Assembly (NCBI GenBank): GCA_032622095.1
Contig: CP136065.1
Span: 153,083,577 to 153,147,576 of the forward strand
DNA from: Siphonodentalium dalli
Taxonomy: Eukaryota; Mollusca; Scaphopoda; Gadilida; Siphonodentaliidae
Reading direction: 5' to 3'
DNA: 64,000 nt
Shown: piece by piece, positions 1 to 64,000 of the stretch
Numbering within the stretch: position 1 is the first letter of the stretch
Layout: every line of letters starts with the position of its first letter
Notes under the pieces: generated by a model
The model's input: only the letters and a program-made list of their open reading frames with translations
The model's database searches: none
What the model was told of the DNA's origin: nothing
Position numbers and translations under genes: made by a program

Positions 1-97
1 ACGTTTTGATAACCTGATATTATCTCTACCCTTCTATCTAACAGTTAGTATCTTTTTATTGTTGCCTGATGGTAACTTAATTAAAGCCAGATAGCAG

Positions 98-460
98 TTT
101 GCACTCCAAAATACACCAAATATTATTCGCTTTTAGTTTTTCCCATTATCAAAATAGGTCGATACATACTTAAACTACCTTTCTATGAGCATTATATGTC
201 CCAGAAAGATGCATTGAAGTCATTAAAAATACAACTTTGAACACGGTCCATGTGCACAGCATGGAATAGAAAAGAGCATTCCGTGTTAGTCTCTATTCCT
301 TATATGGTAGAAATAAAGAGCGTTTTTTTAATTTCTGTGCGAAAAATTAAAACAGCTAGAAAATGGCTGTGACCATGGTAAGTGAATTTCAGAGTATATG
401 AAGGCTGTATATAAATATTTTGTATATTTATCAACCTGTCTTATACCTCCTTCCAAATTA
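98..460 (+). repeat. Dispersed repeat M, copy 1
   Basis: This stretch aligns by eye with 7830-8088. Shared landmarks are GGTCGATA, TATGTCCCAGAA, CATTGAAGTCAT, TTCTGTGCGAAAA, a CATGG(T/C)AAGT block and a CTATCAACCT(G/A)TCTTATA type end. Neither copy has obvious inverted ends or a coding frame. The class is unknown. The rest of 1-680 shows no gene. Confidence 0.6.
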
Positions 461-681
461 GGTAGACAAAATTTGGAAGCTCGAATGTCCATTTATTAAA
501 GATGTTTATGATCAATATTTTTGCATGCTGAACTGTGCATTCCAATGGGAACAAAGGGTCATAACCAAAATCTTACGGATAACTACCCTTTCCGCTACAA
601 TATCTTACAACAAAACAGCCCAAAAAGCCAGAACTATAATATTTATATCAGGTATCAAAGAAAAACAACCCAATGGCACTA

Positions 682-945
682 TCAACCCTTTCTATACTAA
701 ATACTCATTGATGAGTAGTTCCCTTATCAGAAAATGTTTTGATAATAAGTTCAACAAATGACCAGAGTCCGTTTGTGGAACTTATTATCTGAACATTTCC
801 AACCAACGAATAAGAATTCTTCTGCACTTGTATCATCTGTCCTCCGATTCTATTCCATAAACATCCCCCCAGATGAATAATAGACCATTCCTATATGTAC
901 TTTTATAACAGAGTGGGAGAATGCATTTCGTATAGAAAGGGTTAA
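682..945 (+). mobile_element. TT-3 MITE, near-complete copy
   Basis: The copy runs from TCAACCCTTTCTATAC (one change from TTAA) to AGAAAGGGTTAA. The interior has the TT-3 landmarks: ATACTCATTGATGAG, an inverted pair around TAAGTTCAACAAATGACC, and CCCCCCAGATGAATAATAG. The CCCTTT ends and TTAA target fit a piggyBac-like non-autonomous element. No transposase is present. Confidence 0.75.
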
Positions 946-1405
946 TATTAAAAGTTGTCAAAGTTATCAGAACAAACCAGATCAATTCTACAGCAAGTAA
1001 CTAGATACTCGCAGAGTAAAATATGAAAATATAGCAATACTTTCACCATATTAAGTAAAACTATGCCAAAGCCATAATCTGCATATATCTAGTTGCCGCA
1101 TGTCATAATTTATTAGGTTGCACAAACCTGGTGCAACGCAATTTTCACACCGTGGTATAGTCAAAATTCAAAATGATTCGAATGAAATTTATCGGAATAA
1201 AATGTAAATCTTAATTGATAATTGAGAAATTAAACATTCATTTCTTATTATATTCAAATATGACTCTCATACAAAATTATCATTTCGAGAATTCAAATTC
1301 CAATTCTGAAATAAAATGGAGAGAACATCAAAGCTTCCAGAAAAATCTTCGACAACACAGGGTGAGTGCTACACACTGAATCATCAAAATTTCAATTGGA
1401 ACGTG

Positions 1406-1857
1406 TTAACTCATTCTATACTAAATACTCATTTACAAGTAGATCCCTTAACCTTGGATATTACGGTACTTAAATTTTGCAAAAACCCTGTGCCAATGTA
1501 TTCTCTTATATATGTGAGTCTCTGATAGTGAGCCTCGCATATATAAGAGAATACATTGGCCTAACAAATCTTGACCTTGTAAGCCAGAGCATTCTATGGA
1601 AGACTCGCATATGTAAGAGTATGCACTCGCACAGGATCTTCAATGCTGCACCAGCGCAGCTCCCGTCATGAAAGGGGTGGAAGAAATGTTCAAATAATAA
1701 GAACTTATGATCTGAACATTTCCAACAAACGAATAAACTTTTATTATCTGTCTTGTCTGCTTTTATTACCTTAAAACCCTCTAAATGAATAATAGACCAT
1801 TCCTATGTATACTGTTATAACTGAGTGGGAGAATCCATTCGGAATAGAAAGGGTTAA
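1406..1857 (+). mobile_element. TT-3 MITE split by a TT-1 insertion
   Basis: The left part (1406-1447) begins TTAACTCATTCTATAC and the right part (1681-1857) ends AATAGAAAGGGTTAA. The two halves resume the TT-3 order on either side of a TT-1 element, so TT-3 is the older insertion. Confidence 0.7.
1448..1680 (+). mobile_element. TT-1 MITE nested in TT-3
   Basis: It carries the two TT-1 palindromic modules (TTCTCTTATATATG and its complement CATATATAAGAGAA, around a short centre) separated by a spacer with GACCTTGTAAGCC. The left end is degenerate (TTAACCTTGG) and the right end is CATGAAAGGGG. Confidence 0.7.
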
Positions 1858-1974
1858 TAGTCAGCACCAAACAATTAAAATAGAGGTCTTATAAATAGTT
1901 CTATTATAAACACAAGCTTTTTTTCAAGATACAGAAGATCAATTTCAAAATTTTCAAAAAAAGTCCTGGATAAT

Positions 1975-2437
1975 TTAAAGGTACTCAATCCGATCAGACA
2001 CTCCTAAATTACTATTTCTTTGGCTTCGGGGGTAAAAAATATTTTATTTGAGTCGAGGAACCCACCAAAGCTCAGAGTGGTTAGATATCGATGTTTGAAC
2101 TTTGCGGTTTCTATTGTTTGAGGACCACAAACTGATTGAAGCACGAGGGTCAAACGGAAAGTCTTGCAGATAAAGATGGATAACTCTAAAATCAAGTGGC
2201 AATAATAACCACTTGATTTTGGAGTTATCCATCTTTATCTGCAAGACCGTCCATTTGACCCTCGTGCTTCAATCAGTTTGTGGTCCACAAACAATAGAAA
2301 CCGCAAAGTTCAAACATCGATATCTAATCACTCTGAGCTTTGATGGGTGGGTTCCTTGACTCGAATCAAATATTTTTCACCCCCGAAGCCAAAGAAATAG
2401 TAATTTAGGAGCGTCTGATCGGATTGAGTACCTTTAA
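1975..2437. mobile_element. TT-5 foldback element, long near-perfect palindrome
   Basis: Two ~220 bp arms are near-perfect reverse complements around a centre near 2204 (AAGTGGCAATAATAACCACTT). The ends read TTAAAGGTACTCAATC and GATTGAGTACCTTTAA, so TTAA flanks both sides. The open frames at 2004-2244 are the two arms read through and are not genes. Confidence 0.85.
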
Positions 2438-2714
2438 TTCATTGACAATACATACTGATTATAGTGACAATTTTCATGGTTAGTAGTAGTTAATATTTAT
2501 TTTCTGAATACACGTCTGAAATGATAACTTGGCATATTTAACGAGGTATAATTAATTTCCTTTGCACTATTGGTTCACAGAGAGCTTTTGTGATGTCACA
2601 CATACGTCAACCAGTCAAACACATCCAACGTTAACCAGTCACACACATATGTTGTTTTATCTAGATACAAGATAACACATTATTCAATAAATATAGTTAC
2701 AATCAACAGCAAGT

Positions 2715-3145
2715 TTAAAGGCCTACTTAATTTTTGAATGCCCCGTTCACATTATACATAACATATTCCATATTATACAGCATTTGGAAGAGGAGCCAAA
2801 AATATATAAATTCCACCAATATACTGAACAGCTGTGGCCTAGGAGAGTCCACCAAGTGATAGAGATTCTCAGATTCACCCCAGAATGTCATAATTCACAA
2901 CTATTAAGAGATAGAATTATTCCCCTTCCATTGAGAATAAAAAACTAGAAGTGCAGTCCAGATCAAAATTTAGCACAGAACAAAAATCGGTACATTGACA
3001 AAACCAACATGTTCACAGTTTATTCAATCGGATAAGTTGATAATACATTGTTCTGAAGCTTCCTCTTTCAAATGGTATACAATATGGAATATGCTGCATA
3101 TAATGTGATGTGATCTGGGGATTCAAAACTTGAGTGGTCCTTTAA
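2715..3145. mobile_element. TT-6 inverted-repeat element
   Basis: The left end TTAAAGGCCTACTTAA matches the complement of the right end (CACTCAAG to CCTTTAAAGG). Both ~85 bp arms share CATATTCCATATT and CATTTG(G/A)AAGAGGA. The interior (CCAGAATG, TTATTCCCCTTCCATTGA) matches the interior of the larger copy at 44104-45302. It has no coding capacity. 3146-3531 shows nothing else. Confidence 0.75.
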
Positions 3146-3531
3146 AGGGAAGCTTAATTTACTTGATCTAAACAAACAAGAATTCCTATTAAAATATAGG
3201 TAAACCACACTGTCAAAACACCCACTGAAAGTATGAAAAATGAGATACTTTTCAACAAAAAAAATCAGCAGAAATTTACAACCTCCAAATTTATATGGAT
3301 CCAATGTAGAATAAAAAACAAATGTTGCAATGATATATGGATTTGGAAGAAATTGGAATCTCTGAGAATTCCCAGAGATAATTTGTAGATAAGACAACAT
3401 AGATACATAAATGAGAAGACGGAAAACAAAGTTTGATATCCTCCAAACATCCAGTGTCTATGATATATATTGGAAAAATGTGGATAAATATTTTGGAAAT
3501 GGTAACTGAGAGGAAAACATAAGCAATGCAG

Positions 3532-3590
3532 TATAGTAATGCTCTAAATAATTGACTCTAAATAGTCTATTATTTAGAGCATTACTGTAT
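3532..3590. mobile_element. TA-1 remnant: both tips, no middle
   Basis: The sequence TAGTAATGCTCTAAATAATT is followed after a few bases by its complement TTATTTAGAGCATTACTGTA. It looks like an internally deleted TA-1 element reduced to its two tips. Confidence 0.75.
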
Positions 3591-3880
3591 ATTATAATCA
3601 ATAAAATAACAACATCAGTTGAAAATTTCACATAGGTAAGTCATATTATTCTCGCCACCCAAAAATCAAGAATCTGTATACACTTATTGATACTTGTAAT
3701 TTCATGGAGTAACATAAGTTAGAATGAGGGATGTGGATAGTTGTTTGTTATGGGTGGTGTTGTGTACAACTTGGAAATTTCAGTCCAAAATTTTTCCCCA
3801 AATGACTGGTTAAAAATCAAATTATCAGATCAATATTAATAAATTCTTGGTATGAAGGCCAAAGTTGGGGGTGTGAGACA

Positions 3881-3904
3881 CCCCCCCCCCCCCCCCCCCC
3901 CCCC
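3881..3904. repeat. Poly-C run, 24 bases
   Basis: This is an uninterrupted run of 24 C. The true length may be uncertain because of sequencing error. Nothing else is recognised between 3591 and 4927, apart from an imperfect hairpin near 4575-4640 with GTCCGTACCCAGTAC, which resembles the inner part of the element at 54.9 kb. Confidence 0.8.
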
Positions 3905-4927
3905 AACACCCATCACCACGTCCATGGTTAGTATGAAGGGACAGTTTCATCAGGAATCTCGTAAAAAGAATTGCTTGATACTGAAACAAAATGAAGCATG
4001 CATACATCAGTTACATTATAGAATCTAACACCAGACCTTCAGAAGACATATCATATAGGTAAATTTAATAAAATAATAATTACAAATCATCTTACCAGTT
4101 TCTCAAGCTGTTTGTATGTAATATGGAAATAATCTAAATGGACTATTCTGAAATAGACAAAAATTTCTAATTAAAAAAAGGGGGCATAACTCCTTCAAAA
4201 ATCATTGGACCACAACCAAAAATTAACTTGGTTGATTGATTATGATTTAATGTTGCTTTCAGCCACTATTAAAGGCCATATCACGACATTGCCAGTTTTA
4301 GTGGTGGAGGAAATCTGCACACTCAGGTTTAATCTAACAGTGATTTCAATGGCTGATAAACTCGTCGAACATGTGCGGCAAACAAACGGCGAGTAACTGG
4401 CCACTCCACCAGATATAAGGCCCCGAATATCTCTTGTGACTGCCTCTTCTCGAATGTGAACCACGTATTCTCTGTATAACTCTAGAACATCAAACAATGT
4501 TTTGAACCTCCATATACACTGGTTTAAAGACCCTAATTTCTTTATTTCTTTTAATATTATGGTTTGCGGAAGTCGGTCTGAACTCAGTATGGACATATAT
4601 CAGACCATGCGACATGTTACGTCCGTACCCAGTACAGACATAATTTATAGCAACCAAGTGGCAAAATAAAAATGATGGCAAAATTAAGCAAATTGATCAG
4701 ATAATAGTTCAGAACACTGTTGATTAACTGATGGAAGGAAAATCCCTCAGAGAGTGCAAATGAACAGAAGAATGTGTAATGGTGTTGATTGTCACTACAC
4801 TTTGTTTTGATCTATTTTAACAGATTTCTTCATTCTAATTTGCATGTTAAATTGAGATAATGGAAAATGTCACTGTTCATTTTATCTGTTTTGTATTCCA
4901 TTGTCTTAATTATAAATGTTGAGTTAT

Positions 4928-5168
4928 ATAACCCTTTATTTATTAAATACTCATTGATGAGTAAGTTCCCTTGGGGAAATTTTTACAGATAAAAAGTTCC
5001 AACAACCTGAACATTTCCAACCAATATATATGAATCATTCTGTACTTGTATTATCATTTAACCTGTCTATTGTCTGCTTTTGTTACCTGAACAGCCCTCC
5101 AAATGAAGAAGACAATACAATGTATACTTGTATAGCTGAATAGGAGAATCCATTTAGTACAGAAATGT
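4928..5168 (+). mobile_element. TT-3 MITE, degenerate
   Basis: It has the TT-3 order: an ACCCTTTATTTATTAAATAC tip, ATACTCATTGATGAGTA, CTGAACATTTCCAACCAAT, CCTCCAAATGAA and GGAGAATCCATT. The right tip has decayed. Confidence 0.6.
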
Positions 5169-5390
5169 GGAGCTCGGCAGGCTTCACATTTTGTAAATGA
5201 CAAAGGGCAGAATTTCTTAAGGAGTGTAAAATTATGTAATTTTGAAGAAGAAAAAAAATAAATATCATACTTATCTCTGGAAACAATAGGGCTTGAGCCT
5301 GTTCAGTTCAATTTGTGTAGAAGTCTACAGTATAACGTTTGTTTTTTGGTTTAAACTCTGTTTGATTAAAAACTTGGTAAATACAATATT

Positions 5391-5567
5391 GGGAGCTTCG
5401 CATATATAAGAGAATGCACTGGCTTACAAGGTCAAGGTAAATATTGTTGGGCCAATGTATTCTCTTACATATATGAGGCTCCCTGTGGGAGACTCGCTTA
5501 TATAAGAGAATGCATTGGAACAGGGTTTTCGCAAAATTTCAGGAAGCTCCAGTCATGGAAGGTTTAA
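5391..5567 (+). mobile_element. TT-1 MITE, left-truncated
   Basis: The first palindromic module is cut. The second is intact (CCAATGTATTCTCTTACATA to TATATAAGAGAATGCATTGG). It is followed by the usual right end: CAGGGTTTTCGC, CAGGAAGCTCCAGTCATGGA and GGTTTAA. Confidence 0.7.
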
Positions 5568-5623
5568 GCAGTGTGATAGCAGAGTTCAAATCTTTCACCC
5601 AGGACAGTGACCCTTGAGCAAGG

Positions 5624-5816
5624 TACAGTAATGCTCTAAATAATCGAATCCTTAACCAAAGCAGAATTATGGGTAACTTTTCAGGATTTAGTCGGAAATA
5701 TGGCTTGTTGCCATTCATAAGAAAGCTCTCACTGAGAGCAACAAGCCATATTTCCGACTAAATCCTGAAAATTTACCCATAATTCTAAGGAGTCAATTAT
5801 TTAGAGCATTACTGTA
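5624..5816. mobile_element. TA-1 foldback MITE
   Basis: It starts TACAGTAATGCTCTAAATAA and ends with the complement TTATTTAGAGCATTACTGTA. Arms of ~95 bp share GGATTTAGTCGGAAATATGG. The TA flank and CAGT tip suggest a Tc1/mariner-type target preference. 5817-6666 shows no gene. Confidence 0.85.
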
Positions 5817-6666
5817 TTTCTCCGTGAATTTTTTAATATTACTCTGAAAAAGGTGCCATTTTCCAGGCCTGGAATCGCAATTTCACAATTCCTTCACTTT
5901 TCCAGAATTCCAGACCAGGGTTTGCACTGGCCCACAATTCCCAGGTGCCAACACTGTTGTCAATTATTTTTTGAGCCACTTCATATTTTCTGTTACCAAT
6001 TTTTTCGGAGTAAAATGTTTTGGTGCCACTTGAATTTGGCATTTCCAAAAAAAAAAAACAATTTCACCATTAAATCAATTGAGAAGGATGTTGTGTGTCT
6101 GATGCATTGTTGCCGAAATCTAACTTGCACGTACGATGCATATTTGCTGTATGTCACAATTTGTGAAAGCTGAGTTATGAAGGACATATTTATGATTAGA
6201 CTTCAGGAGGCCCTTTTGTTTGACTAATGTTTGTCAAAACTGGTGTCAATAGCCATAGTCAGTGTTATAATCAATTAAAAATTTGAAACCCAGTCACACC
6301 AGCGATATAATAAGTCGATGTGGACATAAGCCGCAAATATATTATACACTTTCAATTAGGACCCAAATTAGCTATGTCGCGACCAGATATCAATGTGTGT
6401 TTTGTTTCTGACCGACTGATTGCAAGCTTTAATATATGCCCGATGGGTATCAGTTGCCAAAAATCAAGGTGCAAATATTTGTAGCAAATCGGGATTTGAT
6501 TGGGGCAAATTATTTTTTTATAGCAATTTGCTAAATTGGCAATCGGCAGCGTGAACCCAGTTCCAGACTAGCATATGAACCCTGTATAACAGTATTATAT
6601 ATCTAAGGAAAGCCTCTCGGGACCATGGAAGTTGTAGTAACAGGAGGAACTATTTTGTGCTGCATG

Positions 6667-6853
6667 TACTCTCAGGTGCCTAATAATAGTGCCGGCACGC
6701 TTATTAATTTTGGAGAAAATTCCCAAACGATCACTATTATTTGGCAATGAGACATTTAGTGAAATTGCCATCACTATTGCCATCACTATTTCAGCATAAA
6801 TCACCATCCATCACTATTATTAGGCCATCACAATTATTAGGCACCTGAGAGTA
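6667..6853. mobile_element. TA-flanked MITE with CTCTCAGGTGCC ends
   Basis: The left end TACTCTCAGGTGCCTAATAA is matched by the complement TTATTAGGCACCTGAGAGTA on the right. The interior has repeated CATCACTATT. This is a one-off family in this window. Confidence 0.75.
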
Positions 6854-7016
6854 GGGTGATATGGTCATCTGCGCAGAGGTCCTCCGGGCTCCAAGGTTAT
6901 GGAGAAGTCACTTTTCCCTCTAGCAGCAATAGGGTGAAGTGTGGCAAGTTTAGGATGAAGTGATATACGGACGATATCATCACAATATTTGTCAGCTTAG
7001 GTCGTCAAATGGGATT

Positions 7017-7099
7017 AATAACAGCACGTTCACTGCCGACACCAATCAATTACATGCAAAAAGTATGAGATAACCCGTAGTCGGCAGTGAACGTGTTAA
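7017..7099. mobile_element. Short hairpin element with CACGTTCACTGCCGAC arms
   Basis: GCACGTTCACTGCCGAC on the left pairs with GTCGGCAGTGAACGTG on the right, and the right tip reads GTGTTAA. It is a minimal foldback element of about 83 bp. Confidence 0.65.
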
Positions 7100-7690
7100 A
7101 CATTGTTGTAATTACCATCACTAAATGGGAGAGATATATAATTAAGTTTGATTACATCAGTCTAGTTTTCGTGTGATACACACCATCCAAAGTATAAAAC
7201 TGCTGTAAAATGTGTGAAAACTAATCCCATGTGACGTCAATGAAGCGCCACTAAAAGCTCAAGGTGTCTAATTAGCTTTATTTCATCGCTGTTTGTTATG
7301 TATCGTCATGGATCGTAAGTAGTAAGTTCAATCTCCAGCATTTTTACAGTCCATAAAATGAGGCAAAACTATATAGGGCAAAATATTATGTGGGAGACCA
7401 CAAACGCCACTTCTTTGCTCCATAAGGACTCGACATCTGCTTGGGTATCGTTGTCTTGAAAAACAGAATGGATACTAAGGACCTCCATTGTATGATACTA
7501 TACACTGCTGATATCAGACCACTATATTTAGGCATTTAGCTCCAACTATGAAAATGACGGATGAGGTTCGTTATGGAAGTTTCTTGCTGATGGGAAATGG
7601 CTGATGGGTTTTTTTTTCTTCTACCGACATTAATCTGGATCAAATTGATGGGTATTCTCTTCGCTGCATATTTAAAAAAGATTCATAAGT

Positions 7691-7760
7691 TTAACCTTTC
7701 TTAAGATTAAAAGGATTCTCCCATTCAGTTATAAAAATACTCATTGGAAAAGTCTATTAC
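7691..7760 (-). mobile_element. TT-3 fragment
   Basis: TTAACCTTTCTTAAG is followed by GGATTCTCCCATTCAGTTAT, the complement of the right end of TT-3, and a trace of the left part. It looks like a strongly deleted copy. Confidence 0.5.
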
Positions 7761-7829
7761 CGTAGCGAATGGTGGTTAAGTCACATCGCTGGATAAGTCA
7801 CATTGAATTTTGAAGCTTAAAGTCTTGGG

Positions 7830-8088
7830 GGTTTACGCTCCGAAATACACGTAATAATAATCGCTTTTGAATTTATCCCGGCATCGAAATTGGTCGATAA
7901 ATACATGAACTATATGTCCCAGAAGGACGTATTGAAGTCATAAAAAATAAAGAACGTTTGTTTCAATTCTGTGCGAAAACAGCTGGAAAATTACAGTGAT
8001 CATGGCAAGTATTTATCGGGTAGCATATGAAGCCGGTATATCAATATTTTGTGTATCTATCAACCTATCTTATAACTGCTTCCAACTT
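7830..8088 (+). repeat. Dispersed repeat M, copy 2
   Basis: This is the partner of 98-460 (see there). A separate AT-rich stretch at 8278-8400 begins TAGGGGTGTAACGATATGGG and contains CGATACGTATCACGAT. It resembles an end of a hAT-type element, but no partner end was found. Confidence 0.6.
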
Positions 8089-8775
8089 TATGATTTTAGA
8101 GATTTGTCAGAAACACACATAAATTGGAGAGACAAACGTTCTTGTATATAGCGTCCATTCGGAAAAAGGAAGGTAGAACAATGGAGCTGGGTTTTAATAA
8201 TGTTGAAGTACATTAGAACATTATTTTTTACTTGGAAATCACTACGCTGAATGTAGAAACCACCAACACCTGGTTTAGGGGTGTAACGATATGGGTATGG
8301 AATTTATCGACCTTTATCGCAATACAGAGAACATGATACGATACGTATCACGATTTTGCTTAGTTAATATTATAGTGATAATGCGGAGTCTTCATAAGAA
8401 ATGTATACACATGTATACACTGATATATAGCGACAACCAAAGAGGTGTATGCCTGGCTACATGAACTGTCTAGAATTTGTGTACTATATTATCACAAACA
8501 ATGCTTGTTGTTAAATTTATTGTATATGAGGAAATAAAATTAATAAAAACCTCACTGATGTATCTACTATCTGTAATCTTTGTCAGCCATTTCAGGCACA
8601 GGGATCCACAATGTATAATCAGTGTGTATATATTTGAGCCCCTTAGAATTGCAAAACAAGTTATTGCTAGTGTTCCAAACAGTCAATTTTTCTCAATTAC
8701 TTATTTTCCTAACAGAGGATTCTTTTTATGTCAATCACAAATCCAAACTCATCGCCAGACAGCTGATGACCACCA

Positions 8776-8905
8776 ATCTTCCACATGACGTGGCAAATAC
8801 CAACCTTCCACATGACGTGGCACCCAAGTGGAATCCAATGTATTCCGGATATACAGATTGCATGAAATTTGCAAAATAGAATCTTCCACATGACGAGGCA
8901 ATCAA
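8776..8905 (+). repeat. Short tandem repeat with CTTCCACATGACGTGG
   Basis: Two adjacent 28 bp units carry CTTCCACATGACGTGGCA, and a third diverged unit follows ~80 bp later (CTTCCACATGACGAGGCA). The part after each unit (AAGTGGAATC, TGTATTCC) is also repeated, so a longer ~90 bp period is possible. Confidence 0.6.
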
Positions 8906-9129
8906 ATGGAATCTGATGTATTCCTTATATACATGCACTACATGTAAACAGACATTAACAAATTCGACTTATCTAAATTAAGCGCTTTGCCCCTGATGAG
9001 CTGTTGATGCAAAAATAGACACGAAACACTAGCTTAACCTTAAAGTGACTATCCAAGTACAAGCAGTGTCGGGCATCACGGTGATCAAATGTTACCTCTA
9101 GTCAACGGCAGATGGTTGGGTATACATAC

Positions 9130-9190
9130 ACCATTTTATATACAAATTTGCTATGCATCTTACCAACCGAGCCACTGAACGCACCAAAGA
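9130..9190 (-). repeat. Possible tRNA-derived SINE head
   Basis: On the minus strand the stretch reads AGTGGCTCGGTTGGTAAGAT, which looks like a tRNA A-box. No clear B-box was found at the right distance. The call is weak. Confidence 0.3.
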
Positions 9191-9233
9191 GAAAAATAGT
9201 TAGTAAATAATGATTGATAACGTGAATGCTTAC

Positions 9234-9331
9234 GATTTGAATATGCTGTCATAGAAGAGCTGGGCTCTGTAGATGTCGCTGTTCACATCATTAGTCAGCT
9301 CTATCATGTTCTGGAAAGCCTCCTCGTCACA
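9234..9331 (-). CDS. BAIAP3: Gene B exon 10: mid-MUN domain
   Basis: The acceptor TTACATTGTAG is followed by TGTGACGAGG, and the donor reads AAATC|GTAAGC. Length is 98 bp, phase 0 in and 2 out. The 32 codons read CDEEAFQNMIELTNDVNSDI and continue with YRAQLFYDSIFK. An acidic start, then MIELTNDV and an aromatic-rich end fit the MUN segment that follows the CPFQKEL block in this family. A TT-1 element begins 26 bases upstream of the acceptor. No further exon was found between here and position 1. An extra small exon between this and exon 9 cannot be ruled out. Confidence 0.75.
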
Positions 9332-9357
9332 CTACAATGTAAAACCAATAGAATGTT

Positions 9358-9620
9358 TTAACCCATTCATGATGGGAGCAACACTGGTGCACCATTAAAT
9401 ATCCTGTGCCAGTGCATTCTCATATATATGCGAGTCTCCCACAGGGAGCCTCACATATATAACAGAAAACACTGGCTTACAAGGTCAAGGAAAATATTGT
9501 ATGGACAATACATTCTCTTATATATGCAAGGCTCCCTATGGGAGACTCGCATATATAAGAGAATATATTGGCACATGGTTTTCCCAAAATTTCAGAAAGC
9601 TCCAGTCATGGAAGGGTTAA
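9358..9620 (+). mobile_element. TT-1 MITE beside exon 10 acceptor
   Basis: It starts TTAACCCATTCATGATGGGA and ends GTCATGGAAGGGTTAA. Both palindromic modules are present, with the spacer CTTACAAGGTCAAGG. It sits in the intron 26 bases from the splice acceptor of exon 10. Confidence 0.85.
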
Positions 9621-9706
9621 GTATTAACTCGCTAGATTTTTCATACCTCAAAAACTGGGGTGAATGGTCAACAGCGGCTTTTGTTATTTTCCAAGGTGGC
9701 TAAATT

Positions 9707-9897
9707 TTAATCCTTTCATGACAGGGAGACTCGCATATGTAAGAGAATGTACTGGTTTCAAGGTCATGATAAATATTGTCAGGCCAATTTATTTTCATAT
9801 ATGTGAGGTTCCCTATGGGAGACTCGCATATATAAAAGAATGCATTGGCACAGGGTATTTGTAAAATTTCAGAAAGCTCCAGTCATGGAAGGGTTAA
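9707..9897 (+). mobile_element. TT-1 MITE, first module partly deleted
   Basis: The start TTAATCCTTTCATGACAGGG lacks the first half of module one. The second module and the right end AAGCTCCAGTCATGGAAGGG are intact. It lies 86 bp from the previous TT-1 copy in the same orientation. Confidence 0.8.
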
Positions 9898-9929
9898 ACA
9901 GGTCTTAATCCGCCCTGTGATGACTGGAC

Positions 9930-10310
9930 AAAACCTGTTGCATGTGGATATTCTTCATCACATTGTGGTGCATGAATACACCAAAGATCATTCACATAAG
10001 ATAGAAGTTGACGGAGATACAGGGATGGACATATCTTAATTACACTCTAAGAGCCATAACTTCAACAGACGTGAATGGACAAAGCATGTTACACATGGAT
10101 ATATTTCCCTTCATGCTGCCTCATGAGAATACGAAAGATCATTCATACATGACTTCCGATGACAGAGGCAGTGATCCAAAGCATTTTCTGTTCTGCAACA
10201 AAAGAATAATGGTCAAAACCATTGACATGTGAATATGACACTTCCCAAATGGTGGTTCATAAGTATACCAAAGATCATGAAATCCAACTTATGATGACTG
10301 AGATGGAGAG
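9930..10310 (+). repeat. Degenerate ~135-140 bp tandem repeat, three units
   Basis: Three units each carry a CATG(T/G)G(A/G)ATAT block, then a CATGA.AATAC.A.AGATCAT block and GATGAC/GACAGAG. They begin near 9949, 10090 and 10224. The short open frames here read through the repeat. 10311-11135 shows no gene. Confidence 0.5.
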
Positions 10311-11135
10311 CTCCAAAGTTGTTTTTTTATAATCCCAAATCTATTCCTTATTATTATTACCTTACCTTAGGAAATGATCTTGATGCAGAATGGATTCTCT
10401 CATATCGTTCAGCATTCCCTTTCTATACACCGAAAGAAAAAACAAAATAATAGTTCATATAGATCGAGAAAATCAAATCCTGGATAATAATGCAAGTCAG
10501 CACATTAACATAAAGATTTGTGCTCCCAGGAAAAATGTGATGGGGGGAAAGATAGCTTATTTTTTTTGTTTTTTTTAAATAATAAAATTAGGCCCTGCAT
10601 TTAATTTCTGGTTTCTCACACCTGATTGCATGGTCCCGAATTTCTACATGTGCAACCTTTTTATTAACTTTAGAGTTGCCAAGTGATATTGAACCAAAAT
10701 CATGGGGTTTGAAGAACATTGATTCATAAGCGATAACAATGCATATTTCAAAGACTTCTATTATTTTAAACTCCGCGGGTTGTTTTTATTTTTGTTTTAT
10801 TCATTCATACTGGTACTGATTTATGCAAAGCAATCGCTCCGAAAGCATCATCAAGGTGATGACGCCAACATTATGAGCAAACATGATTTATTCAGCCTGC
10901 CAAACCATTGAGATAATTGTGTGCAATGCATCTCGGACTGTATACATTAGACATCAAAGGACAATGAAATTATTCTCAATCTTCCTCGTCCCTCAAACGG
11001 TTTATCGAAAAATATTAAACCATTCACTCATCAATATAATTGTTGATGGCTTGCATAAATTAAGGACAACTCTAAAGAAAAGTGAATTAGCTGTGTAAAC
11101 ATAACATCACCATCATGCATAATGGTCAGATTAAT

Positions 11136-11244
11136 TACATGTAATGCCCTAAATAATCGAATCCTTAACCACAGCAGAATTATGGGTAATTTTTCAGGAT
11201 TTAGTCGGAAATATGGCCTGTTGCCATTCATCGGAAAGCTCTCA
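11136..11244 (+). mobile_element. TA-1, left half only
   Basis: It runs from TACATGTAATGCCCTAAATA to GCCATTCATCGGAAAGCTCT, the full left arm. The right arm is absent, so it is a solo arm or a broken copy. Confidence 0.8.
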
Positions 11245-11261
11245 AAATATGGTGCTGGACG

Positions 11262-11535
11262 TTAGCAGAATAAGGTCACCAGGAACAATTTATGGTTTCT
11301 CACAGGCTCAGCATCACTAAATTCACCCTCTGGGGACTTCATTCTGCTTAGGCCTCATCGTCTCTGGAAAGTATCTTTATTATCAAATTAGCAACTTTTT
11401 TAAATTTCTTTAGAAACTTTTTTAGTTTAGTTTCTCTAGATCACCAAATAGGCAGACGACACAATGCAAAATCGAGGTGCCCAATTGGTGCACATCACCA
11501 TCTGGGAACTTAGATCTATGTCTAGATCTCCCATA
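11262..11535 (+). mobile_element. F element, degenerate
   Basis: It contains AGCATCACTAAATTCACCCT, GACTTCATTCTGCTTAGGCC, GTTTAGTTTCTCTAGAT and the GGGAACTTAGATC end motif in the order found in complete F copies. The terminal repeats are lost. Confidence 0.65.
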
Positions 11536-11551
11536 GCAATTTCAGTAGGAA

Positions 11552-12720
11552 ATGAGTCAGTGATGCTGGACTGGGCAATTTTGGATGAAATACATCACTT
11601 GGAATATATCAACAAACTTTTTACATACATCTGTTTGGACTAATTGGCCATTGGCAACTGAAACTAGATGGGATATACCCCCCGTGTTTTTAAAATACTA
11701 AGATGTTTCACATGTCTGTAAACATTTAGTTAAAATAATAAAATAACAGTCCCATTGCAGGTGCACAACCCTAACCCTAATCTTAAACCTATTGACCGAA
11801 AAATGTAGGAATAAAAGCTCGGACAAATTTATGCATGTCGCGAAAATGTTCTAAGTCGAAAAAGGGGAATAACTCCACAAAAAAAAAGGTCAGACAGACA
11901 TCATAATCGCAGGTGCACAGGTTCCCATGGTACTAAATATCAGTGCCAAGATTAAAAAACATTGACCTAAAAATGTAGGAATAAAAGCTGGGACAAAATT
12001 ATGCATGTTGCAAAAATAATTCTAAGTCTAAAAAGGGGGATAACTCCACCAAAAAATGTCGGAAAGACGTCATAATCGCAGGTGCACAGGTTCCCATGGT
12101 ACTAAATATCAGTGCCAAGATTAAAAAACATTGACCTAAAAATGTAGGAATAAAAGCTGGGACAAAATTATGCATGTTGCAAAAATAATTCTAAGTCTAA
12201 AAAGGGGGATAACTCCACCAAACAATGTCGGACAGACGTCATAATCGCAGGTGCACAGGTTCCCATGGTACTAAATATCAGTGCCAAGATTAAAAAACAT
12301 TGACCTAAAAATGTAGGAATAAAAGCTGGGACAAAATTATGCATGTTGCAAAAAAATTTCTAAGTCGAAAAAGGGGGGATAACTCCCCCAAAAAAAGTCC
12401 GACAAAGTCATAATCGCAGGTGCACAGGCTCCCATGGTGGTTGATGTCTGTGCCAAGTTTCACGGAAATTGATCAAAAAACGCCTGAGAAAAACTCCGGA
12501 CAAATTTGTGTACGGAACAACGGACGACAGACGGTACGCTGGAAAAGCTGATCCCAGTATACCCCCCCCTAACTTCGTTGCGGGGGGGGGGGGGGGGGTA
12601 TAATTATAGACCCAGAGCTAGCCGATGTGAAGATGGAATCTTCGTTAGCATATGTCCCAGAAATAAAAAATAAAATGTAATATCGCATGATTTTCAAAAT
12701 TGTTTGGCCTGAGAAATGGC
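11552..12720 (+). repeat. Dispersed repeat J, split by a G element
   Basis: The left part (11552-11661) and right part (12607-12720) match 61723-62000 in order: GATGAAATACATCAC, ATATCAACAAACTTTTTA, TAATTGGCCA, then CCCAGAGCTAGC, GATGGAAT and CAGAAAT. The intervening G element is absent from the other copy, which therefore marks the empty site. Confidence 0.65.
11662..12606 (+). mobile_element. G element with 169 bp tandem core
   Basis: It starts ACTAGATGGGATATACCCCC. Exact-period units begin at 11901, 12070, 12239 and 12408 (169 bp each), each with TCATAATCGCAGGTGCACAG, TTCCCATGGTACTAAATATC and GGGGATAACTCC. A diverged unit precedes them. The tail has a GGACGACAGACGG block and a hairpin ATACCCCCCCCT-AACTTCGTTG-CGGGGGG ending GTATAATTA. 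Tandem-core elements with a hairpin tail are known in molluscs (pearl or Helentron-like). Assignment here is an inference. Confidence 0.75.
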
Positions 12721-12751
12721 AAATTGACTGAATAGCCTAACTTAATAGTGG

Positions 12752-13346
12752 GGGCGATTCCATTCATTACAGTGTGCTACAATGGGTAAATTATCCTGGG
12801 CAAAAGTGAATGGAATGATTTTTGGTGACCAGAGTAATCTAAAAATAGCACAGTTACAACTGCAAACAAAACATAATCTTTTAGTGAGGAAATTTGACAT
12901 GGCCATGTCGAACAGACGAAGACTTAAGTAAATGAGCAAAAACATCTGACATTCACAATGAAACTAACGAGAATTTTCACTTTTATCGAACAAGCAAAAT
13001 ACCTAATTTTAGAACAACCTTGACACTAAGTATCTAAAACTTTAAAAACATCATTTTAACTGTCATCCAATTGAATTATATATTTCAAAATTATATATTA
13101 TATAATCATGACAAATCAAAACAATATTCATTTAATCCAGTACATAAATATTTTCCATATGCTTTCTCAGCTGACAACCGATCTTCGTGTGAAAAGTGAC
13201 GTCACATTACAATACGCTCGCAGTTACACCACCTCGGTCATAGGTGTAGCGAGCATAGCCCGGCATATTTACGCCCGCTCATTCCATTCATTGCCCATTG
13301 TAATTTCATTAGCCGTTGTAGCCGAGCGTAATGAATGGAATCGCCC
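12752..13346. mobile_element. Inverted-repeat element with GGGCGATTCCATTCATTA ends
   Basis: The left end GGGCGATTCCATTCATTACA is matched by the complement of the right end (TAATGAATGGAATCGCCC). A second inverted pair lies just inside (GCTACAATGGG with CCCATTGTA). The interior is AT-rich with no coding frame. The target duplication is not clear. 13347-14092 shows no gene. Confidence 0.6.
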
Positions 13347-14092
13347 TGTGGTTCCCTACACAGTGATTGTTTGATTTTTAAACACAGTCCCTTTGTTCTC
13401 CATGTCATCTTATTTCTCTGAGTGGGTAGTTTATACAACATTGCAGATAAGCTCTTATCAACCGAATGCAGAGTTCCTTATCCGAATGCAGTTATAATAT
13501 TGTTCAACGAATGCATACTTATTGTCCTATGATTGCATTTTATAGTTTTGCTCTGGACAATCAGATACAGATAACACGGATATGACAACTGTATGTCCAC
13601 TTAACATTGTCAAGTCAGATAATTGCCTTGTGATCTGGCATTCGGCACAGAATGCATTTGGCTGACTAGCAGCATCGTGCGATCTGTGTCTTAATGCTCT
13701 CTCACGTGGTAATTACCTTTTGCATTACCATATTGTCGCAGGGTGAAGAGCAGTCTATGTTAAGATACACTCATATGCATACATACTGTGTCTATCGTAT
13801 TCCCACCAACTTTTCATTTATTGGAATGTTTGCATCTTCCCCAAATTACGTCACATCTCGGTACATTAATTGTTACGATTGGACATTTTTATCTTGGTGC
13901 TACTAATAGTGAGTTTTGACTGGCGCTACTGATGTGGAGTCCCGTGGTTCAGCAAACAGAAAGTCAATGACAAGTAATCAGATCCACTATTTATATGAGG
14001 GTCTGTAGTTAAATTAGACTGGGTGCTGAGCTATAGTAATACTATGGGAAATGCAAATCAATGTTAGGTGTATGCCGCTATTTCAGATGTAC

Positions 14093-14183
14093 CTTGACTA
14101 TATTGACCAGCTCCAGATGAAGTTCCTTTTGGAATGGACAGCACCTTCTGAAAACCTTCATTCCTGAGATATATGACAAGCAC
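14093..14183 (-). CDS. BAIAP3: Gene B exon 9: MUN domain, CPFQKELHLEL block
   Basis: The acceptor TTTAATTTTGCAG|GTGC and donor GTCAAG|GTACAT give 91 bp, phase 2 in and 0 out. Translation includes CLSYISGMKVFRRCCPFQKE then LHLELVNIVK. The CPFQKELHLE motif is typical of the MUN domain in BAIAP3. A closer AG (TATATCTCAG) would put the motif out of frame, so the upstream acceptor was chosen. The intron to exon 8 is ~2.3 kb and the intron to exon 10 ~4.8 kb. Confidence 0.88.
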
Positions 14184-14413
14184 CTGCAAAATTAAACATG
14201 ATGGAACAATCAAAAAAGAAAAAGCAAAAAAAATGAGCAGGACTGTTATTCAGCGTTTACATGTCCTACACCCAAACTTGGATATATTACACAAAGATAA
14301 ACAAAGTGGGATAACTCTAGCATTGATCATCCAGAAAACAGCAGTGAATCTCTTTTTAGAAAGATGTTCTGCATGATGGTAGAAATCTGTACATGTTTTT
14401 TATTTTTAGATCA

Positions 14414-15203
14414 AACTAGAGGTGTGACTGTCCCAATGGGACTACGGATACCCCCCTTTTTTAAAAATACTAAGATGTTTGACATGTCAGTAAACATTTA
14501 GTTAAAATAATAAAATAACAGTTCCCATTGCAGGTGTACAACCATAACCCTAATCTTAAACCTATTGACCGAAAATTGTAGGAATAAAAGCTTGGACAAA
14601 ATTATGTATGTTGCGAAAAAAATTCTAAGTCGAAAATTGGGAATAACTCCACACAAAAAATGTCGGACAGACGTCATAATTGCAGGTGCACAGGTTCCCA
14701 TGGTACTAAATATCAGTGCCAAGATTAAAAAACATTGACCGAAAAATGTAGGAATAAAAGCTCGGACAAAATTATGCATGTTGCAAAAAAAGTTTCTAAG
14801 TTGAAAAAGGGGGATAACTCCACCAAAAAATGTCGGACAGATGTCATAATCGCAGATGCACAAGTTCCAATGGTACTAAATATCTGTGCCACGTTTTAAA
14901 AAAATTGACCAAAAAATGTAGGAATAAAAGCTCGGACAAAAGTATACATGCTGCGAATATTTTCTAAGTCGAAAAAGGGGGGATAACTCCAAAAAAAAAG
15001 TCCGACAGACGTCATAATCGCAGGTGCACAGGTTCCCATGGTGGTTGATGTCTGTGCCAAGTTTCACGGAAATTGATCAAAAAACGACTGAGAAAAACTC
15101 CGGACAAATTTGTGTCCACGGACGGCCGGACGACGGACGGACGACGGACGGACAAGCTGACTCCAGTATACCCCCCCCTAACTTCGTTGCGGGGGGTATA
15201 ATA
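14414..15203 (+). mobile_element. G element with ~169 bp tandem core
   Basis: It starts AACTAGAGGTGTGACTGTCC. Units beginning TCATAAT(C/T)GCAG are at 14674, 14844 and 15012 (170 and 168 bp apart). The tail has GACGGACGGACGACGG and the hairpin ACCCCCCCCT-AACTTCGTTG-CGGGGGG, ending GTATAATAA. Open frames on both strands here read through the repeat. 15204-16304 shows no gene. Confidence 0.8.
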
Positions 15204-16304
15204 ACTCATCATTGAGATGTTAGCCAGGTTCAGCCACACTAATGTGTAACTTGTAACGTGTGCTACCATGGTATTGCTATAGAGATGCACATGGCAGAAA
15301 CAGTCAGATGATTTTACAGCGCCAAACTACACGTTTATAGATATTGGCCAACATCTAGGGAACTTGCATTGTAAATAACAGTCGGGTACAGAGAAGATGA
15401 GACAACTCTATTGGATTTACTGATCCCACATTACTAGTCCCATGATGAATGATACATGCATGTTGATTTCAATTCTGTTCAACCATGACAGACGAGTGCG
15501 ACCAGCGGTAGGCTTAATTGGCTTCAATCTATATTAAAATCTTTCCGTGCAGGCAAATCTCTGCTTTCAAGTTTTGCATGCTACACGTTGGACCCAAAAC
15601 TTCTAAGTGTTTTAACCATGTGCTTGTAGGCAAAATTATCATGTGAGTCAGCTGACCTTCACTGGCAACTTTACAAGTTACGGTACATGTAAGTGTTACT
15701 GAACCTGGCTATTGTTACATGCTGTAGAAAAATACAATGCCTTATTTTTTCTTTCTGAGGTGATGATTTCTATCACTTCAATAATTCTTCCAAGAAAGAT
15801 ATAAGTTTTTATTTCACAACCATTGGCATGAGGCACATGTATTCAACAGAATCACAGCCATTGATTATATAGTGGTGTATACCAGATGTTGAATACAAGC
15901 CGGAACTACCTGGTGTTCATGTTCTTACAAAGATCAGCTTCTGGTGATGCCCCAAAAATGACTGATTTTTCATCACATTTATCGTAGCTTTTGTATCAAT
16001 GGTGGCCACAGCCAAGGTACCAAATACAAGGGTGTGGAATAAATACAGAGCACCACTTGCATCATGATCTCAAATCTTCAATCAAACTTGTTACAGACAG
16101 CACATAATAACATTTCACTCTTGAAATATATCCATATTTCACTCGTGAAGTATTTCCATGTGCTGTATGCAACTCATTCAATAAAACATTATAAATTAGC
16201 ATGCACATTGTGTTCTGTCTACGTATAATAGTATCTATCCGCATAATCTTCCGGAGCAAGTAATTTACTAGAAATAATTTGAGGCTTGAAAATAAATTAT
16301 GACT

Positions 16305-16518
16305 TTAACCCTTACATGACGGGAGCCATGCCGGTGTAGCATTACATATCATGTGCCAGTGCACACAAGGTCTTACAAGGTCAAGGTAAATATTGTCAGG
16401 CCAATTTATTCTCGTATATATGTAAGGCTCACTTTGACGACTCGCAAATATAAGAGAATGTAATATTGGCACAGGGTTTTCGCAAAATTTCAGGAAGCTC
16501 CAGTCATGAAAGGGTTAA
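16305..16518 (+). mobile_element. TT-1 MITE beside exon 8 donor
   Basis: It runs from TTAACCCTTACATGACGGGA to CAGTCATGAAAGGGTTAA. The first module is shortened and the second is complete. Its right TTAA lies only 11 intronic bases from the donor of exon 8. Confidence 0.85.
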
Positions 16519-16529
16519 AGAATCTTTAC

Positions 16530-16654
16530 CTGAGCATATATTCCAGTTTCAGTAATGCTTTCTTATTACTGGCTGGAAATATGTCCTGAATTCGTCTGAG
16601 TAGATTTAAACAGTAGTCAATGAACTTCGTGAAAGATTCTGCAAGTAGCTCTTC
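16530..16654 (-). CDS. BAIAP3: Gene B exon 8: MUN domain start
   Basis: The acceptor TCCAATCCAG|GAAG and donor CTCAG|GTAAAG give 125 bp, phase 0 in and 2 out. It encodes EELLAESFTKFIDYCLNLLR, then RIQDIFPASNKKALLKLEYM and LR. The pattern E-LLAESF-F--Y-L-LLR-I-D-FP matches the helical MUN start in this family. The ~12.7 kb intron upstream holds most of the window's transposons. Confidence 0.92.
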
Positions 16655-17104
16655 CTGGATTGGAAAATGAAAGTGTCAATGAAACTTGGAAAGGGGATGT
16701 CATACATTATAGTCAATGGAGTGATAAGGAATGCGGAAAGTTTAAATGTTTAAGTAATATTAGATGTCAACATGAAGAGCCCATATGAAATATGAGATCA
16801 ATTGGATAAAAACAGTTGGCTGTGCTGGTCATGCCGACGTATTTAGTGATGCAAAGAGTAAAATCCAAGTAAGTAATATAAATATGCAATGTTACAGTTA
16901 CAATCAAAGAATAACATAATAGCTAATGATGATTAATGCAGTTTTCATCTTCCATTGCAACAAATGGAATTTATTGTCTCCTCAAATAGATATTATACAG
17001 ATTCCACATGACCCAGTCAAGGAAATACGCCAATTTGATAAATTCAACTTATCATAGATCATCTATCTAAACTATATGACAGTGAGTCTCATATTACTAT
17101 TCAA

Positions 17105-17140
17105 GGAGCTAAGTAGCTCAATGGCTAAAGTATTCAGCTT
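17105..17140 (+). repeat. Possible tRNA-like SINE head cut by TA-1
   Basis: AAGTAGCTCAATGGCTAAAG resembles a tRNA A-box. The sequence is interrupted a few bases later by the TA-1 half element, so no B-box can be checked. Confidence 0.3.
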
Positions 17141-17144
17141 GTTG

Positions 17145-17252
17145 TATAGTAATACCCTAAATAATGGACTACTTAACCACAGTAGAATTATGGGTAATTT
17201 TTCAGGATTTAGTCAGAAATATGGCTTGTTGCCATTCATCGGAAAGCTCTCA
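17145..17252 (+). mobile_element. TA-1, left half only
   Basis: It runs from TATAGTAATACCCTAAATAA to CATTCATCGGAAAGCTCT. The right arm is absent, as at 11136 and 48962. Confidence 0.8.
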
Positions 17253-17668
17253 CTTGGTAGAAGCTTTTCCGGACAGGTGTCCTAGATTTATATCCATTAT
17301 TTTATAACCTGAATCTATATAAAACTTCGTAGGAAAAGATAAAGTTATCTTTAAGAAGTAATCGGTTTTCCGTTCGGAAATCTTATCTACAATACATGGA
17401 TTCATGGTATGTCATTGACTGTAATTTGAGACACACAAAAAATAGCAATACACACAGAGATGTGGATCCAGGCATGCTGCCTTGTAGCTGACAGATCAAT
17501 ATGATATCACCATATACACCCCACTTCTTGCCCATTCATGTAGAAATATCAGATGATGTTTTTGATGTCACCCCAGTCAAAAATGAAAACATAAAACTCT
17601 AAACACACATTTATATTTATCTATTAGAGTTGTGACTTGAAGATAAGGAGAGTAATTTGGCACAGTGA

Positions 17669-17869
17669 TTAACCATTTCATGACGGGAGCTGCGACAGTG
17701 CAACATTAAAGACCATGTGCCAGTGCATTCTCTTATATATGAGTCTCCAATAGGCCAATGTTATTCACTTATGTGAGGCGCTCTCTATGGGAGACTCGCA
17801 TATATAAGAGAATGCTTTGCCACAGGGTTATCTTAAAATTTCAAGAAGCTCCAGTCACAGAATGGTTAA
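17669..17869 (+). mobile_element. TT-1 MITE, inner deletion
   Basis: It starts TTAACCATTTCATGACGGGA and ends CCAGTCACAGAATGGTTAA. The first module is reduced and the spacer is lost. The right module with CATATATAAGAGAATG is intact. Confidence 0.8.
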
Positions 17870-18387
17870 TAATAAATCTTTCCTTAATTATTGAAGAGAA
17901 GTGCTGATATACTTTCAACATCAATACTAAAAGTAGTGTGGCATAAATACATTCTTCGGTGAAACATGCCCATTTAAGAGGGAACATCTGACTTATTTCA
18001 AAGCATGCTGTGCAGTGTTCACGCTGTCGGTAGCCAAATTAGCCAATGGCTAATCTTTTTCGAATTTGGCTAATAAAAATTTCATTTGGCTAAACTTTTG
18101 GCTAAACTTTTTTTTTTACCCCAAATGGAGACTGAAAGCATGGAGTCAGAAAGCTAATTCATAAAAGCGCTCAATAGATCGACATTCAAGACGAAGTTAG
18201 GTGACGAAAGTATTTCATTAATTTCGTACTTATGAAATATCGTTCCGTAACAGCAAAAGGTAAGCTCTAACATTTAGTGTACAGTAAACATATTTTTATT
18301 TCCAAATCTAACATAAATTTTGGCAAGTGGGTTTCCAATTCTGTGATGTGAACGATCTAGTCCGAAAATATCGAAAGTGGGAATATA

Positions 18388-18606
18388 TTGCCGACTGTAC
18401 AAAGGGAAACCCGATCGCGGACAGTACAAAGGGAAACCCGATCGACAACTCTATCAACCAAGCGATCACACAGTGATATGCAATCATTTTTAGTTTTCAC
18501 AAGACGGACATTCAAAGACGCATGGACATTAAACCGACCGTGGTTGAATCATGACAATGTGAAGAAAGCAATATTTTGTAAAGTGTGCATTGACGCTGGT
18601 ATATAA
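18388..18606 (+). pseudogene. hAT transposase N-terminal remnant (zinc-finger part)
   Basis: The 72-codon frame carries RRTFKDAWTLNRPWLNHDN followed by VKKAIFCKVCIDAG. The order W, PWL, then F/M-C-x-x-C is the start of the TTF/BED-like zinc finger seen in hAT transposases and their host-derived relatives. The frame stops right after the CxxC. No second half of the finger, no catalytic DDE region and no dimerisation domain follow. An imperfect repeat of VQRETRS occurs at its start. This is a decayed fragment. Confidence 0.7.
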
Positions 18607-19065
18607 GCAATTTGTTCGTAACAGGCTGTTTTAATCTGGAGAAAAATTACGTCATTCTGCACGAAACAGCAAAAGGTTATTATTTTACATTTAATATGAT
18701 TTAATCCCCTAATCCCCCATTGTCTGTCTGGTCACTCACGGGACTCCCGCACAATGCATGTTTATGATGACATTGTATTTATGTCGGTCGAGGTTTATGA
18801 GCACCATGTGTAAGACAATAGCTTAATCAGCCAAATGTGAATCACGACAGATATTTTGTGGCTAGTGGTCATCAATACCGATACGGACAAAATAATATGC
18901 ATGCCTTTATGACAGATTGTAATTTGATATAGGCGTAACAATATTAAGTTATTAGTTTCCAGATGTCACTTAGATATTTTCGCAAGGATAAATATTTAAT
19001 GATTTAACAAAAGATATTGATATAAAACAAACAAATACTGACATTAAGAATGACAATCCCGGGTA

Positions 19066-19094
<29 letters not shown>
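19066..19094. repeat. Poly-C run, 29 bases
   Basis: An uninterrupted C run inside the hAT-like element. Its length may not be reliable in the assembly. Confidence 0.8.
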
Positions 19095-19097
<3 letters not shown>

Positions 19098-19935
19098 CAC
19101 TCTTTCACATAAAGATTAATAAATTTTTAATAAATGTTATATATAAAAATACTTCTAGTTCATATAAATTATTTAAATTATTGTGTATTATACCTGTGTC
19201 TGTTAGATTTTACGTTTTAGTCATTAATTGTGAACCGACCAGAAAACGATCATTTAATTTCGCCAATTTTTTTTTTAATTTGGCCAAAAAACATTTGGCT
19301 AAAGTTTTTTTCATTTGGCTAATAAAATTTTCATTTGGCTAAACTTTTGGCTAAAGTTTTTTTCGGTCCAGCGTGAACACTGATGCTGTGCAAAGTGCTA
19401 ACATTATTTATTGAGTACTGACCATAAACATGCAATTCCCAAGCATTACATATTTAATGCAAACACAGATTATTCCTAACCTTTTCGTACATCTTTTAAT
19501 TGGCATAATGAATTGTTATATTTTATTACACACCAATAGGTGATTTATAAGGATTTCTCAGTAAATTAAAAGTGGAAATGTCACACCTGTGAATTACGTC
19601 CTGTGACATCATGTGCATTTTGACTACGACTCCTTAACTCCGATCATGTCAGAACTATTTTTGTTGACATTCTCACACAAGAAGCACTTGGGTTGAACTG
19701 TCCTAGATCTGTGATTGTCCAAATGACTGACAGCACAGATATGGACAAATCTACAAATTACTATTCAATCTCACAAGTCATAATTATAGTAATTTTCCGT
19801 ATATCCAATTAGACCGCTTTCAATAATAAATTCTTAGCGTGTGAGAAGAGTTCTAGGACTTTTTTCAAGTATTTACAGTTTCAACATCAAAATATTAAGT
19901 ACAGTGAAATCATTAAATCACACATATTTAAATGA

Positions 19936-20267
19936 TACAGTAATGCGGCTCTAAATAATCGACTCATATAAGCACATACGCTTGCTGTCGGATCCGATCC
20001 ATGAAATCTTGATTCATCCTATATTTGTAATTGTATATATAATGAAATTACATGGAATAAATACTGTTTAAACTAAATAATCGACTCCTTAACCACAGCA
20101 GAATTATGGGTAATTTTTCAGGAAATATGGCTTGTTGCCATTCATCGGAAAGCTCTCACTGAGAGCTTTCCAATGAATGGCAACAAGCCATATTTCCGAC
20201 TAAATCCTGAAAAATTACCCATAACTCTGCTGTGGTTAAGGAGTCGATTATTTAGGGCATTACTGTA
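19936..20267. mobile_element. TA-1 foldback MITE with inserted 5' segment
   Basis: A tip TACAGTAATGCGGCTCTAAA (from 19936) is separated by ~105 bp of unrelated sequence from a second start, CTAAATAATCGACTCCTTAA (near 20072). The element then continues to a perfect right arm ending GGGCATTACTGTA. Either the left tip was duplicated or something inserted near it. Confidence 0.75.
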
Positions 20268-20384
20268 TGTTCATCCAGTCAACTCAAAGTTGGGGTTCAG
20301 CAGGGGATAATCAGCTGATCAGGAACTATTTTGTCACATACTATCTATAGAATTAACAAATAAATTTTAATGCTAGAAAGTGTG

Positions 20385-20795
20385 CAATAAATGCACAGAA
20401 CACCACAAGTGTGTTAATGAATTTGTTGAAACGGGTGGTAGCGTGGAAGGATAGAATGAGTTCTTTCCTTCCGCGATGGCACAAGTGCCGTATTGACAAA
20501 CTCAATAACACAAATATCATTTTTTTTTTATTTCAAGCCACCTGTCCTAGAATCTGTAAAAAAAAAATAATTACTTACAATGTTTATTCAGGCACATGCA
20601 GGGCTTGTTTTGTCATGTGTGATGAAGCTTTTATTTTATTGTTCCGGTGTCATGGTTGAGGGGAACGTCATTTAAGTTGTGTGATGTCAACTGGATACGT
20701 ATGAAACGCGTTTTCCATACAGTCCATACGGATATGTAAATGTTGAACATCAAAAACACTGTAATTCTAGGAACAGGCATTTAATAAACAGAATA
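20385..20795 (+). repeat. Dispersed repeat L, uninterrupted copy
   Basis: It aligns with 45297-46115. Shared landmarks are a CACAGAAC start, GTTGAA, CAAGTGCC/TAAGTGCC, CTAGAAT, GGCTTGTTTTGTCATG, TTCCGGTGT and a TACTGTAATTTTAGGAAC type end. It lacks the TT-2 element present in the other copy. It has no coding signal. Confidence 0.6.
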
Positions 20796-20797
20796 CT

Positions 20798-20905
20798 CAA
20801 TTGCTTTTGATGATTACGTGAAATAATTCACTTGTGGAGTTGGACCTATTGGCCCAACTCCCCGAGCGAATTATGTCATGTAATCATCGAAACCAATTGA
20901 TTACT
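20798..20905. repeat. Imperfect 100 bp palindrome
   Basis: CAATTGCTTTTGATGATTAC on the left pairs with GTAATCATCGAAACCAATTG on the right. GAGTTGG and CCAACTC pair near the centre. It is a hairpin-prone structure of unknown class. Confidence 0.65.
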
Positions 20906-21321
20906 CTCAATATATTAGCAAGATAATTGCAAGGTTTAGATTGAAGAACATCAGTGTTGTACTTAAATCAACAGACTATAACTCTCTATACCTGTCATGG
21001 TGGGGGGGGGGGGAGATTGTCCAATAGTGAATAGGACTGTAAAGATACACTAGGTCATGATGCGATACAAATCACAATACATGTGATCAATGATATGATA
21101 GATATCACAATACCCGGGTATATCCCTATTCTGTTAATTGCAAAAGAAAAGTTATCCACCAACGCTATGCTATTAAGCAAAATTGACTGTATACTAAATT
21201 ACTATTCTAAAATGATATTTAACACCTGAATTATATGAACCAACATGTTTATAATTGGAGATAGAGTTCATTTTTAACTAACATGCAATTTAATAGTTAG
21301 CTGGAGCCTGGACGATTCAAG

Positions 21322-21563
21322 TACAGTAGGCCTAAATAACCGACTCCTTAACCACAGCAGAATTATGGGTAACTTTTCAGGATTTAGTCGGAAATATGGC
21401 TTGTTGCCATTCATAGGAAAGGTCTCACTGATAGCTTTCCGATTAGTACTTAAAAGAGTAATAGTCCTATGAATGCCAACAAGCCATATTTCCGACTAAA
21501 CCCTGAAAAGTTACCCATAATTCTGCTGTGGTTGAGGAGTCGACTATTTAGGGCATTACTGTA
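21322..21563. mobile_element. TA-1 foldback MITE with longer loop
   Basis: It runs from TACAGTAGGCCTAAATAACC to the complement-type end GGGCATTACTGTA. The loop carries an extra ~30 bp (TAGTACTTAAAAGAGTAATA). Confidence 0.85.
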
Positions 21564-21747
21564 CACATACCAGATATTTAAACTTGAGAGAACATTGCAG
21601 GCTTTACTCTTTTACACATTCCCATCTTCAGAAATTACATGATTTCCTTATCAAGATACGCAATCAAATTATTTCACAATGAATCGTTACAGTCCTAATA
21701 CTGTCACAGCCGTCTTCAAATTCCACATGAAGTCCATGTTCTCATCG

Positions 21748-22575
21748 CTTTCAAACAAAATGAATGCGTGTTTCCCGTAACGAGCCCAAAACAAATAGAG
21801 GCGGGCAGTATGCTTTTCATTTTATTTTATTTTTTCATTTTATTTTGTTATGGTCTCGTGTGGGCCATGCCTAACCACCATCAAACACCATACAATGACC
21901 CGAGCGACCAACAAATTGTTGATAAAACTGATATATGCTAACAAGATATAATTATATATATTTTTACGAAATAAGTTTAATTATTAACCAAACAGTAAAT
22001 ATATCGTAGATATAAAATATCTAGTTTGATGCCAACAAAATGGGAATGACAATTATGTGTCCCCAGGGAGCAGTATTAAAAAAAATATCTCCCCGATAAG
22101 AAATTCTCCTATCAGAGTCGGGGTACAATGTTTACTTTAGTGATACATTGTGGTTGCCATTCATTTCCCTGGCCACTGTAGCTTCCTGCTGCACATGTCT
22201 TTTAAGTCACAGCCGGCTACAGCTTTTTTGCTCAAATACACTCAACAATACTCCATATAAACGCCAACACGTGCTTCCGGTCAGCGAAGAGGAACGATAA
22301 CCTGTAATCTCCCGGTATTGCGTCCGGTTGTAATTTGACTTTCTGTTTGAAGAGTGACAAATGTGGCTTTGCGAAAAAATATATAAATATATCAAATATA
22401 TAATTTATCTCGCAAGGTGAATCAGATAAAATGGAACCACGTGCACATAGTTTGGTTATCAGCGCGGTCGGTCGGTTTATAGATTGATTTTTTTAATTTA
22501 CAATTAACTTGGGTCGGGAGGTTTTGAAGACGGTCGGTCGGGTTACGGGAAACACGCATTCATTTTGTTTTGGCC
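21748..22575. mobile_element. H-type element with ~30 bp inverted ends
   Basis: AAACAAAATGAATGCGTGTT with TCCCGTAAC on the left is matched on the right by GGTTACGGGAAACACGCATT, then CATTTTGTTTTGGCCT. The right tip TTTTGGCCT is the H-family end. The interior has no recognisable transposase. 22576-23673 shows no gene, only AT-rich sequence. Confidence 0.7.
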
Positions 22576-23673
22576 TTAGCTAAAATTAAATGGATATTCC
22601 CACTAGATATGAAATGTTGTAGTCTGTCGATGTTTGAAGTGTGATACTGACATTCTCCAACCTAAATCTCTCCAATTACCTATTGAAAACTTGACAGCAT
22701 TGATGCTCATTAAAACTTTACCGGCAATTATGTTTTCATTTTATCTACAAAAACCTAAGCATTGATTATTCATCAATAACTTAATAAAATGTGTAGCACC
22801 AGCCGTACCACTGTCTAGGAAAACCAAATTTCAAACCTAAATTAAAAATTTGCACTCAAAACAAAATGCTCACCCCCATATTCTAGTCGTACAAAATAAA
22901 TAAATAATTTTAGAATTAAAACTTTTCACACTTTGAACTGAACAAATTTGATAAATGTGTAACAAACATCTAGTGAAATCACACCAAGGTGTAAATAAAG
23001 TGAGACAAATTCCGGGGGACAATCGTGAGAAAATTTAATGTGTGCCATTTTGCAATACACAAACCAAATGGCAATCTCTTATGGAGCATCGAGTTTCATG
23101 TCACACAGATTTAATTCAATTCATGATTGAAATATATTAGTCTACATTTTTTTTCTAAATATATCAGAAATTCATGCAGTAATGTGAATCAATGAATTTC
23201 AAGGTGATAATTATATTTCAGTTACGCCATTTAAAACAAATATCTGTGTTCTCAGTCAATTATATATGGAAAAATTAAATGAGGGAGGGAGAATTTTAAT
23301 GTTTTTCAAGAATTTTAGAATAAAATTCTTCGATTTTCCGATTCTTCAAAAACTTTTGGATAAATTTGCAAACAATATTTATTTTATGAGTTGATAAGGA
23401 CTTCTATTTGGTGTGTTAAGTTCCTAAGAACACAGTATTTATATAACTATTCAGCCTGAGTTGTTAATATTTAGAATGCAAGATTATAGAAATCTATTTG
23501 AAGATGTTAAAAACCTAAATATGGGATGGACCATCGGAGATTGCATGAAATGGTTAGTACCTGAGCTAGTTTGACTAGAATTAATTGCTGAAATAAAGTG
23601 ATGACAAACAGAATCAACATCAGTAGCATCTGGCTAACAATGGGGGGGGGGATTCTTTAAGGGGATCACACTC

Positions 23674-24290
23674 AGGCCAAAGAAAATTATATTTCTGGTT
23701 GGGGTTACAAATCAGAAAGTAGGCTTAAATTTTTTTTTATATATATATCTTTTTTATTTTGACATATGGCTTTTCATAATTTATCTGCCAGGTTGAGCTT
23801 GAGCATTTGGCAAGATTAATTTTGATTGTCTTTGTAAAAACTGTAAGAAATACAATGATTTGACTGAGAATTAAGACCATTTTGAGATACTGAAATGAGC
23901 TTTCAGTTTTTTTATGAATCATTTACAAAAAAATTCAAAAGATTTTCTTGAAAACAATGAAAAACTTTAGGGTAAGGGGTTTAACCCTTTAATGACTGGA
24001 GCTTCCTGAAATTCTGCGAAAACCCTGTGTCAATGGATTCTCTTATATATGCAAGTCTCCCATAGGGAGCCTCGCATATATAAGAGAATGCATTGGCCTA
24101 ACAATATTTACCTTGACATTGTAAACCAGTGCATTCTCTTATATATGCGAGGCTCCCTATGGGAGACCCACATATATAAGAGAATACACTGGCACATGAT
24201 CTTTAATGTTGCACCAGTGCAGCTCCCATCATGAAAGGGTTAAATAGTCAGATGGGAAACACAAACAACAGATATTTTTTTCTTTGGCCT
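23674..24290. mobile_element. H element interrupted by TT-1
   Basis: The left tip AGGCCAAAGAAAATTATAT pairs with the right tip GATATTTTTTTCTTTGGCCT. Without the TT-1 at 23981-24243 it is ~354 bp and matches the copy at 34434-34740, which lacks the insertion. Confidence 0.75.
23981..24243 (+). mobile_element. TT-1 MITE, complete, nested in H
   Basis: It starts TTAACCCTTTAATGACTGGA and ends CCCATCATGAAAGGGTTAA. Two palindromic modules are separated by CCTAACAATATTTACCTTGA. It is among the best preserved TT-1 copies. Confidence 0.9.
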
Positions 24291-24467
24291 TATTAATATT
24301 TATCCAGCACAATGTATTTCTGTTATCACCATAGATCTTAAAATTACTACAACTTTATCTATATGTTAAATTTACTTAAAACATGTTATGCACATTTGGT
24401 AAATTTGGCAATAATTGGGCTTGGCAGAGCCTAATAGATGCTCAAATCCTCCTCACTGACTATACCG

Positions 24468-24716
24468 TTTACACCTTCCATGTCTGGAGCTTTTGCCCTG
24501 TGCCAATGCAATCTCTTATATATGCAAGTCTCCCATAGGGAGCCTCGTATATATAAGCGATTACATTGGCCTAACAATATTTACCTTGACCTTGTAAGCC
24601 TGTGAGTGCATTCTCTTATATATGCGAGGCTCCCTATGGGAGACTTGAATATATATGAGAATGCATGTTTGATGCTGTAATGCTGCACCAGTGCAGCTCC
24701 CATCATGAAAGAGTTT
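24468..24716 (+). mobile_element. TT-1 MITE, decayed tips
   Basis: Both modules are present (AATCTCTTATATATGCAAG and TTCTCTTATATATGCGAGGC). Both tips have lost the TTAA and CCCTTT (CGTTTACACCTTCC and ATGAAAGAGTTTA). Confidence 0.75.
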
Positions 24717-25117
24717 ATTGGCACACAAGCTACATATCTAATATTGGGATTAAAGGCCTACTCTGTGCTTAAATCAGTTATTCAACCTTAGTGAGTACTC
24801 AGGTAATAAATATGGTATGGTATGCTAGATGGAGGAATGCAACAATCAACTACTGCCAGCAAATCTAACCATATGGTTGTAGCATTTCTGAAAACAAAAT
24901 GTCTCAATATTGCAAAATAAATGAAAATATACATCAACAGCAACTGTATATAATTCATATATAGAATGATACTGCATTATGCAAATTTGGACACAACATT
25001 TATGAAAATAACTTTGATAAAGAGTTTTCACATCACTTTAAAACCATACCGATGTGGTATCAAAGAAATTGACAAGAGTTGAAATGAAGAAAGCTGTGGT
25101 ACAAACATATGGACATA

Positions 25118-25384
25118 TTAACCCTTCCATGACTGGATCTTCCTGAAGTTTTGCGAAAACCCTGTGCCAATGCATTTTCTTATATATGCGAGTCTCCTAT
25201 AGGAAGCCTCGCATATATAAGATAATACATTGATCTAAAAATATTTAGCTTGACCTTGTATAAAGGCAGTGCATTTTCTTATATATGCGATGCTCCCTAT
25301 GGGAGACTCCCATATATATATGAGAATACATTGGCACATGATTTTAATGCTCCACCAGCGCAACTCCAGTCATGAAAGGGCTAA
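25118..25384 (+). mobile_element. TT-1 MITE
   Basis: It starts TTAACCCTTCCATGACTGGA and ends CAGTCATGAAAGGGCTAA. Both modules are present. Confidence 0.85.
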
Positions 25385-25504
25385 TATATGGATATATGAC
25401 AGACATCAACCTGTGAAAATAGCTCAGCTTGACTGCTAGTTGATTAAATAAAATTAGAGTCATTGTGTCAAGTTCAAGTTATATACTGTCAGAGTGACTA
25501 TCCT

Positions 25505-25744
25505 ACTTTTCTTTAGTAAATGTATTCTCCCAACAATTATATCGAAGTATACATTGGAATCACCGATCATTCATTTCGAGGGGTGTTCAGGAAAAATTAG
25601 CAGAGGACAGACATACGAAAAGATAATACAAGTGCAGAAGAATTCCTATTAATTGGTGGCAAATGTTTGCCATTTGTTGAACTTATTATCTGAATATTTC
25701 CTAAGGGAACTATTCGTCAATGAGTATTTAGTATAGAACTGTTA
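25505..25744 (-). mobile_element. TT-3 MITE, reverse orientation
   Basis: It reads as the complement of TT-3: GAGGGGTGTTCAGGAAA, AGATAATACAAGTGCAGAAG, GTTGAACTTATTATCTGAAT, and AATGAGTATTTAGTATAGAA at the end. A TT-2 element begins 10 bp further on. Confidence 0.75.
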
Positions 25745-25753
25745 AATACTGCT

Positions 25754-26152
25754 TTAACCCTTTACCCAACAAACCGGCCAAAACCGGCCAAATAAAGCTT
25801 CAACAGCCTAAAATATCTTGAGTCTGTCTCAATAAAACCATACAAATATGGATATCATTGGAACCGGCTCCTTGACCACATTGTGATAGTTACAGTTAGC
25901 CCTGTGCCAATGCATTCTCTTATATATGCGAGTCGACCATAGGTCGCCTCGCATATATAAGAGAATGCATTGGCCTAAAAAAAGTCTTTTTTTAACACTT
26001 TTTACCATTTTTTTTTACATTCTTTAACAATTTTATAATTTTTAATGTGTTAAGCCAATGCATTCTCTTATATATGCGAGGCGACCTATGGTCGACTCGC
26101 ATATATAAGAGAATGCATTGGCACAGGGCCCTTCTGTTGGGTAAAGGGTTAA
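25754..26152 (+). mobile_element. TT-2 MITE, 399 bp
   Basis: It starts TTAACCCTTTACCCAACAAA and ends CTGTTGGGTAAAGGGTTAA. Inside are two ~66 bp near-perfect palindromes, each with TTCTCTTATATATGCGAG arms around TCGACCATAGGTCG or its complement, separated by an AT-rich spacer (TTTTTACATTCTTTAACAAT). A left-side block has ACCGGCCAAAACCGGCC. Confidence 0.92.
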
Positions 26153-26300
26153 TATATTCCTTGTAATCACCATCAGCTCTCTACTTTATGAACATTTAGT
26201 TGCTTGCATGAAAAGCAAAATATTGTATCAACTTAAAACAAATGTTCAATTTTATAGATAAAGTAATTTGTGTATACAAATTTATTACTCAATGTAACCA

Positions 26301-26761
26301 TGCCTGAGTTTAGTGTGCCTGCCATTTGCAGAATGAGGTCCCCCGAGGGTTAATTTAGTGACGCTATCCTGCATAGCGGGTTAACATCACTAAATTCACC
26401 CTCTGTGGACCTCATTCTGATTAGGCCTCATCTTCTCTGGAAAGTTTCTTTATTATATAGAAAATTTCTATAGAAAATTCTTCACATAGATGCTATTTCT
26501 TTTTTAGTTTAGTTTCTCTATATTCCCAAACTGGCTGACAACACATGCCAAAATCGAGGTTCCCAATGGGTGTACATCACAATATTCAGCATTTGGGAAC
26601 TTCAATCTGAGTCTATGTCTCCAATACCAGATGAGGCCATGCAGAATGAGGTCCCCAGAGGGTGAATTTTGTGATGCTAGCCTGCTATGTGGGATAGCTT
26701 CACTAAATTCACCCTCTGTGTACCTCATTCTGCAAACGACAGGCACACTAAACTCAGGCTT
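26301..26761. mobile_element. F element, complete
   Basis: Ends GCCTGAGTTTAGTGTGCCTG and CAGGCACACTAAACTCAGGC are perfect inverted repeats. Each half holds a further palindrome built on CAGAATGAGGTCCCC and GGTGAATTTAGTGATGCTA. The superfamily is not recognised. Confidence 0.85.
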
Positions 26762-26867
26762 GAATGTAACATATTTACAACAATTGGCATAAAAGCATTG
26801 ACATGGAGAGAGTTACCAACACGCTTAGAGCTTATTTCAAGTCATCTCCCCCTTAATATGATGCACT

Positions 26868-27119
26868 TTAACCCTTTCATGATGGACGCTGTGCTGGTGC
26901 AGCATAAATATCCTGTGCCAGTGCATTCTCTTATATATGAAAGTCTCCCATAGGGAGCTTCACATATGCACTGGCTTACAAGGTCGATGTAAATATTGTT
27001 CGGCCAATGCATTCTCTTATATATGCAAGGCACCCTATGGGAGACTCGCATATATAAGAGAATGAATTGGCACAGGGTTATTGCAAAATTTCAGGAAGCT
27101 CCATTCAAGGAAGGGTTAA
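26868..27119 (+). mobile_element. TT-1 MITE
   Basis: It starts TTAACCCTTTCATGATGGAC and ends CATTCAAGGAAGGGTTAA. The first module is shortened and the second intact. 27120-27681 shows no gene. Confidence 0.85.
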
Positions 27120-27681
27120 AAGTATCCAAATACTGAAATGCATAACAGATTACAAATATCTGTATAACAATCATTTCCAAACTGACGATTCTTATCCTGC
27201 ATCAAAGCTTAAAGTTCCGGCTTTTTGGATGGAAGTTCCTTAATGCATCCTGCCACTGTTGTTTAACTGAGGATTACGGTTCTAATTCAAGACATGGAAG
27301 CAAAGTGCTTGGTAATCCTTTGGGACCAGACATTCATTATTCCGCCCACCGCACCATTTATAACACTCATCTGTGTGACGTCGTAATTCTGACATGACAT
27401 GAGGTGGGTGTGTGTCGATTCTATTGGAAATCTCTCTAGCTTTGAGTTTGCAATCATTTGTAACTTTCTCAACAATTTATTCTTCAAGGCAATAAGTGTT
27501 TGATCTGATGAAAACATTAAAAACCTGGCCTCCGGAGTGAGAGCTTTGACAATCGTAGAACAGAATCTTGCATAATTTGATCAGTGTCATAAATTATGCG
27601 TCCATTGTAACTGAATGCTAGCTGATGAGTAATTACTTGATTCCCATTTGTTCAATTTGGGGATGTTCAGCCAATAAGTTC

Positions 27682-28083
27682 AACTAGAGGTGTGACTATT
27701 CCAGTGGGACAAAGGATACCCCCCCCCCCCCCCCCCCCCCGTCATAAACGCAGGTGCACAGGTTCCCATGGTAGTAAATATCTGTCAAAAACATTGACCT
27801 AAAAATGTAGGAATAAAAGCTCGTACAATATTAAACATGTTGCGAAAATTTCTAAGTCGAAAAAGGGGGATAACTCCATAAAAAAAAAGTCTGACAAACG
27901 TCATAGCAGATGCACAGGTTCACATGGTGGTTGATGTCTGTGCCAAGTTTCACGGACAATGACGAAAAACCGACTGAGAAAAACTCCGGACAAATTTGTG
28001 TCCACGGAAGAAGGATGGACGGCAAAGCTGATTCCAGTATATCCCCCGCCCACAAATTTGTTGCAGGAGGGAGGGGTAATAAC
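27682..28083 (+). mobile_element. G element, short (about two core units)
   Basis: It starts AACTAGAGGTGTGACTATTC, has a 22-base C run (27719-27740), then CGCAGGTGCACAGGTTCCCA and a second unit. The tail ends in a C-rich/G-rich hairpin (ATATCCCCCGCC to GGGAGGGG) and TAATAAC. Confidence 0.75.
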
Positions 28084-28107
28084 AAACAAAGGTTGTTTGT
28101 TACAACA

Positions 28108-28560
28108 AATGATTTCTAAGAGTACTGTTCTGTTTGTACTGTCTTGTCTGTGTCGATATGCTTAAATTATAGTATCTGAGCATCCCTATAAATGAACAAT
28201 GGACCACTCCAATGTATACTTTAACTCTTTCAGTGCCAGGAGCCAATCTCATCGGCCCTAATTTACAGTCTGTAGAGTGCCAGGGCTGATGAGATTTTTT
28301 TTTTAGATTATTTTTGTTTTTGGGGTTGAATTTCTTTTGGATATGCTTAAGCATGCTATAGTGAATTTAAAAACAAACTGGATAAGTCCTTAGGGGCATG
28401 TTATAACTCAAAACTATCACCAAGTATTCATAGTAATAATTTTTATGCCCATGAAAAATGTAAGATTCCCTGGCACTAAACCTACAAAATAAGCCTGGCA
28501 CTGAAAGAGTTAAGAACTAGATAGGAAAATCAATTCATTTGTCACTGGTAAAAAAGACTT
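28108..28560 (+). mobile_element. TT-3 remnant split by TT-4
   Basis: The left piece carries GAGCATCCCTATAAATGAAC and CCACTCCAATGTATACT, the TT-3 right-half order. After the TT-4 element the sequence AACTAGATAGGAAAATC continues like the TT-3 tail. The match is partial. Confidence 0.5.
28221..28513. mobile_element. TT-4 MITE, 293 bp
   Basis: It starts TTAACTCTTTCAGTGCCAGG and ends CCTGGCACTGAAAGAGTTAA, perfect inverted ends with TTAA. The interior carries a second AGTGCCAGGG pair. Related single-ended pieces lie at 38985 and 56857. Confidence 0.85.
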
Positions 28561-28564
28561 AGAA

Positions 28565-28811
28565 GGGCTCAGCACTCATTGATAAGTGGCTCCATCAGGA
28601 AATGTTCAGATGTATGTTCAACAAACAACCATATGTCATTTGTCGAATCTAAATTATTATCTGAACATTTCCTTCCAATGAATAGGAATTCTTCTGCTCT
28701 ATTTTATCTGTTTGTCAGTTTATGTTTCCTGAACATCCCTCCAGATGAGTAATAGACCGTTCCAATTTATACTTTATAAATGATGGGAGAAACCATTAAG
28801 TGAATAAAGTT
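28565..28811 (+). mobile_element. TT-3 MITE, decayed left tip
   Basis: It carries CACTCATTGATAAGTG, GGAAATGTTCAGATG, CCAATGAATAGGAATTCTTC, GAACATCCCTCCAGATGA and ATGATGGGAGAAACCATT in TT-3 order. 28812-29090 shows nothing. Confidence 0.65.
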
Positions 28812-29090
28812 ATGAATCTCGTCATGGTGGCTGAAATGTATACCCAGATTTTTTTGAACATTTTAACAAGCTAAATTTGATACATTTGGACAGAGAAATG
28901 TCTGAAGTGTATTAATCCTTCACAATCTGCTTTGGGAGAAAAAACTCACAGCAGCTAGGGTAGGGTTGTAAAGGGGAGGTGTGAAATAATTATGGCAGCT
29001 AGGACTCAAGATCCCAATGCCTTATAATTAAATGAAATTCTATATTGACTTCTACAGCATTTTCTACAGCATTGCCTTGTGCTGTAGCTG

Positions 29091-29258
29091 CAGTAATGTC
29101 CTAAATAATCGACCCCTAAACCGCAGCAGAATTATGGGAAAGCTTGAGAGCGTAGAGCTTTCCGATAAATGGAACAAGCCATATTTCCAACTAAATCCTG
29201 AAGAATTTCCCATAATTCTGTTGTGGTTAAAGGGTCATATACTTTGGGCATTACTATA
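29091..29258. mobile_element. TA-1 MITE, shortened arms
   Basis: It starts CAGTAATGTCCTAAATAATC and ends with TTTGGGCATTACTATA. The central hairpin AAGCTTGAGAGCGTAGAGCT is altered. Confidence 0.7.
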
Positions 29259-29356
29259 ATTTCAAAGACTGACTCAAGTTAACCTGCAAACGAACATATT
29301 CTGATACGGTCATTCAAAGTTAAATTCTGATAAAATGTCACTGTACTGTTACTAAC

Positions 29357-29474
29357 CTCTTCCCTTGAGAATGCATCTGTTGTCCATTTTTCCTCTAAAT
29401 CATGCAACAACCTAAGAAGCAGTTCATAGTCGAATGGGTGTTCCACGTGTTTACGACTGAACGCCAACCAGCGG
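29357..29474 (-). CDS. BAIAP3: Gene B exon 7: MUN-proximal region
   Basis: The acceptor TTTATTCTAG|CCGC and donor GAAGAG|GTTAGT give 118 bp, phase 2 in and 0 out. It encodes RWLAFSRKHVEHPFDYELLL and RLLHDLEEKWTTDAFSREE. RW-A-S--H--H--DY-LL--LL--LE--W is the conserved stretch before the MUN helices in BAIAP3. It joins in frame to exons 6 and 8. GTTAGT is a slightly unusual donor. Confidence 0.92.
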
Positions 29475-29587
29475 CTAGAATAAAAACATTAGATTGATGT
29501 TTCCCTACCCTTTAACTAATAAAGTGGGACACTTGAGAAAGAAAAGCATCTTTACAAGCAGATATTGACATCCACAACATAAATGAG

Positions 29588-30540
29588 AGCTGGACTATCA
29601 CCCAGTACATACCCCCATGTGGCATACCCCACGGTAGAAGTCACAGGACCATATCGCCCAGTACATACCCCCATGCAGCACACTGCATTGGTAGAAGTCT
29701 CAGGACTATGACCATTTTTGACATCAAACAGATTATCCTTTTTTTTTTAAAAGCTTTCCTTGTATTGAAATTCTCCACCAATTCCATTGAGATCAGTTGA
29801 TACATTCATACGGACAGATAAAATATCAACATTTCTATATAGACAAATAGAAATAACCCTAGAATGAACAATGCAAACAAAACCAGTTAAATCATCTTTG
29901 GAAGTCCTGATCATTATGGTGAACATTCATAACAAAATCCATTGAGATCTGATAACCCATGACAAAAAATCAACATTTCGAGATAAACGAAGGAAATACA
30001 TTGTAATAGTGAACTACTGTGAACATTCATACCAAAATCCATTGAGATCTGATAACCCATGACAAAAAAATCAACATTTCGAGACAAACAAAGGAAATAC
30101 ATTGTAATAGTGAACTACTGTGAACATTCATGCCAAATTTCATCAAGATCCTATAAAACCCATGGTTGAGATAATCCAGCGGATGGGGAATATGAGGCCG
30201 TATTTAGGGCTAACAAGAGATGAACTGTCGTCCGGTGCATACCCCCTAGTGGCATACCGCCTAGTGTGGGCATACCATACCTATAATCTATGACTGATAT
30301 ACTCAGACAGTTGGACCAAAAAATCAGCATTTTCATAATAAACAAAGATGAATAACTATAGAATGAAAAACCTAAATAAAACGATTGAACACGCCATTGA
30401 ATGTCCTCATATTGGTGAACATCCATACCAAATTTCATTTAGATCTGAGCATTACTGTTCAAGTTATGGCCTGAACAGACATCGGACCGACCAAAAAGCC
30501 AAATTTCCAGATAAAAAAAGATGAATAACCGAACAAAACA
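29588..30540. repeat. G-related degenerate repeat with a ~100 bp tandem pair
   Basis: Repeated phrases (CAGTACATACCCCCATG, CATTGAGATCTGATAACCCA, ATCAACATTTCGAGA, AACATTCATACCAAA) recur several times. Two nearly identical units begin at 29919 and 30019, and a third partial one at 30120. The style matches the repeats at 62.6 kb. Short open frames here are read-through. Confidence 0.6.
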
Positions 30541-30557
30541 ATTGAATGATTAAGAGC

Positions 30558-30770
30558 ACAGTAATACCTTAAATAATCGACTCCTTAACAGCAGAATTAT
30601 GGGTAACTTTTCAGGATTTAGTCGGAAATATGGCTTGTTGCCATTCATTGGAAAGATCTCGGCGAGAGCTTTCCAATAAATGGCAACAAGCCATATTTCC
30701 GACTAAATCCTGAAAAGTTACCCATAATTCTGCTGTGGTTAAGGAGTCGATTATTTTGGGCATTACTGTA
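30558..30770. mobile_element. TA-1 foldback MITE beside exon 6 donor
   Basis: It starts CACAGTAATACCTTAAATAA and ends TTTGGGCATTACTGTA, with long arms around GAAAGATCTCGGCGAGAGCT. Its end lies only 8 intronic bases from the donor of exon 6. Confidence 0.85.
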
Positions 30771-30778
30771 AGCATTAC

Positions 30779-30882
30779 CACATGGCTTGCTGTGCTTCAG
30801 TGATGTCACCCTGGATTGCATGTTGATGTAGGATAGTTCGAGCAACCTGAGGTAGTTCTCCAGACCAATGGTATGAGGTGTC
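30779..30882 (-). CDS. BAIAP3: Gene B exon 6: linker into MUN
   Basis: The acceptor GCATTACAG|GACACC and donor ATGTG|GTAATG give 104 bp, phase 0 in and 2 out. It encodes [20 protein letters not shown] and [31 protein letters not shown] is a strong BAIAP3/Munc13-4 signature. The last codon is completed by exon 7. Confidence 0.93.
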
Positions 30883-30935
30883 CTGTAATGCATTGCAAGG
30901 TATTATTATATAGAGAATGCATGGCTTGGAATATT

Positions 30936-31485
30936 TTAACCCCTTCTTTACTAAATACTGAATGATGAGTAGTTCCCTTTGGAAATGCTCAAATAATAAG
31001 TTCAACAAAAGAGGCCGATCTGAACATTTGCCACCAAATTAACCCTTTACCCAACAGAACGGCCCTGTGCCAATGCATTCTCTTATATATGCGAGTCGAC
31101 CATAGGTCGCCTCGCATATATAAGAGAATGCATTGGCTTAATTAACACATTAAAAATTATAAAATTGTTAAAGAATTTAAGAAAAAATGGTAAAAAGTGT
31201 TAAAAAAAGATTTTTATTAGGCCAATGCATTCTCTTATATATGCGAGGCGACCTATGGTCGACTCCCATATATAAGAGAATGCATTGGCACAGGGCATAA
31301 CTGTAACCATCACAATGTGGTCAATGAGCCGGTTCCAATGATATCCATATTTGTATGGTTTTATTGAGACAGACCCAAGATAATTTAGGCTGTTGCAGCT
31401 TTATTTGGCCGTTTTTGGCCGGTTTGTTGGGTAAAGGGTTAAGACAAATTTTATTCTGCACTGGGATTATCTGTTCATGATGTTT
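30936..31485 (+). mobile_element. TT-3 fragment split by TT-2
   Basis: TTAACCCCTTCTTTACTAAA and GAATGATGAGTAGTTCCCTT run to CCACCAAATTAA. After the TT-2 element, ATTCTGCACTGGGATTATCT resumes at the matching point of TT-3. The rest of TT-3 is lost. Confidence 0.65.
31039..31442 (-). mobile_element. TT-2 MITE, reverse orientation
   Basis: It starts TTAACCCTTTACCCAACAGA and ends GGTTTGTTGGGTAAAGGGTT-AA. Both GTCGAC-type palindromes are present. It is 404 bp and otherwise a close match to 25754-26152. Confidence 0.92.
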
Positions 31486-31555
31486 TCGCAATAAAATCTG
31501 AGTAATAACAGTCAGAATAACATGCCAATTTCTATTCACTGATGAATATTTTATA

Positions 31556-31868
31556 TAGTGTCTGACATTTGCTGAATGAGGTCCGCAGATGGTGAATTTA
31601 GTGATGCTACCCCGCACAGTGGGCTAGCATCACTAAATTCACCTCTGGGGACCTCATTCTGCTTAGGCCTCATCTTCTGGGAATAATCTATAGTCTCAAA
31701 TTAACATTGTTTTTAGTTACTTTTTCCCTTCTGTTCAGTTTCAATTTCTCCTAATTTACGGAAGATAAATTGCATATAATCGAGTTGATTAATGGGTGAA
31801 CATCACCAACTTCAACTGGGGAACTTCCCAGATGGGGACCTCATTCTGCAATTGTCAGACACACTATT
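31556..31868. mobile_element. F element
   Basis: It runs from TAGTGTCTGACATTTGCTGA to CAATTGTCAGACACACTA, with inner palindromes GGTGAATTTAGTGATGCTA and AGCATCACTAAATTCACC. It ends 47 bp from exon 5. Confidence 0.8.
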
Positions 31869-31915
31869 TCCAGACTTGATGGTAAACTTCTGGGGATCAA
31901 GAGATCTCAACTCAC

Positions 31916-32119
31916 ATGGAATTTCTTGAGTTCATGTTCTATGAACAAGCACATGAGATCTTCATGCTGTCGGATGTCCGTCCAATTGTCATCCTCTGGA
32001 ATTCCTCGATCCTCTCTTGTGGCTAGGTTCAATTTGAGGCGAATTTCTCCTTGGATATTGGACTTCTGTGTCCGGCCCTCAAGCCTAAACCAACTGTCAA
32101 GACCAGAAGATGGTATATC
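31916..32119 (-). CDS. BAIAP3: Gene B exon 5: C2A end and linker
   Basis: The acceptor CATTTTATAG|GATATACC and donor TTCCAT|GTGAGT give 204 bp, 68 codons, phase 0 both sides. It starts DIPSSGLDSWFRLEGRTQKS, then NIQGEIRLKLNLATREDRG, and ends HEDLMCLFIEHELKKFH. W-F-LEGR---S-IQG-I-L-L is the last strand of C2A in this family. The HE-L---FIEHEL part begins the linker to MUN. An opposite-strand open frame of 74 codons is a shadow. Confidence 0.93.
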
Positions 32120-32273
32120 CTATAAAATGAGAGAGATTTCAATTGGGTGATAAATCATATGTATGAACAGATAGTCAAATGGAAAGACGCACAGACAAAC
32201 ACTGCTGAACACATTTCTTTACTCCCACAAATGTTTGAATTAGATGATAAGGAATTATTATCTAATGTATTGT

Positions 32274-32511
32274 TTAACCCTTCCATGCCTGAAGGTTCCT
32301 GAAATTTTGCGAAAACCCTGTGCCAATGCGTTCTCTTATCTATGTGAGTCTCACGTAGGGAGCCTCGCATATACAAGAGAATTCATTGCCTAATAATATT
32401 TACCTTGACCTTGTAAGCCAGTGCAATGGGAGATTTGCATATATAAGAGAATGCACTGGCACAGGATCTTTAATGCTGCACAAGCGCAGCTAGCCATAAT
32501 GAAAGGGTTAA
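32274..32511 (+). mobile_element. TT-1 MITE, second module partly deleted
   Basis: It starts TTAACCCTTCCATGCCTGAA and ends CCATAATGAAAGGGTTAA. The first module is decayed (CTTATCTATGTGAG). 32512-33125 shows no gene. Confidence 0.8.
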
Positions 32512-33125
32512 AATATATCTATAAATGTAGCCCAGTCATTAAGGTGCCCAGCAGATTAAACAAACATATGACATCAAATGATGGTAGAGAATCCCAGACA
32601 TGGTTTGATTACCGAGAGACACGTATTTATGATCAAATCAAAAGTAACATAACATGATTCTTGTAACTGCATAGCCATATGGGTGGCCAAATTTTTAGGG
32701 GGAGGGGCTGAGACTTTTTGCTCGATTTTGTTTACATTATATATTCATGGTTGTAACAGAGATTTTGTAGAATATACCTTGTATATAAACATAACTATAA
32801 CAAAATAGATTCAAATTAACCATAGATATGTATAATTCTGGCAGAAATGTGAAAAATACTGTAATTTGCCACAATTTCCCCTGAAATACAACTCAATTTG
32901 CCCGAATTTGACCGAAAATTTCTCCAATTTGCATGAAAATTGCTCGAATTCTGAATTTCAAAAAGTGCAACTCGGCATGTTTGTTATTTGTTTCCTGGAA
33001 TCGATTGTTTCCTAACAGCTATCCGAAAAAATTTGCCTCAATCAAGAAATATATTTTCGTAAGGTCAATTTCCAATGTCTCATGCCAAACATGAACAGGT
33101 CAGTTTGAAATTTCACTTCCATGTG

Positions 33126-33274
33126 TACAGTAATGCCCTAAATAATTGACTCCTTAATCACAGCAGGGAGAGCTTTCCGATGAATGGCAACAAGCCGTAT
33201 TTCCGACTAAATCCTGAAAAGTTACCCATAATTCTGCTGTGGTTATGTAGTCTATTATTTAGGGCATTACTGTA
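33126..33274. mobile_element. TA-1 MITE, left arm deleted internally
   Basis: It starts TACAGTAATGCCCTAAATAA. Most of the left arm is lost, and the right arm is complete to GGGCATTACTGTA. Confidence 0.8.
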
Positions 33275-33419
33275 CTTGTATAAAAAAAAGTACCACAATT
33301 ATTTCAAACAGATTAAAAATACACCTGACAGACTGAATAAAAATTGCACACAGGATTTTGGGCCCATGCTTGGCGTATTCGGAGTAGGCTTACGGTGAGG
33401 TGAAACTAATATATATATT

Positions 33420-33570
33420 ATATATAGGAAGATTTGAGATGCAGGAAACTGACATCCGGGTATCTTGGAATCCGGGGACCTGATATTAGGGTATCTTAAA
33501 ATCCGGGAAACCAACATCCGGGTTGAGCGGGCCTGAGAAACGGGAAATTTACTTTGTGTGGCCTAACTGC
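33420..33570. repeat. Fragment with CATCCGGG repeats and an H-like tip
   Basis: Three or four repeats of a ~35 bp unit with ATCCGGG and GGTATCTTGGAATCC are followed by GGCCTGAGAAACGGGAAATT and TTTGTGTGGCCTAAC, an H-type right tip. No left tip was found. Confidence 0.45.
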
Positions 33571-33609
33571 ATTGTTTTGTACTAATAATGCCAATTAAGT
33601 CATTCCTAC

Positions 33610-33775
33610 CTGGAGGTTTATATTAATGCACCCAAGGAAGTCGTCAACACTATCTGAAGAACTGGATCGTGCCGACTGAGCAACTTGTTTGAAAAATCGA
33701 GAAAGCCCTTTGATTCCGGACACTTCGTTTAATCGTTTAGCTGCATCAAATACTGAAGACTCATCATCGTGGTCC
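33610..33775 (-). CDS. BAIAP3: Gene B exon 4: C2A calcium loop 3 and family insert
   Basis: The acceptor TTTTTTCCCAG|GGACC and donor CTCCAG|GTAGGA give 166 bp, phase 2 in and 0 out. With the TG carried from exon 3 it begins [20 protein letters not shown], continues [18 protein letters not shown], and ends [18 protein letters not shown] carries calcium-binding aspartates of C2 loop 3. The [17 protein letters not shown] insert and DDFLGC are highly typical of BAIAP3/Munc13-4. This is the most diagnostic exon. Confidence 0.95.
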
Positions 33776-33869
33776 CTGGGAAAAAAACACAAGCAACTTT
33801 TTGAATAGTGAGCCAATTATTCCCATATTTCCATTTTCAATGCATCGCTCTTTTAGTATCAAGTTCAAT

Positions 33870-34267
33870 AAGCCTGAATTTAGTGTGCCTGTCATTTGCA
33901 GAATGTCCCAGAGGGTGAATGTAGTGACACTATCCCACATAGAGGGCTAGCATCACTAAATTCACCCTCTGGGAACCTCATTCTGCATGGCCTCATCTGC
34001 TATGGGAGACATAGACTCACATGTACACTGGTTGGGAACCTCGATTATGCAATGTATTGTCTGCCAGTTTGGGGATATAGAGAAACTAAACTAAAAAAGA
34101 AATAGAATCTATGTTAAAAAAACTTTCCAGAGAAGATGAGGCCTAAGCAGAATGAGGTCCCCAGAGGGTGAATTTAGTGATGCTAGCCCACTATGTGTGA
34201 TAGCGTCACTAAATTCACCCTATGGGGACCTTATTCTGCAAATGACAGGCACACTAAACTCAGGCTT
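33870..34267. mobile_element. F element
   Basis: It starts AAGCCTGAATTTAGTGTGCC and ends CAGGCACACTAAACTCAGGC-TT. Both inner palindromes are present. About 400 bp. Confidence 0.85.
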
Positions 34268-34433
34268 AAAGTTCAACCAGCTCAGCCCGAAATAGAGCGT
34301 TAAAGGGACTCAATGCTTTCGAAGTGAGTTCATGTGATATAACATCAATTTTATAAAAGTATATGTAAAACAACTAACATAAAAAAATACATTTAGAAAT
34401 AGATCAATTTTATTCTGATTATCAATAACTCAT

Positions 34434-34740
34434 TTTATTTTTTTTAATTATTTTTTTTATTTTGACATATTCTTATTACTTTTCATGTCATATTTTACTC
34501 TGCAAGATTGACATTAATCTACTTTTGATTATTTTTGTATAAATTTTAATATTACACTATATTTAAACCTAAGAAATCAACCTATTATGAGATGCTGAAA
34601 TGTATTTTTTGTGTTTTATGAAATTTTTTGAGAAAAAAAAAATAGATTTTCTTGAAACCATGAAAAAAACTTTAGGGTAGGGGGTTCCAAAATAGGGTCG
34701 GTAGGGAAACCCAAACAACAAATAATTTTTTCTTTGGCCT
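34434..34740 (+). mobile_element. H element, left-truncated
   Basis: It aligns with 23674-24290: TTTTATTTTGACATAT, GATTTTCTTGAAACCATGAA, ACTTTAGGGTAGGGGG, then AATTTTTTCTTTGGCCT. It lacks the TT-1 insertion. 34741-35115 shows only AT-rich sequence. Confidence 0.7.
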
Positions 34741-35115
34741 AACAAAACCATTTTTATGTAGTTACAGTGGGATTACTTATAAAAGTCCAATAAAATACCA
34801 AAACTTGACGGTAAACATTGGAAAAGGTCAAAGCATTGGAAAAATATTATGAAAATCATATTCAGACTAAAATGTTTAAACTTACTACATGATTAGTGAT
34901 GTTTGTTGACAAATTAGTGATGTTTGTTGACAAATCACTGTAACAGTTTTGATCATATAAGAATGGTTTCAGCATGCGAAAAAAAATTATTGGAGAACTA
35001 TTAAAAATGAATAAAACAACAAAGTTTATTTATTTCTCCATGCTTTTTCTTCTTATCTATATATAAAAGAGTAGGATCTGTCTGTCCGTCTGCCTGTGTG
35101 CAATTTCCTCCCAGA

Positions 35116-35254
35116 CTTGTTGCCATTCATCGGAAAGCTCTCACTCTCTGTGCTTTCCGATGAATGGCAACAAGCCATATTTCCGACTAAATCCTGAAAA
35201 ATTACCCATAATTCTGCTGTGGTTAAGGAGTCGATTATTTAGGGCATTACTGTA
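35116..35254. mobile_element. TA-1 MITE, left arm truncated
   Basis: It begins inside the left arm (CTTGTTGCCATTCATCGG) and runs through a complete right arm to GGGCATTACTGTA. Confidence 0.8.
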
Positions 35255-35362
35255 GAACAATAAAGTTTATCTATTTATGCATGATCTTCTTACATATATC
35301 GTGATGATGTTTTCACAAAATTTTATTTTTTTGAAAATTTACTGTGAGTGCATTGGTACCAT

Positions 35363-36550
35363 TTAACCCTTTCAACCCGCTAAAGCAGACACGACATAAT
35401 TTACATTCATCCCGGCTGCCTGCTTTAGCGGGCAGAGCGCAATTGTCGGGAATAATACAATATTTCCAGAGATATACAAATGATTTTATTGACTTGTATA
35501 TCCTTTGGTTGATATTCGGCATCAATACTAATTTATCAGTGCGCACGAATACCTATAGCATGTACGTGATTAAGAGACTTTCCGGGCCTGTAAATATAGA
35601 CAGCAGCTGTATGACGTCACGATTACTATTTTGGGTTTTCCTAAAAATCGATGACGCAATACTACCGACAGGTGTACATGGTGTTTTGAGTCACATTTCG
35701 ATTTTGGTTTATTGTTTATCACAAAAACTTACCAATACAATTACTATTATTATGTTTATGAAATAAAGAAGATAATGTTGACCTTTCTAACGATGTTTTA
35801 TTTGTGGTATCCATCTAATGTCTCCTATTTTCGACGCAATGTTACGGAAATCACCGTGCCGCACTACGGCGCGACTTTAATAATAATAGCTGCACGTGCA
35901 TATTATAAACATGAAATCGACATTCATAATAATTTGGGGAATCGAATCAGGACATTGGCAGTTGTTTTATTTGGAATGTTACTCATAATTCCTCAGCATA
36001 CTGACAAGTAAATCCCTGGGTCTAAAATTGCTAGATGTGGGAGTATATGTCTGTTTCGGTCAAACAGCGTCTTTCTGTCATACTAGCTGGGTTAGTACTG
36101 GTCTGCTCGTGGCTTTGATACTGCAATTATGTTCAATGAACCGATTGGTAAAACATTTGAAACCATGCACGGTGGCATCACAACCAAGTGTATACACCAC
36201 ACATGCAAAGAATGACACATACATGTATGTATTTGTGGAAAACATTGATATGCGAATTTGATATCCCAGATACAGGTTATACATGCCCCTATAGCATATG
36301 TTGGGATTCAATGTCCCTTCTCGGTTCTCACCTGCACACACCTGATATATCATTTAGATGTGACGCCCCCAATTGGTATATAACACAGGTCATTGTTAAC
36401 GATCATAAAACATTCAGTTTGCCATACCCGACATAACTCTAAAGGTAGTGTTGCAGCAATATATCAGGGACACATAATTTTTCTTAGGCAAGCTGATAAT
36501 CCAGGGTTCTGGGACATCTATATCTGTATATTCAGGGATGAAAGAGTTAA
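35363..36550. mobile_element. TTAA-flanked element, 1.19 kb, with unidentified frames
   Basis: Ends TTAACCCTTTCAACCC and GGGATGAAAGAGTTAA match as inverted repeats at 14 of 16 positions, with TTAA on both sides. A hairpin CCCGCTAAAGCAG/CTGCTTTAGCGGG sits near the left end. Open frames of 140, 99 and 77 codons lie on the plus strand (35344-35766, 35712-36011, 36028-36261), but no transposase motif was recognised. It could be a decayed or internally deleted piggyBac-like element. Confidence 0.5.
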
Positions 36551-36728
36551 CAAGTGAACAGCAAAGATTTCAAATTTTAAATAAATTGAAAATTGCTGAA
36601 TCATATAGAGAGCCCCTTACCCCAAAGCTTCCCATATCCCTTATATGGCTACAAGTGTATTATGTATACAGGTGGATGTATGTGATCCAGGTAGTATGTG
36701 CCATTACAATAAGGAATATTAAACTTAC

Positions 36729-36773
36729 CAAATATCCAAATGTACGTCATCAAGATAAATATCATCTATGTCA
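36729..36773 (-). CDS. BAIAP3: Gene B exon 3: 45 bp C2A strand
   Basis: The acceptor TTTTTCAG|TGACATAG and donor ATTTG|GTAAGT bound a 45 bp exon, phase 2 on both sides. With flanking bases it reads FDIDDIYLDDVHLDIW and restores the C2 strand between exon 2 (ending ...NERFR) and exon 4 (starting DHDDE). Without it the C2A core would lack this strand. It is too short to be seen in an ordinary frame search. Frame, splice sites and fit to the C2 fold all agree. Confidence 0.9.
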
Positions 36774-37255
36774 CTGAAAAATCAATTAATATGGAGAGTT
36801 AAAAGACTGTTAAAGGTTAATAGAATTTTTACAAACATTGAGCTAGAATACAACTAATAAAGTCCCAAGACTGCAGGTCTTTACATTCCCCCAAATACAA
36901 AGCAGTAAAATTGTGCCCAAAATATGGAAATGTGCCCAAAATAAACATGAAAATGGAATTTTTGCCATTCTGTAGCTGTATTTGTAGTGCCAATAATATA
37001 TACTGAAAAGTTTCCATGGGTTGATATAAATGAAAAAATATCCTGAAATCCATCATTCTTTGAAATCAAAAACAAGGATTTACATTTTTTTGGTCTAAAT
37101 TTTGCCATTGACTGTTCCGATCAGACTAAATATATCCCTCCTTGTGTGCACTAAGGTTACAAATGGGGTAGCCAAATTTTAAGTAAAATAATATATCTGC
37201 TATATAATTAGCTCAGCTAACCTTACAATTACATGTAAATATTATCTCAAGGTGG

Positions 37256-37495
37256 TTAACCCTTCCATGACTGGAGCTTTTTTGCAAAATCCCTGTGCCA
37301 ATGCATTCTCTTATATATGCGAGTCTCCCACAGGGAGCCTCGCACATATAAGAGAATACATTGGCCTCACAATATTTACTTGACCTTGTAAGCCAGTGCA
37401 TTCTCTCCCTATGGGAGACTCGCATATATAGGAGAATGCAATGGCACAGGATATTTAATGCTGCACCAGCACAGCTCCCGACATTAAAGAGTTAA
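37256..37495 (+). mobile_element. TT-1 MITE
   Basis: It starts TTAACCCTTCCATGACTGGA and ends CCGACATTAAAGAGTTAA. The first module is intact; the second lacks part of its left arm. Confidence 0.8.
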
Positions 37496-37689
37496 TAGTT
37501 ATGTCAAGTTTAAATCAATTCAGCAAATATTGAAGTCAAATGAATGTAACAAAAACACTTTCTAAGTCAATAAAGGGTAATGGCTGCAGGCTGGTGTGAC
37601 ATATCTGACAATCGAAGGTATATATGTTCTCACAGCCATGGTGTTGAAATATTAGGCATAATATGCCCACTAGTTTGTTTAAAAGTGCA

Positions 37690-38056
37690 TTTTAAAGACA
37701 TTTATGAACTTGTTCGGATGCATGAAATTGATAACACGCAAGGCCAACCTGGGGAATGTAGCATTCTACTAACATCGCCGAAATTTTCAAAGAAATCGAT
37801 CATATCACTCCATAAAAAACATCATCTGAAGTACGCTCTATTGCAAATATTTACATCTCGATTCGGAGCGAGACTATCACCGATAAACTAACAAAAATGA
37901 TTTTGCCATCGAGAGTCATTGCATTTAGTTAATATATAAGAATGACGGTGTGAGTTGTCAATTTGGATTAATATTCGTAAAAAATAACTACTTTGAGCAA
38001 GATTATTCTCAATTTCTATATGATCATTCCACCGGAGCGTTTTACATCACTTTAAA
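37690..38056 (+). repeat. Dispersed repeat E, copy 1
   Basis: It aligns with 49530-49905 and, reversed, with 55765-56112. Landmarks: ATCACTCCATA, CAAATATTTACATCTCGATT, ACTATCACCGATAAA, GATTTTGCCATCGAGAGTCA, ATATAAGAATGACGGTGT, and a TTTTACATCACTTTAAA end. It may be a SINE-like or inverted-repeat element. 38057-38707 otherwise shows no gene. Confidence 0.65.
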
Positions 38057-38559
38057 GAAAAAAAATACATCTGAAAACCAAAAAGTTTATGGAGAATCAA
38101 GCAAAGAGCACATAAATAGCCCATAAATCGACATTTACAGCCATTTGATCTATAAATCCAGGAAAAACTCAAGCACAAATACCCATAACTCTAGTAACAG
38201 TCATAATTTGAAGTCAATTTAAATTTTTAGCAAATTCAGTCACAACCCTAAATGCAGCTATCATCCAGAAAACTAAAATACTTAGACTTCTAAGTTGAAC
38301 AAGGCCCATGACTGGCAAAAATCATTGGGCAAATCCCAAAGTCCAACACATCCTCTATTTTTTAGCCAATTCAGCTACAAACCAAGTTTGGTGTGATCAA
38401 GTAAACACTAAATAGATCGAGGTATCATCCAGCAGCCAAGAAACCCTAAATTACAAAATCGAAAATACAGACAGAAATGGGCAGCTAACCAGTATACAAA
38501 ATTTCATACAGGTGAAACTAAAGTTATCATCTGGAACAAAACATTAACAAACAGATGAA

Positions 38560-38635
38560 TGCATCGATGACTAGATTGATGGACAGATGCATGGCTAGAG
38601 AGATGGATGGATGAACAAATGGATGGATAGAAATA
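38560..38635 (+). repeat. GATG/GATGGATG simple repeat
   Basis: Imperfect GATG and GATGGATG units recur across the stretch. Confidence 0.6.
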
Positions 38636-38707
38636 TAACATAAGTCATGTTTTTAAAAATGGATGTGTTGTTGCCACACAAAAAATTCTATCATCCCAGC
38701 TACTTAC

Positions 38708-38963
38708 AATCGAAATCTCTCATTCCACACTGGATTTAGTGTGTTCGGTTTGACTGTCGTTGTTTTGATATATTTTGCCGGTAGTTGGTCCCTGACGGTT
38801 GCACTCTTCTTTTCTTTTTTGCGTCGTAGACTCGTTGAAAATTTGTGTAGTGTGCCTTCTTTTTTCTTAGGTCTGACATCTTCTTCAGAAGACGATTCTT
38901 CATCCCTCAGATTTTTGCTGGCAGCTGGGATGATTCCCAACATGCAATAGGGATCACTGAACC
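38708..38963 (-). CDS. BAIAP3: Gene B exon 2: C2A core with charged insert
   Basis: The acceptor CTCATTTCAG|GGTTC and donor CGATT|GTAAGT give 256 bp, phase 1 in and 2 out. It opens FSDPYCMLGIIPAASKNLRD, then an acidic run (EESSSEED) and a basic run (KKKEGTLHKFSTSLRRKKEK), and ends KPNTLNPVWNERFR. FSDPYCMLGI holds loop 1 of the C2 domain. TLNPVWNE is the conserved TLNPVWNE-F turn. The basic patch could contact acidic phospholipids (inference). A TT-4-type repeat begins ~21 bases upstream of the acceptor. Confidence 0.95.
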
Positions 38964-38984
38964 CTGAAATGAGAAATGATTTCT

Positions 38985-39100
38985 TATAACCCTTTCAGTG
39001 CCAAGTCCGATTTTTGTATCAACCCATATTTCCTTGATCATTTTTCAAATTTATTGATTATAATAATGTGATACATTGATAGAAAGAGCTCTTCGGGTTA
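38985..39100 (+). repeat. TT-4-like solo end
   Basis: TATAACCCTTTCAGTGCCAA is followed by a block (CCATATTTCCTTGATCATTT, AATAATGTGATACATTGAT) also found at 56857-56960. No opposite end was found. Confidence 0.6.
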
Positions 39101-39179
39101 ATTAGCTGTAGGTACAACAACAATTGGTCCATAGTGCATCATACAGTAAATTTATAATAGTTAGAACGCTCTTTACTAC

Positions 39180-39985
39180 AAGCCTGCAAATAGTGTGTCT
39201 GTCATTTGCAGAATGAGGTCCCCAGAGGGAAATGGTGGGCTAGCATCACCAAGTTCACCCTCAGGGAACCTCATTCTGCTTAGGCCTTAACTGCTACGGG
39301 AGACCTAGGATCAGACTGAAGTTCCCCAGTTGAAGTTGGTGATGTTCACCCATTAGTCACCTCGATTATGCATTTTATCTTCTGCAAATTTGGGGATATA
39401 GAATCTTCCCAGAAGGGAAAAAGTGACTAAAAATAATGTTAATTTGAGACTATAGATACAGGGGCGCCGGAAGAGGGGGGGCAGAGGGGGCAGCTGACCC
39501 CCCTGCCCTTGACCAAGGGGGGCGAGCGGGGGCAGGACTTGCCCTTTTTCTGGAGACAGAAAATGCTTTTTGTGTGTTTAATCTCGTGTTTTTATAGCAA
39601 AATGTGACTTTTTTGGTCCAAATACTACCAATTTCACAAGGAATATTAATTTTTTGTCAATTTTATCACAAAACGGCCATAAAACCGACAAATACCATTA
39701 AAATAGGGATTTTTGCCACAATGAATTTATGGTTATTTTCCTGAGTTTGGGGAGAAAATGCCCTTTTTTGAGGAAAAGTGCCCTTTTTGTAGGCTCTGCC
39801 CCCCTGCCCTTGGATGCTTCCGGCACCCCTGTATAGATACTTCCCAGAAGATTAGGTCTAAGCAGAATGAGGACTCCAGAGAGTGAATTTGGTGATGCTA
39901 GCCCACTGTGAGGAATAGCTAAATCACTAAATTCACCCTCTGGCGACCTCATTCTGCAAATGACAGACACACTATTTGCAGGCTT
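39180..39985. mobile_element. F element split by a hAT-like insertion
   Basis: It starts AAGCCTGCAAATAGTGTGTC and ends CAGACACACTATTTGCAGGC-TT. Removing 39459-39831 plus one 8 bp repeat leaves an F element of normal length and order. Confidence 0.85.
39459..39831. mobile_element. hAT-like MITE, 373 bp, 8 bp target duplication
   Basis: Ends CAGGGGCGCCGGAAG and CTTCCGGCACCCCTG are inverted repeats. TATAGATA flanks both sides (39451-39458 and 39832-39839). Next to the ends lie GGGGGGGCAGAGGGGGCAG and TCTGCCCCCCTGCCCTTGG. No coding frame is present. Confidence 0.92.
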
Positions 39986-40067
39986 GCTTTACAATGATTA
40001 TTACCTGTGTCATAAGACACATGACAACTTGGTCACTCCCATCCTCCAACGAGGAAGCAACTCCAGC

Positions 40068-40252
40068 TACAGTAATGCCCTAAATAATCGACTCCTTAAC
40101 CACAACAGAATTATGGCTTGTTGCCATTCATCGGAAAGCTCTCAGTGAGAGCTTTCCGATAAATGGCAACAAGCAATATTTTCAACTAAATCCTGAAAAT
40201 TACCCATAATTCTGCTGTGGTTAATGAGTCGATTATTTAAGGCATTACTGTA
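40068..40252. mobile_element. TA-1 foldback MITE
   Basis: It starts TACAGTAATGCCCTAAATAA and ends TTAAGGCATTACTGTA. The left arm lacks the GGATTTAGTCGG segment. Confidence 0.85.
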
Positions 40253-40616
40253 CAACAAATTTGTTAGCATATCAAGGTTAGCATTCGGACAAGATCTGTA
40301 ATCATGAATGCGGTTTTCTTTGCAATGCACCTGTTGTTGCAATAAATACCATCCACAATCATTATGTTTTGCAATTGTGAGGTGAAGGAGAAGATCACTC
40401 CATCATTTCAACTATCCCGGGCACCAAAAACTACTCTCTCTAAAATATTTTGCACTCAGCTGCTATTTCTAAGACGATGATATAACATCATATATATATC
40501 AGATTTATGGAGACATGGACTCAGTGTCAGTGTTCATTGCATCAAATGTGCTTGCTTCAGTGAGCGTGAACAAATTCTCATTTCTTATCGACATGATCAT
40601 GTATCAATTAGAATGG

Positions 40617-40757
40617 CACATTGAGATTATATCCCTCAACCCAGATCAAGCTTTAAAATAGGGCCATATTTTCGCCCATGTTGGGGTTCGGACCTGCCAA
40701 CCTAGTCTAGCCCAGATTGCGATGATCTTGTCCACGACCTAACCATCTCGGCTATGT
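40617..40757 (-). repeat. tRNA-derived SINE-like sequence
   Basis: On the minus strand, TAGCCGAGATGGTTAGG looks like a tRNA A-box. AGGTCCGAACCCCAACATGG, ~45 bp later, fits a B-box. The spacing suits a tRNA-like head, and a tail of unrelated sequence follows. No cloverleaf good enough for a working tRNA was seen. Confidence 0.55.
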
Positions 40758-40813
40758 GGACATCAATAAAATAGAAGCCCTTTTGCCAAGAGTTGGGAAA
40801 CATATCAATCTGC

Positions 40814-41187
40814 AAGCCTGCAAATAGCATGTCTGTCATTTGCAAATGAGGTCCCCAGAGGGTGAATTTAGTAATGCTATCTCGCACAGTGGGCTGGCAT
40901 CACTAAATTCACCCTCTGGGAACCTCATTCTGCTTTATAGGCCTCAACTGCTATGGAAGACCAAGGATCAGATTCAAGTTCCCCAGTTGAAGTATGTGAT
41001 GTTTACCCATTAGTCGCCTCGATTATAAATGCATATTATCTTATGCAAATTGGGGGATATAAAAACTTCCCAGAGAAAAAGTTACTAAAAACAATGTTAA
41101 TTTGAGACTATAAATACATCCCAGGATATGAGGCCTAAGCAGAACGAGGTTCCCAGAGTGTGAATTTAGTGATGCTAGCCCGCTATT
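40814..41187. mobile_element. F element, right end truncated
   Basis: It starts AAGCCTGCAAATAGCATGTC and runs through the first palindrome to the second GTGAATTTAGTGATGCTAGC, where it stops. 41188-41990 shows no gene. Confidence 0.8.
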
Positions 41188-42321
41188 ACCTCAACATGTC
41201 TTTTAAGAACTTTTTATAGACCACGATAATTTCTACGGACTCCACAGTCTCCACAGTACACATACACTTTTCAGACAGAAATGACTTGAGTGCATCGGGT
41301 GTGATTCATCGAAGATATTAAAGAGTCTGATAAAACCAATCAATGGTGTTTACTGCATGCATTCGTCTTTCAATTTCAATTAAAGTTATCAAGGGACCAT
41401 CACGCCATGTTCACTACAAATGTCACCACATTCACTGGCTGTTGACTATCAATGCAATGCAAGTGCATATTCAAATTGTGGAGAGCTTGTGACCGAGCAA
41501 TAATCCATGATTGCACGATTGCACTAAGTCAATGTGACATCAAGTTGTGCACATACTAAGTAGACATAGAGATTAAGGGAAGAAATGTGTCACAGGACCT
41601 TTATGGAATGTAAACAGTTTCAGAGCGACGACAGCTCTAGATTTTTTTCTCATGCTCAATAGGTGCAAATTTTATGCGACTGTTGATTTAAAAAAATTAA
41701 CCGGCACAAACGAAACAATATAAAAAACAAAACGCGTATATATATTCAGCACTATTGAGTAAATTCATTGTGAAAAAAACATATAAATTTCCCATTTATA
41801 ATGTGAATATCCAACTTAAACAAAACTGAAGTTGGAAGTACACTCACTAGCCGAACATATTTTAATTTGCGTGTTTGTTGGTTTTTTTGTGAGAATGGAA
41901 AAATCTCAGAAATTTACAAATGTATTTTTTTTATGTTGGGGGTACAAAGGTTCTCAATATAACAGGTTACACCGCAGGTGTTAAAATAAACCCAAAATGA
42001 GCGCAGCAAACTGGTAAATCTCCATACCAAATCTCATTATTATCTGATAAATCATGGCCGAGATATCGGCAGATGGACAGAAAACCATTTTTTCAAAGGA
42101 AATGATAACTCTAAATGAAAACGTCATTGGATCGTGCAAATGTGCTATAGGCATCAATGCTTTTGTTGACTGAGTGGGAGTAAATGCAGATATAAAACAA
42201 TGTAAATCATTTATTCATGATCACACGATTTCGCTTCAATGCAAGCTAATATCACTGCAGAAATCTAATAAAATCGTAATGATTTTCTGCACGAGAAGGA
42301 AGCAAACAATATGGCTATTTT

Positions 42322-42720
42322 CAAGGTTGCAAATAGCGTGTCTGTTATTTGCAGAATGAGGTCTCCAGATGTCTCCAGAGTGTGAATTTAGTGATTCTAT
42401 CTCACACAATGGGCTAGCATCACCAAATTTACCCTCTGGCAACCTCATTCTGCTTAGGCCTCATCTTCTGGGAAGTATCTATAGTCTCAAATTAACATTG
42501 TTTTTAGTTAATTTTTCCCTTCTGGGAAGTTTCTATATCCACTAATTTGCAGAAGATAAAATGCATTTATAATCGAGGCGACTAATGGGCAAATATCAAA
42601 CTTCAACTTGGGAACTTCAATCTGATCCTTGGTCTCCCATATCAGTTGAGGCCTATAAAGCAGAATGATGTTCCCAGAGGGTGAATTTAGTGGGCCACAC
42701 ATCACTAAATTCAACCTCTG
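42322..42720. mobile_element. F element, right tip lost
   Basis: It starts AAGGTTGCAAATAGCGTGTC and has both inner palindromes. It stops at TCACTAAATTCAACCTCTG. A short G-related piece (CATACCAAATCTCATTATTA, GGACAGAAAACC) lies at 41995-42130. Confidence 0.75.
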
Positions 42721-42811
42721 TTTTTTGGTCTCCGGGTTCTACATTTGAAATAGCTGCCAGAAGAACAGAAAAACCCAAAATTTCTTTACACAAAGCTGGG
42801 TGCTGTTAGAG

Positions 42812-43013
42812 TACTTAATGCCCTAAATAAATCGACTCCTTAACCACAGCAGAATTATGGGTAATTTTTCAGGATTTGTCGGAAATATGGCTTGTTGCCA
42901 TTCATCGGAAAGCTCTCAGTAAATGGCAACAAGCAATATTTCTGACTAAATCCTGAAAAATTACCCATAATTCTGCTGTGGTTAAGGAGTCGATTATTTA
43001 TGGCATTAGTGTA
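42812..43013. mobile_element. TA-1 foldback MITE
   Basis: It starts TACTTAATGCCCTAAATAAA and ends TTTATGGCATTAGTGTA. Long arms, central part shortened on the right. Confidence 0.85.
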
Positions 43014-43112
43014 TACATAATTCTGTTGAAATCAGTGAAGACATTGTCAAAAAGATACATGAAATCCATAATGAACAATTAAGGCTTCTCAGAACATTTT
43101 GATGATCTTCAA

Positions 43113-43386
43113 TTAACCCTTTCTATACTAAATACTCATTAATTCGTAGTTCCCTTTTGGAAATTCAGATACTAAGTTCAACAACAGACTATAGGTCATT
43201 TGTTGAACTAATTATCTGAGCATTCCTACCAATGAATATGAATCATTGTGCTCTTGTATTATGTTTTCGCATGTCTGTTGTCTGATATTACCTGAACACC
43301 CCTCCAAATGAATAATAGACCATTCCAATATATACTTTTTTTATAACTGAATGGGATAATCCGGCATTCAGAATAAAAGGGTTGAA
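43113..43386 (+). mobile_element. TT-3 MITE
   Basis: It starts TTAACCCTTTCTATACTAAA and ends AGAATAAAAGGGTTGAA. The right half (from 43251) lies inside a larger tandem duplication and recurs at 43708-43842. Confidence 0.8.
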
Positions 43387-44163
43387 TGGACAGACAGATG
43401 GACAGATGGATGTAATTCGATCAGTATGTCCACGATTCACATCGCGGTTGGGGGGGTATAATAATTTGGAGACTATAAACTGGAATGTGGTTAGAACAAA
43501 CACAGTTGCTTCTACGGGATGGAGAGGGACATAACATAAGTATGCATACTTCAGTAATAAAGATCAGAAAACCTGTGATATGTCAATCGATACCCATGCC
43601 ATTATAAAACTATGCCAAGTGACATCATAATCTGACAATGGCTACATTAAAGGCCCACTTAATTTTTGAGTCACTGATAATTTGTTTTATAGTGCCTTGA
43701 TATACAGCTCTTGTATTATGTTTTCGCATGTCTGTTGTCTGATATTACCTGAACACCCCTCCAAATGAATAATAGACCATTCCAATATATACTTTTTTAT
43801 AACTGAATGGGATAATCCGGCATTCAGAATAAAAGGGTTGAATGGACAGACAGATGGACAGATGGATGTAATTCGATCAGTATGTCCACGATTCACATCG
43901 CGGTTGGGGGGGTATAATAATTTGGAGACTATAAACTGGAATGTGGTTAGAACAAACACAGTTGCTTCTACGGGATGGAGAGGGACATAACATAAGTATG
44001 CATACTTCAGTAATAAAGATCAGAAAACCTGTGATATGTCAATCGATACCCATGCCATTATAAAACTATGCCAAGTGACATCATAATCTGACAATGGCTA
44101 CATTAAAGGCCCACTTAATTTTTGAGTCACTGATAATTTGTTTTATAGTGCCTTGATATACAG
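43251..44163 (+). repeat. Tandem duplication, 457 + 456 bp
   Basis: Copy 1 is 43251-43707 and copy 2 is 43708-44163. Reading both through, the only difference seen is one T in a T-run (7 versus 6 after TATAC). The unit starts inside TT-3 (CTCTTGTATTATGTTTTCGC) and ends inside the left end of TT-6 (CCTTGATATACAG). It is either very recent or an assembly artefact. Confidence 0.93.
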
Positions 44164-45302
44164 TTTTAATAACAATCTATGGCATAAAATATGATCAAAA
44201 TACTATAATTAATCACCATTTGAAATGTCTGTGTCTCAGATGCCCACAGAGAAATAGAAAACAGCTGAAATCATAGTAAGATTACCCTCGTTTTGGCTCC
44301 CAGAATGCAACATAATTCAAACTAAAAATGTATTTCCAATGGAAAGAGAATAACTCTATCTTTAAGATTTAGAGTTATTCCCCCTCCATTGAAAATAATA
44401 CAATTTGAACTACAATCCAGATGAAAACAAGAGGTGTGCACTCGCGTGCTAGCATACCCCCACCGTGGCAAATTCAACCCGCATTATCCGTAAACCCAAC
44501 AAAAAAGATTTTTAACTTTAAAGAAAAATTTGGATTAATAATATCGATATGGTGTCGCAAAAAGATCGATATGGTGTCGCAAGAAGCTTGTACAGAAAAA
44601 AATATTCAAATTGGTTCATATTTGTTCGAATGATTGCAGAAACCCAAAAAAGGGTAGAAAATGAAACGCAACTTAACTATGGTAAAAATCATTGTTCCGA
44701 ACCCATATTCGAAGAAACTTCCGGAAAATATCCTAACTTGATAGCATCCACACAAAAAAATAAGTCGAAAATGAAGTGTAATGTTAGGGAAAACAGTCCG
44801 AGCCAACCCTGAGCCGCATCATGTAGAGAGGGTGTTGTGAGAAGCATCTATACCAAAAATTATTGAAATCGGTTCATATTTGTTAAAGTTATTAAGTCGG
44901 ACAGAATTTTCTAAGTCGAAAAGTAAGGCATAACTTAAAAAAAGAAAGTCGGACCGCACTGCAATTAACATCATGTGGAGAGGCGGTGCTAAGGAGATTG
45001 CATACAAAAAATTATTGAAATCGGTTCATAGTTGTTCGAGTTATGAGGTCGGATGGACGGACAGATGGACGGTAAGACACACGGAGGGAGAAAGTGTGAC
45101 GGACAGACACAGTCAATCCAGTATACCCCCCATTTTCATCGAAAGTGGGGGTATAAAAACATATCAGTAAGTCAACAATATGTTCAGTTTATTATAAGTT
45201 GATAACACAATGTTTTGGAGCTTCCTCTTTCAAATGGTATATAATATGGCATATATTTTATATAATGTGAACTGGGTGTTCGAAAATTAAGTGGGCCTTT
45301 AA
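44104..45302. mobile_element. TT-6 element carrying a G insertion
   Basis: The left end TTAAAGGCCCACTTAATTTT pairs with the right end AAAATTAAGTGGGCC-TTTAA. Interior blocks (CCAGAATGCAACATAATTCA, TTATTCCCCCTCCATTGAAA, GTTCAGTTTATTATAAGTTG) match the small TT-6 at 2715-3145 in the same order. A G-type element fills the middle. Confidence 0.75.
44426..45156 (+). mobile_element. G-type element nested in TT-6
   Basis: It starts ACAAGAGGTGTGCACTCGCG. Repeated units carry GAAATCGGTTCATA(T/G)TTGTT and GTCGGAC, then GCAATTAACATCATGTGGAG. The tail has GGACGGACAGATGGACGG and the hairpin TACCCCCCATTTTCATCGAA-AGTGGGGGTATAA. It belongs to the same class as the other G elements with a different core. Confidence 0.65.
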
Positions 45303-46115
45303 TACACAGAACGACACGATTGTCTTTACGGGTTTGTTGAAGCAGCATGAGTGCCAGTACAGAACGAGAGGTGCAGCCTCGAGATCTATCCGTCCGCAAA
45401 GTTGCAAGTACAATAAGTGCCATATCGATAAACCCATTAACCCTTTACCCAACAAACCCGGCCAAAACCGGCCAAATAAAGCTTCAACAGCCTAAAATAT
45501 CTTCGGTCTGTCTCAATAGAACCATACACATATGGATATCATTGGAACCGGCTCCTTGACCACATTGTGATAGTTACAGTTATGCCCTGTGCTAATGCAT
45601 TCTCTTATATATGCGAGTCGACCATAGGTCGCCTCGCATATATAAGAGAATGCATTGGCCTAAAAAAAATATTTTTTTAACACTTTTTATAATTTTTCTT
45701 ACATTCTTTAACAATTTTATAATTTTTAATGTGTTAAGCCGATGCATTCTCTTATATATGCGAGGCGACCTATGGTCGACTCGCATATATAAGAGAATGC
45801 ATTGGCACAGGGCCGTTCTGTTGGGTAAAGGGTTAATACACGTGTCGTTCTGTGTTTATTACATGCCACCCATCCTAGAATTGGTGAATAAAAAAACAGA
45901 CTTCCAAGGTTTATTTAAGCACATACAAGGCTTGTTTTGTCATGCGTAATGCTTTTGTTTTATAATTCCGGTGTTTCATACTCGAGGCGAACATGTGACA
46001 TCAATGGAATTCGTAAGCCAAGTGGGTCATATGGAATTGTAAATATGGCACAGCAGGAATACTGTAATTTTAGGAACCAGCATGTAATAAGATATAACTC
46101 GGAACGTTTGTATAT
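45297..46115 (+). repeat. Dispersed repeat L, split by TT-2
   Basis: The left part (45297-45436) and right part (45837-46115) align with 20385-20795. In the intact copy the two sides are joined near TCAATAACACAAAT, which marks the empty target. Confidence 0.6.
45437..45836 (+). mobile_element. TT-2 MITE, 400 bp, nested in L
   Basis: It starts TTAACCCTTTACCCAACAAA and ends CTGTTGGGTAAAGGGTTAA. Both GTCGAC-type palindromes are perfect in their arms. Confidence 0.93.
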
Positions 46116-46165
46116 GCGTATTGATAAATAAAAGTCAAGAATATATATCCCGAGATGTTGGGGGA

Positions 46166-46565
46166 TTAACCCTTTACCCAACAGAAGGGCCCTGTGCCAA
46201 TGCATTCTCTTATATATGCGAGTCGACCATAGGTCGCCTCGCATATATAAGAGAATGCATTGGCTTAACACATTACAAATTATAAAATTGTTAAAGAATG
46301 TAAGAACAAATGGTAAAAAGTGTTAAAAAATGATTTTTTTTAGGCCAATGCATTCTCTTATATATGCGAGGCGACCTATGGTCGACTCGCATATATAAGA
46401 GAATGCATTGGCACAGGGCATAACTGTAACTCTCACAATGTGGTCAAGGAGGCGGTTCCAATGATATTCATATTTGTATGGTTCTATTGAGACAGACCGA
46501 AGATATTTTAGGCTGTTGAAGCTTTATTTGGCCGGTTGTGGCCGGTTTGTTGGGTAAAGGGTTAA
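46166..46565 (-). mobile_element. TT-2 MITE, 400 bp, reverse orientation
   Basis: It starts TTAACCCTTTACCCAACAGA and ends TTTGTTGGGTAAAGGGTTAA. It faces the copy at 45437-45836, with 329 bp between them. Confidence 0.93.
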
Positions 46566-46781
46566 TAGAAATGTACTCTAGACGAGGTAGCATTTTACAA
46601 CTGAATTGTGCATCCATTGTTAGGAGCTTGATTATTGATCATGCAAAATTGTAATAATAGTTCAGTTAATTATTAATAACCTTGCAAGGGCAATTAGTGC
46701 AGAACGATATTTTTTCATAGGCTTTTCATCCAAAGTTTCTGTTTTACACAATGACATGACAGAATTAATGTCCCAACACGG

Positions 46782-46998
46782 GATCCCATCGGGAGCCACG
46801 CATATATAAGAGAATGCACTAGCTTACATGGTCAAGGTACATTAACAATTGTTAAGCCAATGTATTATCTTATATATGCAAGTCTCCCTATTATCTTATA
46901 TTTGCGAGGCTCCCTATGGAAGACACGCCTATTTAAGAGAATGCATTGGCACAGGGTTTTCTCTAAATTTCAGGAGGCTCCAGTCATGGAAGGGTTAA
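46782..46998 (+). mobile_element. TT-1 MITE, left-truncated
   Basis: The first module is cut (GGAGCCACGCATATATAAGA). The second is expanded by a partial repeat (TTATCTTATATATGCAAG then TTATCTTATATTTGCGAG). The end is CAGTCATGGAAGGGTTAA. Confidence 0.75.
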
Positions 46999-47198
46999 TG
47001 TATCTGGGCAAGTTTGTAAATTTGAAGTAAATATTCTCTTGGGTGGCGTAGACCGGCTCACAACCTCGGACAACCTTTATTATCAAGTAGCCAACTTTTT
47101 ATTTTGCAATCAGTTGCAGGTTAGGAACTTTACTTTTTAATTTAGTTCCATAAATAGATTTCTGTAGTGGTTTGGGTTTTTGACCCTACTGGACTGAT

Positions 47199-47428
47199 GT
47201 AACCCTTTCCTTACTAAATACTCATTGACGAGTAGTTACCTTAGGAACTTTATGTTTAGATAATAAGTTCAACAATCGATTATCTGAACATTTCTTACAA
47301 ATTAATAGAATCCTTCTGCACTTGTATTATCTGTTCGTACATCTGTTGTCTGTTTATGTTTCCTGAACACCCCTCCAAAGAATAACAGAATAATAGATGA
47401 ATGTATACTTTATAACTCGGTTTATAAC
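47199..47428 (+). mobile_element. TT-3 MITE, right end lost
   Basis: It starts TGTAACCCTTTCCTTACTAA and keeps TT-3 order to AATGTATACTTTATAACTCG. It then runs into an expanded T-rich repeat. Confidence 0.7.
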
Positions 47429-47621
47429 TGTTTTTATTATTTTTTCTTACATTTTTTTATCATTTTTTATCATTTTTTCTTACATTCTATAACAATTTTT
47501 TTCATTTTTTCTTATATTCTTAAAATAAAAATAAAAAATTCTTACATTCTTTATGAATTTTTTTCATTTTTTCTTACATTCTTTAACAATTTTTTTATCA
47601 TTGTTTTAATTTTTTCTTACA
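47429..47621 (+). repeat. T-rich tandem repeat from a TT-2 spacer
   Basis: About five imperfect ~40 bp units of TTTTTTCTTACATTCTTTAA and CAATTTTTTTCATT. The unit matches the spacer between the palindromes of TT-2. It leads into a TT-1/TT-2-like right module. Confidence 0.65.
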
Positions 47622-47733
47622 TTGCATTGTCTTATATATGCAGGGTGACCTATGGTCGACTCACATATATAAGAGAATGCACTGGTACAGGGTATTAGAC
47701 AAAATTCAGGAAATCCTGTCATGAAAGGATTAA
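47622..47733 (+). mobile_element. Hybrid TT-1/TT-2 right half
   Basis: The module has a GGTGACCTATGGTCGACTC centre as in TT-2, but the end (AATTCAGGAAATCCTGTCAT, GAAAGGATTAA) is of TT-1 type. Confidence 0.65.
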
Positions 47734-47747
47734 TTTGGGCCTGTCCT

Positions 47748-47997
47748 ATTAACCGTAATGAATGGATTATTCCCTCAGTTATAAACATATATATTGGAAT
47801 GATCTGTTATTCATCTTGAGGGATCTTCATGTAATATAAGCAGACGACAGACAGACAAAAAGATAATACAAGTGCAGAAGTATATTCATTGGTGGGAAAT
47901 GTTCAGATAATAAGTTCAACAATATGGCAATTTGTTGAACAAATTAGCTGAACATTTCCTAAGGGAACTACACATCAATGAGTATTTTGAAAAGGAA
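47748..47997 (-). mobile_element. TT-3 MITE, reverse orientation
   Basis: The complement of TT-3 runs from GTAATGAATGGATTATTCCC to AATGAGTATTTTGAAAAGGA. 47998-48305 shows no clear gene. A 44 bp stretch at 48197-48240 with splice-like borders was considered and not accepted. Confidence 0.7.
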
Positions 47998-48303
47998 TCT
48001 AGGGTACCATTAATTATTGATGACCAAGTACGATTTCATCTGTATCCATGGACATTCTCCCTTACAAATGGTCCAGCTTTAATAACTGGTTGTGCCAGAC
48101 AAGCAACTGATCAAAATCAGAGAAATAAATAAAGACAAACCATTTCCCATGATTGATTTACATCAGATATGGAAGTTATTATAAAGTATTCATTTTACCT
48201 CACAAACAATAACAGATATGTTGTCGGATAATGTAGATTCTATCTGCGCAAATCAAAGGTTTCATCTAGTGAGGAATATTACATTTGCACCACTGCGCAT
48301 GGA

Positions 48304-48305
<2 letters not shown>

Positions 48306-48345
<40 letters not shown>

Positions 48346-48355
48346 CGTCAAATAA
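48306..48355. repeat. Poly-G run, 50 bases
   Basis: 50 consecutive G, the longest homopolymer in the window. It may form G-quadruplex-like structures or be a sequencing artefact. Confidence 0.85.
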
Positions 48356-48389
48356 AATTGATGCATTTACCATAGCATGGAATATATTC

Positions 48390-48814
48390 TAGTCTGCAAA
48401 TAGTGCGTGTCATTTGCAGAATGAGGTCCCCAGAGGGTGAATTTAGTGATGCTATCCTGCATGGTAGGCTAGCATCACCAAATTCACCCTCTGGGGACCT
48501 CATTCTGCTTAGGCCTCAAATGCTGTGGGAGACCTAGGATCAGATTGAATTTCCCTAGTTGAAGTTGGTGATGTTCACCCATTAGTCACCTTGATTATGC
48601 ATTTTATCTTCTACAAATTAGGGGATATAGAAACTGAACAGAACTACAGAAGGGAGAAAGTAACTAAAAACAATGTTAATTTGAGACTATAGAAACACTC
48701 CCAGATGATTAGACCTAAGCAATGAGGTCACCCGAGGGGGAATTCGGTGAGGCTAGCCCACCGTCTCACTGGGGACCTCATTCTGCAAATGACAGATGTA
48801 CTATTTGCAGGCTT
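48390..48814. mobile_element. F element
   Basis: It starts AGTCTGCAAATAGTGCGTGT and ends GATGTACTATTTGCAGGCTT. Both inner palindromes are present, the second shortened. Confidence 0.8.
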
Positions 48815-48961
48815 GTGTTTCAGCTGTAAGGTCATGTCAATAAGTTGTCAGTTTTTTACGGTGGCATAAAGAATATGCAGAGGGTTAATTTCATTCGGAA
48901 ATCACTTCACTGCACATAGATACCACCAAACCCTGGATTTCAACTGACAAACTTGCTCAGG

Positions 48962-49070
48962 TACAATAATGCTCTAAATAATCGACTTCTTAACCACAGA
49001 AGAATTATGGGTAATTTTTCAGGGTTTAGTCGGAAATATGGCTTGTTGCCATTCATCGGAAGCTCTCACT
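48962..49070 (+). mobile_element. TA-1, left half only
   Basis: It runs from TACAATAATGCTCTAAATAA to GCCATTCATCGGAAGCTCT. A SINE-like sequence follows where the right arm should be. Confidence 0.8.
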
Positions 49071-49084
49071 GAATCAGTTTGATC

Positions 49085-49204
49085 TTCCCAATGCATGGAT
49101 CAAAATCTGCATTTATTGGGATTGGAACCAGCTTTGCCATAGCTGGGTGGCTTATGTTGGCCTAAAGTGCCATGTAGATTACCAACTGAGCCACCGAGGA
49201 CCCA
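49085..49204 (-). repeat. tRNA-derived SINE-like sequence
   Basis: On the minus strand GGTGGCTCAGTTGGTAA fits a tRNA A-box, and GCTGGTTCCAATCCC, ~55 bp later, fits a B-box. The left TA-1 half stops here, which suggests the two junctions are linked. Confidence 0.55.
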
Positions 49205-49272
49205 GGCTGTCTTCAACTCCATAGCTTCTACTGCACTGAGATATTTTCAATTTTAGAACAGTTCTGACTCAC

Positions 49273-49339
49273 CATCAGCATCTTTTGCTTCTAAACCTTT
49301 AGCCTCAACAATGGTGGTGTTCAAAATAATAATTGGTGG
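49273..49339 (-). CDS. BAIAP3: Gene B exon 1 (first found): C2A first strands
   Basis: The acceptor TTATTTTTCAG|CCACC and donor GATG|GTGAGT give 67 bp, phase 0 in and 1 out. It encodes PPIIILNTTIVEAKGLEAKD-AD. The pattern of a hydrophobic strand, then VEAKGL-AKDADG just before FSDPY of exon 2, is the start of a C2 domain. The family has more sequence N-terminal to this, but no matching exon was recognised upstream. The ~10.3 kb intron to exon 2 holds many transposons. A TT-3 element begins 30 bases upstream of its acceptor. Confidence 0.92.
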
Positions 49340-49369
49340 CTGAAAAATAAAACAAACAACATAACAGTT

Positions 49370-49997
49370 TTAACCATTTCTTTACAAAACATTCACTGAC
49401 AAGTAGTTCCCTTATGAAATGTTCAGATAATAAGTTCAACAAATGATGGACTTATAACCTGAACATTGCTCACCATTATATAAGAATTCTTCTGCACTTG
49501 TATTATCTGTCGTGAGTGTCTCTGTTAACGACATATTATGGACTTGTTCTGGTGTGTGAAACTGATCAGTTAGTATTCAGGCACTATGCCAACTGGAGGA
49601 ATGTGGCATTCTATTAACATTGCCGAAAATCTCAAGCAAATTGACCTAACCACTCCATTGAAAACATTATCTGAAATATATGCTCAATTGTAAATATTTA
49701 CTTCTTGATTCGGGACGCAACTTTCGGCGATAAACAGATGTAAACAATTTCGTCATCGAGAGTCACTGCATTTAATTGAAATATAAGAATAATGGGGGGG
49801 GGGGGTGTCAATTTGGATATAATATTTGTAAAAATAGCAATTCTGAGCAAGAATTATTCTCCATTTCAATTTGATCACCCTACCTTAATGTTTCACATCA
49901 CTTTAATATTACATGAACATCCCTCCAAAAGAATAATAGGCCACAATGTATACTTTCATAAATGACGGGAGAATCCATTTTGTATATAAAGGGTTAA
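49370..49997 (+). mobile_element. TT-3 MITE split by repeat E
   Basis: It starts TTAACCATTTCTTTACAAAA and follows TT-3 order to CTTGTATTATCTGTCG. It resumes at ATTACATGAACATCCCTCCA and ends ATAAAGGGTTAA. The middle is repeat E. Confidence 0.7.
49530..49905 (+). repeat. Dispersed repeat E, copy 2, nested in TT-3
   Basis: Same landmarks as the copy at 37690, with a 10-base G run inside (near 49795). It ends TTTCACATCACTTTAA. Confidence 0.65.
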
Positions 49998-50054
49998 ATT
50001 TGTTCCATCTAGAGTGTTTCTTATAGGATATACAGAGAAAGAATCAGATTATTA

Positions 50055-50460
50055 TTTATGAAGTGGTTACTGCCACGTAAATGTTTTAAGTGGCAGCAAT
50101 ATTTTTGTTGCTGCCACATAAAATCGTGTACCGGCTTGAACATGGAATTGGGAAATGATGTTAAAGATGTTAAGTTTAAGATCCAAAGTCGAAAGAACTG
50201 CATGGAATTCAATCTAAATTTAACGTTTATGATAATGATTTCACTCAAACAAGGGTTGTCTTCAATTAATAGACGTAGAAGGAAGTATTTGCAGAACTGG
50301 AAGAGGTGCAAGGGATAACTTATTCCAGGAAAGATTCCAGACTACTCAATTACCGATTGAACGACTGCCCACTCTGAGAGTGAATCTGATTGGCTGTTGT
50401 GACAACGATTTTACATGGCAGCAACACCATGTTGCCACTTACTTTTTTTACATGGCACAA
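50055..50460. repeat. Region with several TGGCAGCAA hairpins
   Basis: AGTGGCAGCAATATTTTTGT-TGCTGCCAC is a perfect hairpin at 50088. TACATGGCAGCAACACCATG and GTTGCCACTTA lie near 50412-50440. The two ends could belong to one element. Open frames on both strands overlap here, and neither resembles a known protein. Confidence 0.4.
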
Positions 50461-50688
50461 ACCACTGTCTATTATTTATTAGGATATAGTTTGTTTTTAA
50501 TCAAAGTAAGACTCGGAACACTTCAATATTATTTGTATGAGTAAAACAATTATCAATTATATTAATTGCAAATCATGTGTTTTACATGACAATTATGCAT
50601 TTAAATGTTGACCTTTTAGAATTAGAAACTTGCTGATAGGTATAGTTCCTGAGTGCCATTAATTTATTTGTAGGGATGTTGAATTCAA

Positions 50689-50755
50689 ACAAGTGCAACG
50701 CCAAGCATGGCATATGCCCCGACACTCAGTTTAGATAGTGGGCAATGAATGGAAC
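50689..50755 (+). repeat. Short dispersed repeat shared with 59777-59835
   Basis: GCCAAGCATGGCA, a CTCAGTTTAGA block and GTGGGCAAT occur in the same order at both places. Confidence 0.5.
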
Positions 50756-50769
50756 TTTTTTTTTATTTT

Positions 50770-51445
50770 CTAAATCCAAGAAGTGTGTATCCTTTCCCCT
50801 TAAACTGGACTGTCAATACACCAAAGCGCAACAAAATCCGATGATCCATGCCTAAGGTACAAGCTGAAATGTTCATAGAGACAAAAGTCAGAAATTCCCA
50901 AGTCAAACAAGGGCTATAACTCTGGTAAGAATAAATGAACGAAACATGTAGTAAGTCGCTATCCTTTATCCCGAGCTGTGCTATCAACATACTAAAGCAC
51001 AACTGAATCAGATGATCCTTGCCGAAGTTACAAGCTGAAATGTTCTTTCGGACAGAAAATTCACAAATTTCCAAGCCCACCAAGGGCCATATCTGGTAAA
51101 AATTAATGGATGAAACCTGTGGTATGTGGATATCCTTTCCCCCAACAAAATCCAATAATAAAGACATCCACAGCATAATTTTCGTTATGGACGTGTTTTA
51201 CACTAAGTGCAGCAAAGGACCATAACTCCATTGATAACTCTGAAAAAAGGTTCAGACCAAACCTGCACTATGTGGAGATCCTTTCCACAATGCTGGTCTA
51301 CCGGCATACCAAAGGACATCCAAATTGGACTACAGATACTTGAGCTGTGTTGTGAAATGTTTGTTACAAATGGTCGGAAGGACAGACAGACGAAGGTCTC
51401 CACTACATACTCCCAAATCCTCCTTGGGATGGTCGGGCCATAATA
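50770..51445. repeat. G-related degenerate tandem repeat
   Basis: Phrases such as TATCCTTTCCCC, CAAGCTGAAATGTTC and CAAGGGC(T/C)ATA recur at ~185 bp. The tail has GGACAGACAGACGAAGG and CATACTCCCAAATCCTCC-TTGGGATGGTCGG-CCATAATAAG. Frames of 137, 87 and 78 codons run through it and are not genes. Confidence 0.55.
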
Positions 51446-51547
51446 AGATGATTTGCCTGCCATCATCTTATTAGACTGAACATCCCCAGTGAAAAATAAT
51501 TCATTCTATACATTTTTAAATAAATGGTAGTATCACTGAGTAATAAT

Positions 51548-51732
51548 TAAATGGTTACAATTCTCTCTCAGGAAAATCCACATCATTTGTGTAAATCCAT
51601 CAAGAATTTCTGAACTCAGTGATCTTCTGAGTTGTTGTGTGTGTATGTATTCAATAAAACTTTTCATGTACAATACAGAAACATAGCGTGTCAGAAAATC
51701 TGGAGTGTCAGAAATTCTAGTTATCAATTGTT
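51548..51732 (-). CDS. Candidate exon of unknown gene
   Basis: A minus-strand frame after TAATTTGTAG begins MEQLITRISDTPDFLTRYVS, continues VLYMKSFIEYIHTQQLRRSL and ends near MMWIFLREN, where AGAGAATT|GTAACC could be a donor. The hydrophobic and charged spacing looks like a real helical protein rather than a repeat, and it is unrelated to any repeat family seen here. No family was recognised. It lies in the expected place for N-terminal exons of gene B but does not resemble that part of BAIAP3. Confidence 0.35.
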
Positions 51733-51772
51733 CCATCTACAAATTATTTTGTATTGATTTATCATGCTTCAA

Positions 51773-51907
51773 ATAATTCCATTACTGGTCACTCGATCGG
51801 AGAAAATAGTAATCAACGATTCCACATGAAAGGCTTCATGGGTAAACTTTGTGATCGAGTCTATATTGTCACTTACAATTTCAAAGGTTTCCTCAATATC
51901 CTAGTTT
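51773..51907 (-). CDS. Candidate exon of unknown gene, upstream of previous
   Basis: After AAACTAG the minus strand reads DIEETFEIVSDNIDSITKFT, then HEAFHVESLITIFSDRVTSN, before a stop. A perfect donor (ATT|GTAAGT) occurs early, after DIEETFEI, so the exon may be much shorter. A GTGACC donor after FSDR would join in frame to MEQLI of the next frame over a ~55 base intron. It is protein-like but unidentified, and could also be a broken gene copy. Confidence 0.3.
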
Positions 51908-52097
51908 ATATTAACCATGGTTGGCAATATAACATTTACTGAACATTTCTGGTGATTCCACTTATACATGTTTTATGTTTCATTCTTTATTCACATTTCC
52001 AACCAAATTAAACAAAAAATTTAAATTCAGCTGCCATTAACTCTTTTGATGCCATACAGCACCACAGACTGATGCCCCAGTGCCAAGCGTTCTGCCA

Positions 52098-52314
52098 TAC
52101 AGTAATGCCCTAAGTAATCGACTCCTTAACCACAGCAGAATTATGGGTAACTTTTCAGGATTTAGTCGGAAATATGGCTTGTTGCCATTCATCGGAAATC
52201 TCTCAGGGAGAGCTTTCCGATGAATGGCAACAAGCCATATTTCCGACTAAATCCTGAAAAGTTACCCATATTTCTGCTGTGGTTAAGGAGTCGATTACTT
52301 AGGGCATTACTGTA
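52098..52314. mobile_element. TA-1 foldback MITE, near-perfect
   Basis: It starts TACAGTAATGCCCTAAGTAA and ends TTAGGGCATTACTGTA. Arms of ~105 bp are almost perfect complements. The short frames here (52189-52413) are the palindrome. Confidence 0.92.
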
Positions 52315-52328
52315 TATTACTATATGTA

Positions 52329-52440
52329 GAGGTGGGCCGATAATCGGTATCGGTATCGGTATCTGGCCGATAACTTTGTTATCGGTAACATATCGGTATC
52401 GGTAAAATATCACAAACTTGCCGATATCATCGCCGATATA
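52329..52440 (+). mobile_element. Probable hAT-type left end
   Basis: AGAGGTGGGCCGATAATCGG is followed by repeated ATCGGTATCGG units. This kind of end is common in hAT elements. No matching right end was found before the gap. 52441-53289 has no recognised gene. Confidence 0.4.
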
Positions 52441-53289
52441 GAAGACGTTGCACAGATTACTACAGAACCGTTACAAATTCGTATGGATGACGGCAAAACG
52501 ATGTAACAGTAACTTAAAGGTGTCATATTTGTGTATAAAGTACATCATTTTGGATAAAAATCGCTGTGGTAGGCCTAAGCATAATTACATGTAATTAATG
52601 CAGACATAGTATATCGTTTTATGGATACTTGCAATGGGCTACAGTGTACTGTCAGTGACACAAAAACAAATCGGGATCGCAAACATCTATTAGCACTGAG
52701 CAGTGAGCATTATGAGCAATAGGGTACCCTGATTGACAGAGTGAAAGCTCAAATAAACATGTGTTGAATAGTGTCGGGATGAACGGCCTTTGAAATTCAG
52801 GCTGAGCAACTTCAATGACCGTGTGTAAAAACTTTCTAATTAGGCCTACAAGCATCACACGTCGCATATATTTTGCGTATAATGCAACACTCAAGTACAA
52901 ATGCTCATCGAGTCATCATGTTCAAAACATGTCAATTCCATGCTTTCATCACTCAAATGTTTAGCGGCAACATCAAACAGACACGTGCAGTCCATGCCAT
53001 GAAGTCACACATCCGGTGACTGCATTGTGCTTTGATCATGCACACCGATCATTGGCTTCCAAAAGAGCTCAATTGCGCGCGCACGAGGTGTGAGATGGTC
53101 TGCCAAGTTGAGCACGTACCGAGTCGTACTCAGTAACCCCTGCTGATCCGGTCTTAGACTCTGTCGTAATGATGTACATGAATGTACAAATATAGCCCGG
53201 AAATAACCGGTATTAATTGTGTTTTGTCTATACTCTATAGAAACCAATTTATGTGATGTCCCGACATTTAGTGAATTTGAATGGATGTG

Positions 53290-53389
53290 NNNNNNNNNNN
53301 NNNNNNNNNNNNNNNNNNNNNNNNNNNNNNNNNNNNNNNNNNNNNNNNNNNNNNNNNNNNNNNNNNNNNNNNNNNNNNNNNNNNNNNNN
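53290..53389. other. Assembly gap, 100 N
   Basis: Exactly 100 N, the usual placeholder for a gap of unknown size. It separates the C-terminal half (right) from the N-terminal half (left) of the BAIAP3-like coding exons. Confidence 0.97.
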
Positions 53390-53925
53390 AGCAGTGAGAT
53401 TACTGAAAAATAAACAAGGCATTTCTGTGTCTGTATCGGTAGTGCAAGAGGGCAATGTTGCTGAGTTTACATACATTGTATATAGTATGAATGGTTGAAT
53501 AGACAATTACGCCTATACATGTATATACATATATTTACATTCGGCGAACCGCTATCAAGACCATTGCTCACAATGCCAAGCGACAAATCATGGTAACATA
53601 GTCATTGTTGAACTTGTATAAGAAATACTAATATTCCAGGTCGCCACTAAATGATGCATGTAAATACTAGTTTATTGTCTACACGATGTAGATCCGCCAC
53701 GATGGTGTTAATACACACATATATCCAGCAATGACAAAGAACCGAAACTGTAATCAGCTCAAAGATATACGAAAATATCACAGAAATATTAAGAATATAT
53801 GTTTGTCAGTTTTTAATTCGCGCAGCTAGGTGCACGAATTTAAAGTGCGCGAATTCAAAACTGAGCAAAAAATAATACTGCGCGAATTTAAATACGAGTA
53901 AGGTATTATATTATTTGTAGGGATG

Positions 53926-54104
53926 TTCAGAAATAAATGAGCAGACATCTAACAGGTGAAAAGATAATACAGGTGCAGGAGGATTCCTATTCATTGGTGG
54001 GAAATGTTGAGATGATAACAACTGTGGTAGTTTGTTTAACGTATTATCTGAACACTTCCCTAGGGAACTACTCGTTTATGAATATTTAGTAAAGGAAGGG
54101 TTAA
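53926..54104 (-). mobile_element. TT-3 MITE, reverse, left part lost
   Basis: It reads the complement of TT-3 from GTAGGGATGTTCAGAAATAA to GTAAAGGAAGGGTTAA. Confidence 0.7.
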
Positions 54105-54611
54105 AATCTATTGGCATAAATAAATAAAATATCAATTAAAGGTGCAAAATTTACATATATTATTATAATATTGTATATTATATATCATTAAAAAGAGGAA
54201 GCTCCAAAACAGATATATCATGCAGTCGAAAAAACATTATATAAATATGATATATTGTTGTCAAAGAACCAAGGTTTGTCTGGAGAGGTTATGTACTTGT
54301 TTTGCTGGTTAGGGGAATAATTAACTGGTTTACTCTGGCACTGAATGAATGAATTAGAGCCATGGATGAGTGCAAAATAGACTCATGTGCTCTATGAACA
54401 ATGTTCATAATATGGTAATTATAATGAAAATTAGTTTATGGCTCGAGCCATGTATTCATTTTCGTTATAATTATCAGGTTGTTATTCATGGTTCTTTGCG
54501 AGTTTATTTGTCTCATTCTTGACTCATAGTAATTCTTTTATTGGATATTTTCTGTTGAGTATAATAAGAGATGGTCTCATAAATGGCCAGATTTAGTGTA
54601 CAGTCCCCCTT

Positions 54612-54916
54612 TTAACATCTTCACTACTGGAGGACGTCATGTGCTGGGGCATTGCCGTTCTGGCCATTTTCCAGTGGAAAAATATAATGGGAATGTCCCG
54701 AAAATCACAAAACCGACTCCGTAGAAAGGCTATTATCATTTACAATCCTAGAACAGCACAAGCTGTTTGAAACTTTGAGATACAATGGTTCCTATGCACT
54801 AATTTCTGAGTTCCAGTTAGGAATAATGAGCGACTGCTTAATAGCTCCGCACTCAGTACGGACGTGTAGCACACAACGTTACATTTTACGTCCGTACTCA
54901 GTAACAAAGAGGTTAA
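54612..54916. mobile_element. TTAA-flanked inverted-repeat element
   Basis: The left end TTAACATCTTCACTACTGGA matches the complement of the right end, TACTCAGTAACAAAGAGGTT-AA, at most positions. An inner hairpin ACTCAGTACGGACGTGT / TACGTCCGTACTCAGTA lies near the right end. Confidence 0.55.
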
Positions 54917-55151
54917 AGAGATAAAGAGCTCAGTCAGGGTTCAGATGCTTGAATAGTTTAAATTTTTATCTAGCATCATTTCTCTTCTCTCCATTATATG
55001 ACACAATCCGGACTTAAAAATTACTGATAATGAAGCTAATCTTGCAATTTTTTTAATATGATTATGTCATTACAATATTTTCCATTGTTTTTATTTCTGA
55101 TTGTAAAACAATATGCCACATCAATCCTGTGGTAAAATTGACTTGGAATTT

Positions 55152-55425
55152 TTAACCCTTTCTTTACAAAATGGACTCTCCCATTCAGTTATAAATGTGT
55201 ATATTTGAAATTGTCTATTTTTAATTTGGAGGGGTGTTCAGGATATGTAATCAGACGACAGGCAGAAAAATAAATTAAAAAAACAAACGTATTCATATTC
55301 ATTGGTGGAAATGTTCAGATAATAAGTTCAACAAACAACCTATGGACGTTTGTTGAACTTATAATTTATCTGAACAATTCCTGAGGGAACTACTTGCCAA
55401 TGAGTATTTATTAACAAAGGGTTAA
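55152..55425 (-). mobile_element. TT-3 MITE, reverse orientation
   Basis: It starts TTAACCCTTTCTTTACAAAA and ends TATTAACAAAGGGTTAA. Full TT-3 order in reverse. It ends 52 bp from exon 6 of gene A. Confidence 0.85.
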
Positions 55426-55476
55426 GTTTCATGTTTTGATTCAGTTTTTGTTTTATCATCTAGGGATATAACTTAC

Positions 55477-55600
55477 AATTCGAATGATTCCTCAAATACT
55501 GGGTTAAGTGTTTTCTTGATGATTTTTGTTTGTTGAGTGGTGACTGTTGGAAACAAATGTTCTGGGCACAACTGTATTGTGACATAAGGATCACTGAGTC
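55477..55600 (-). CDS. BAIAP3: Gene A exon 6: C2B core
   Basis: The acceptor TTTATTCCAG|GACTC and donor GAATT|GTAAGT give 124 bp, phase 1 in and 2 out. It encodes LSDPYVTIQLCPEHLFPTVT, then TQQTKIIKKTLNPVFEESFE. LSDP-V---L-PEH-FP----Q-T---KKTLNP-F-E-FEF is the C2B signature of BAIAP3/Munc13-4. Intron phases 1 and 2 equal those around exon 2 of gene B in C2A. The next exon, with C2B loop 3, was not found. Confidence 0.95.
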
Positions 55601-55764
55601 CTGGAATAAATAAGTTAGTTGTATATTGCAATGTGTAGAAAGAGGAAATGACTAACATTAGGCCATGCAAAGTCAAGATTTGAAAAGCATGCGAGGGTGT
55701 GCTATTATTATTTCTGGGGCACACACCAACGAACCATTCCATCACTGCATCGGTTAACTCTGGA

Positions 55765-56112
55765 TTTAAAGAGATGTGAAACACTCCGATAGGTGATCAA
55801 ATAGAAATGGAGAATAATCTTGTTCAAAGAATTTATTTTTACAAATATTATGTCCAAATTGACAACAAACACCGTCATTCTTATATATTAATTAATTGCA
55901 GTGACTCTTGATGGCAAAATCATTTTCATTAATTTATCGCCGATTGATGCGTCCCGAATCGAGTAGTAAATATTTACAATGAGTGTAGTTCCGATGATGG
56001 TTTCTATGGAGTGGTACGGTCGTAAAGGTTTGTATTAATTGATTTTCATGTAACAAAGGAAGTGACATTTTTGAAGTTAGCACCCTATTAGTGATCGGTG
56101 ATGTCGCTTTAA
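55765..56112 (-). repeat. Dispersed repeat E, copy 3, reversed
   Basis: The complement aligns with 37690-38056 and 49530-49905 across most of its length. It lies in the intron between exons 5 and 6 of gene A. Confidence 0.65.
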
Positions 56113-56137
56113 TTAGTTCGAATTCAACACAATGCTG

Positions 56138-56438
56138 CCCATTGGGTGAATTTAGTGATTCTATCCCGCAAAGTCGGCTAGCATAACAAAATTCACCTTC
56201 TGGGGACCTCATTCTGCTTAGGCCTCCTTTTATGGGAAGTATCTATAGTCTCAAATTAAGTTAACATTATTTTTAGTTACTTTTGCCCTTCTGGGAACTT
56301 TTTATATCCCCTAATTTGCAGACAATAAAATGCATAATAGAGGTGACCAATGGGTGAACATCACCAACTTGAACTGGGGAACTTTCAATCTGACCCTAGG
56401 TCTCCAATAGCAGTTGAGGCCTAAGTAGAATGAAACAT
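56138..56438. mobile_element. F element, both tips lost
   Basis: It carries GGTGAATTTAGTGATTCTAT, CACCTTCTGGGGACCTCATT, CTATAGTCTCAAATTAA and GGGGAACTTTCAATCTGA in F order. A TA-1 half abuts it. Confidence 0.75.
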
Positions 56439-56546
56439 GAGAGCTTTCCAATGAATGGCAACAAGCCATATTTCCAACTAAATCCTGAAAAATTACCCAT
56501 TATTCTGCTGTGGTTAAGGAGTCGATTATTTAGAACATTACCTGTA
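56439..56546 (-). mobile_element. TA-1, one half only
   Basis: The right arm runs from GAGAGCTTTCCAATGAATGG to TTATTTAGAACATTACCTGT-A. The other arm is absent. Confidence 0.8.
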
Positions 56547-56707
56547 TCTTCACAAATAAACACCTGCATGCCACCAGATACATGACTTGAAAATAATTTT
56601 GCCAGTTTTGAAATCAGGATGTGCATTTTCAAAATGCTTGAATTTAAAACAGAGCAAAACAAATAATACAGTCCGAATCTAAATATGAGTAAGGTAAACA
56701 AACATAC

Positions 56708-56746
56708 CATTTGCATCGAGCGGTATCACATCTTTAGCATCAATAA
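56708..56746 (-). CDS. BAIAP3: Gene A exon 5: C2B loop 1, 39 bp
   Basis: The acceptor TATTGTTTCAG|TTATTG and donor AAATG|GTATGT bound 39 bp, phase 1 on both sides. With the G from exon 4 it reads VIDAKDVIPLDAN-G. V--AKD-IPLDANG just before LSDPY (exon 6) is a C2 loop 1 with its first calcium-binding aspartate. It is too short for a frame search, but splice sites and frame agree. Confidence 0.92.
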
Positions 56747-56856
56747 CTGAAACAATAAATGAAACTGTCAATGACACTGTAGCGCAACTTTGAGAAGGAA
56801 TAACGTCAAACATTACAGTCAAAGGAGCAATAAGGAATGAGGAAAATTTAAATGTT

Positions 56857-56960
56857 TAACCCTTTCAGTGCCAATTCCGATTTTTGTATTAACCCATATT
56901 TCCTTGATCATTTTTCAAATTTATTAATTATAATAATGTGATACATTGATGGAAAGAGCT
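56857..56960 (+). repeat. TT-4-like solo end, copy 2
   Basis: TTAACCCTTTCAGTGCCAAT and the following ~100 bp match 38985-39100. No opposite end was found. Confidence 0.6.
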
Positions 56961-56962
56961 CT

Positions 56963-58420
56963 AAGCTCTAATATATACAGCATCGACAGGCTATTAGTGA
57001 AGGTAATATCATGGTGCTGATCAAATACAAGATATATACAGTGTCGACAGGCTATATGTGTAGGTTATATCATGGTGGTGACGTATACAAGATATATACA
57101 GCGTCTACAGGCTATTAGTGTAGGCTATACCATGGTGGTGATCGTGTATGAGATAATATACCGCGTTGACAGGCTATTAGTGAAGGTTATATCATGGTGG
57201 TGATTGTATATGAGATATATACAGCATTGACAGGCTATAAGTGTAGGCTATACCATGGTGGTGATCGTGTATGAGATATATACAGTGTTGACAGGCTATT
57301 AGTGAAGGTTATATCATGGTGGTGGTGATCATATACAAGATATATACAGGGTCGACAGGCTATAAGTGCAGGTTATACCATGGTGTTGATCAGGGACCAG
57401 CCGAGAGGGCGACGTGGGCGACTTCTTCGCCCTAGCGCCGTCCGCTTCGCCTTATTTTTGCAGTCGGGCGAAGTTCAAGTCGCCCTGAAAATTCCAAAGT
57501 TGACTGACGAAAATCAGCAAAATTCCCCAAATAATTTATGATAATTTACAACTGTCAACAGTGATTGCACACAATACTCCACTATCAGGGTGTTGTAAAA
57601 CAATTAACACCTGTATTGCTCCAATCTGGAAGCATGTTGACAACGGAGTCTGATTACTGGCAGCTGTGAAAACATCGTCGGGCCTCAAGTGTTAATCTGG
57701 TTGTTGTGATTTTTAGATTACCGTGATTACCACACCTTACAATGAAGATTACAACTCACAGCTCTCACAGTGTGTCAGTTCATCACTCCCTCTATGGAGT
57801 TTGGTTAAAGAAATTTTAAAACAAATTCATTTGTGAAGCATATTAAAATTTTCAAACGGGATTACTAATAGGGCGCAGTGAAAGTGTTCATGATTTCGTT
57901 TCGTTTCGGTTTGATAAATATTGTTGGCATTTTTAAAAACCCGAAAAATATGAAATAAAATCTTGTCATTCTCCCACAATTACGATATAAAATGCTGCTA
58001 TCCTCTCACAATTATGTTTGGGTATTATTAATAGTTATTAGGGTCATGAAGTGAACATAAAGACTCCATATTTCAACCATTGTTTCATAAGTTTAATTGA
58101 CATATTACATCTCTCCTATTTTCGTTCTATTATAAGCGACTCCTGTCGTAGTACTGTTCAATTTAAGTTTTGTAGACTCACTTCGCCCTATAGAACGGCC
58201 ACTTCGCCTTATTTTTATAGTAGGGCGAAGTCATTTCGCCCTGAAAATATGGTCTAGGCTGGTCCCTGGTGTTGATCGTATATGAGATATATACAGTGTT
58301 GACAGGCTATAAGTGTAATTTATACCATGGTGTTGATCATATACAAGATATATACTGCGTCGACAGGCTATAAGTGTAGGTTATATCATGATGGTGATCG
58401 TATATGATCTTTGACGGGTG
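56963..58420 (+). repeat. 61 bp minisatellite, split by a hAT-like element
   Basis: Units carry GATATATACAG, CGACAGGCTAT, AAGTGTAGGTTATA and CCATGGTGGTGATC. About seven units fill 56963-57390, and about two and a half follow at 58269-58420. Spacing of GACAGG is 60-62 bp. The two blocks were one array before the insertion. Confidence 0.88.
57391..58268. mobile_element. hAT-like element, 878 bp, 8 bp target duplication
   Basis: Ends CAGGGACCAGCC and GGCTGGTCCCTG are inverted repeats (one mismatch-free 12 bp block). GTGTTGAT flanks both sides (57383-57390 and 58269-58276). Subterminal CTTCGCC and GGGCGAAGT repeats occur near both ends. The only longer frame (68 codons at 58051) shows no transposase motif. 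Confidence 0.92.
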
Positions 58421-58950
58421 GAAATTTCGAGTAAATGATCATCACCATGATTTAACCTACTTATAGCACCAAATTTAATCACAATTGCACATGGTTCATC
58501 GTAATTAAACATGGGTGAATAATAACGCTGCCTAGGCAATGATAGTAAATCTCTTCGGTCACTTCACTTGATATAAGGGACACAGAAGTCCATTGTGGAT
58601 TCATTGTTTTTATGGTGTCCCAGTAGCCGGCTTGCTCACACTATTCTATTTTTACTTATAGTAACACAAATGATTTTGCACAACCGGATTGACACTTGAA
58701 CACATGGCCAATCTGAAACTATATTGTATACTACATGTTGCATAACGTATATTAGACTTGTAAATGAATTTTAATGGTCTTACAAGTGACCAATCATAGC
58801 TATCCACTTTATTTAAAAAGTTTGTCCGTTTAGTTTGGCAAGTCTATAACTTCCTATTCCGTTTTCATCGGAGATAAACAATTAAAACTTTTCACATTTC
58901 ACCAAAATGTCTTTGTAAAGGACAGATTTATAGAAATAAATACATGGAAT

Positions 58951-59643
58951 AAGGCCAAAAAAAAAGTGTTTTGGTTCTCGGGCAATTTTTTTCTTCAAAT
59001 CAATGAGGGAGGGAGGGTTTTATTTTTATTTTTTATTTTATTCTGTGCATAGTAAGCATGGACAAAGATACCTTCCTCTGTCTAGTAATAACCAGAAAGG
59101 TAGAGGGAACTGTTATGCATATAAACTCATTTAGTCTTATATAAAAATGACATTGTACTACCAGTGTATGACTGGGATTACCTAACAATATATAATGCCC
59201 CTGACATTAACTACTGTTATTGTTGTCTAAATACTGATACCTCCCCATTCTAATATGTGATCCTGAATTTAGTCCTGCGCCTTTCATTTGTATAAAGTTA
59301 CAATTAGTGTAAGTTGTTCACAATGACTAATTGTGAGAAGAGCATGAGGATCAGCTAATCATTTTCTTAATTGTAGTCATCTACTTCATGTTGTAAGCCT
59401 GCAAGTCACTTTTTAACACATTACATGTTAGAGCTCAATACACACTAAAGTTCAACACATATCTGCTATGGACATGTTGATAAAATCAACAAAACAAAAC
59501 AATTTTTTTTTTTTTTTTTCAAATTTATTTTTTCGGAAGTTTTTTTGTCATAACATCAGGCATTGCAATAAAAAGGCCTAATGCGGCCCTTTTTATTCAA
59601 TGCGGCGGGGCCTGAGAACCAAAACTTCTTTTTTGTTTGGCCT
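58951..59643. mobile_element. H-type element, 693 bp
   Basis: AAGGCCAAAAAAAAAGTGTT and TTGGTTCTCGGGC on the left are matched by CCTGAGAACCAAAACTTCTT and TTTTGTTTGGCCT on the right. The interior is AT-rich and non-coding. 58421-58950 shows no gene. Confidence 0.75.
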
Positions 59644-59776
59644 AAAGGAATGCTGTAAATTTTAATATCTTAGACCAATTTCCAAAATTTGCGACAAATA
59701 GAAATGTTACAAAATCAGACACACACACATGTAAATTGTGCGAGAATTCATGCCAATGTTCGATATAATATAACAA

Positions 59777-59835
59777 GTGCAATGCCAAGCATGGCAGCTT
59801 ATATGCACCCAGTGCTCAGTTTAGAGAGTGGGCAA
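59777..59835 (+). repeat. Short dispersed repeat shared with 50689-50755
   Basis: The same GCCAAGCATGGCA, CTCAGTTTAGA, GTGGGCAAT order as the other copy. It lies 45 bp from exon 4 of gene A. Confidence 0.5.
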
Positions 59836-59879
59836 TACTAAATATTTGTATGGATGGAATTATTCTTTTATTTTCTTAC

Positions 59880-59961
59880 CTTCAACCATTAACGTTGCAG
59901 TGTCCGTGCGATAGAAGGTCCGTACATTCAGGAATCCATATTCCTGGCTGGCAAATTCTTT
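59880..59961 (-). CDS. BAIAP3: Gene A exon 4: MUN end and first C2B strand
   Basis: The acceptor AACTTTTGCAG|AAAG and donor GTTGAAG|GTAAGA give 82 bp, phase 0 in and 1 out. It encodes KEFASQEYGFLNVRTFYRTD and TATLMVE. YG-L-V---Y----L-VE is the first strand pair of C2B in this family. Confidence 0.9.
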
Positions 59962-60424
59962 CTGCAAAAGTTAACAATCAATACATTAGGCAGGTTCTGA
60001 TCCTCGGGAGTGAACTTAAAACTTCAAAATTATAATGTTCTAGATATGTAGCAGAGAAACTGATTATAGCTGACATAACTATTATAAACCTATATATAGT
60101 CTGTTGACAACAACTATTCAAGCCGTTTTGTACTGAATGACATAAGATGGTACTTATCAGAATACGCTACAAAATAAGAAGCATGAGAAAACTGTTGCCG
60201 CATGAAGTTTAGGAATATTTCACTATTGGTTAGTTTTCCTGCTCAAAAATAAAATTCTAGAACATTTTGATTTTTTAAGATTTAAGTTTGAATATAAGAG
60301 ATCTAAACCTATCTAAAACTATCAAGATGCCGCCACTGTGATGTCATTATTTACTGAATAAATGGACGAAGTGCCCCACACATGAAATTGTGAGTTAAGA
60401 TTAAATAGTCTTGAAATGTTTTTT

Positions 60425-60625
60425 TGCTGAACGACCCAAAATGACTCGGTCCCATCTACATGTCAATGTCAACACCCATGTAAAATTTCATAATGATTCA
60501 ACCAAAGGTTCGACCTGTAGCCAGTGCTAAAGGAAATTGTTGATGGATGCATGCACACACACATGGACGACGGATACCAACCCACGACAATGGCTCAATC
60601 TTTTCAACAAAAAAAAGTTGAGCTA
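60425..60625 (+). repeat. G-related repeat, single unit
   Basis: It carries CATGTAAAATTTCATAATGA, GCTAAAGGAAATTGTTG, ACATGGACGACGGATACCAA and the TTGAGCTAAA end also seen at 61700. The open frame of 65 codons here is read-through. Confidence 0.5.
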
Positions 60626-60739
60626 AAAAAGAATATGGAATTGGTTGTGACTCATCCCAAGCATTTTATTAGTAGTCTGTCTTGGTACACATTCATTCTG
60701 AACTTGATTAGTGATATTTAATTATTATATGTATTGTAC

Positions 60740-60823
60740 CTGTTCTAAAACTTTCTCCTCAAAAAATCCTTCTATTAACCGCTCTGTATCCTCCTTGTAC
60801 AGCTGCAGTAGATGTCTCAGCTC
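60740..60823 (-). CDS. BAIAP3: Gene A exon 3: MUN C-terminal helix
   Basis: The acceptor CTATTCTAG|GAGCTG and donor GAACAG|GTACAA give 84 bp, 28 codons, phase 0 both sides. It encodes ELRHLLQLYKEDTERLIEGF and FEEKVLEQ. L--LL-LY---T--LIE-F---L-EQ is the last MUN helix before C2B. Confidence 0.93.
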
Positions 60824-61132
60824 CTAGAATAGCAAAACAGTTGTGAGAAATACAGGGAGGGCCACCAAAGGCAATATCCCGTTTCTTGGGCCCGCAAGCA
60901 TGGGCCTGATTTAACTTTTTTATATGTGTTTGATGTCGTTAAAAATTATAATCGGTATGAAATAATTGCAGGATGTTTTTATACAAACTTGCGCAGAACT
61001 GAGACCAGTTTCCCCCGATTCAAATTTTTCTGATTAATTACTGTTACTGGTAACCATGTGTTAAATATCTGATGCATTGCATTTGAAAACTCAATAAATG
61101 AAAGTTGTAGCGCAACTGGGAGAGGGAATAAT

Positions 61133-61715
61133 GTCTGTATGGTGTGCCAAAGGATTTAGTCATACAAAGAGTAAAATCCAAGATGGCTTCTGGTGGCATG
61201 TTTTTCAATGAAATTCAGACAAATTTCATGGCTCCTATCTAGTGGGCACTCAAAACACCCATATGATGTTTGGTGGCGATCAGATGAGTGATGTGGTCTG
61301 TAGGGTGTGCCAATGGATTTAGTAATGCAGAGTAAAATCCAAGATGACTGCCAGCAGCCATGTTTTTCATCGAAAATCAAGCAAATAGGATAGCTACCAT
61401 CTAGAGGTGATCCTAAACTAAAACATGCCTATAAATTTTCAAAACAATTCACCAATAAATACAGCCTGCAGGGTGTGCAAATGAATCAAATTTGAAATCG
61501 GAGATAGCTGCTGGCAACCATGTTTATAACACATATCGTTCCCATCTAGAGGTCATCCATGAGTTCCATATGAAGTTTTTGGTGAAAATCGGATGAGATG
61601 TGACCTGCAGGATGTGCTAAAAGAAATTGTTGTGGGACGGACGTCTGCCCTGACGGATGATGGACACAAACCCATGGCAATAGCTCAAACTTGACTTCGT
61701 CAAGTTGAGCTAAAT
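61133..61715 (+). repeat. G-related tandem repeat
   Basis: Units with AGAGTAAAATCCAAGATGGC and GAGTAAAATCCAAGATGACT are ~165 bp apart, and two more diverged units follow. The tail is GGGACGGACGTCTGCCCTGA, then GGACACAAACCCATGGCAAT and TTGAGCTAAA. A similar phrase occurs at 16855. Confidence 0.6.
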
Positions 61716-61722
61716 ATGTGTA

Positions 61723-62000
61723 AATGATACTTTATGATACTTTATTGGGTGACTCTTGACGAAATATATCACATGGAATGGATTGAGCGATTTGTGACTA
61801 AATCATATGGAATCTATCAACTAACTTTTTATGGAAATCTGTTTTGGAAATAATGGCCACAGGCAACAATATTAAAAACCCAGAGCTAGCTGATGCAGAG
61901 GTGGAATATTGCTTCATAGGCGTGTGCTCCAGAAATGAAAAATTAATCTAAAACAGCGCGCTCGCATGCTTTTCAAAATATTTTGGTGTTTGTAGCATGG
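61723..62000 (+). repeat. Dispersed repeat J, uninterrupted copy
   Basis: It aligns with 11552-11661 plus 12607-12720. The junction GGCAACAATATTAAAAACCC marks where the other copy carries a G element. 62001-62581 shows no gene. Confidence 0.6.
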
Positions 62001-62581
62001 TCGTGGTACACGAAATGGAATAAATTGGTAAAGAAGCGATTTCGGTGTCAAAAAACACAGAAGAGTCTGCAGTATAACATATCTAAAATCCGCTAAAATC
62101 TGCTTTGGGGAAACTTTATTATCCAAGATGGCATCCGAACATGAATGTCTATATTACAATAGTTATCGATATAAGTCATAATACAATATATTGTGACATA
62201 GGAATTCCGCAGTTATGCCATATTGTGTGAAATTAGAGTAACGAAGCAATAGACACGGACAGAAAATAATACAATTGCGAACATGAAATGGCTGTCAAAA
62301 TGGCCACAACCCCAAGCAACATATTGGATAACCACATAGGAGTGAAAATAGGTATTGGTAATATACAAGTTCTATAGCAGTAATTTTTTAAAGGTTTGGT
62401 GTTGTAGATATAAAAATAAATGATGATCGGTCACATTCGTGAGACTTCTCTGAGTACATATATCTATGCTTCTAGAAAAGGTCACAGAATCAATACATCC
62501 CAATTAAATCTGATTTAACTGTTTAATTACATATATATCACACGATGTAAGATAAATAGTACCGATAAAACTGCATTATTT

Positions 62582-62949
62582 TTCAGTTTCTGGGTGTCCA
62601 AAAGTCCAGATTTAACCATTGTATGAGACCAAATTTCATTGAGATCCGATAACCCATGGTTTGAGATATATGAGGGGACGGACAGAAATCCAACATTTTC
62701 AAATAAATCAAGAGGGATAACTCTTGAACGGAAAATGTGAACAATATCAATGAACCCACTTTTGAAAGCCCTCCTGATGATAAACCAGCATACAAAAATT
62801 CATTGAGATCAGATCACCCATGGTTGAGATATATGAGTGGACACATGGATGCACGGACAGACGGCAGGCATTCTCGTCAAGATTTTAAGGCCTGGACAGA
62901 CGCATGTAATCCAGTATACCCCCCATATTTTGGGATGGGGTTATAATTA
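62582..62949 (+). mobile_element. G-type element, short
   Basis: Two units with ATTGAGATC(C/A)GAT(A/C)ACCCATGG, (G/T)TTGAGATATATGAG and GGACGGACAGA are followed by AGTATACCCCCCATATTTTG-GGATGGGGTTATAATTA. The last part is the family's C/G hairpin tail. It ends 37 bp from exon 2 of gene A. Confidence 0.7.
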
Positions 62950-62985
62950 TAGTATCTAGATTGAAGCTATAGCTATATCACTTAC

Positions 62986-63099
62986 AGAATATTGTCTTGA
63001 TTTGATTCGATGTATTGTCAATCCCTTATCATTGGCAAAGAAAAATTCGACTAGTAAACCAATGGCATCATACATCCTCTGGTAGAATACTGGTGCTCT
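62986..63099 (-). CDS. BAIAP3: Gene A exon 2: MUN domain
   Basis: The acceptor CCTTTATTGCAG|AGAGC and donor TATTCT|GTAAGT give 114 bp, 38 codons, phase 0 both sides. It encodes RAPVFYQRMYDAIGLLVEFF, then FANDKGLTIHRIKSRQYS. P-F-QR---A---L--FF-A---GL is a late MUN motif. Splice sites are near ideal. Confidence 0.94.
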
Positions 63100-63683
63100 C
63101 TGCAATAAAGGAAATTGAGGTGTTTCAGGCAGTGTTCGACACACAAAATGAGAATAAGTGTAGAAACGATAAATCATATAGAAATAACTATAGGCCATTC
63201 TCATTGTGACGGTTAAAACTTGATACATGTCAGCATTACCACAAAATTATATTCATATTTCAGACCAAGTCTATAAGTGGAAATAGAAAGTAGTTTAATT
63301 TGTATGACAATGGATATTGTTTATAGGGGCACAAGCTGAAATGAAGAATTGGACAGGCTTCATTGTGAGCCTGACTATGCAAATAAGTGATTATTTATAC
63401 ATGAAAGGCTGCAATTTAGTAATTTAGTCTTTTCTTTGGAGGAGATAAACACATTTTTATGTAATTCCAACAATAAAAAATAATGGGGAAGATAGAATCT
63501 ATCATAATAGTCTTTTCTTTCCTTGAGTGGAAAGAATCCCTTTTACAGGGTTTAGCCATTCTGATATCTAAATTCATAAGCGTACCCAGCCATTAAAGAA
63601 ATACAGGGTCAAATGGAATGCAAAACAGACGTTTTCAACGAAGATTCTCATATTCCAGATGCCAGAATGAAATTCAATAATAC

Positions 63684-63830
63684 CATTTCTTCCTTCTCCA
63701 GAACATCTCGGAATTCTTCAAGCGTTTCCAACCATATAGATTCTAAAATTCTATCAAAGTTCGTTTTCAGCAGATTCTTGTTCAATGTAAGTAGGTTGCT
63801 ATCCAGGTATTCCATCAAATCACCTATTGC
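63684..63830 (-). CDS. BAIAP3: Gene A exon 1 (first in window): MUN domain
   Basis: The acceptor TTTATCTGCAG|GCAATAG and donor GAAATG|GTATTA give 147 bp, 49 codons, phase 0 both sides. It encodes AIGDLMEYLDSNLLTLNKNL, then LKTNFDRILESIWLETLEEF and RDVLEKEEM. LM-YLD-NL--L---L---NF-R-L--IW is the second conserved block of the MUN domain. Earlier exons must lie right of 64000; 63831-64000 is intron. Confidence 0.94.
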
Positions 63831-64000
63831 CTGCAGATAAAAATTAAAACAAAGAATAAAGTTTCAAATTACAAAGTGACAGCGGGAATGCATGACAGAA
63901 ATTTGAGGATCTAACCTCATAAAAGTTGAATCAATTTGGTCATGAAAATGTTATAAATTTGTTTCACAATAAGAGTATTTTTTATAATTCCAAGTAAAAA

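Follow-up and report, generated by a model that had tools for sequence, protein, structure and literature searches.

A gene of Siphonodentalium dalli whose domains stand in scrambled order in the genome assembly is, with a probability of about 95%, one ordinary gene disturbed by a false duplication, in which an unpurged haplotig would have been wedged into the junction between two contigs. The window in which this order was seen is a whole stretch of 64,000 bases (C5:153083577-153147576, CP136065.1). We examined 204 kb, consisting of the window and 70 kb fetched on each side of it, and searched the genome of 2.23 Gb in 9 contigs. Positions are counted from the first base of the window; values below 1 lie to its left, and the position on C5 is 153083576 plus the value. 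The only N run within the window, 100 bases long, separates piece A from piece B, and a second 100-N gap, at 111626-111725 and thus right of the window, separates piece B from piece C. From gap to gap, piece B measures 58,236 bp, and of the gene it carries late MUN and no more of C2B than its first part.

Read on the minus strand, exons for late MUN and C2B (63830-55477) come ahead of exons for C2A and early MUN (49339-9234), with the 100 N between them. A sequence-only reading of the window had described this reversal of the two halves, and the exons found here bear it out. Its further observation that coding sequence is missing on both counts next to the gap also holds: piece B breaks off 13 bp into the next C2B exon (-53598 to -53396 in its version on A), so that the end of C2B is missing there, and the pre-C2A exon lies past the second gap. 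Right of 64000 we found that exon and a copy of the first C2A exon, both on piece C. Exons were chosen by eye among 254 splice-bounded candidates, of which the better-scoring ones were inspected, and the choice was guided by residues that we take to be typical of the BAIAP3/Munc13-4 family. Exon ends come from splice consensus and from inspection by eye rather than from transcripts; the exons delimited do not include one short exon lying between 38708 and 33775, several of the MUN exons, or the final exon. The sequence at 49474-49548 looks like an upstream exon but overlaps a dispersed repeat and was therefore not counted as one.

Table 1. Pieces, gap, and exons of the locus, in window positions (below 1: left of the window).
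Feature	Position	Strand	Remarks
Piece A, part inside window	1-53289	minus	extends left of window to at least -69999
100-N gap, A-B join	53290-53389	n/a	
Piece B, part inside window	53390-64000	minus	entire piece 53390-111625
End of A, dovetail with start of piece C	48635-53289	minus	4,655 bp versus first 4,661 bp of C (111726-116386)
Pre-C2A exon, FELLYIEVLYTVKHKIG...	120170-120337		piece C, right of window
First C2A exon, PPIIILNTTIVEAKGLEAKDAD	49273-49339	minus	second copy on piece C at 112366-112432
C2A exon, GFSDPYCMLGI...	38708-38963	minus	one genomic copy found
C2A exon	33610-33775	minus	
End of C2A/linker exon	31916-32119	minus	
Early MUN exon	30779-30882	minus	
Early MUN exon	29357-29474	minus	one genomic copy found
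MUN exon, EELLAESFTKFIDYCLNLLRR...	16530-16654	minus	
MUN exon, ...DEEAFQNMIELTNDVNSDIYRAQLFYDSIFK..., holds DEEAFQNMIELTND...	9234-9331	minus	ends read by eye
Late MUN exon on B, starts 63830: AIGDLMEYLDSN... / AIGDLMEYLDSNLLTLNKNLLK...	63684-63830	minus	3' end by eye, uncertain
Late MUN exon on B, RAPVFYQRMYDAIGLLVEFF...	62986-63099	minus	A counterpart -32339 to -32226, identical; 3' end uncertain
Exon on B	60740-60823	minus	A counterpart -45062 to -44979, identical
Exon on B	59880-59961	minus	A counterpart -45921 to -45840, one silent difference
First C2B exon on B	56708-56787	minus	A counterpart -49453 to -49374, identical
C2B exon on B	55477-55600	minus	A counterpart -50682 to -50559, one substitution (Ser/Thr)

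The sequence left of position 1, where the sequence-only reading had proposed to look for the rest of MUN and C2B, does contain them. Piece A carries C2A, MUN, and C2B on the minus strand in the order normal for the family, for the most part outside the window on its left: C2A at 49339-31916, early MUN from there to 9234, late MUN and the exons that follow it from -10571 to -45921 (MUN exons to -32339, further exons beyond), and C2B from -49374 to -53598 (-49374 to -50682, and then the further exon into which B breaks off). With the normal order present on A, a domain-permuted protein was rejected.

C2A-MUN-C2B is the domain order of the BAIAP3/UNC13D family of exocytosis proteins, and piece A has it in common with them. 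Among single exon frames, Pfam C2 was matched at 38707-38994 (E 1.5e-5) and 55476-55796 (E 2.4e-7), and no Pfam family was matched by the frame at 62959-63246. Three spliced pieces, taken in order along A, matched C2 (E 7.5e-13), MUN (E 1.9e-7), and C2 (E 1.1e-22). The first of them (346 amino acids), in which seven exons from 49339 to 16530 join in phase, did not match Pfam MUN, though early MUN exons are included; its residues 72-343 align with UNC13D 182-457. The best solved relative of the C2A-to-early-MUN piece by sequence is UNC13D (9la9, E 4.2e-40), UNC13A being a weaker match (E 2.1e-9), and the 40 solved sequences listed for this piece include none by the name of BAIAP3. The pre-C2A exon aligns with UNC13D residues 82-132 (E 4.6e-7), ahead of the stretch aligned with C2A. 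By its domain order and its best solved relative, the gene is a predicted member of the BAIAP3/UNC13D (Munc13-4) clade. Within that clade, the C2A residues presumably favor BAIAP3 over UNC13D. A genome-wide search with the Pfam MUN profile had its 12 matches on C1 and C3 and did not hit this locus; five of the 12, judged from their letters, we take to resemble CAPS/CADPS (on C1) and Unc13 (on C3), and they are therefore of no help in deciding between BAIAP3 and UNC13D. Compared with the BAIAP3/UNC13D family, nothing unusual was found in this gene.

Piece B is a colinear, near-identical copy of A from -53408 to 6620, apart from insertions and a minisatellite. Twelve of 121 matches form the main blocks (at least 250 bp, at least 93% identity, same strand, near the diagonal); these are colinear, span A from -52797 to 6620, and in 11 of 12 cases have 96.9 to 99.3% identity over mostly non-coding sequence. 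The remaining main block, at 94.4% identity, includes part of a 36-bp minisatellite whose length differs between A and B, and the stretch 94601-102111, which is mostly minisatellite, falls outside both the block identities (through the 93% filter) and the mismatch counts. Beyond the minisatellite, B 104950-111625 matches A 2-6620 at 97.9% identity. At the other edge, bases 1 to 51 of B equal A -53408 to -53358 (100%), beside some 560 bp present only in A. The last base of B aligns with A 6620; because its first and last bases both match A, piece B is matched right up to both of its edges.

Small differences were counted in 11 colinear blocks, which hold 35,201 columns out of the full length of B and leave out 94602-111625, the large insertions, and the first 49 bases of B. 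Mismatches occur at 2 of 1,099 exon sites (n = 11 exons; one silent, one Ser/Thr) versus 298 of 34,102 other columns, a contrast (Fisher p 0.007) based on 11 exons and two differences. The aligned blocks also contain 61 small indel events. Nine of the 11 exons are identical in DNA between A and B, and all 11 stay open in both copies. Five large, transposon-like insertions are cleanly present in one copy and absent from the other, two of them in B (64232-65382, 80476-84998) and three in A (-44564 to -34094, -22780 to -21845, and -8368 to -7777); by eye, their junctions have short target-site repeats and inverted ends. The insertions inspected are these five larger ones, and smaller ones, such as one of 295 bp on A (-19742 to -19447), were left out. 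Divergence together with clean insertions has the look of two alleles in a heterozygous animal, though a young duplication could match the divergence.

Pieces A and C in turn overlap directly. The last bases of A and the first of C align at 99.2% identity (4,662 columns, 30 mismatches, 8 gap columns), and the match begins at the first base of C and finishes at the last base of A, both at gaps. With the two edges of B, homology ends on gap edges in four of four cases. The dovetail shows that C follows A, and since the pre-C2A exon is on C, the gene starts on C, crosses the overlap, and continues on A. Between 6621 and 48634, A has no near-identical counterpart in B or in the fetched part of C, the matches of at least 300 bp being four in number and at 83 to 87% identity. 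The 99.2% identity of the unmerged ends of A and C does not tell the haplotype of C.

Copy numbers across the genome follow the same division, as far as searches that score only the best candidates, and that a weak extra copy could escape, can tell. The C2A exon at 38707-38994, the exon region 29300-29500, and the pre-C2A exon each occur in one genomic place. As protein, the N-terminal piece has 8 genomic matches (six exons once each, and the first C2A exon twice, on A and C). Late MUN and C2B as protein have 22: seven pairs (14 matches) shared by A and B and found nowhere else, the further C2B exon, present on A alone, and seven other places that resemble C2 at 33 to 45% identity. DNA of the eighth A/B exon (62900-63300) gave, among the best 40 of 382 candidates scored, one full match on A, another on B, and 38 short ones (about 50 bp) to a dispersed repeat; DNA at 49200-49600 gave two full matches, on A and C, and 38 partial ones, for the most part to a dispersed repeat, among the best 40 of 4,795. 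Eight of the 11 A/B exons were searched genome-wide (those at 59880, 60740, and 68229 were left out); all eight are double, and the exons searched outside the repeated stretches are single.

The sequence-only reading had offered two explanations: either a single gene with its two contigs in the wrong order across 53290-53389, or two tandem paralogues. The former was correct in that the searches, at their sensitivity, found one such gene in the genome, and in that this gap connects sequences that are not neighbors. It fails, however, on the halves themselves, which are not swapped: piece A already holds late MUN and C2B in order (-10571 to -53598), which makes B a redundant copy rather than the missing half. 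An exchange of the two pieces would leave that copy in place and thus not repair the locus, and we regard a simple wrong-order join as barely credible. Old tandem paralogues would account for the two copies of the late MUN and C2B exons, which lie 95 to 106 kb apart in direct orientation, but not for the level of identity seen in 11 of 12 main blocks, nor for the proportion of exons without a single DNA difference. Moreover, the searches found no second early MUN exon, and the only C2A exon they found twice is the first one, which lies in the A-C overlap; every homology end, too, is at a gap. The near-identical non-coding sequence and the single C2A and early MUN exons thus lead us to reject paralogues of that age, which have next to no probability here.

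A real and recent tandem partial duplication of 58 kb, consisting of a 5'-truncated late MUN and C2B copy without C2A and assembled only to its edges, comes closer to the observations. The copy is near identical, in direct orientation, and beside the original, its 11 compared exons are open in both versions, and a very recent duplication, if the assembly ended right at its edges, could give the same picture. All four homology ends would, however, have to coincide with gap edges, B would have to break off 13 bp inside an exon, and a sequenced junction is absent on both sides of B. Nor does a duplication predict that the start of C repeats the end of A. The exons also differ less than the remaining sequence, unlike those of a decaying truncated copy, although young copies decay little anyway. 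Because a young duplication is not expected to place four of four ends at gaps or to make C repeat the end of A, we prefer the haplotig and consider a recent duplication very improbable.

An unpurged haplotig would explain these observations as follows. One gene would lie on the minus strand across the overlapping contigs C and A, in the order pre-C2A, C2A, MUN, and C2B, and contig B would be the other allele of its 3' part, most likely the other parental version. We infer that one diploid individual carried both copies as alleles. Piece B would have escaped purging as a haplotig, and the scaffolder would then have inserted it where A meets C, as a sequence from the same locus; this placement was probably made by Hi-C scaffolding. 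The scrambled look of the gene would come from B, a copy of the back half, being wedged between the overlapping A and C. The marks of a haplotypic false duplication are present: B is contained in A, near identical and colinear from end to end; the edges of the duplication are assembly gaps in all four cases; and the true neighbors A and C overlap directly.

As described in PMC7203741, haplotype divergence can yield two copies instead of one, along with breaks in contiguity. The heterotype false duplications in PMC9516828 and PMC7203741 resemble the present case in that two haplotype versions stand as separate neighbors, with contig breaks and the false gain of part of a gene. In contrast to those cases, the haplotig here would lie between contigs that still overlap by 4.66 kb, and it is known from sequence rather than from read depth. 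Its position between overlapping contigs would cut one gene, which then reads as domain-reordered.

The locus is a clear example of a putative wedged haplotig that can be recognized from sequence alone, by homology that ends on gap edges. Gene prediction on this assembly would be expected to break the gene, to add a false truncated paralogue, or to yield a domain-reordered protein. The reordering would be an artifact of assembly, and the gene itself a biologically ordinary one.

Copy A, the piece left of the 100-N gap, and B, a near-identical second copy of part of it, carry several repeat features, one of them between exons for the MUN domain. The 36-bp minisatellite has about 75 units on A versus more than 200 on B. 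The SINE-like repeat beside the first C2A exon has at least 38 further matches, on the genome's contigs C1 to C8, among those scored out of 4,795 first-look candidates.

Insertions and repeats on copies A and B (window coordinates)
Feature	Size	Position	Location
Insertion	~10.5 kb	-44564..-34094, left of window	on A, missing from B
Insertion	4.5 kb	80476-84998, right of window	on B only
Minisatellite	36-bp unit	A -2704..-27; B ~96679-104921	between MUN exons
Dispersed repeat, SINE-like	~140 bp	~49369-49513	immediately upstream of first C2A exon

The insertion on B is built of direct-repeat units of ~1.94 kb each (99.2% alike) and, as read by eye, has inverted ends and a duplicated short target site. 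The larger insertion, which is polymorphic between the two copies, also has inverted ends and a short target-site duplication at junctions read by eye, and ~7.3 kb of it consists of 353-bp tandem units (matches of 93 to 98%). These units form a satellite array within an apparent DNA transposon.
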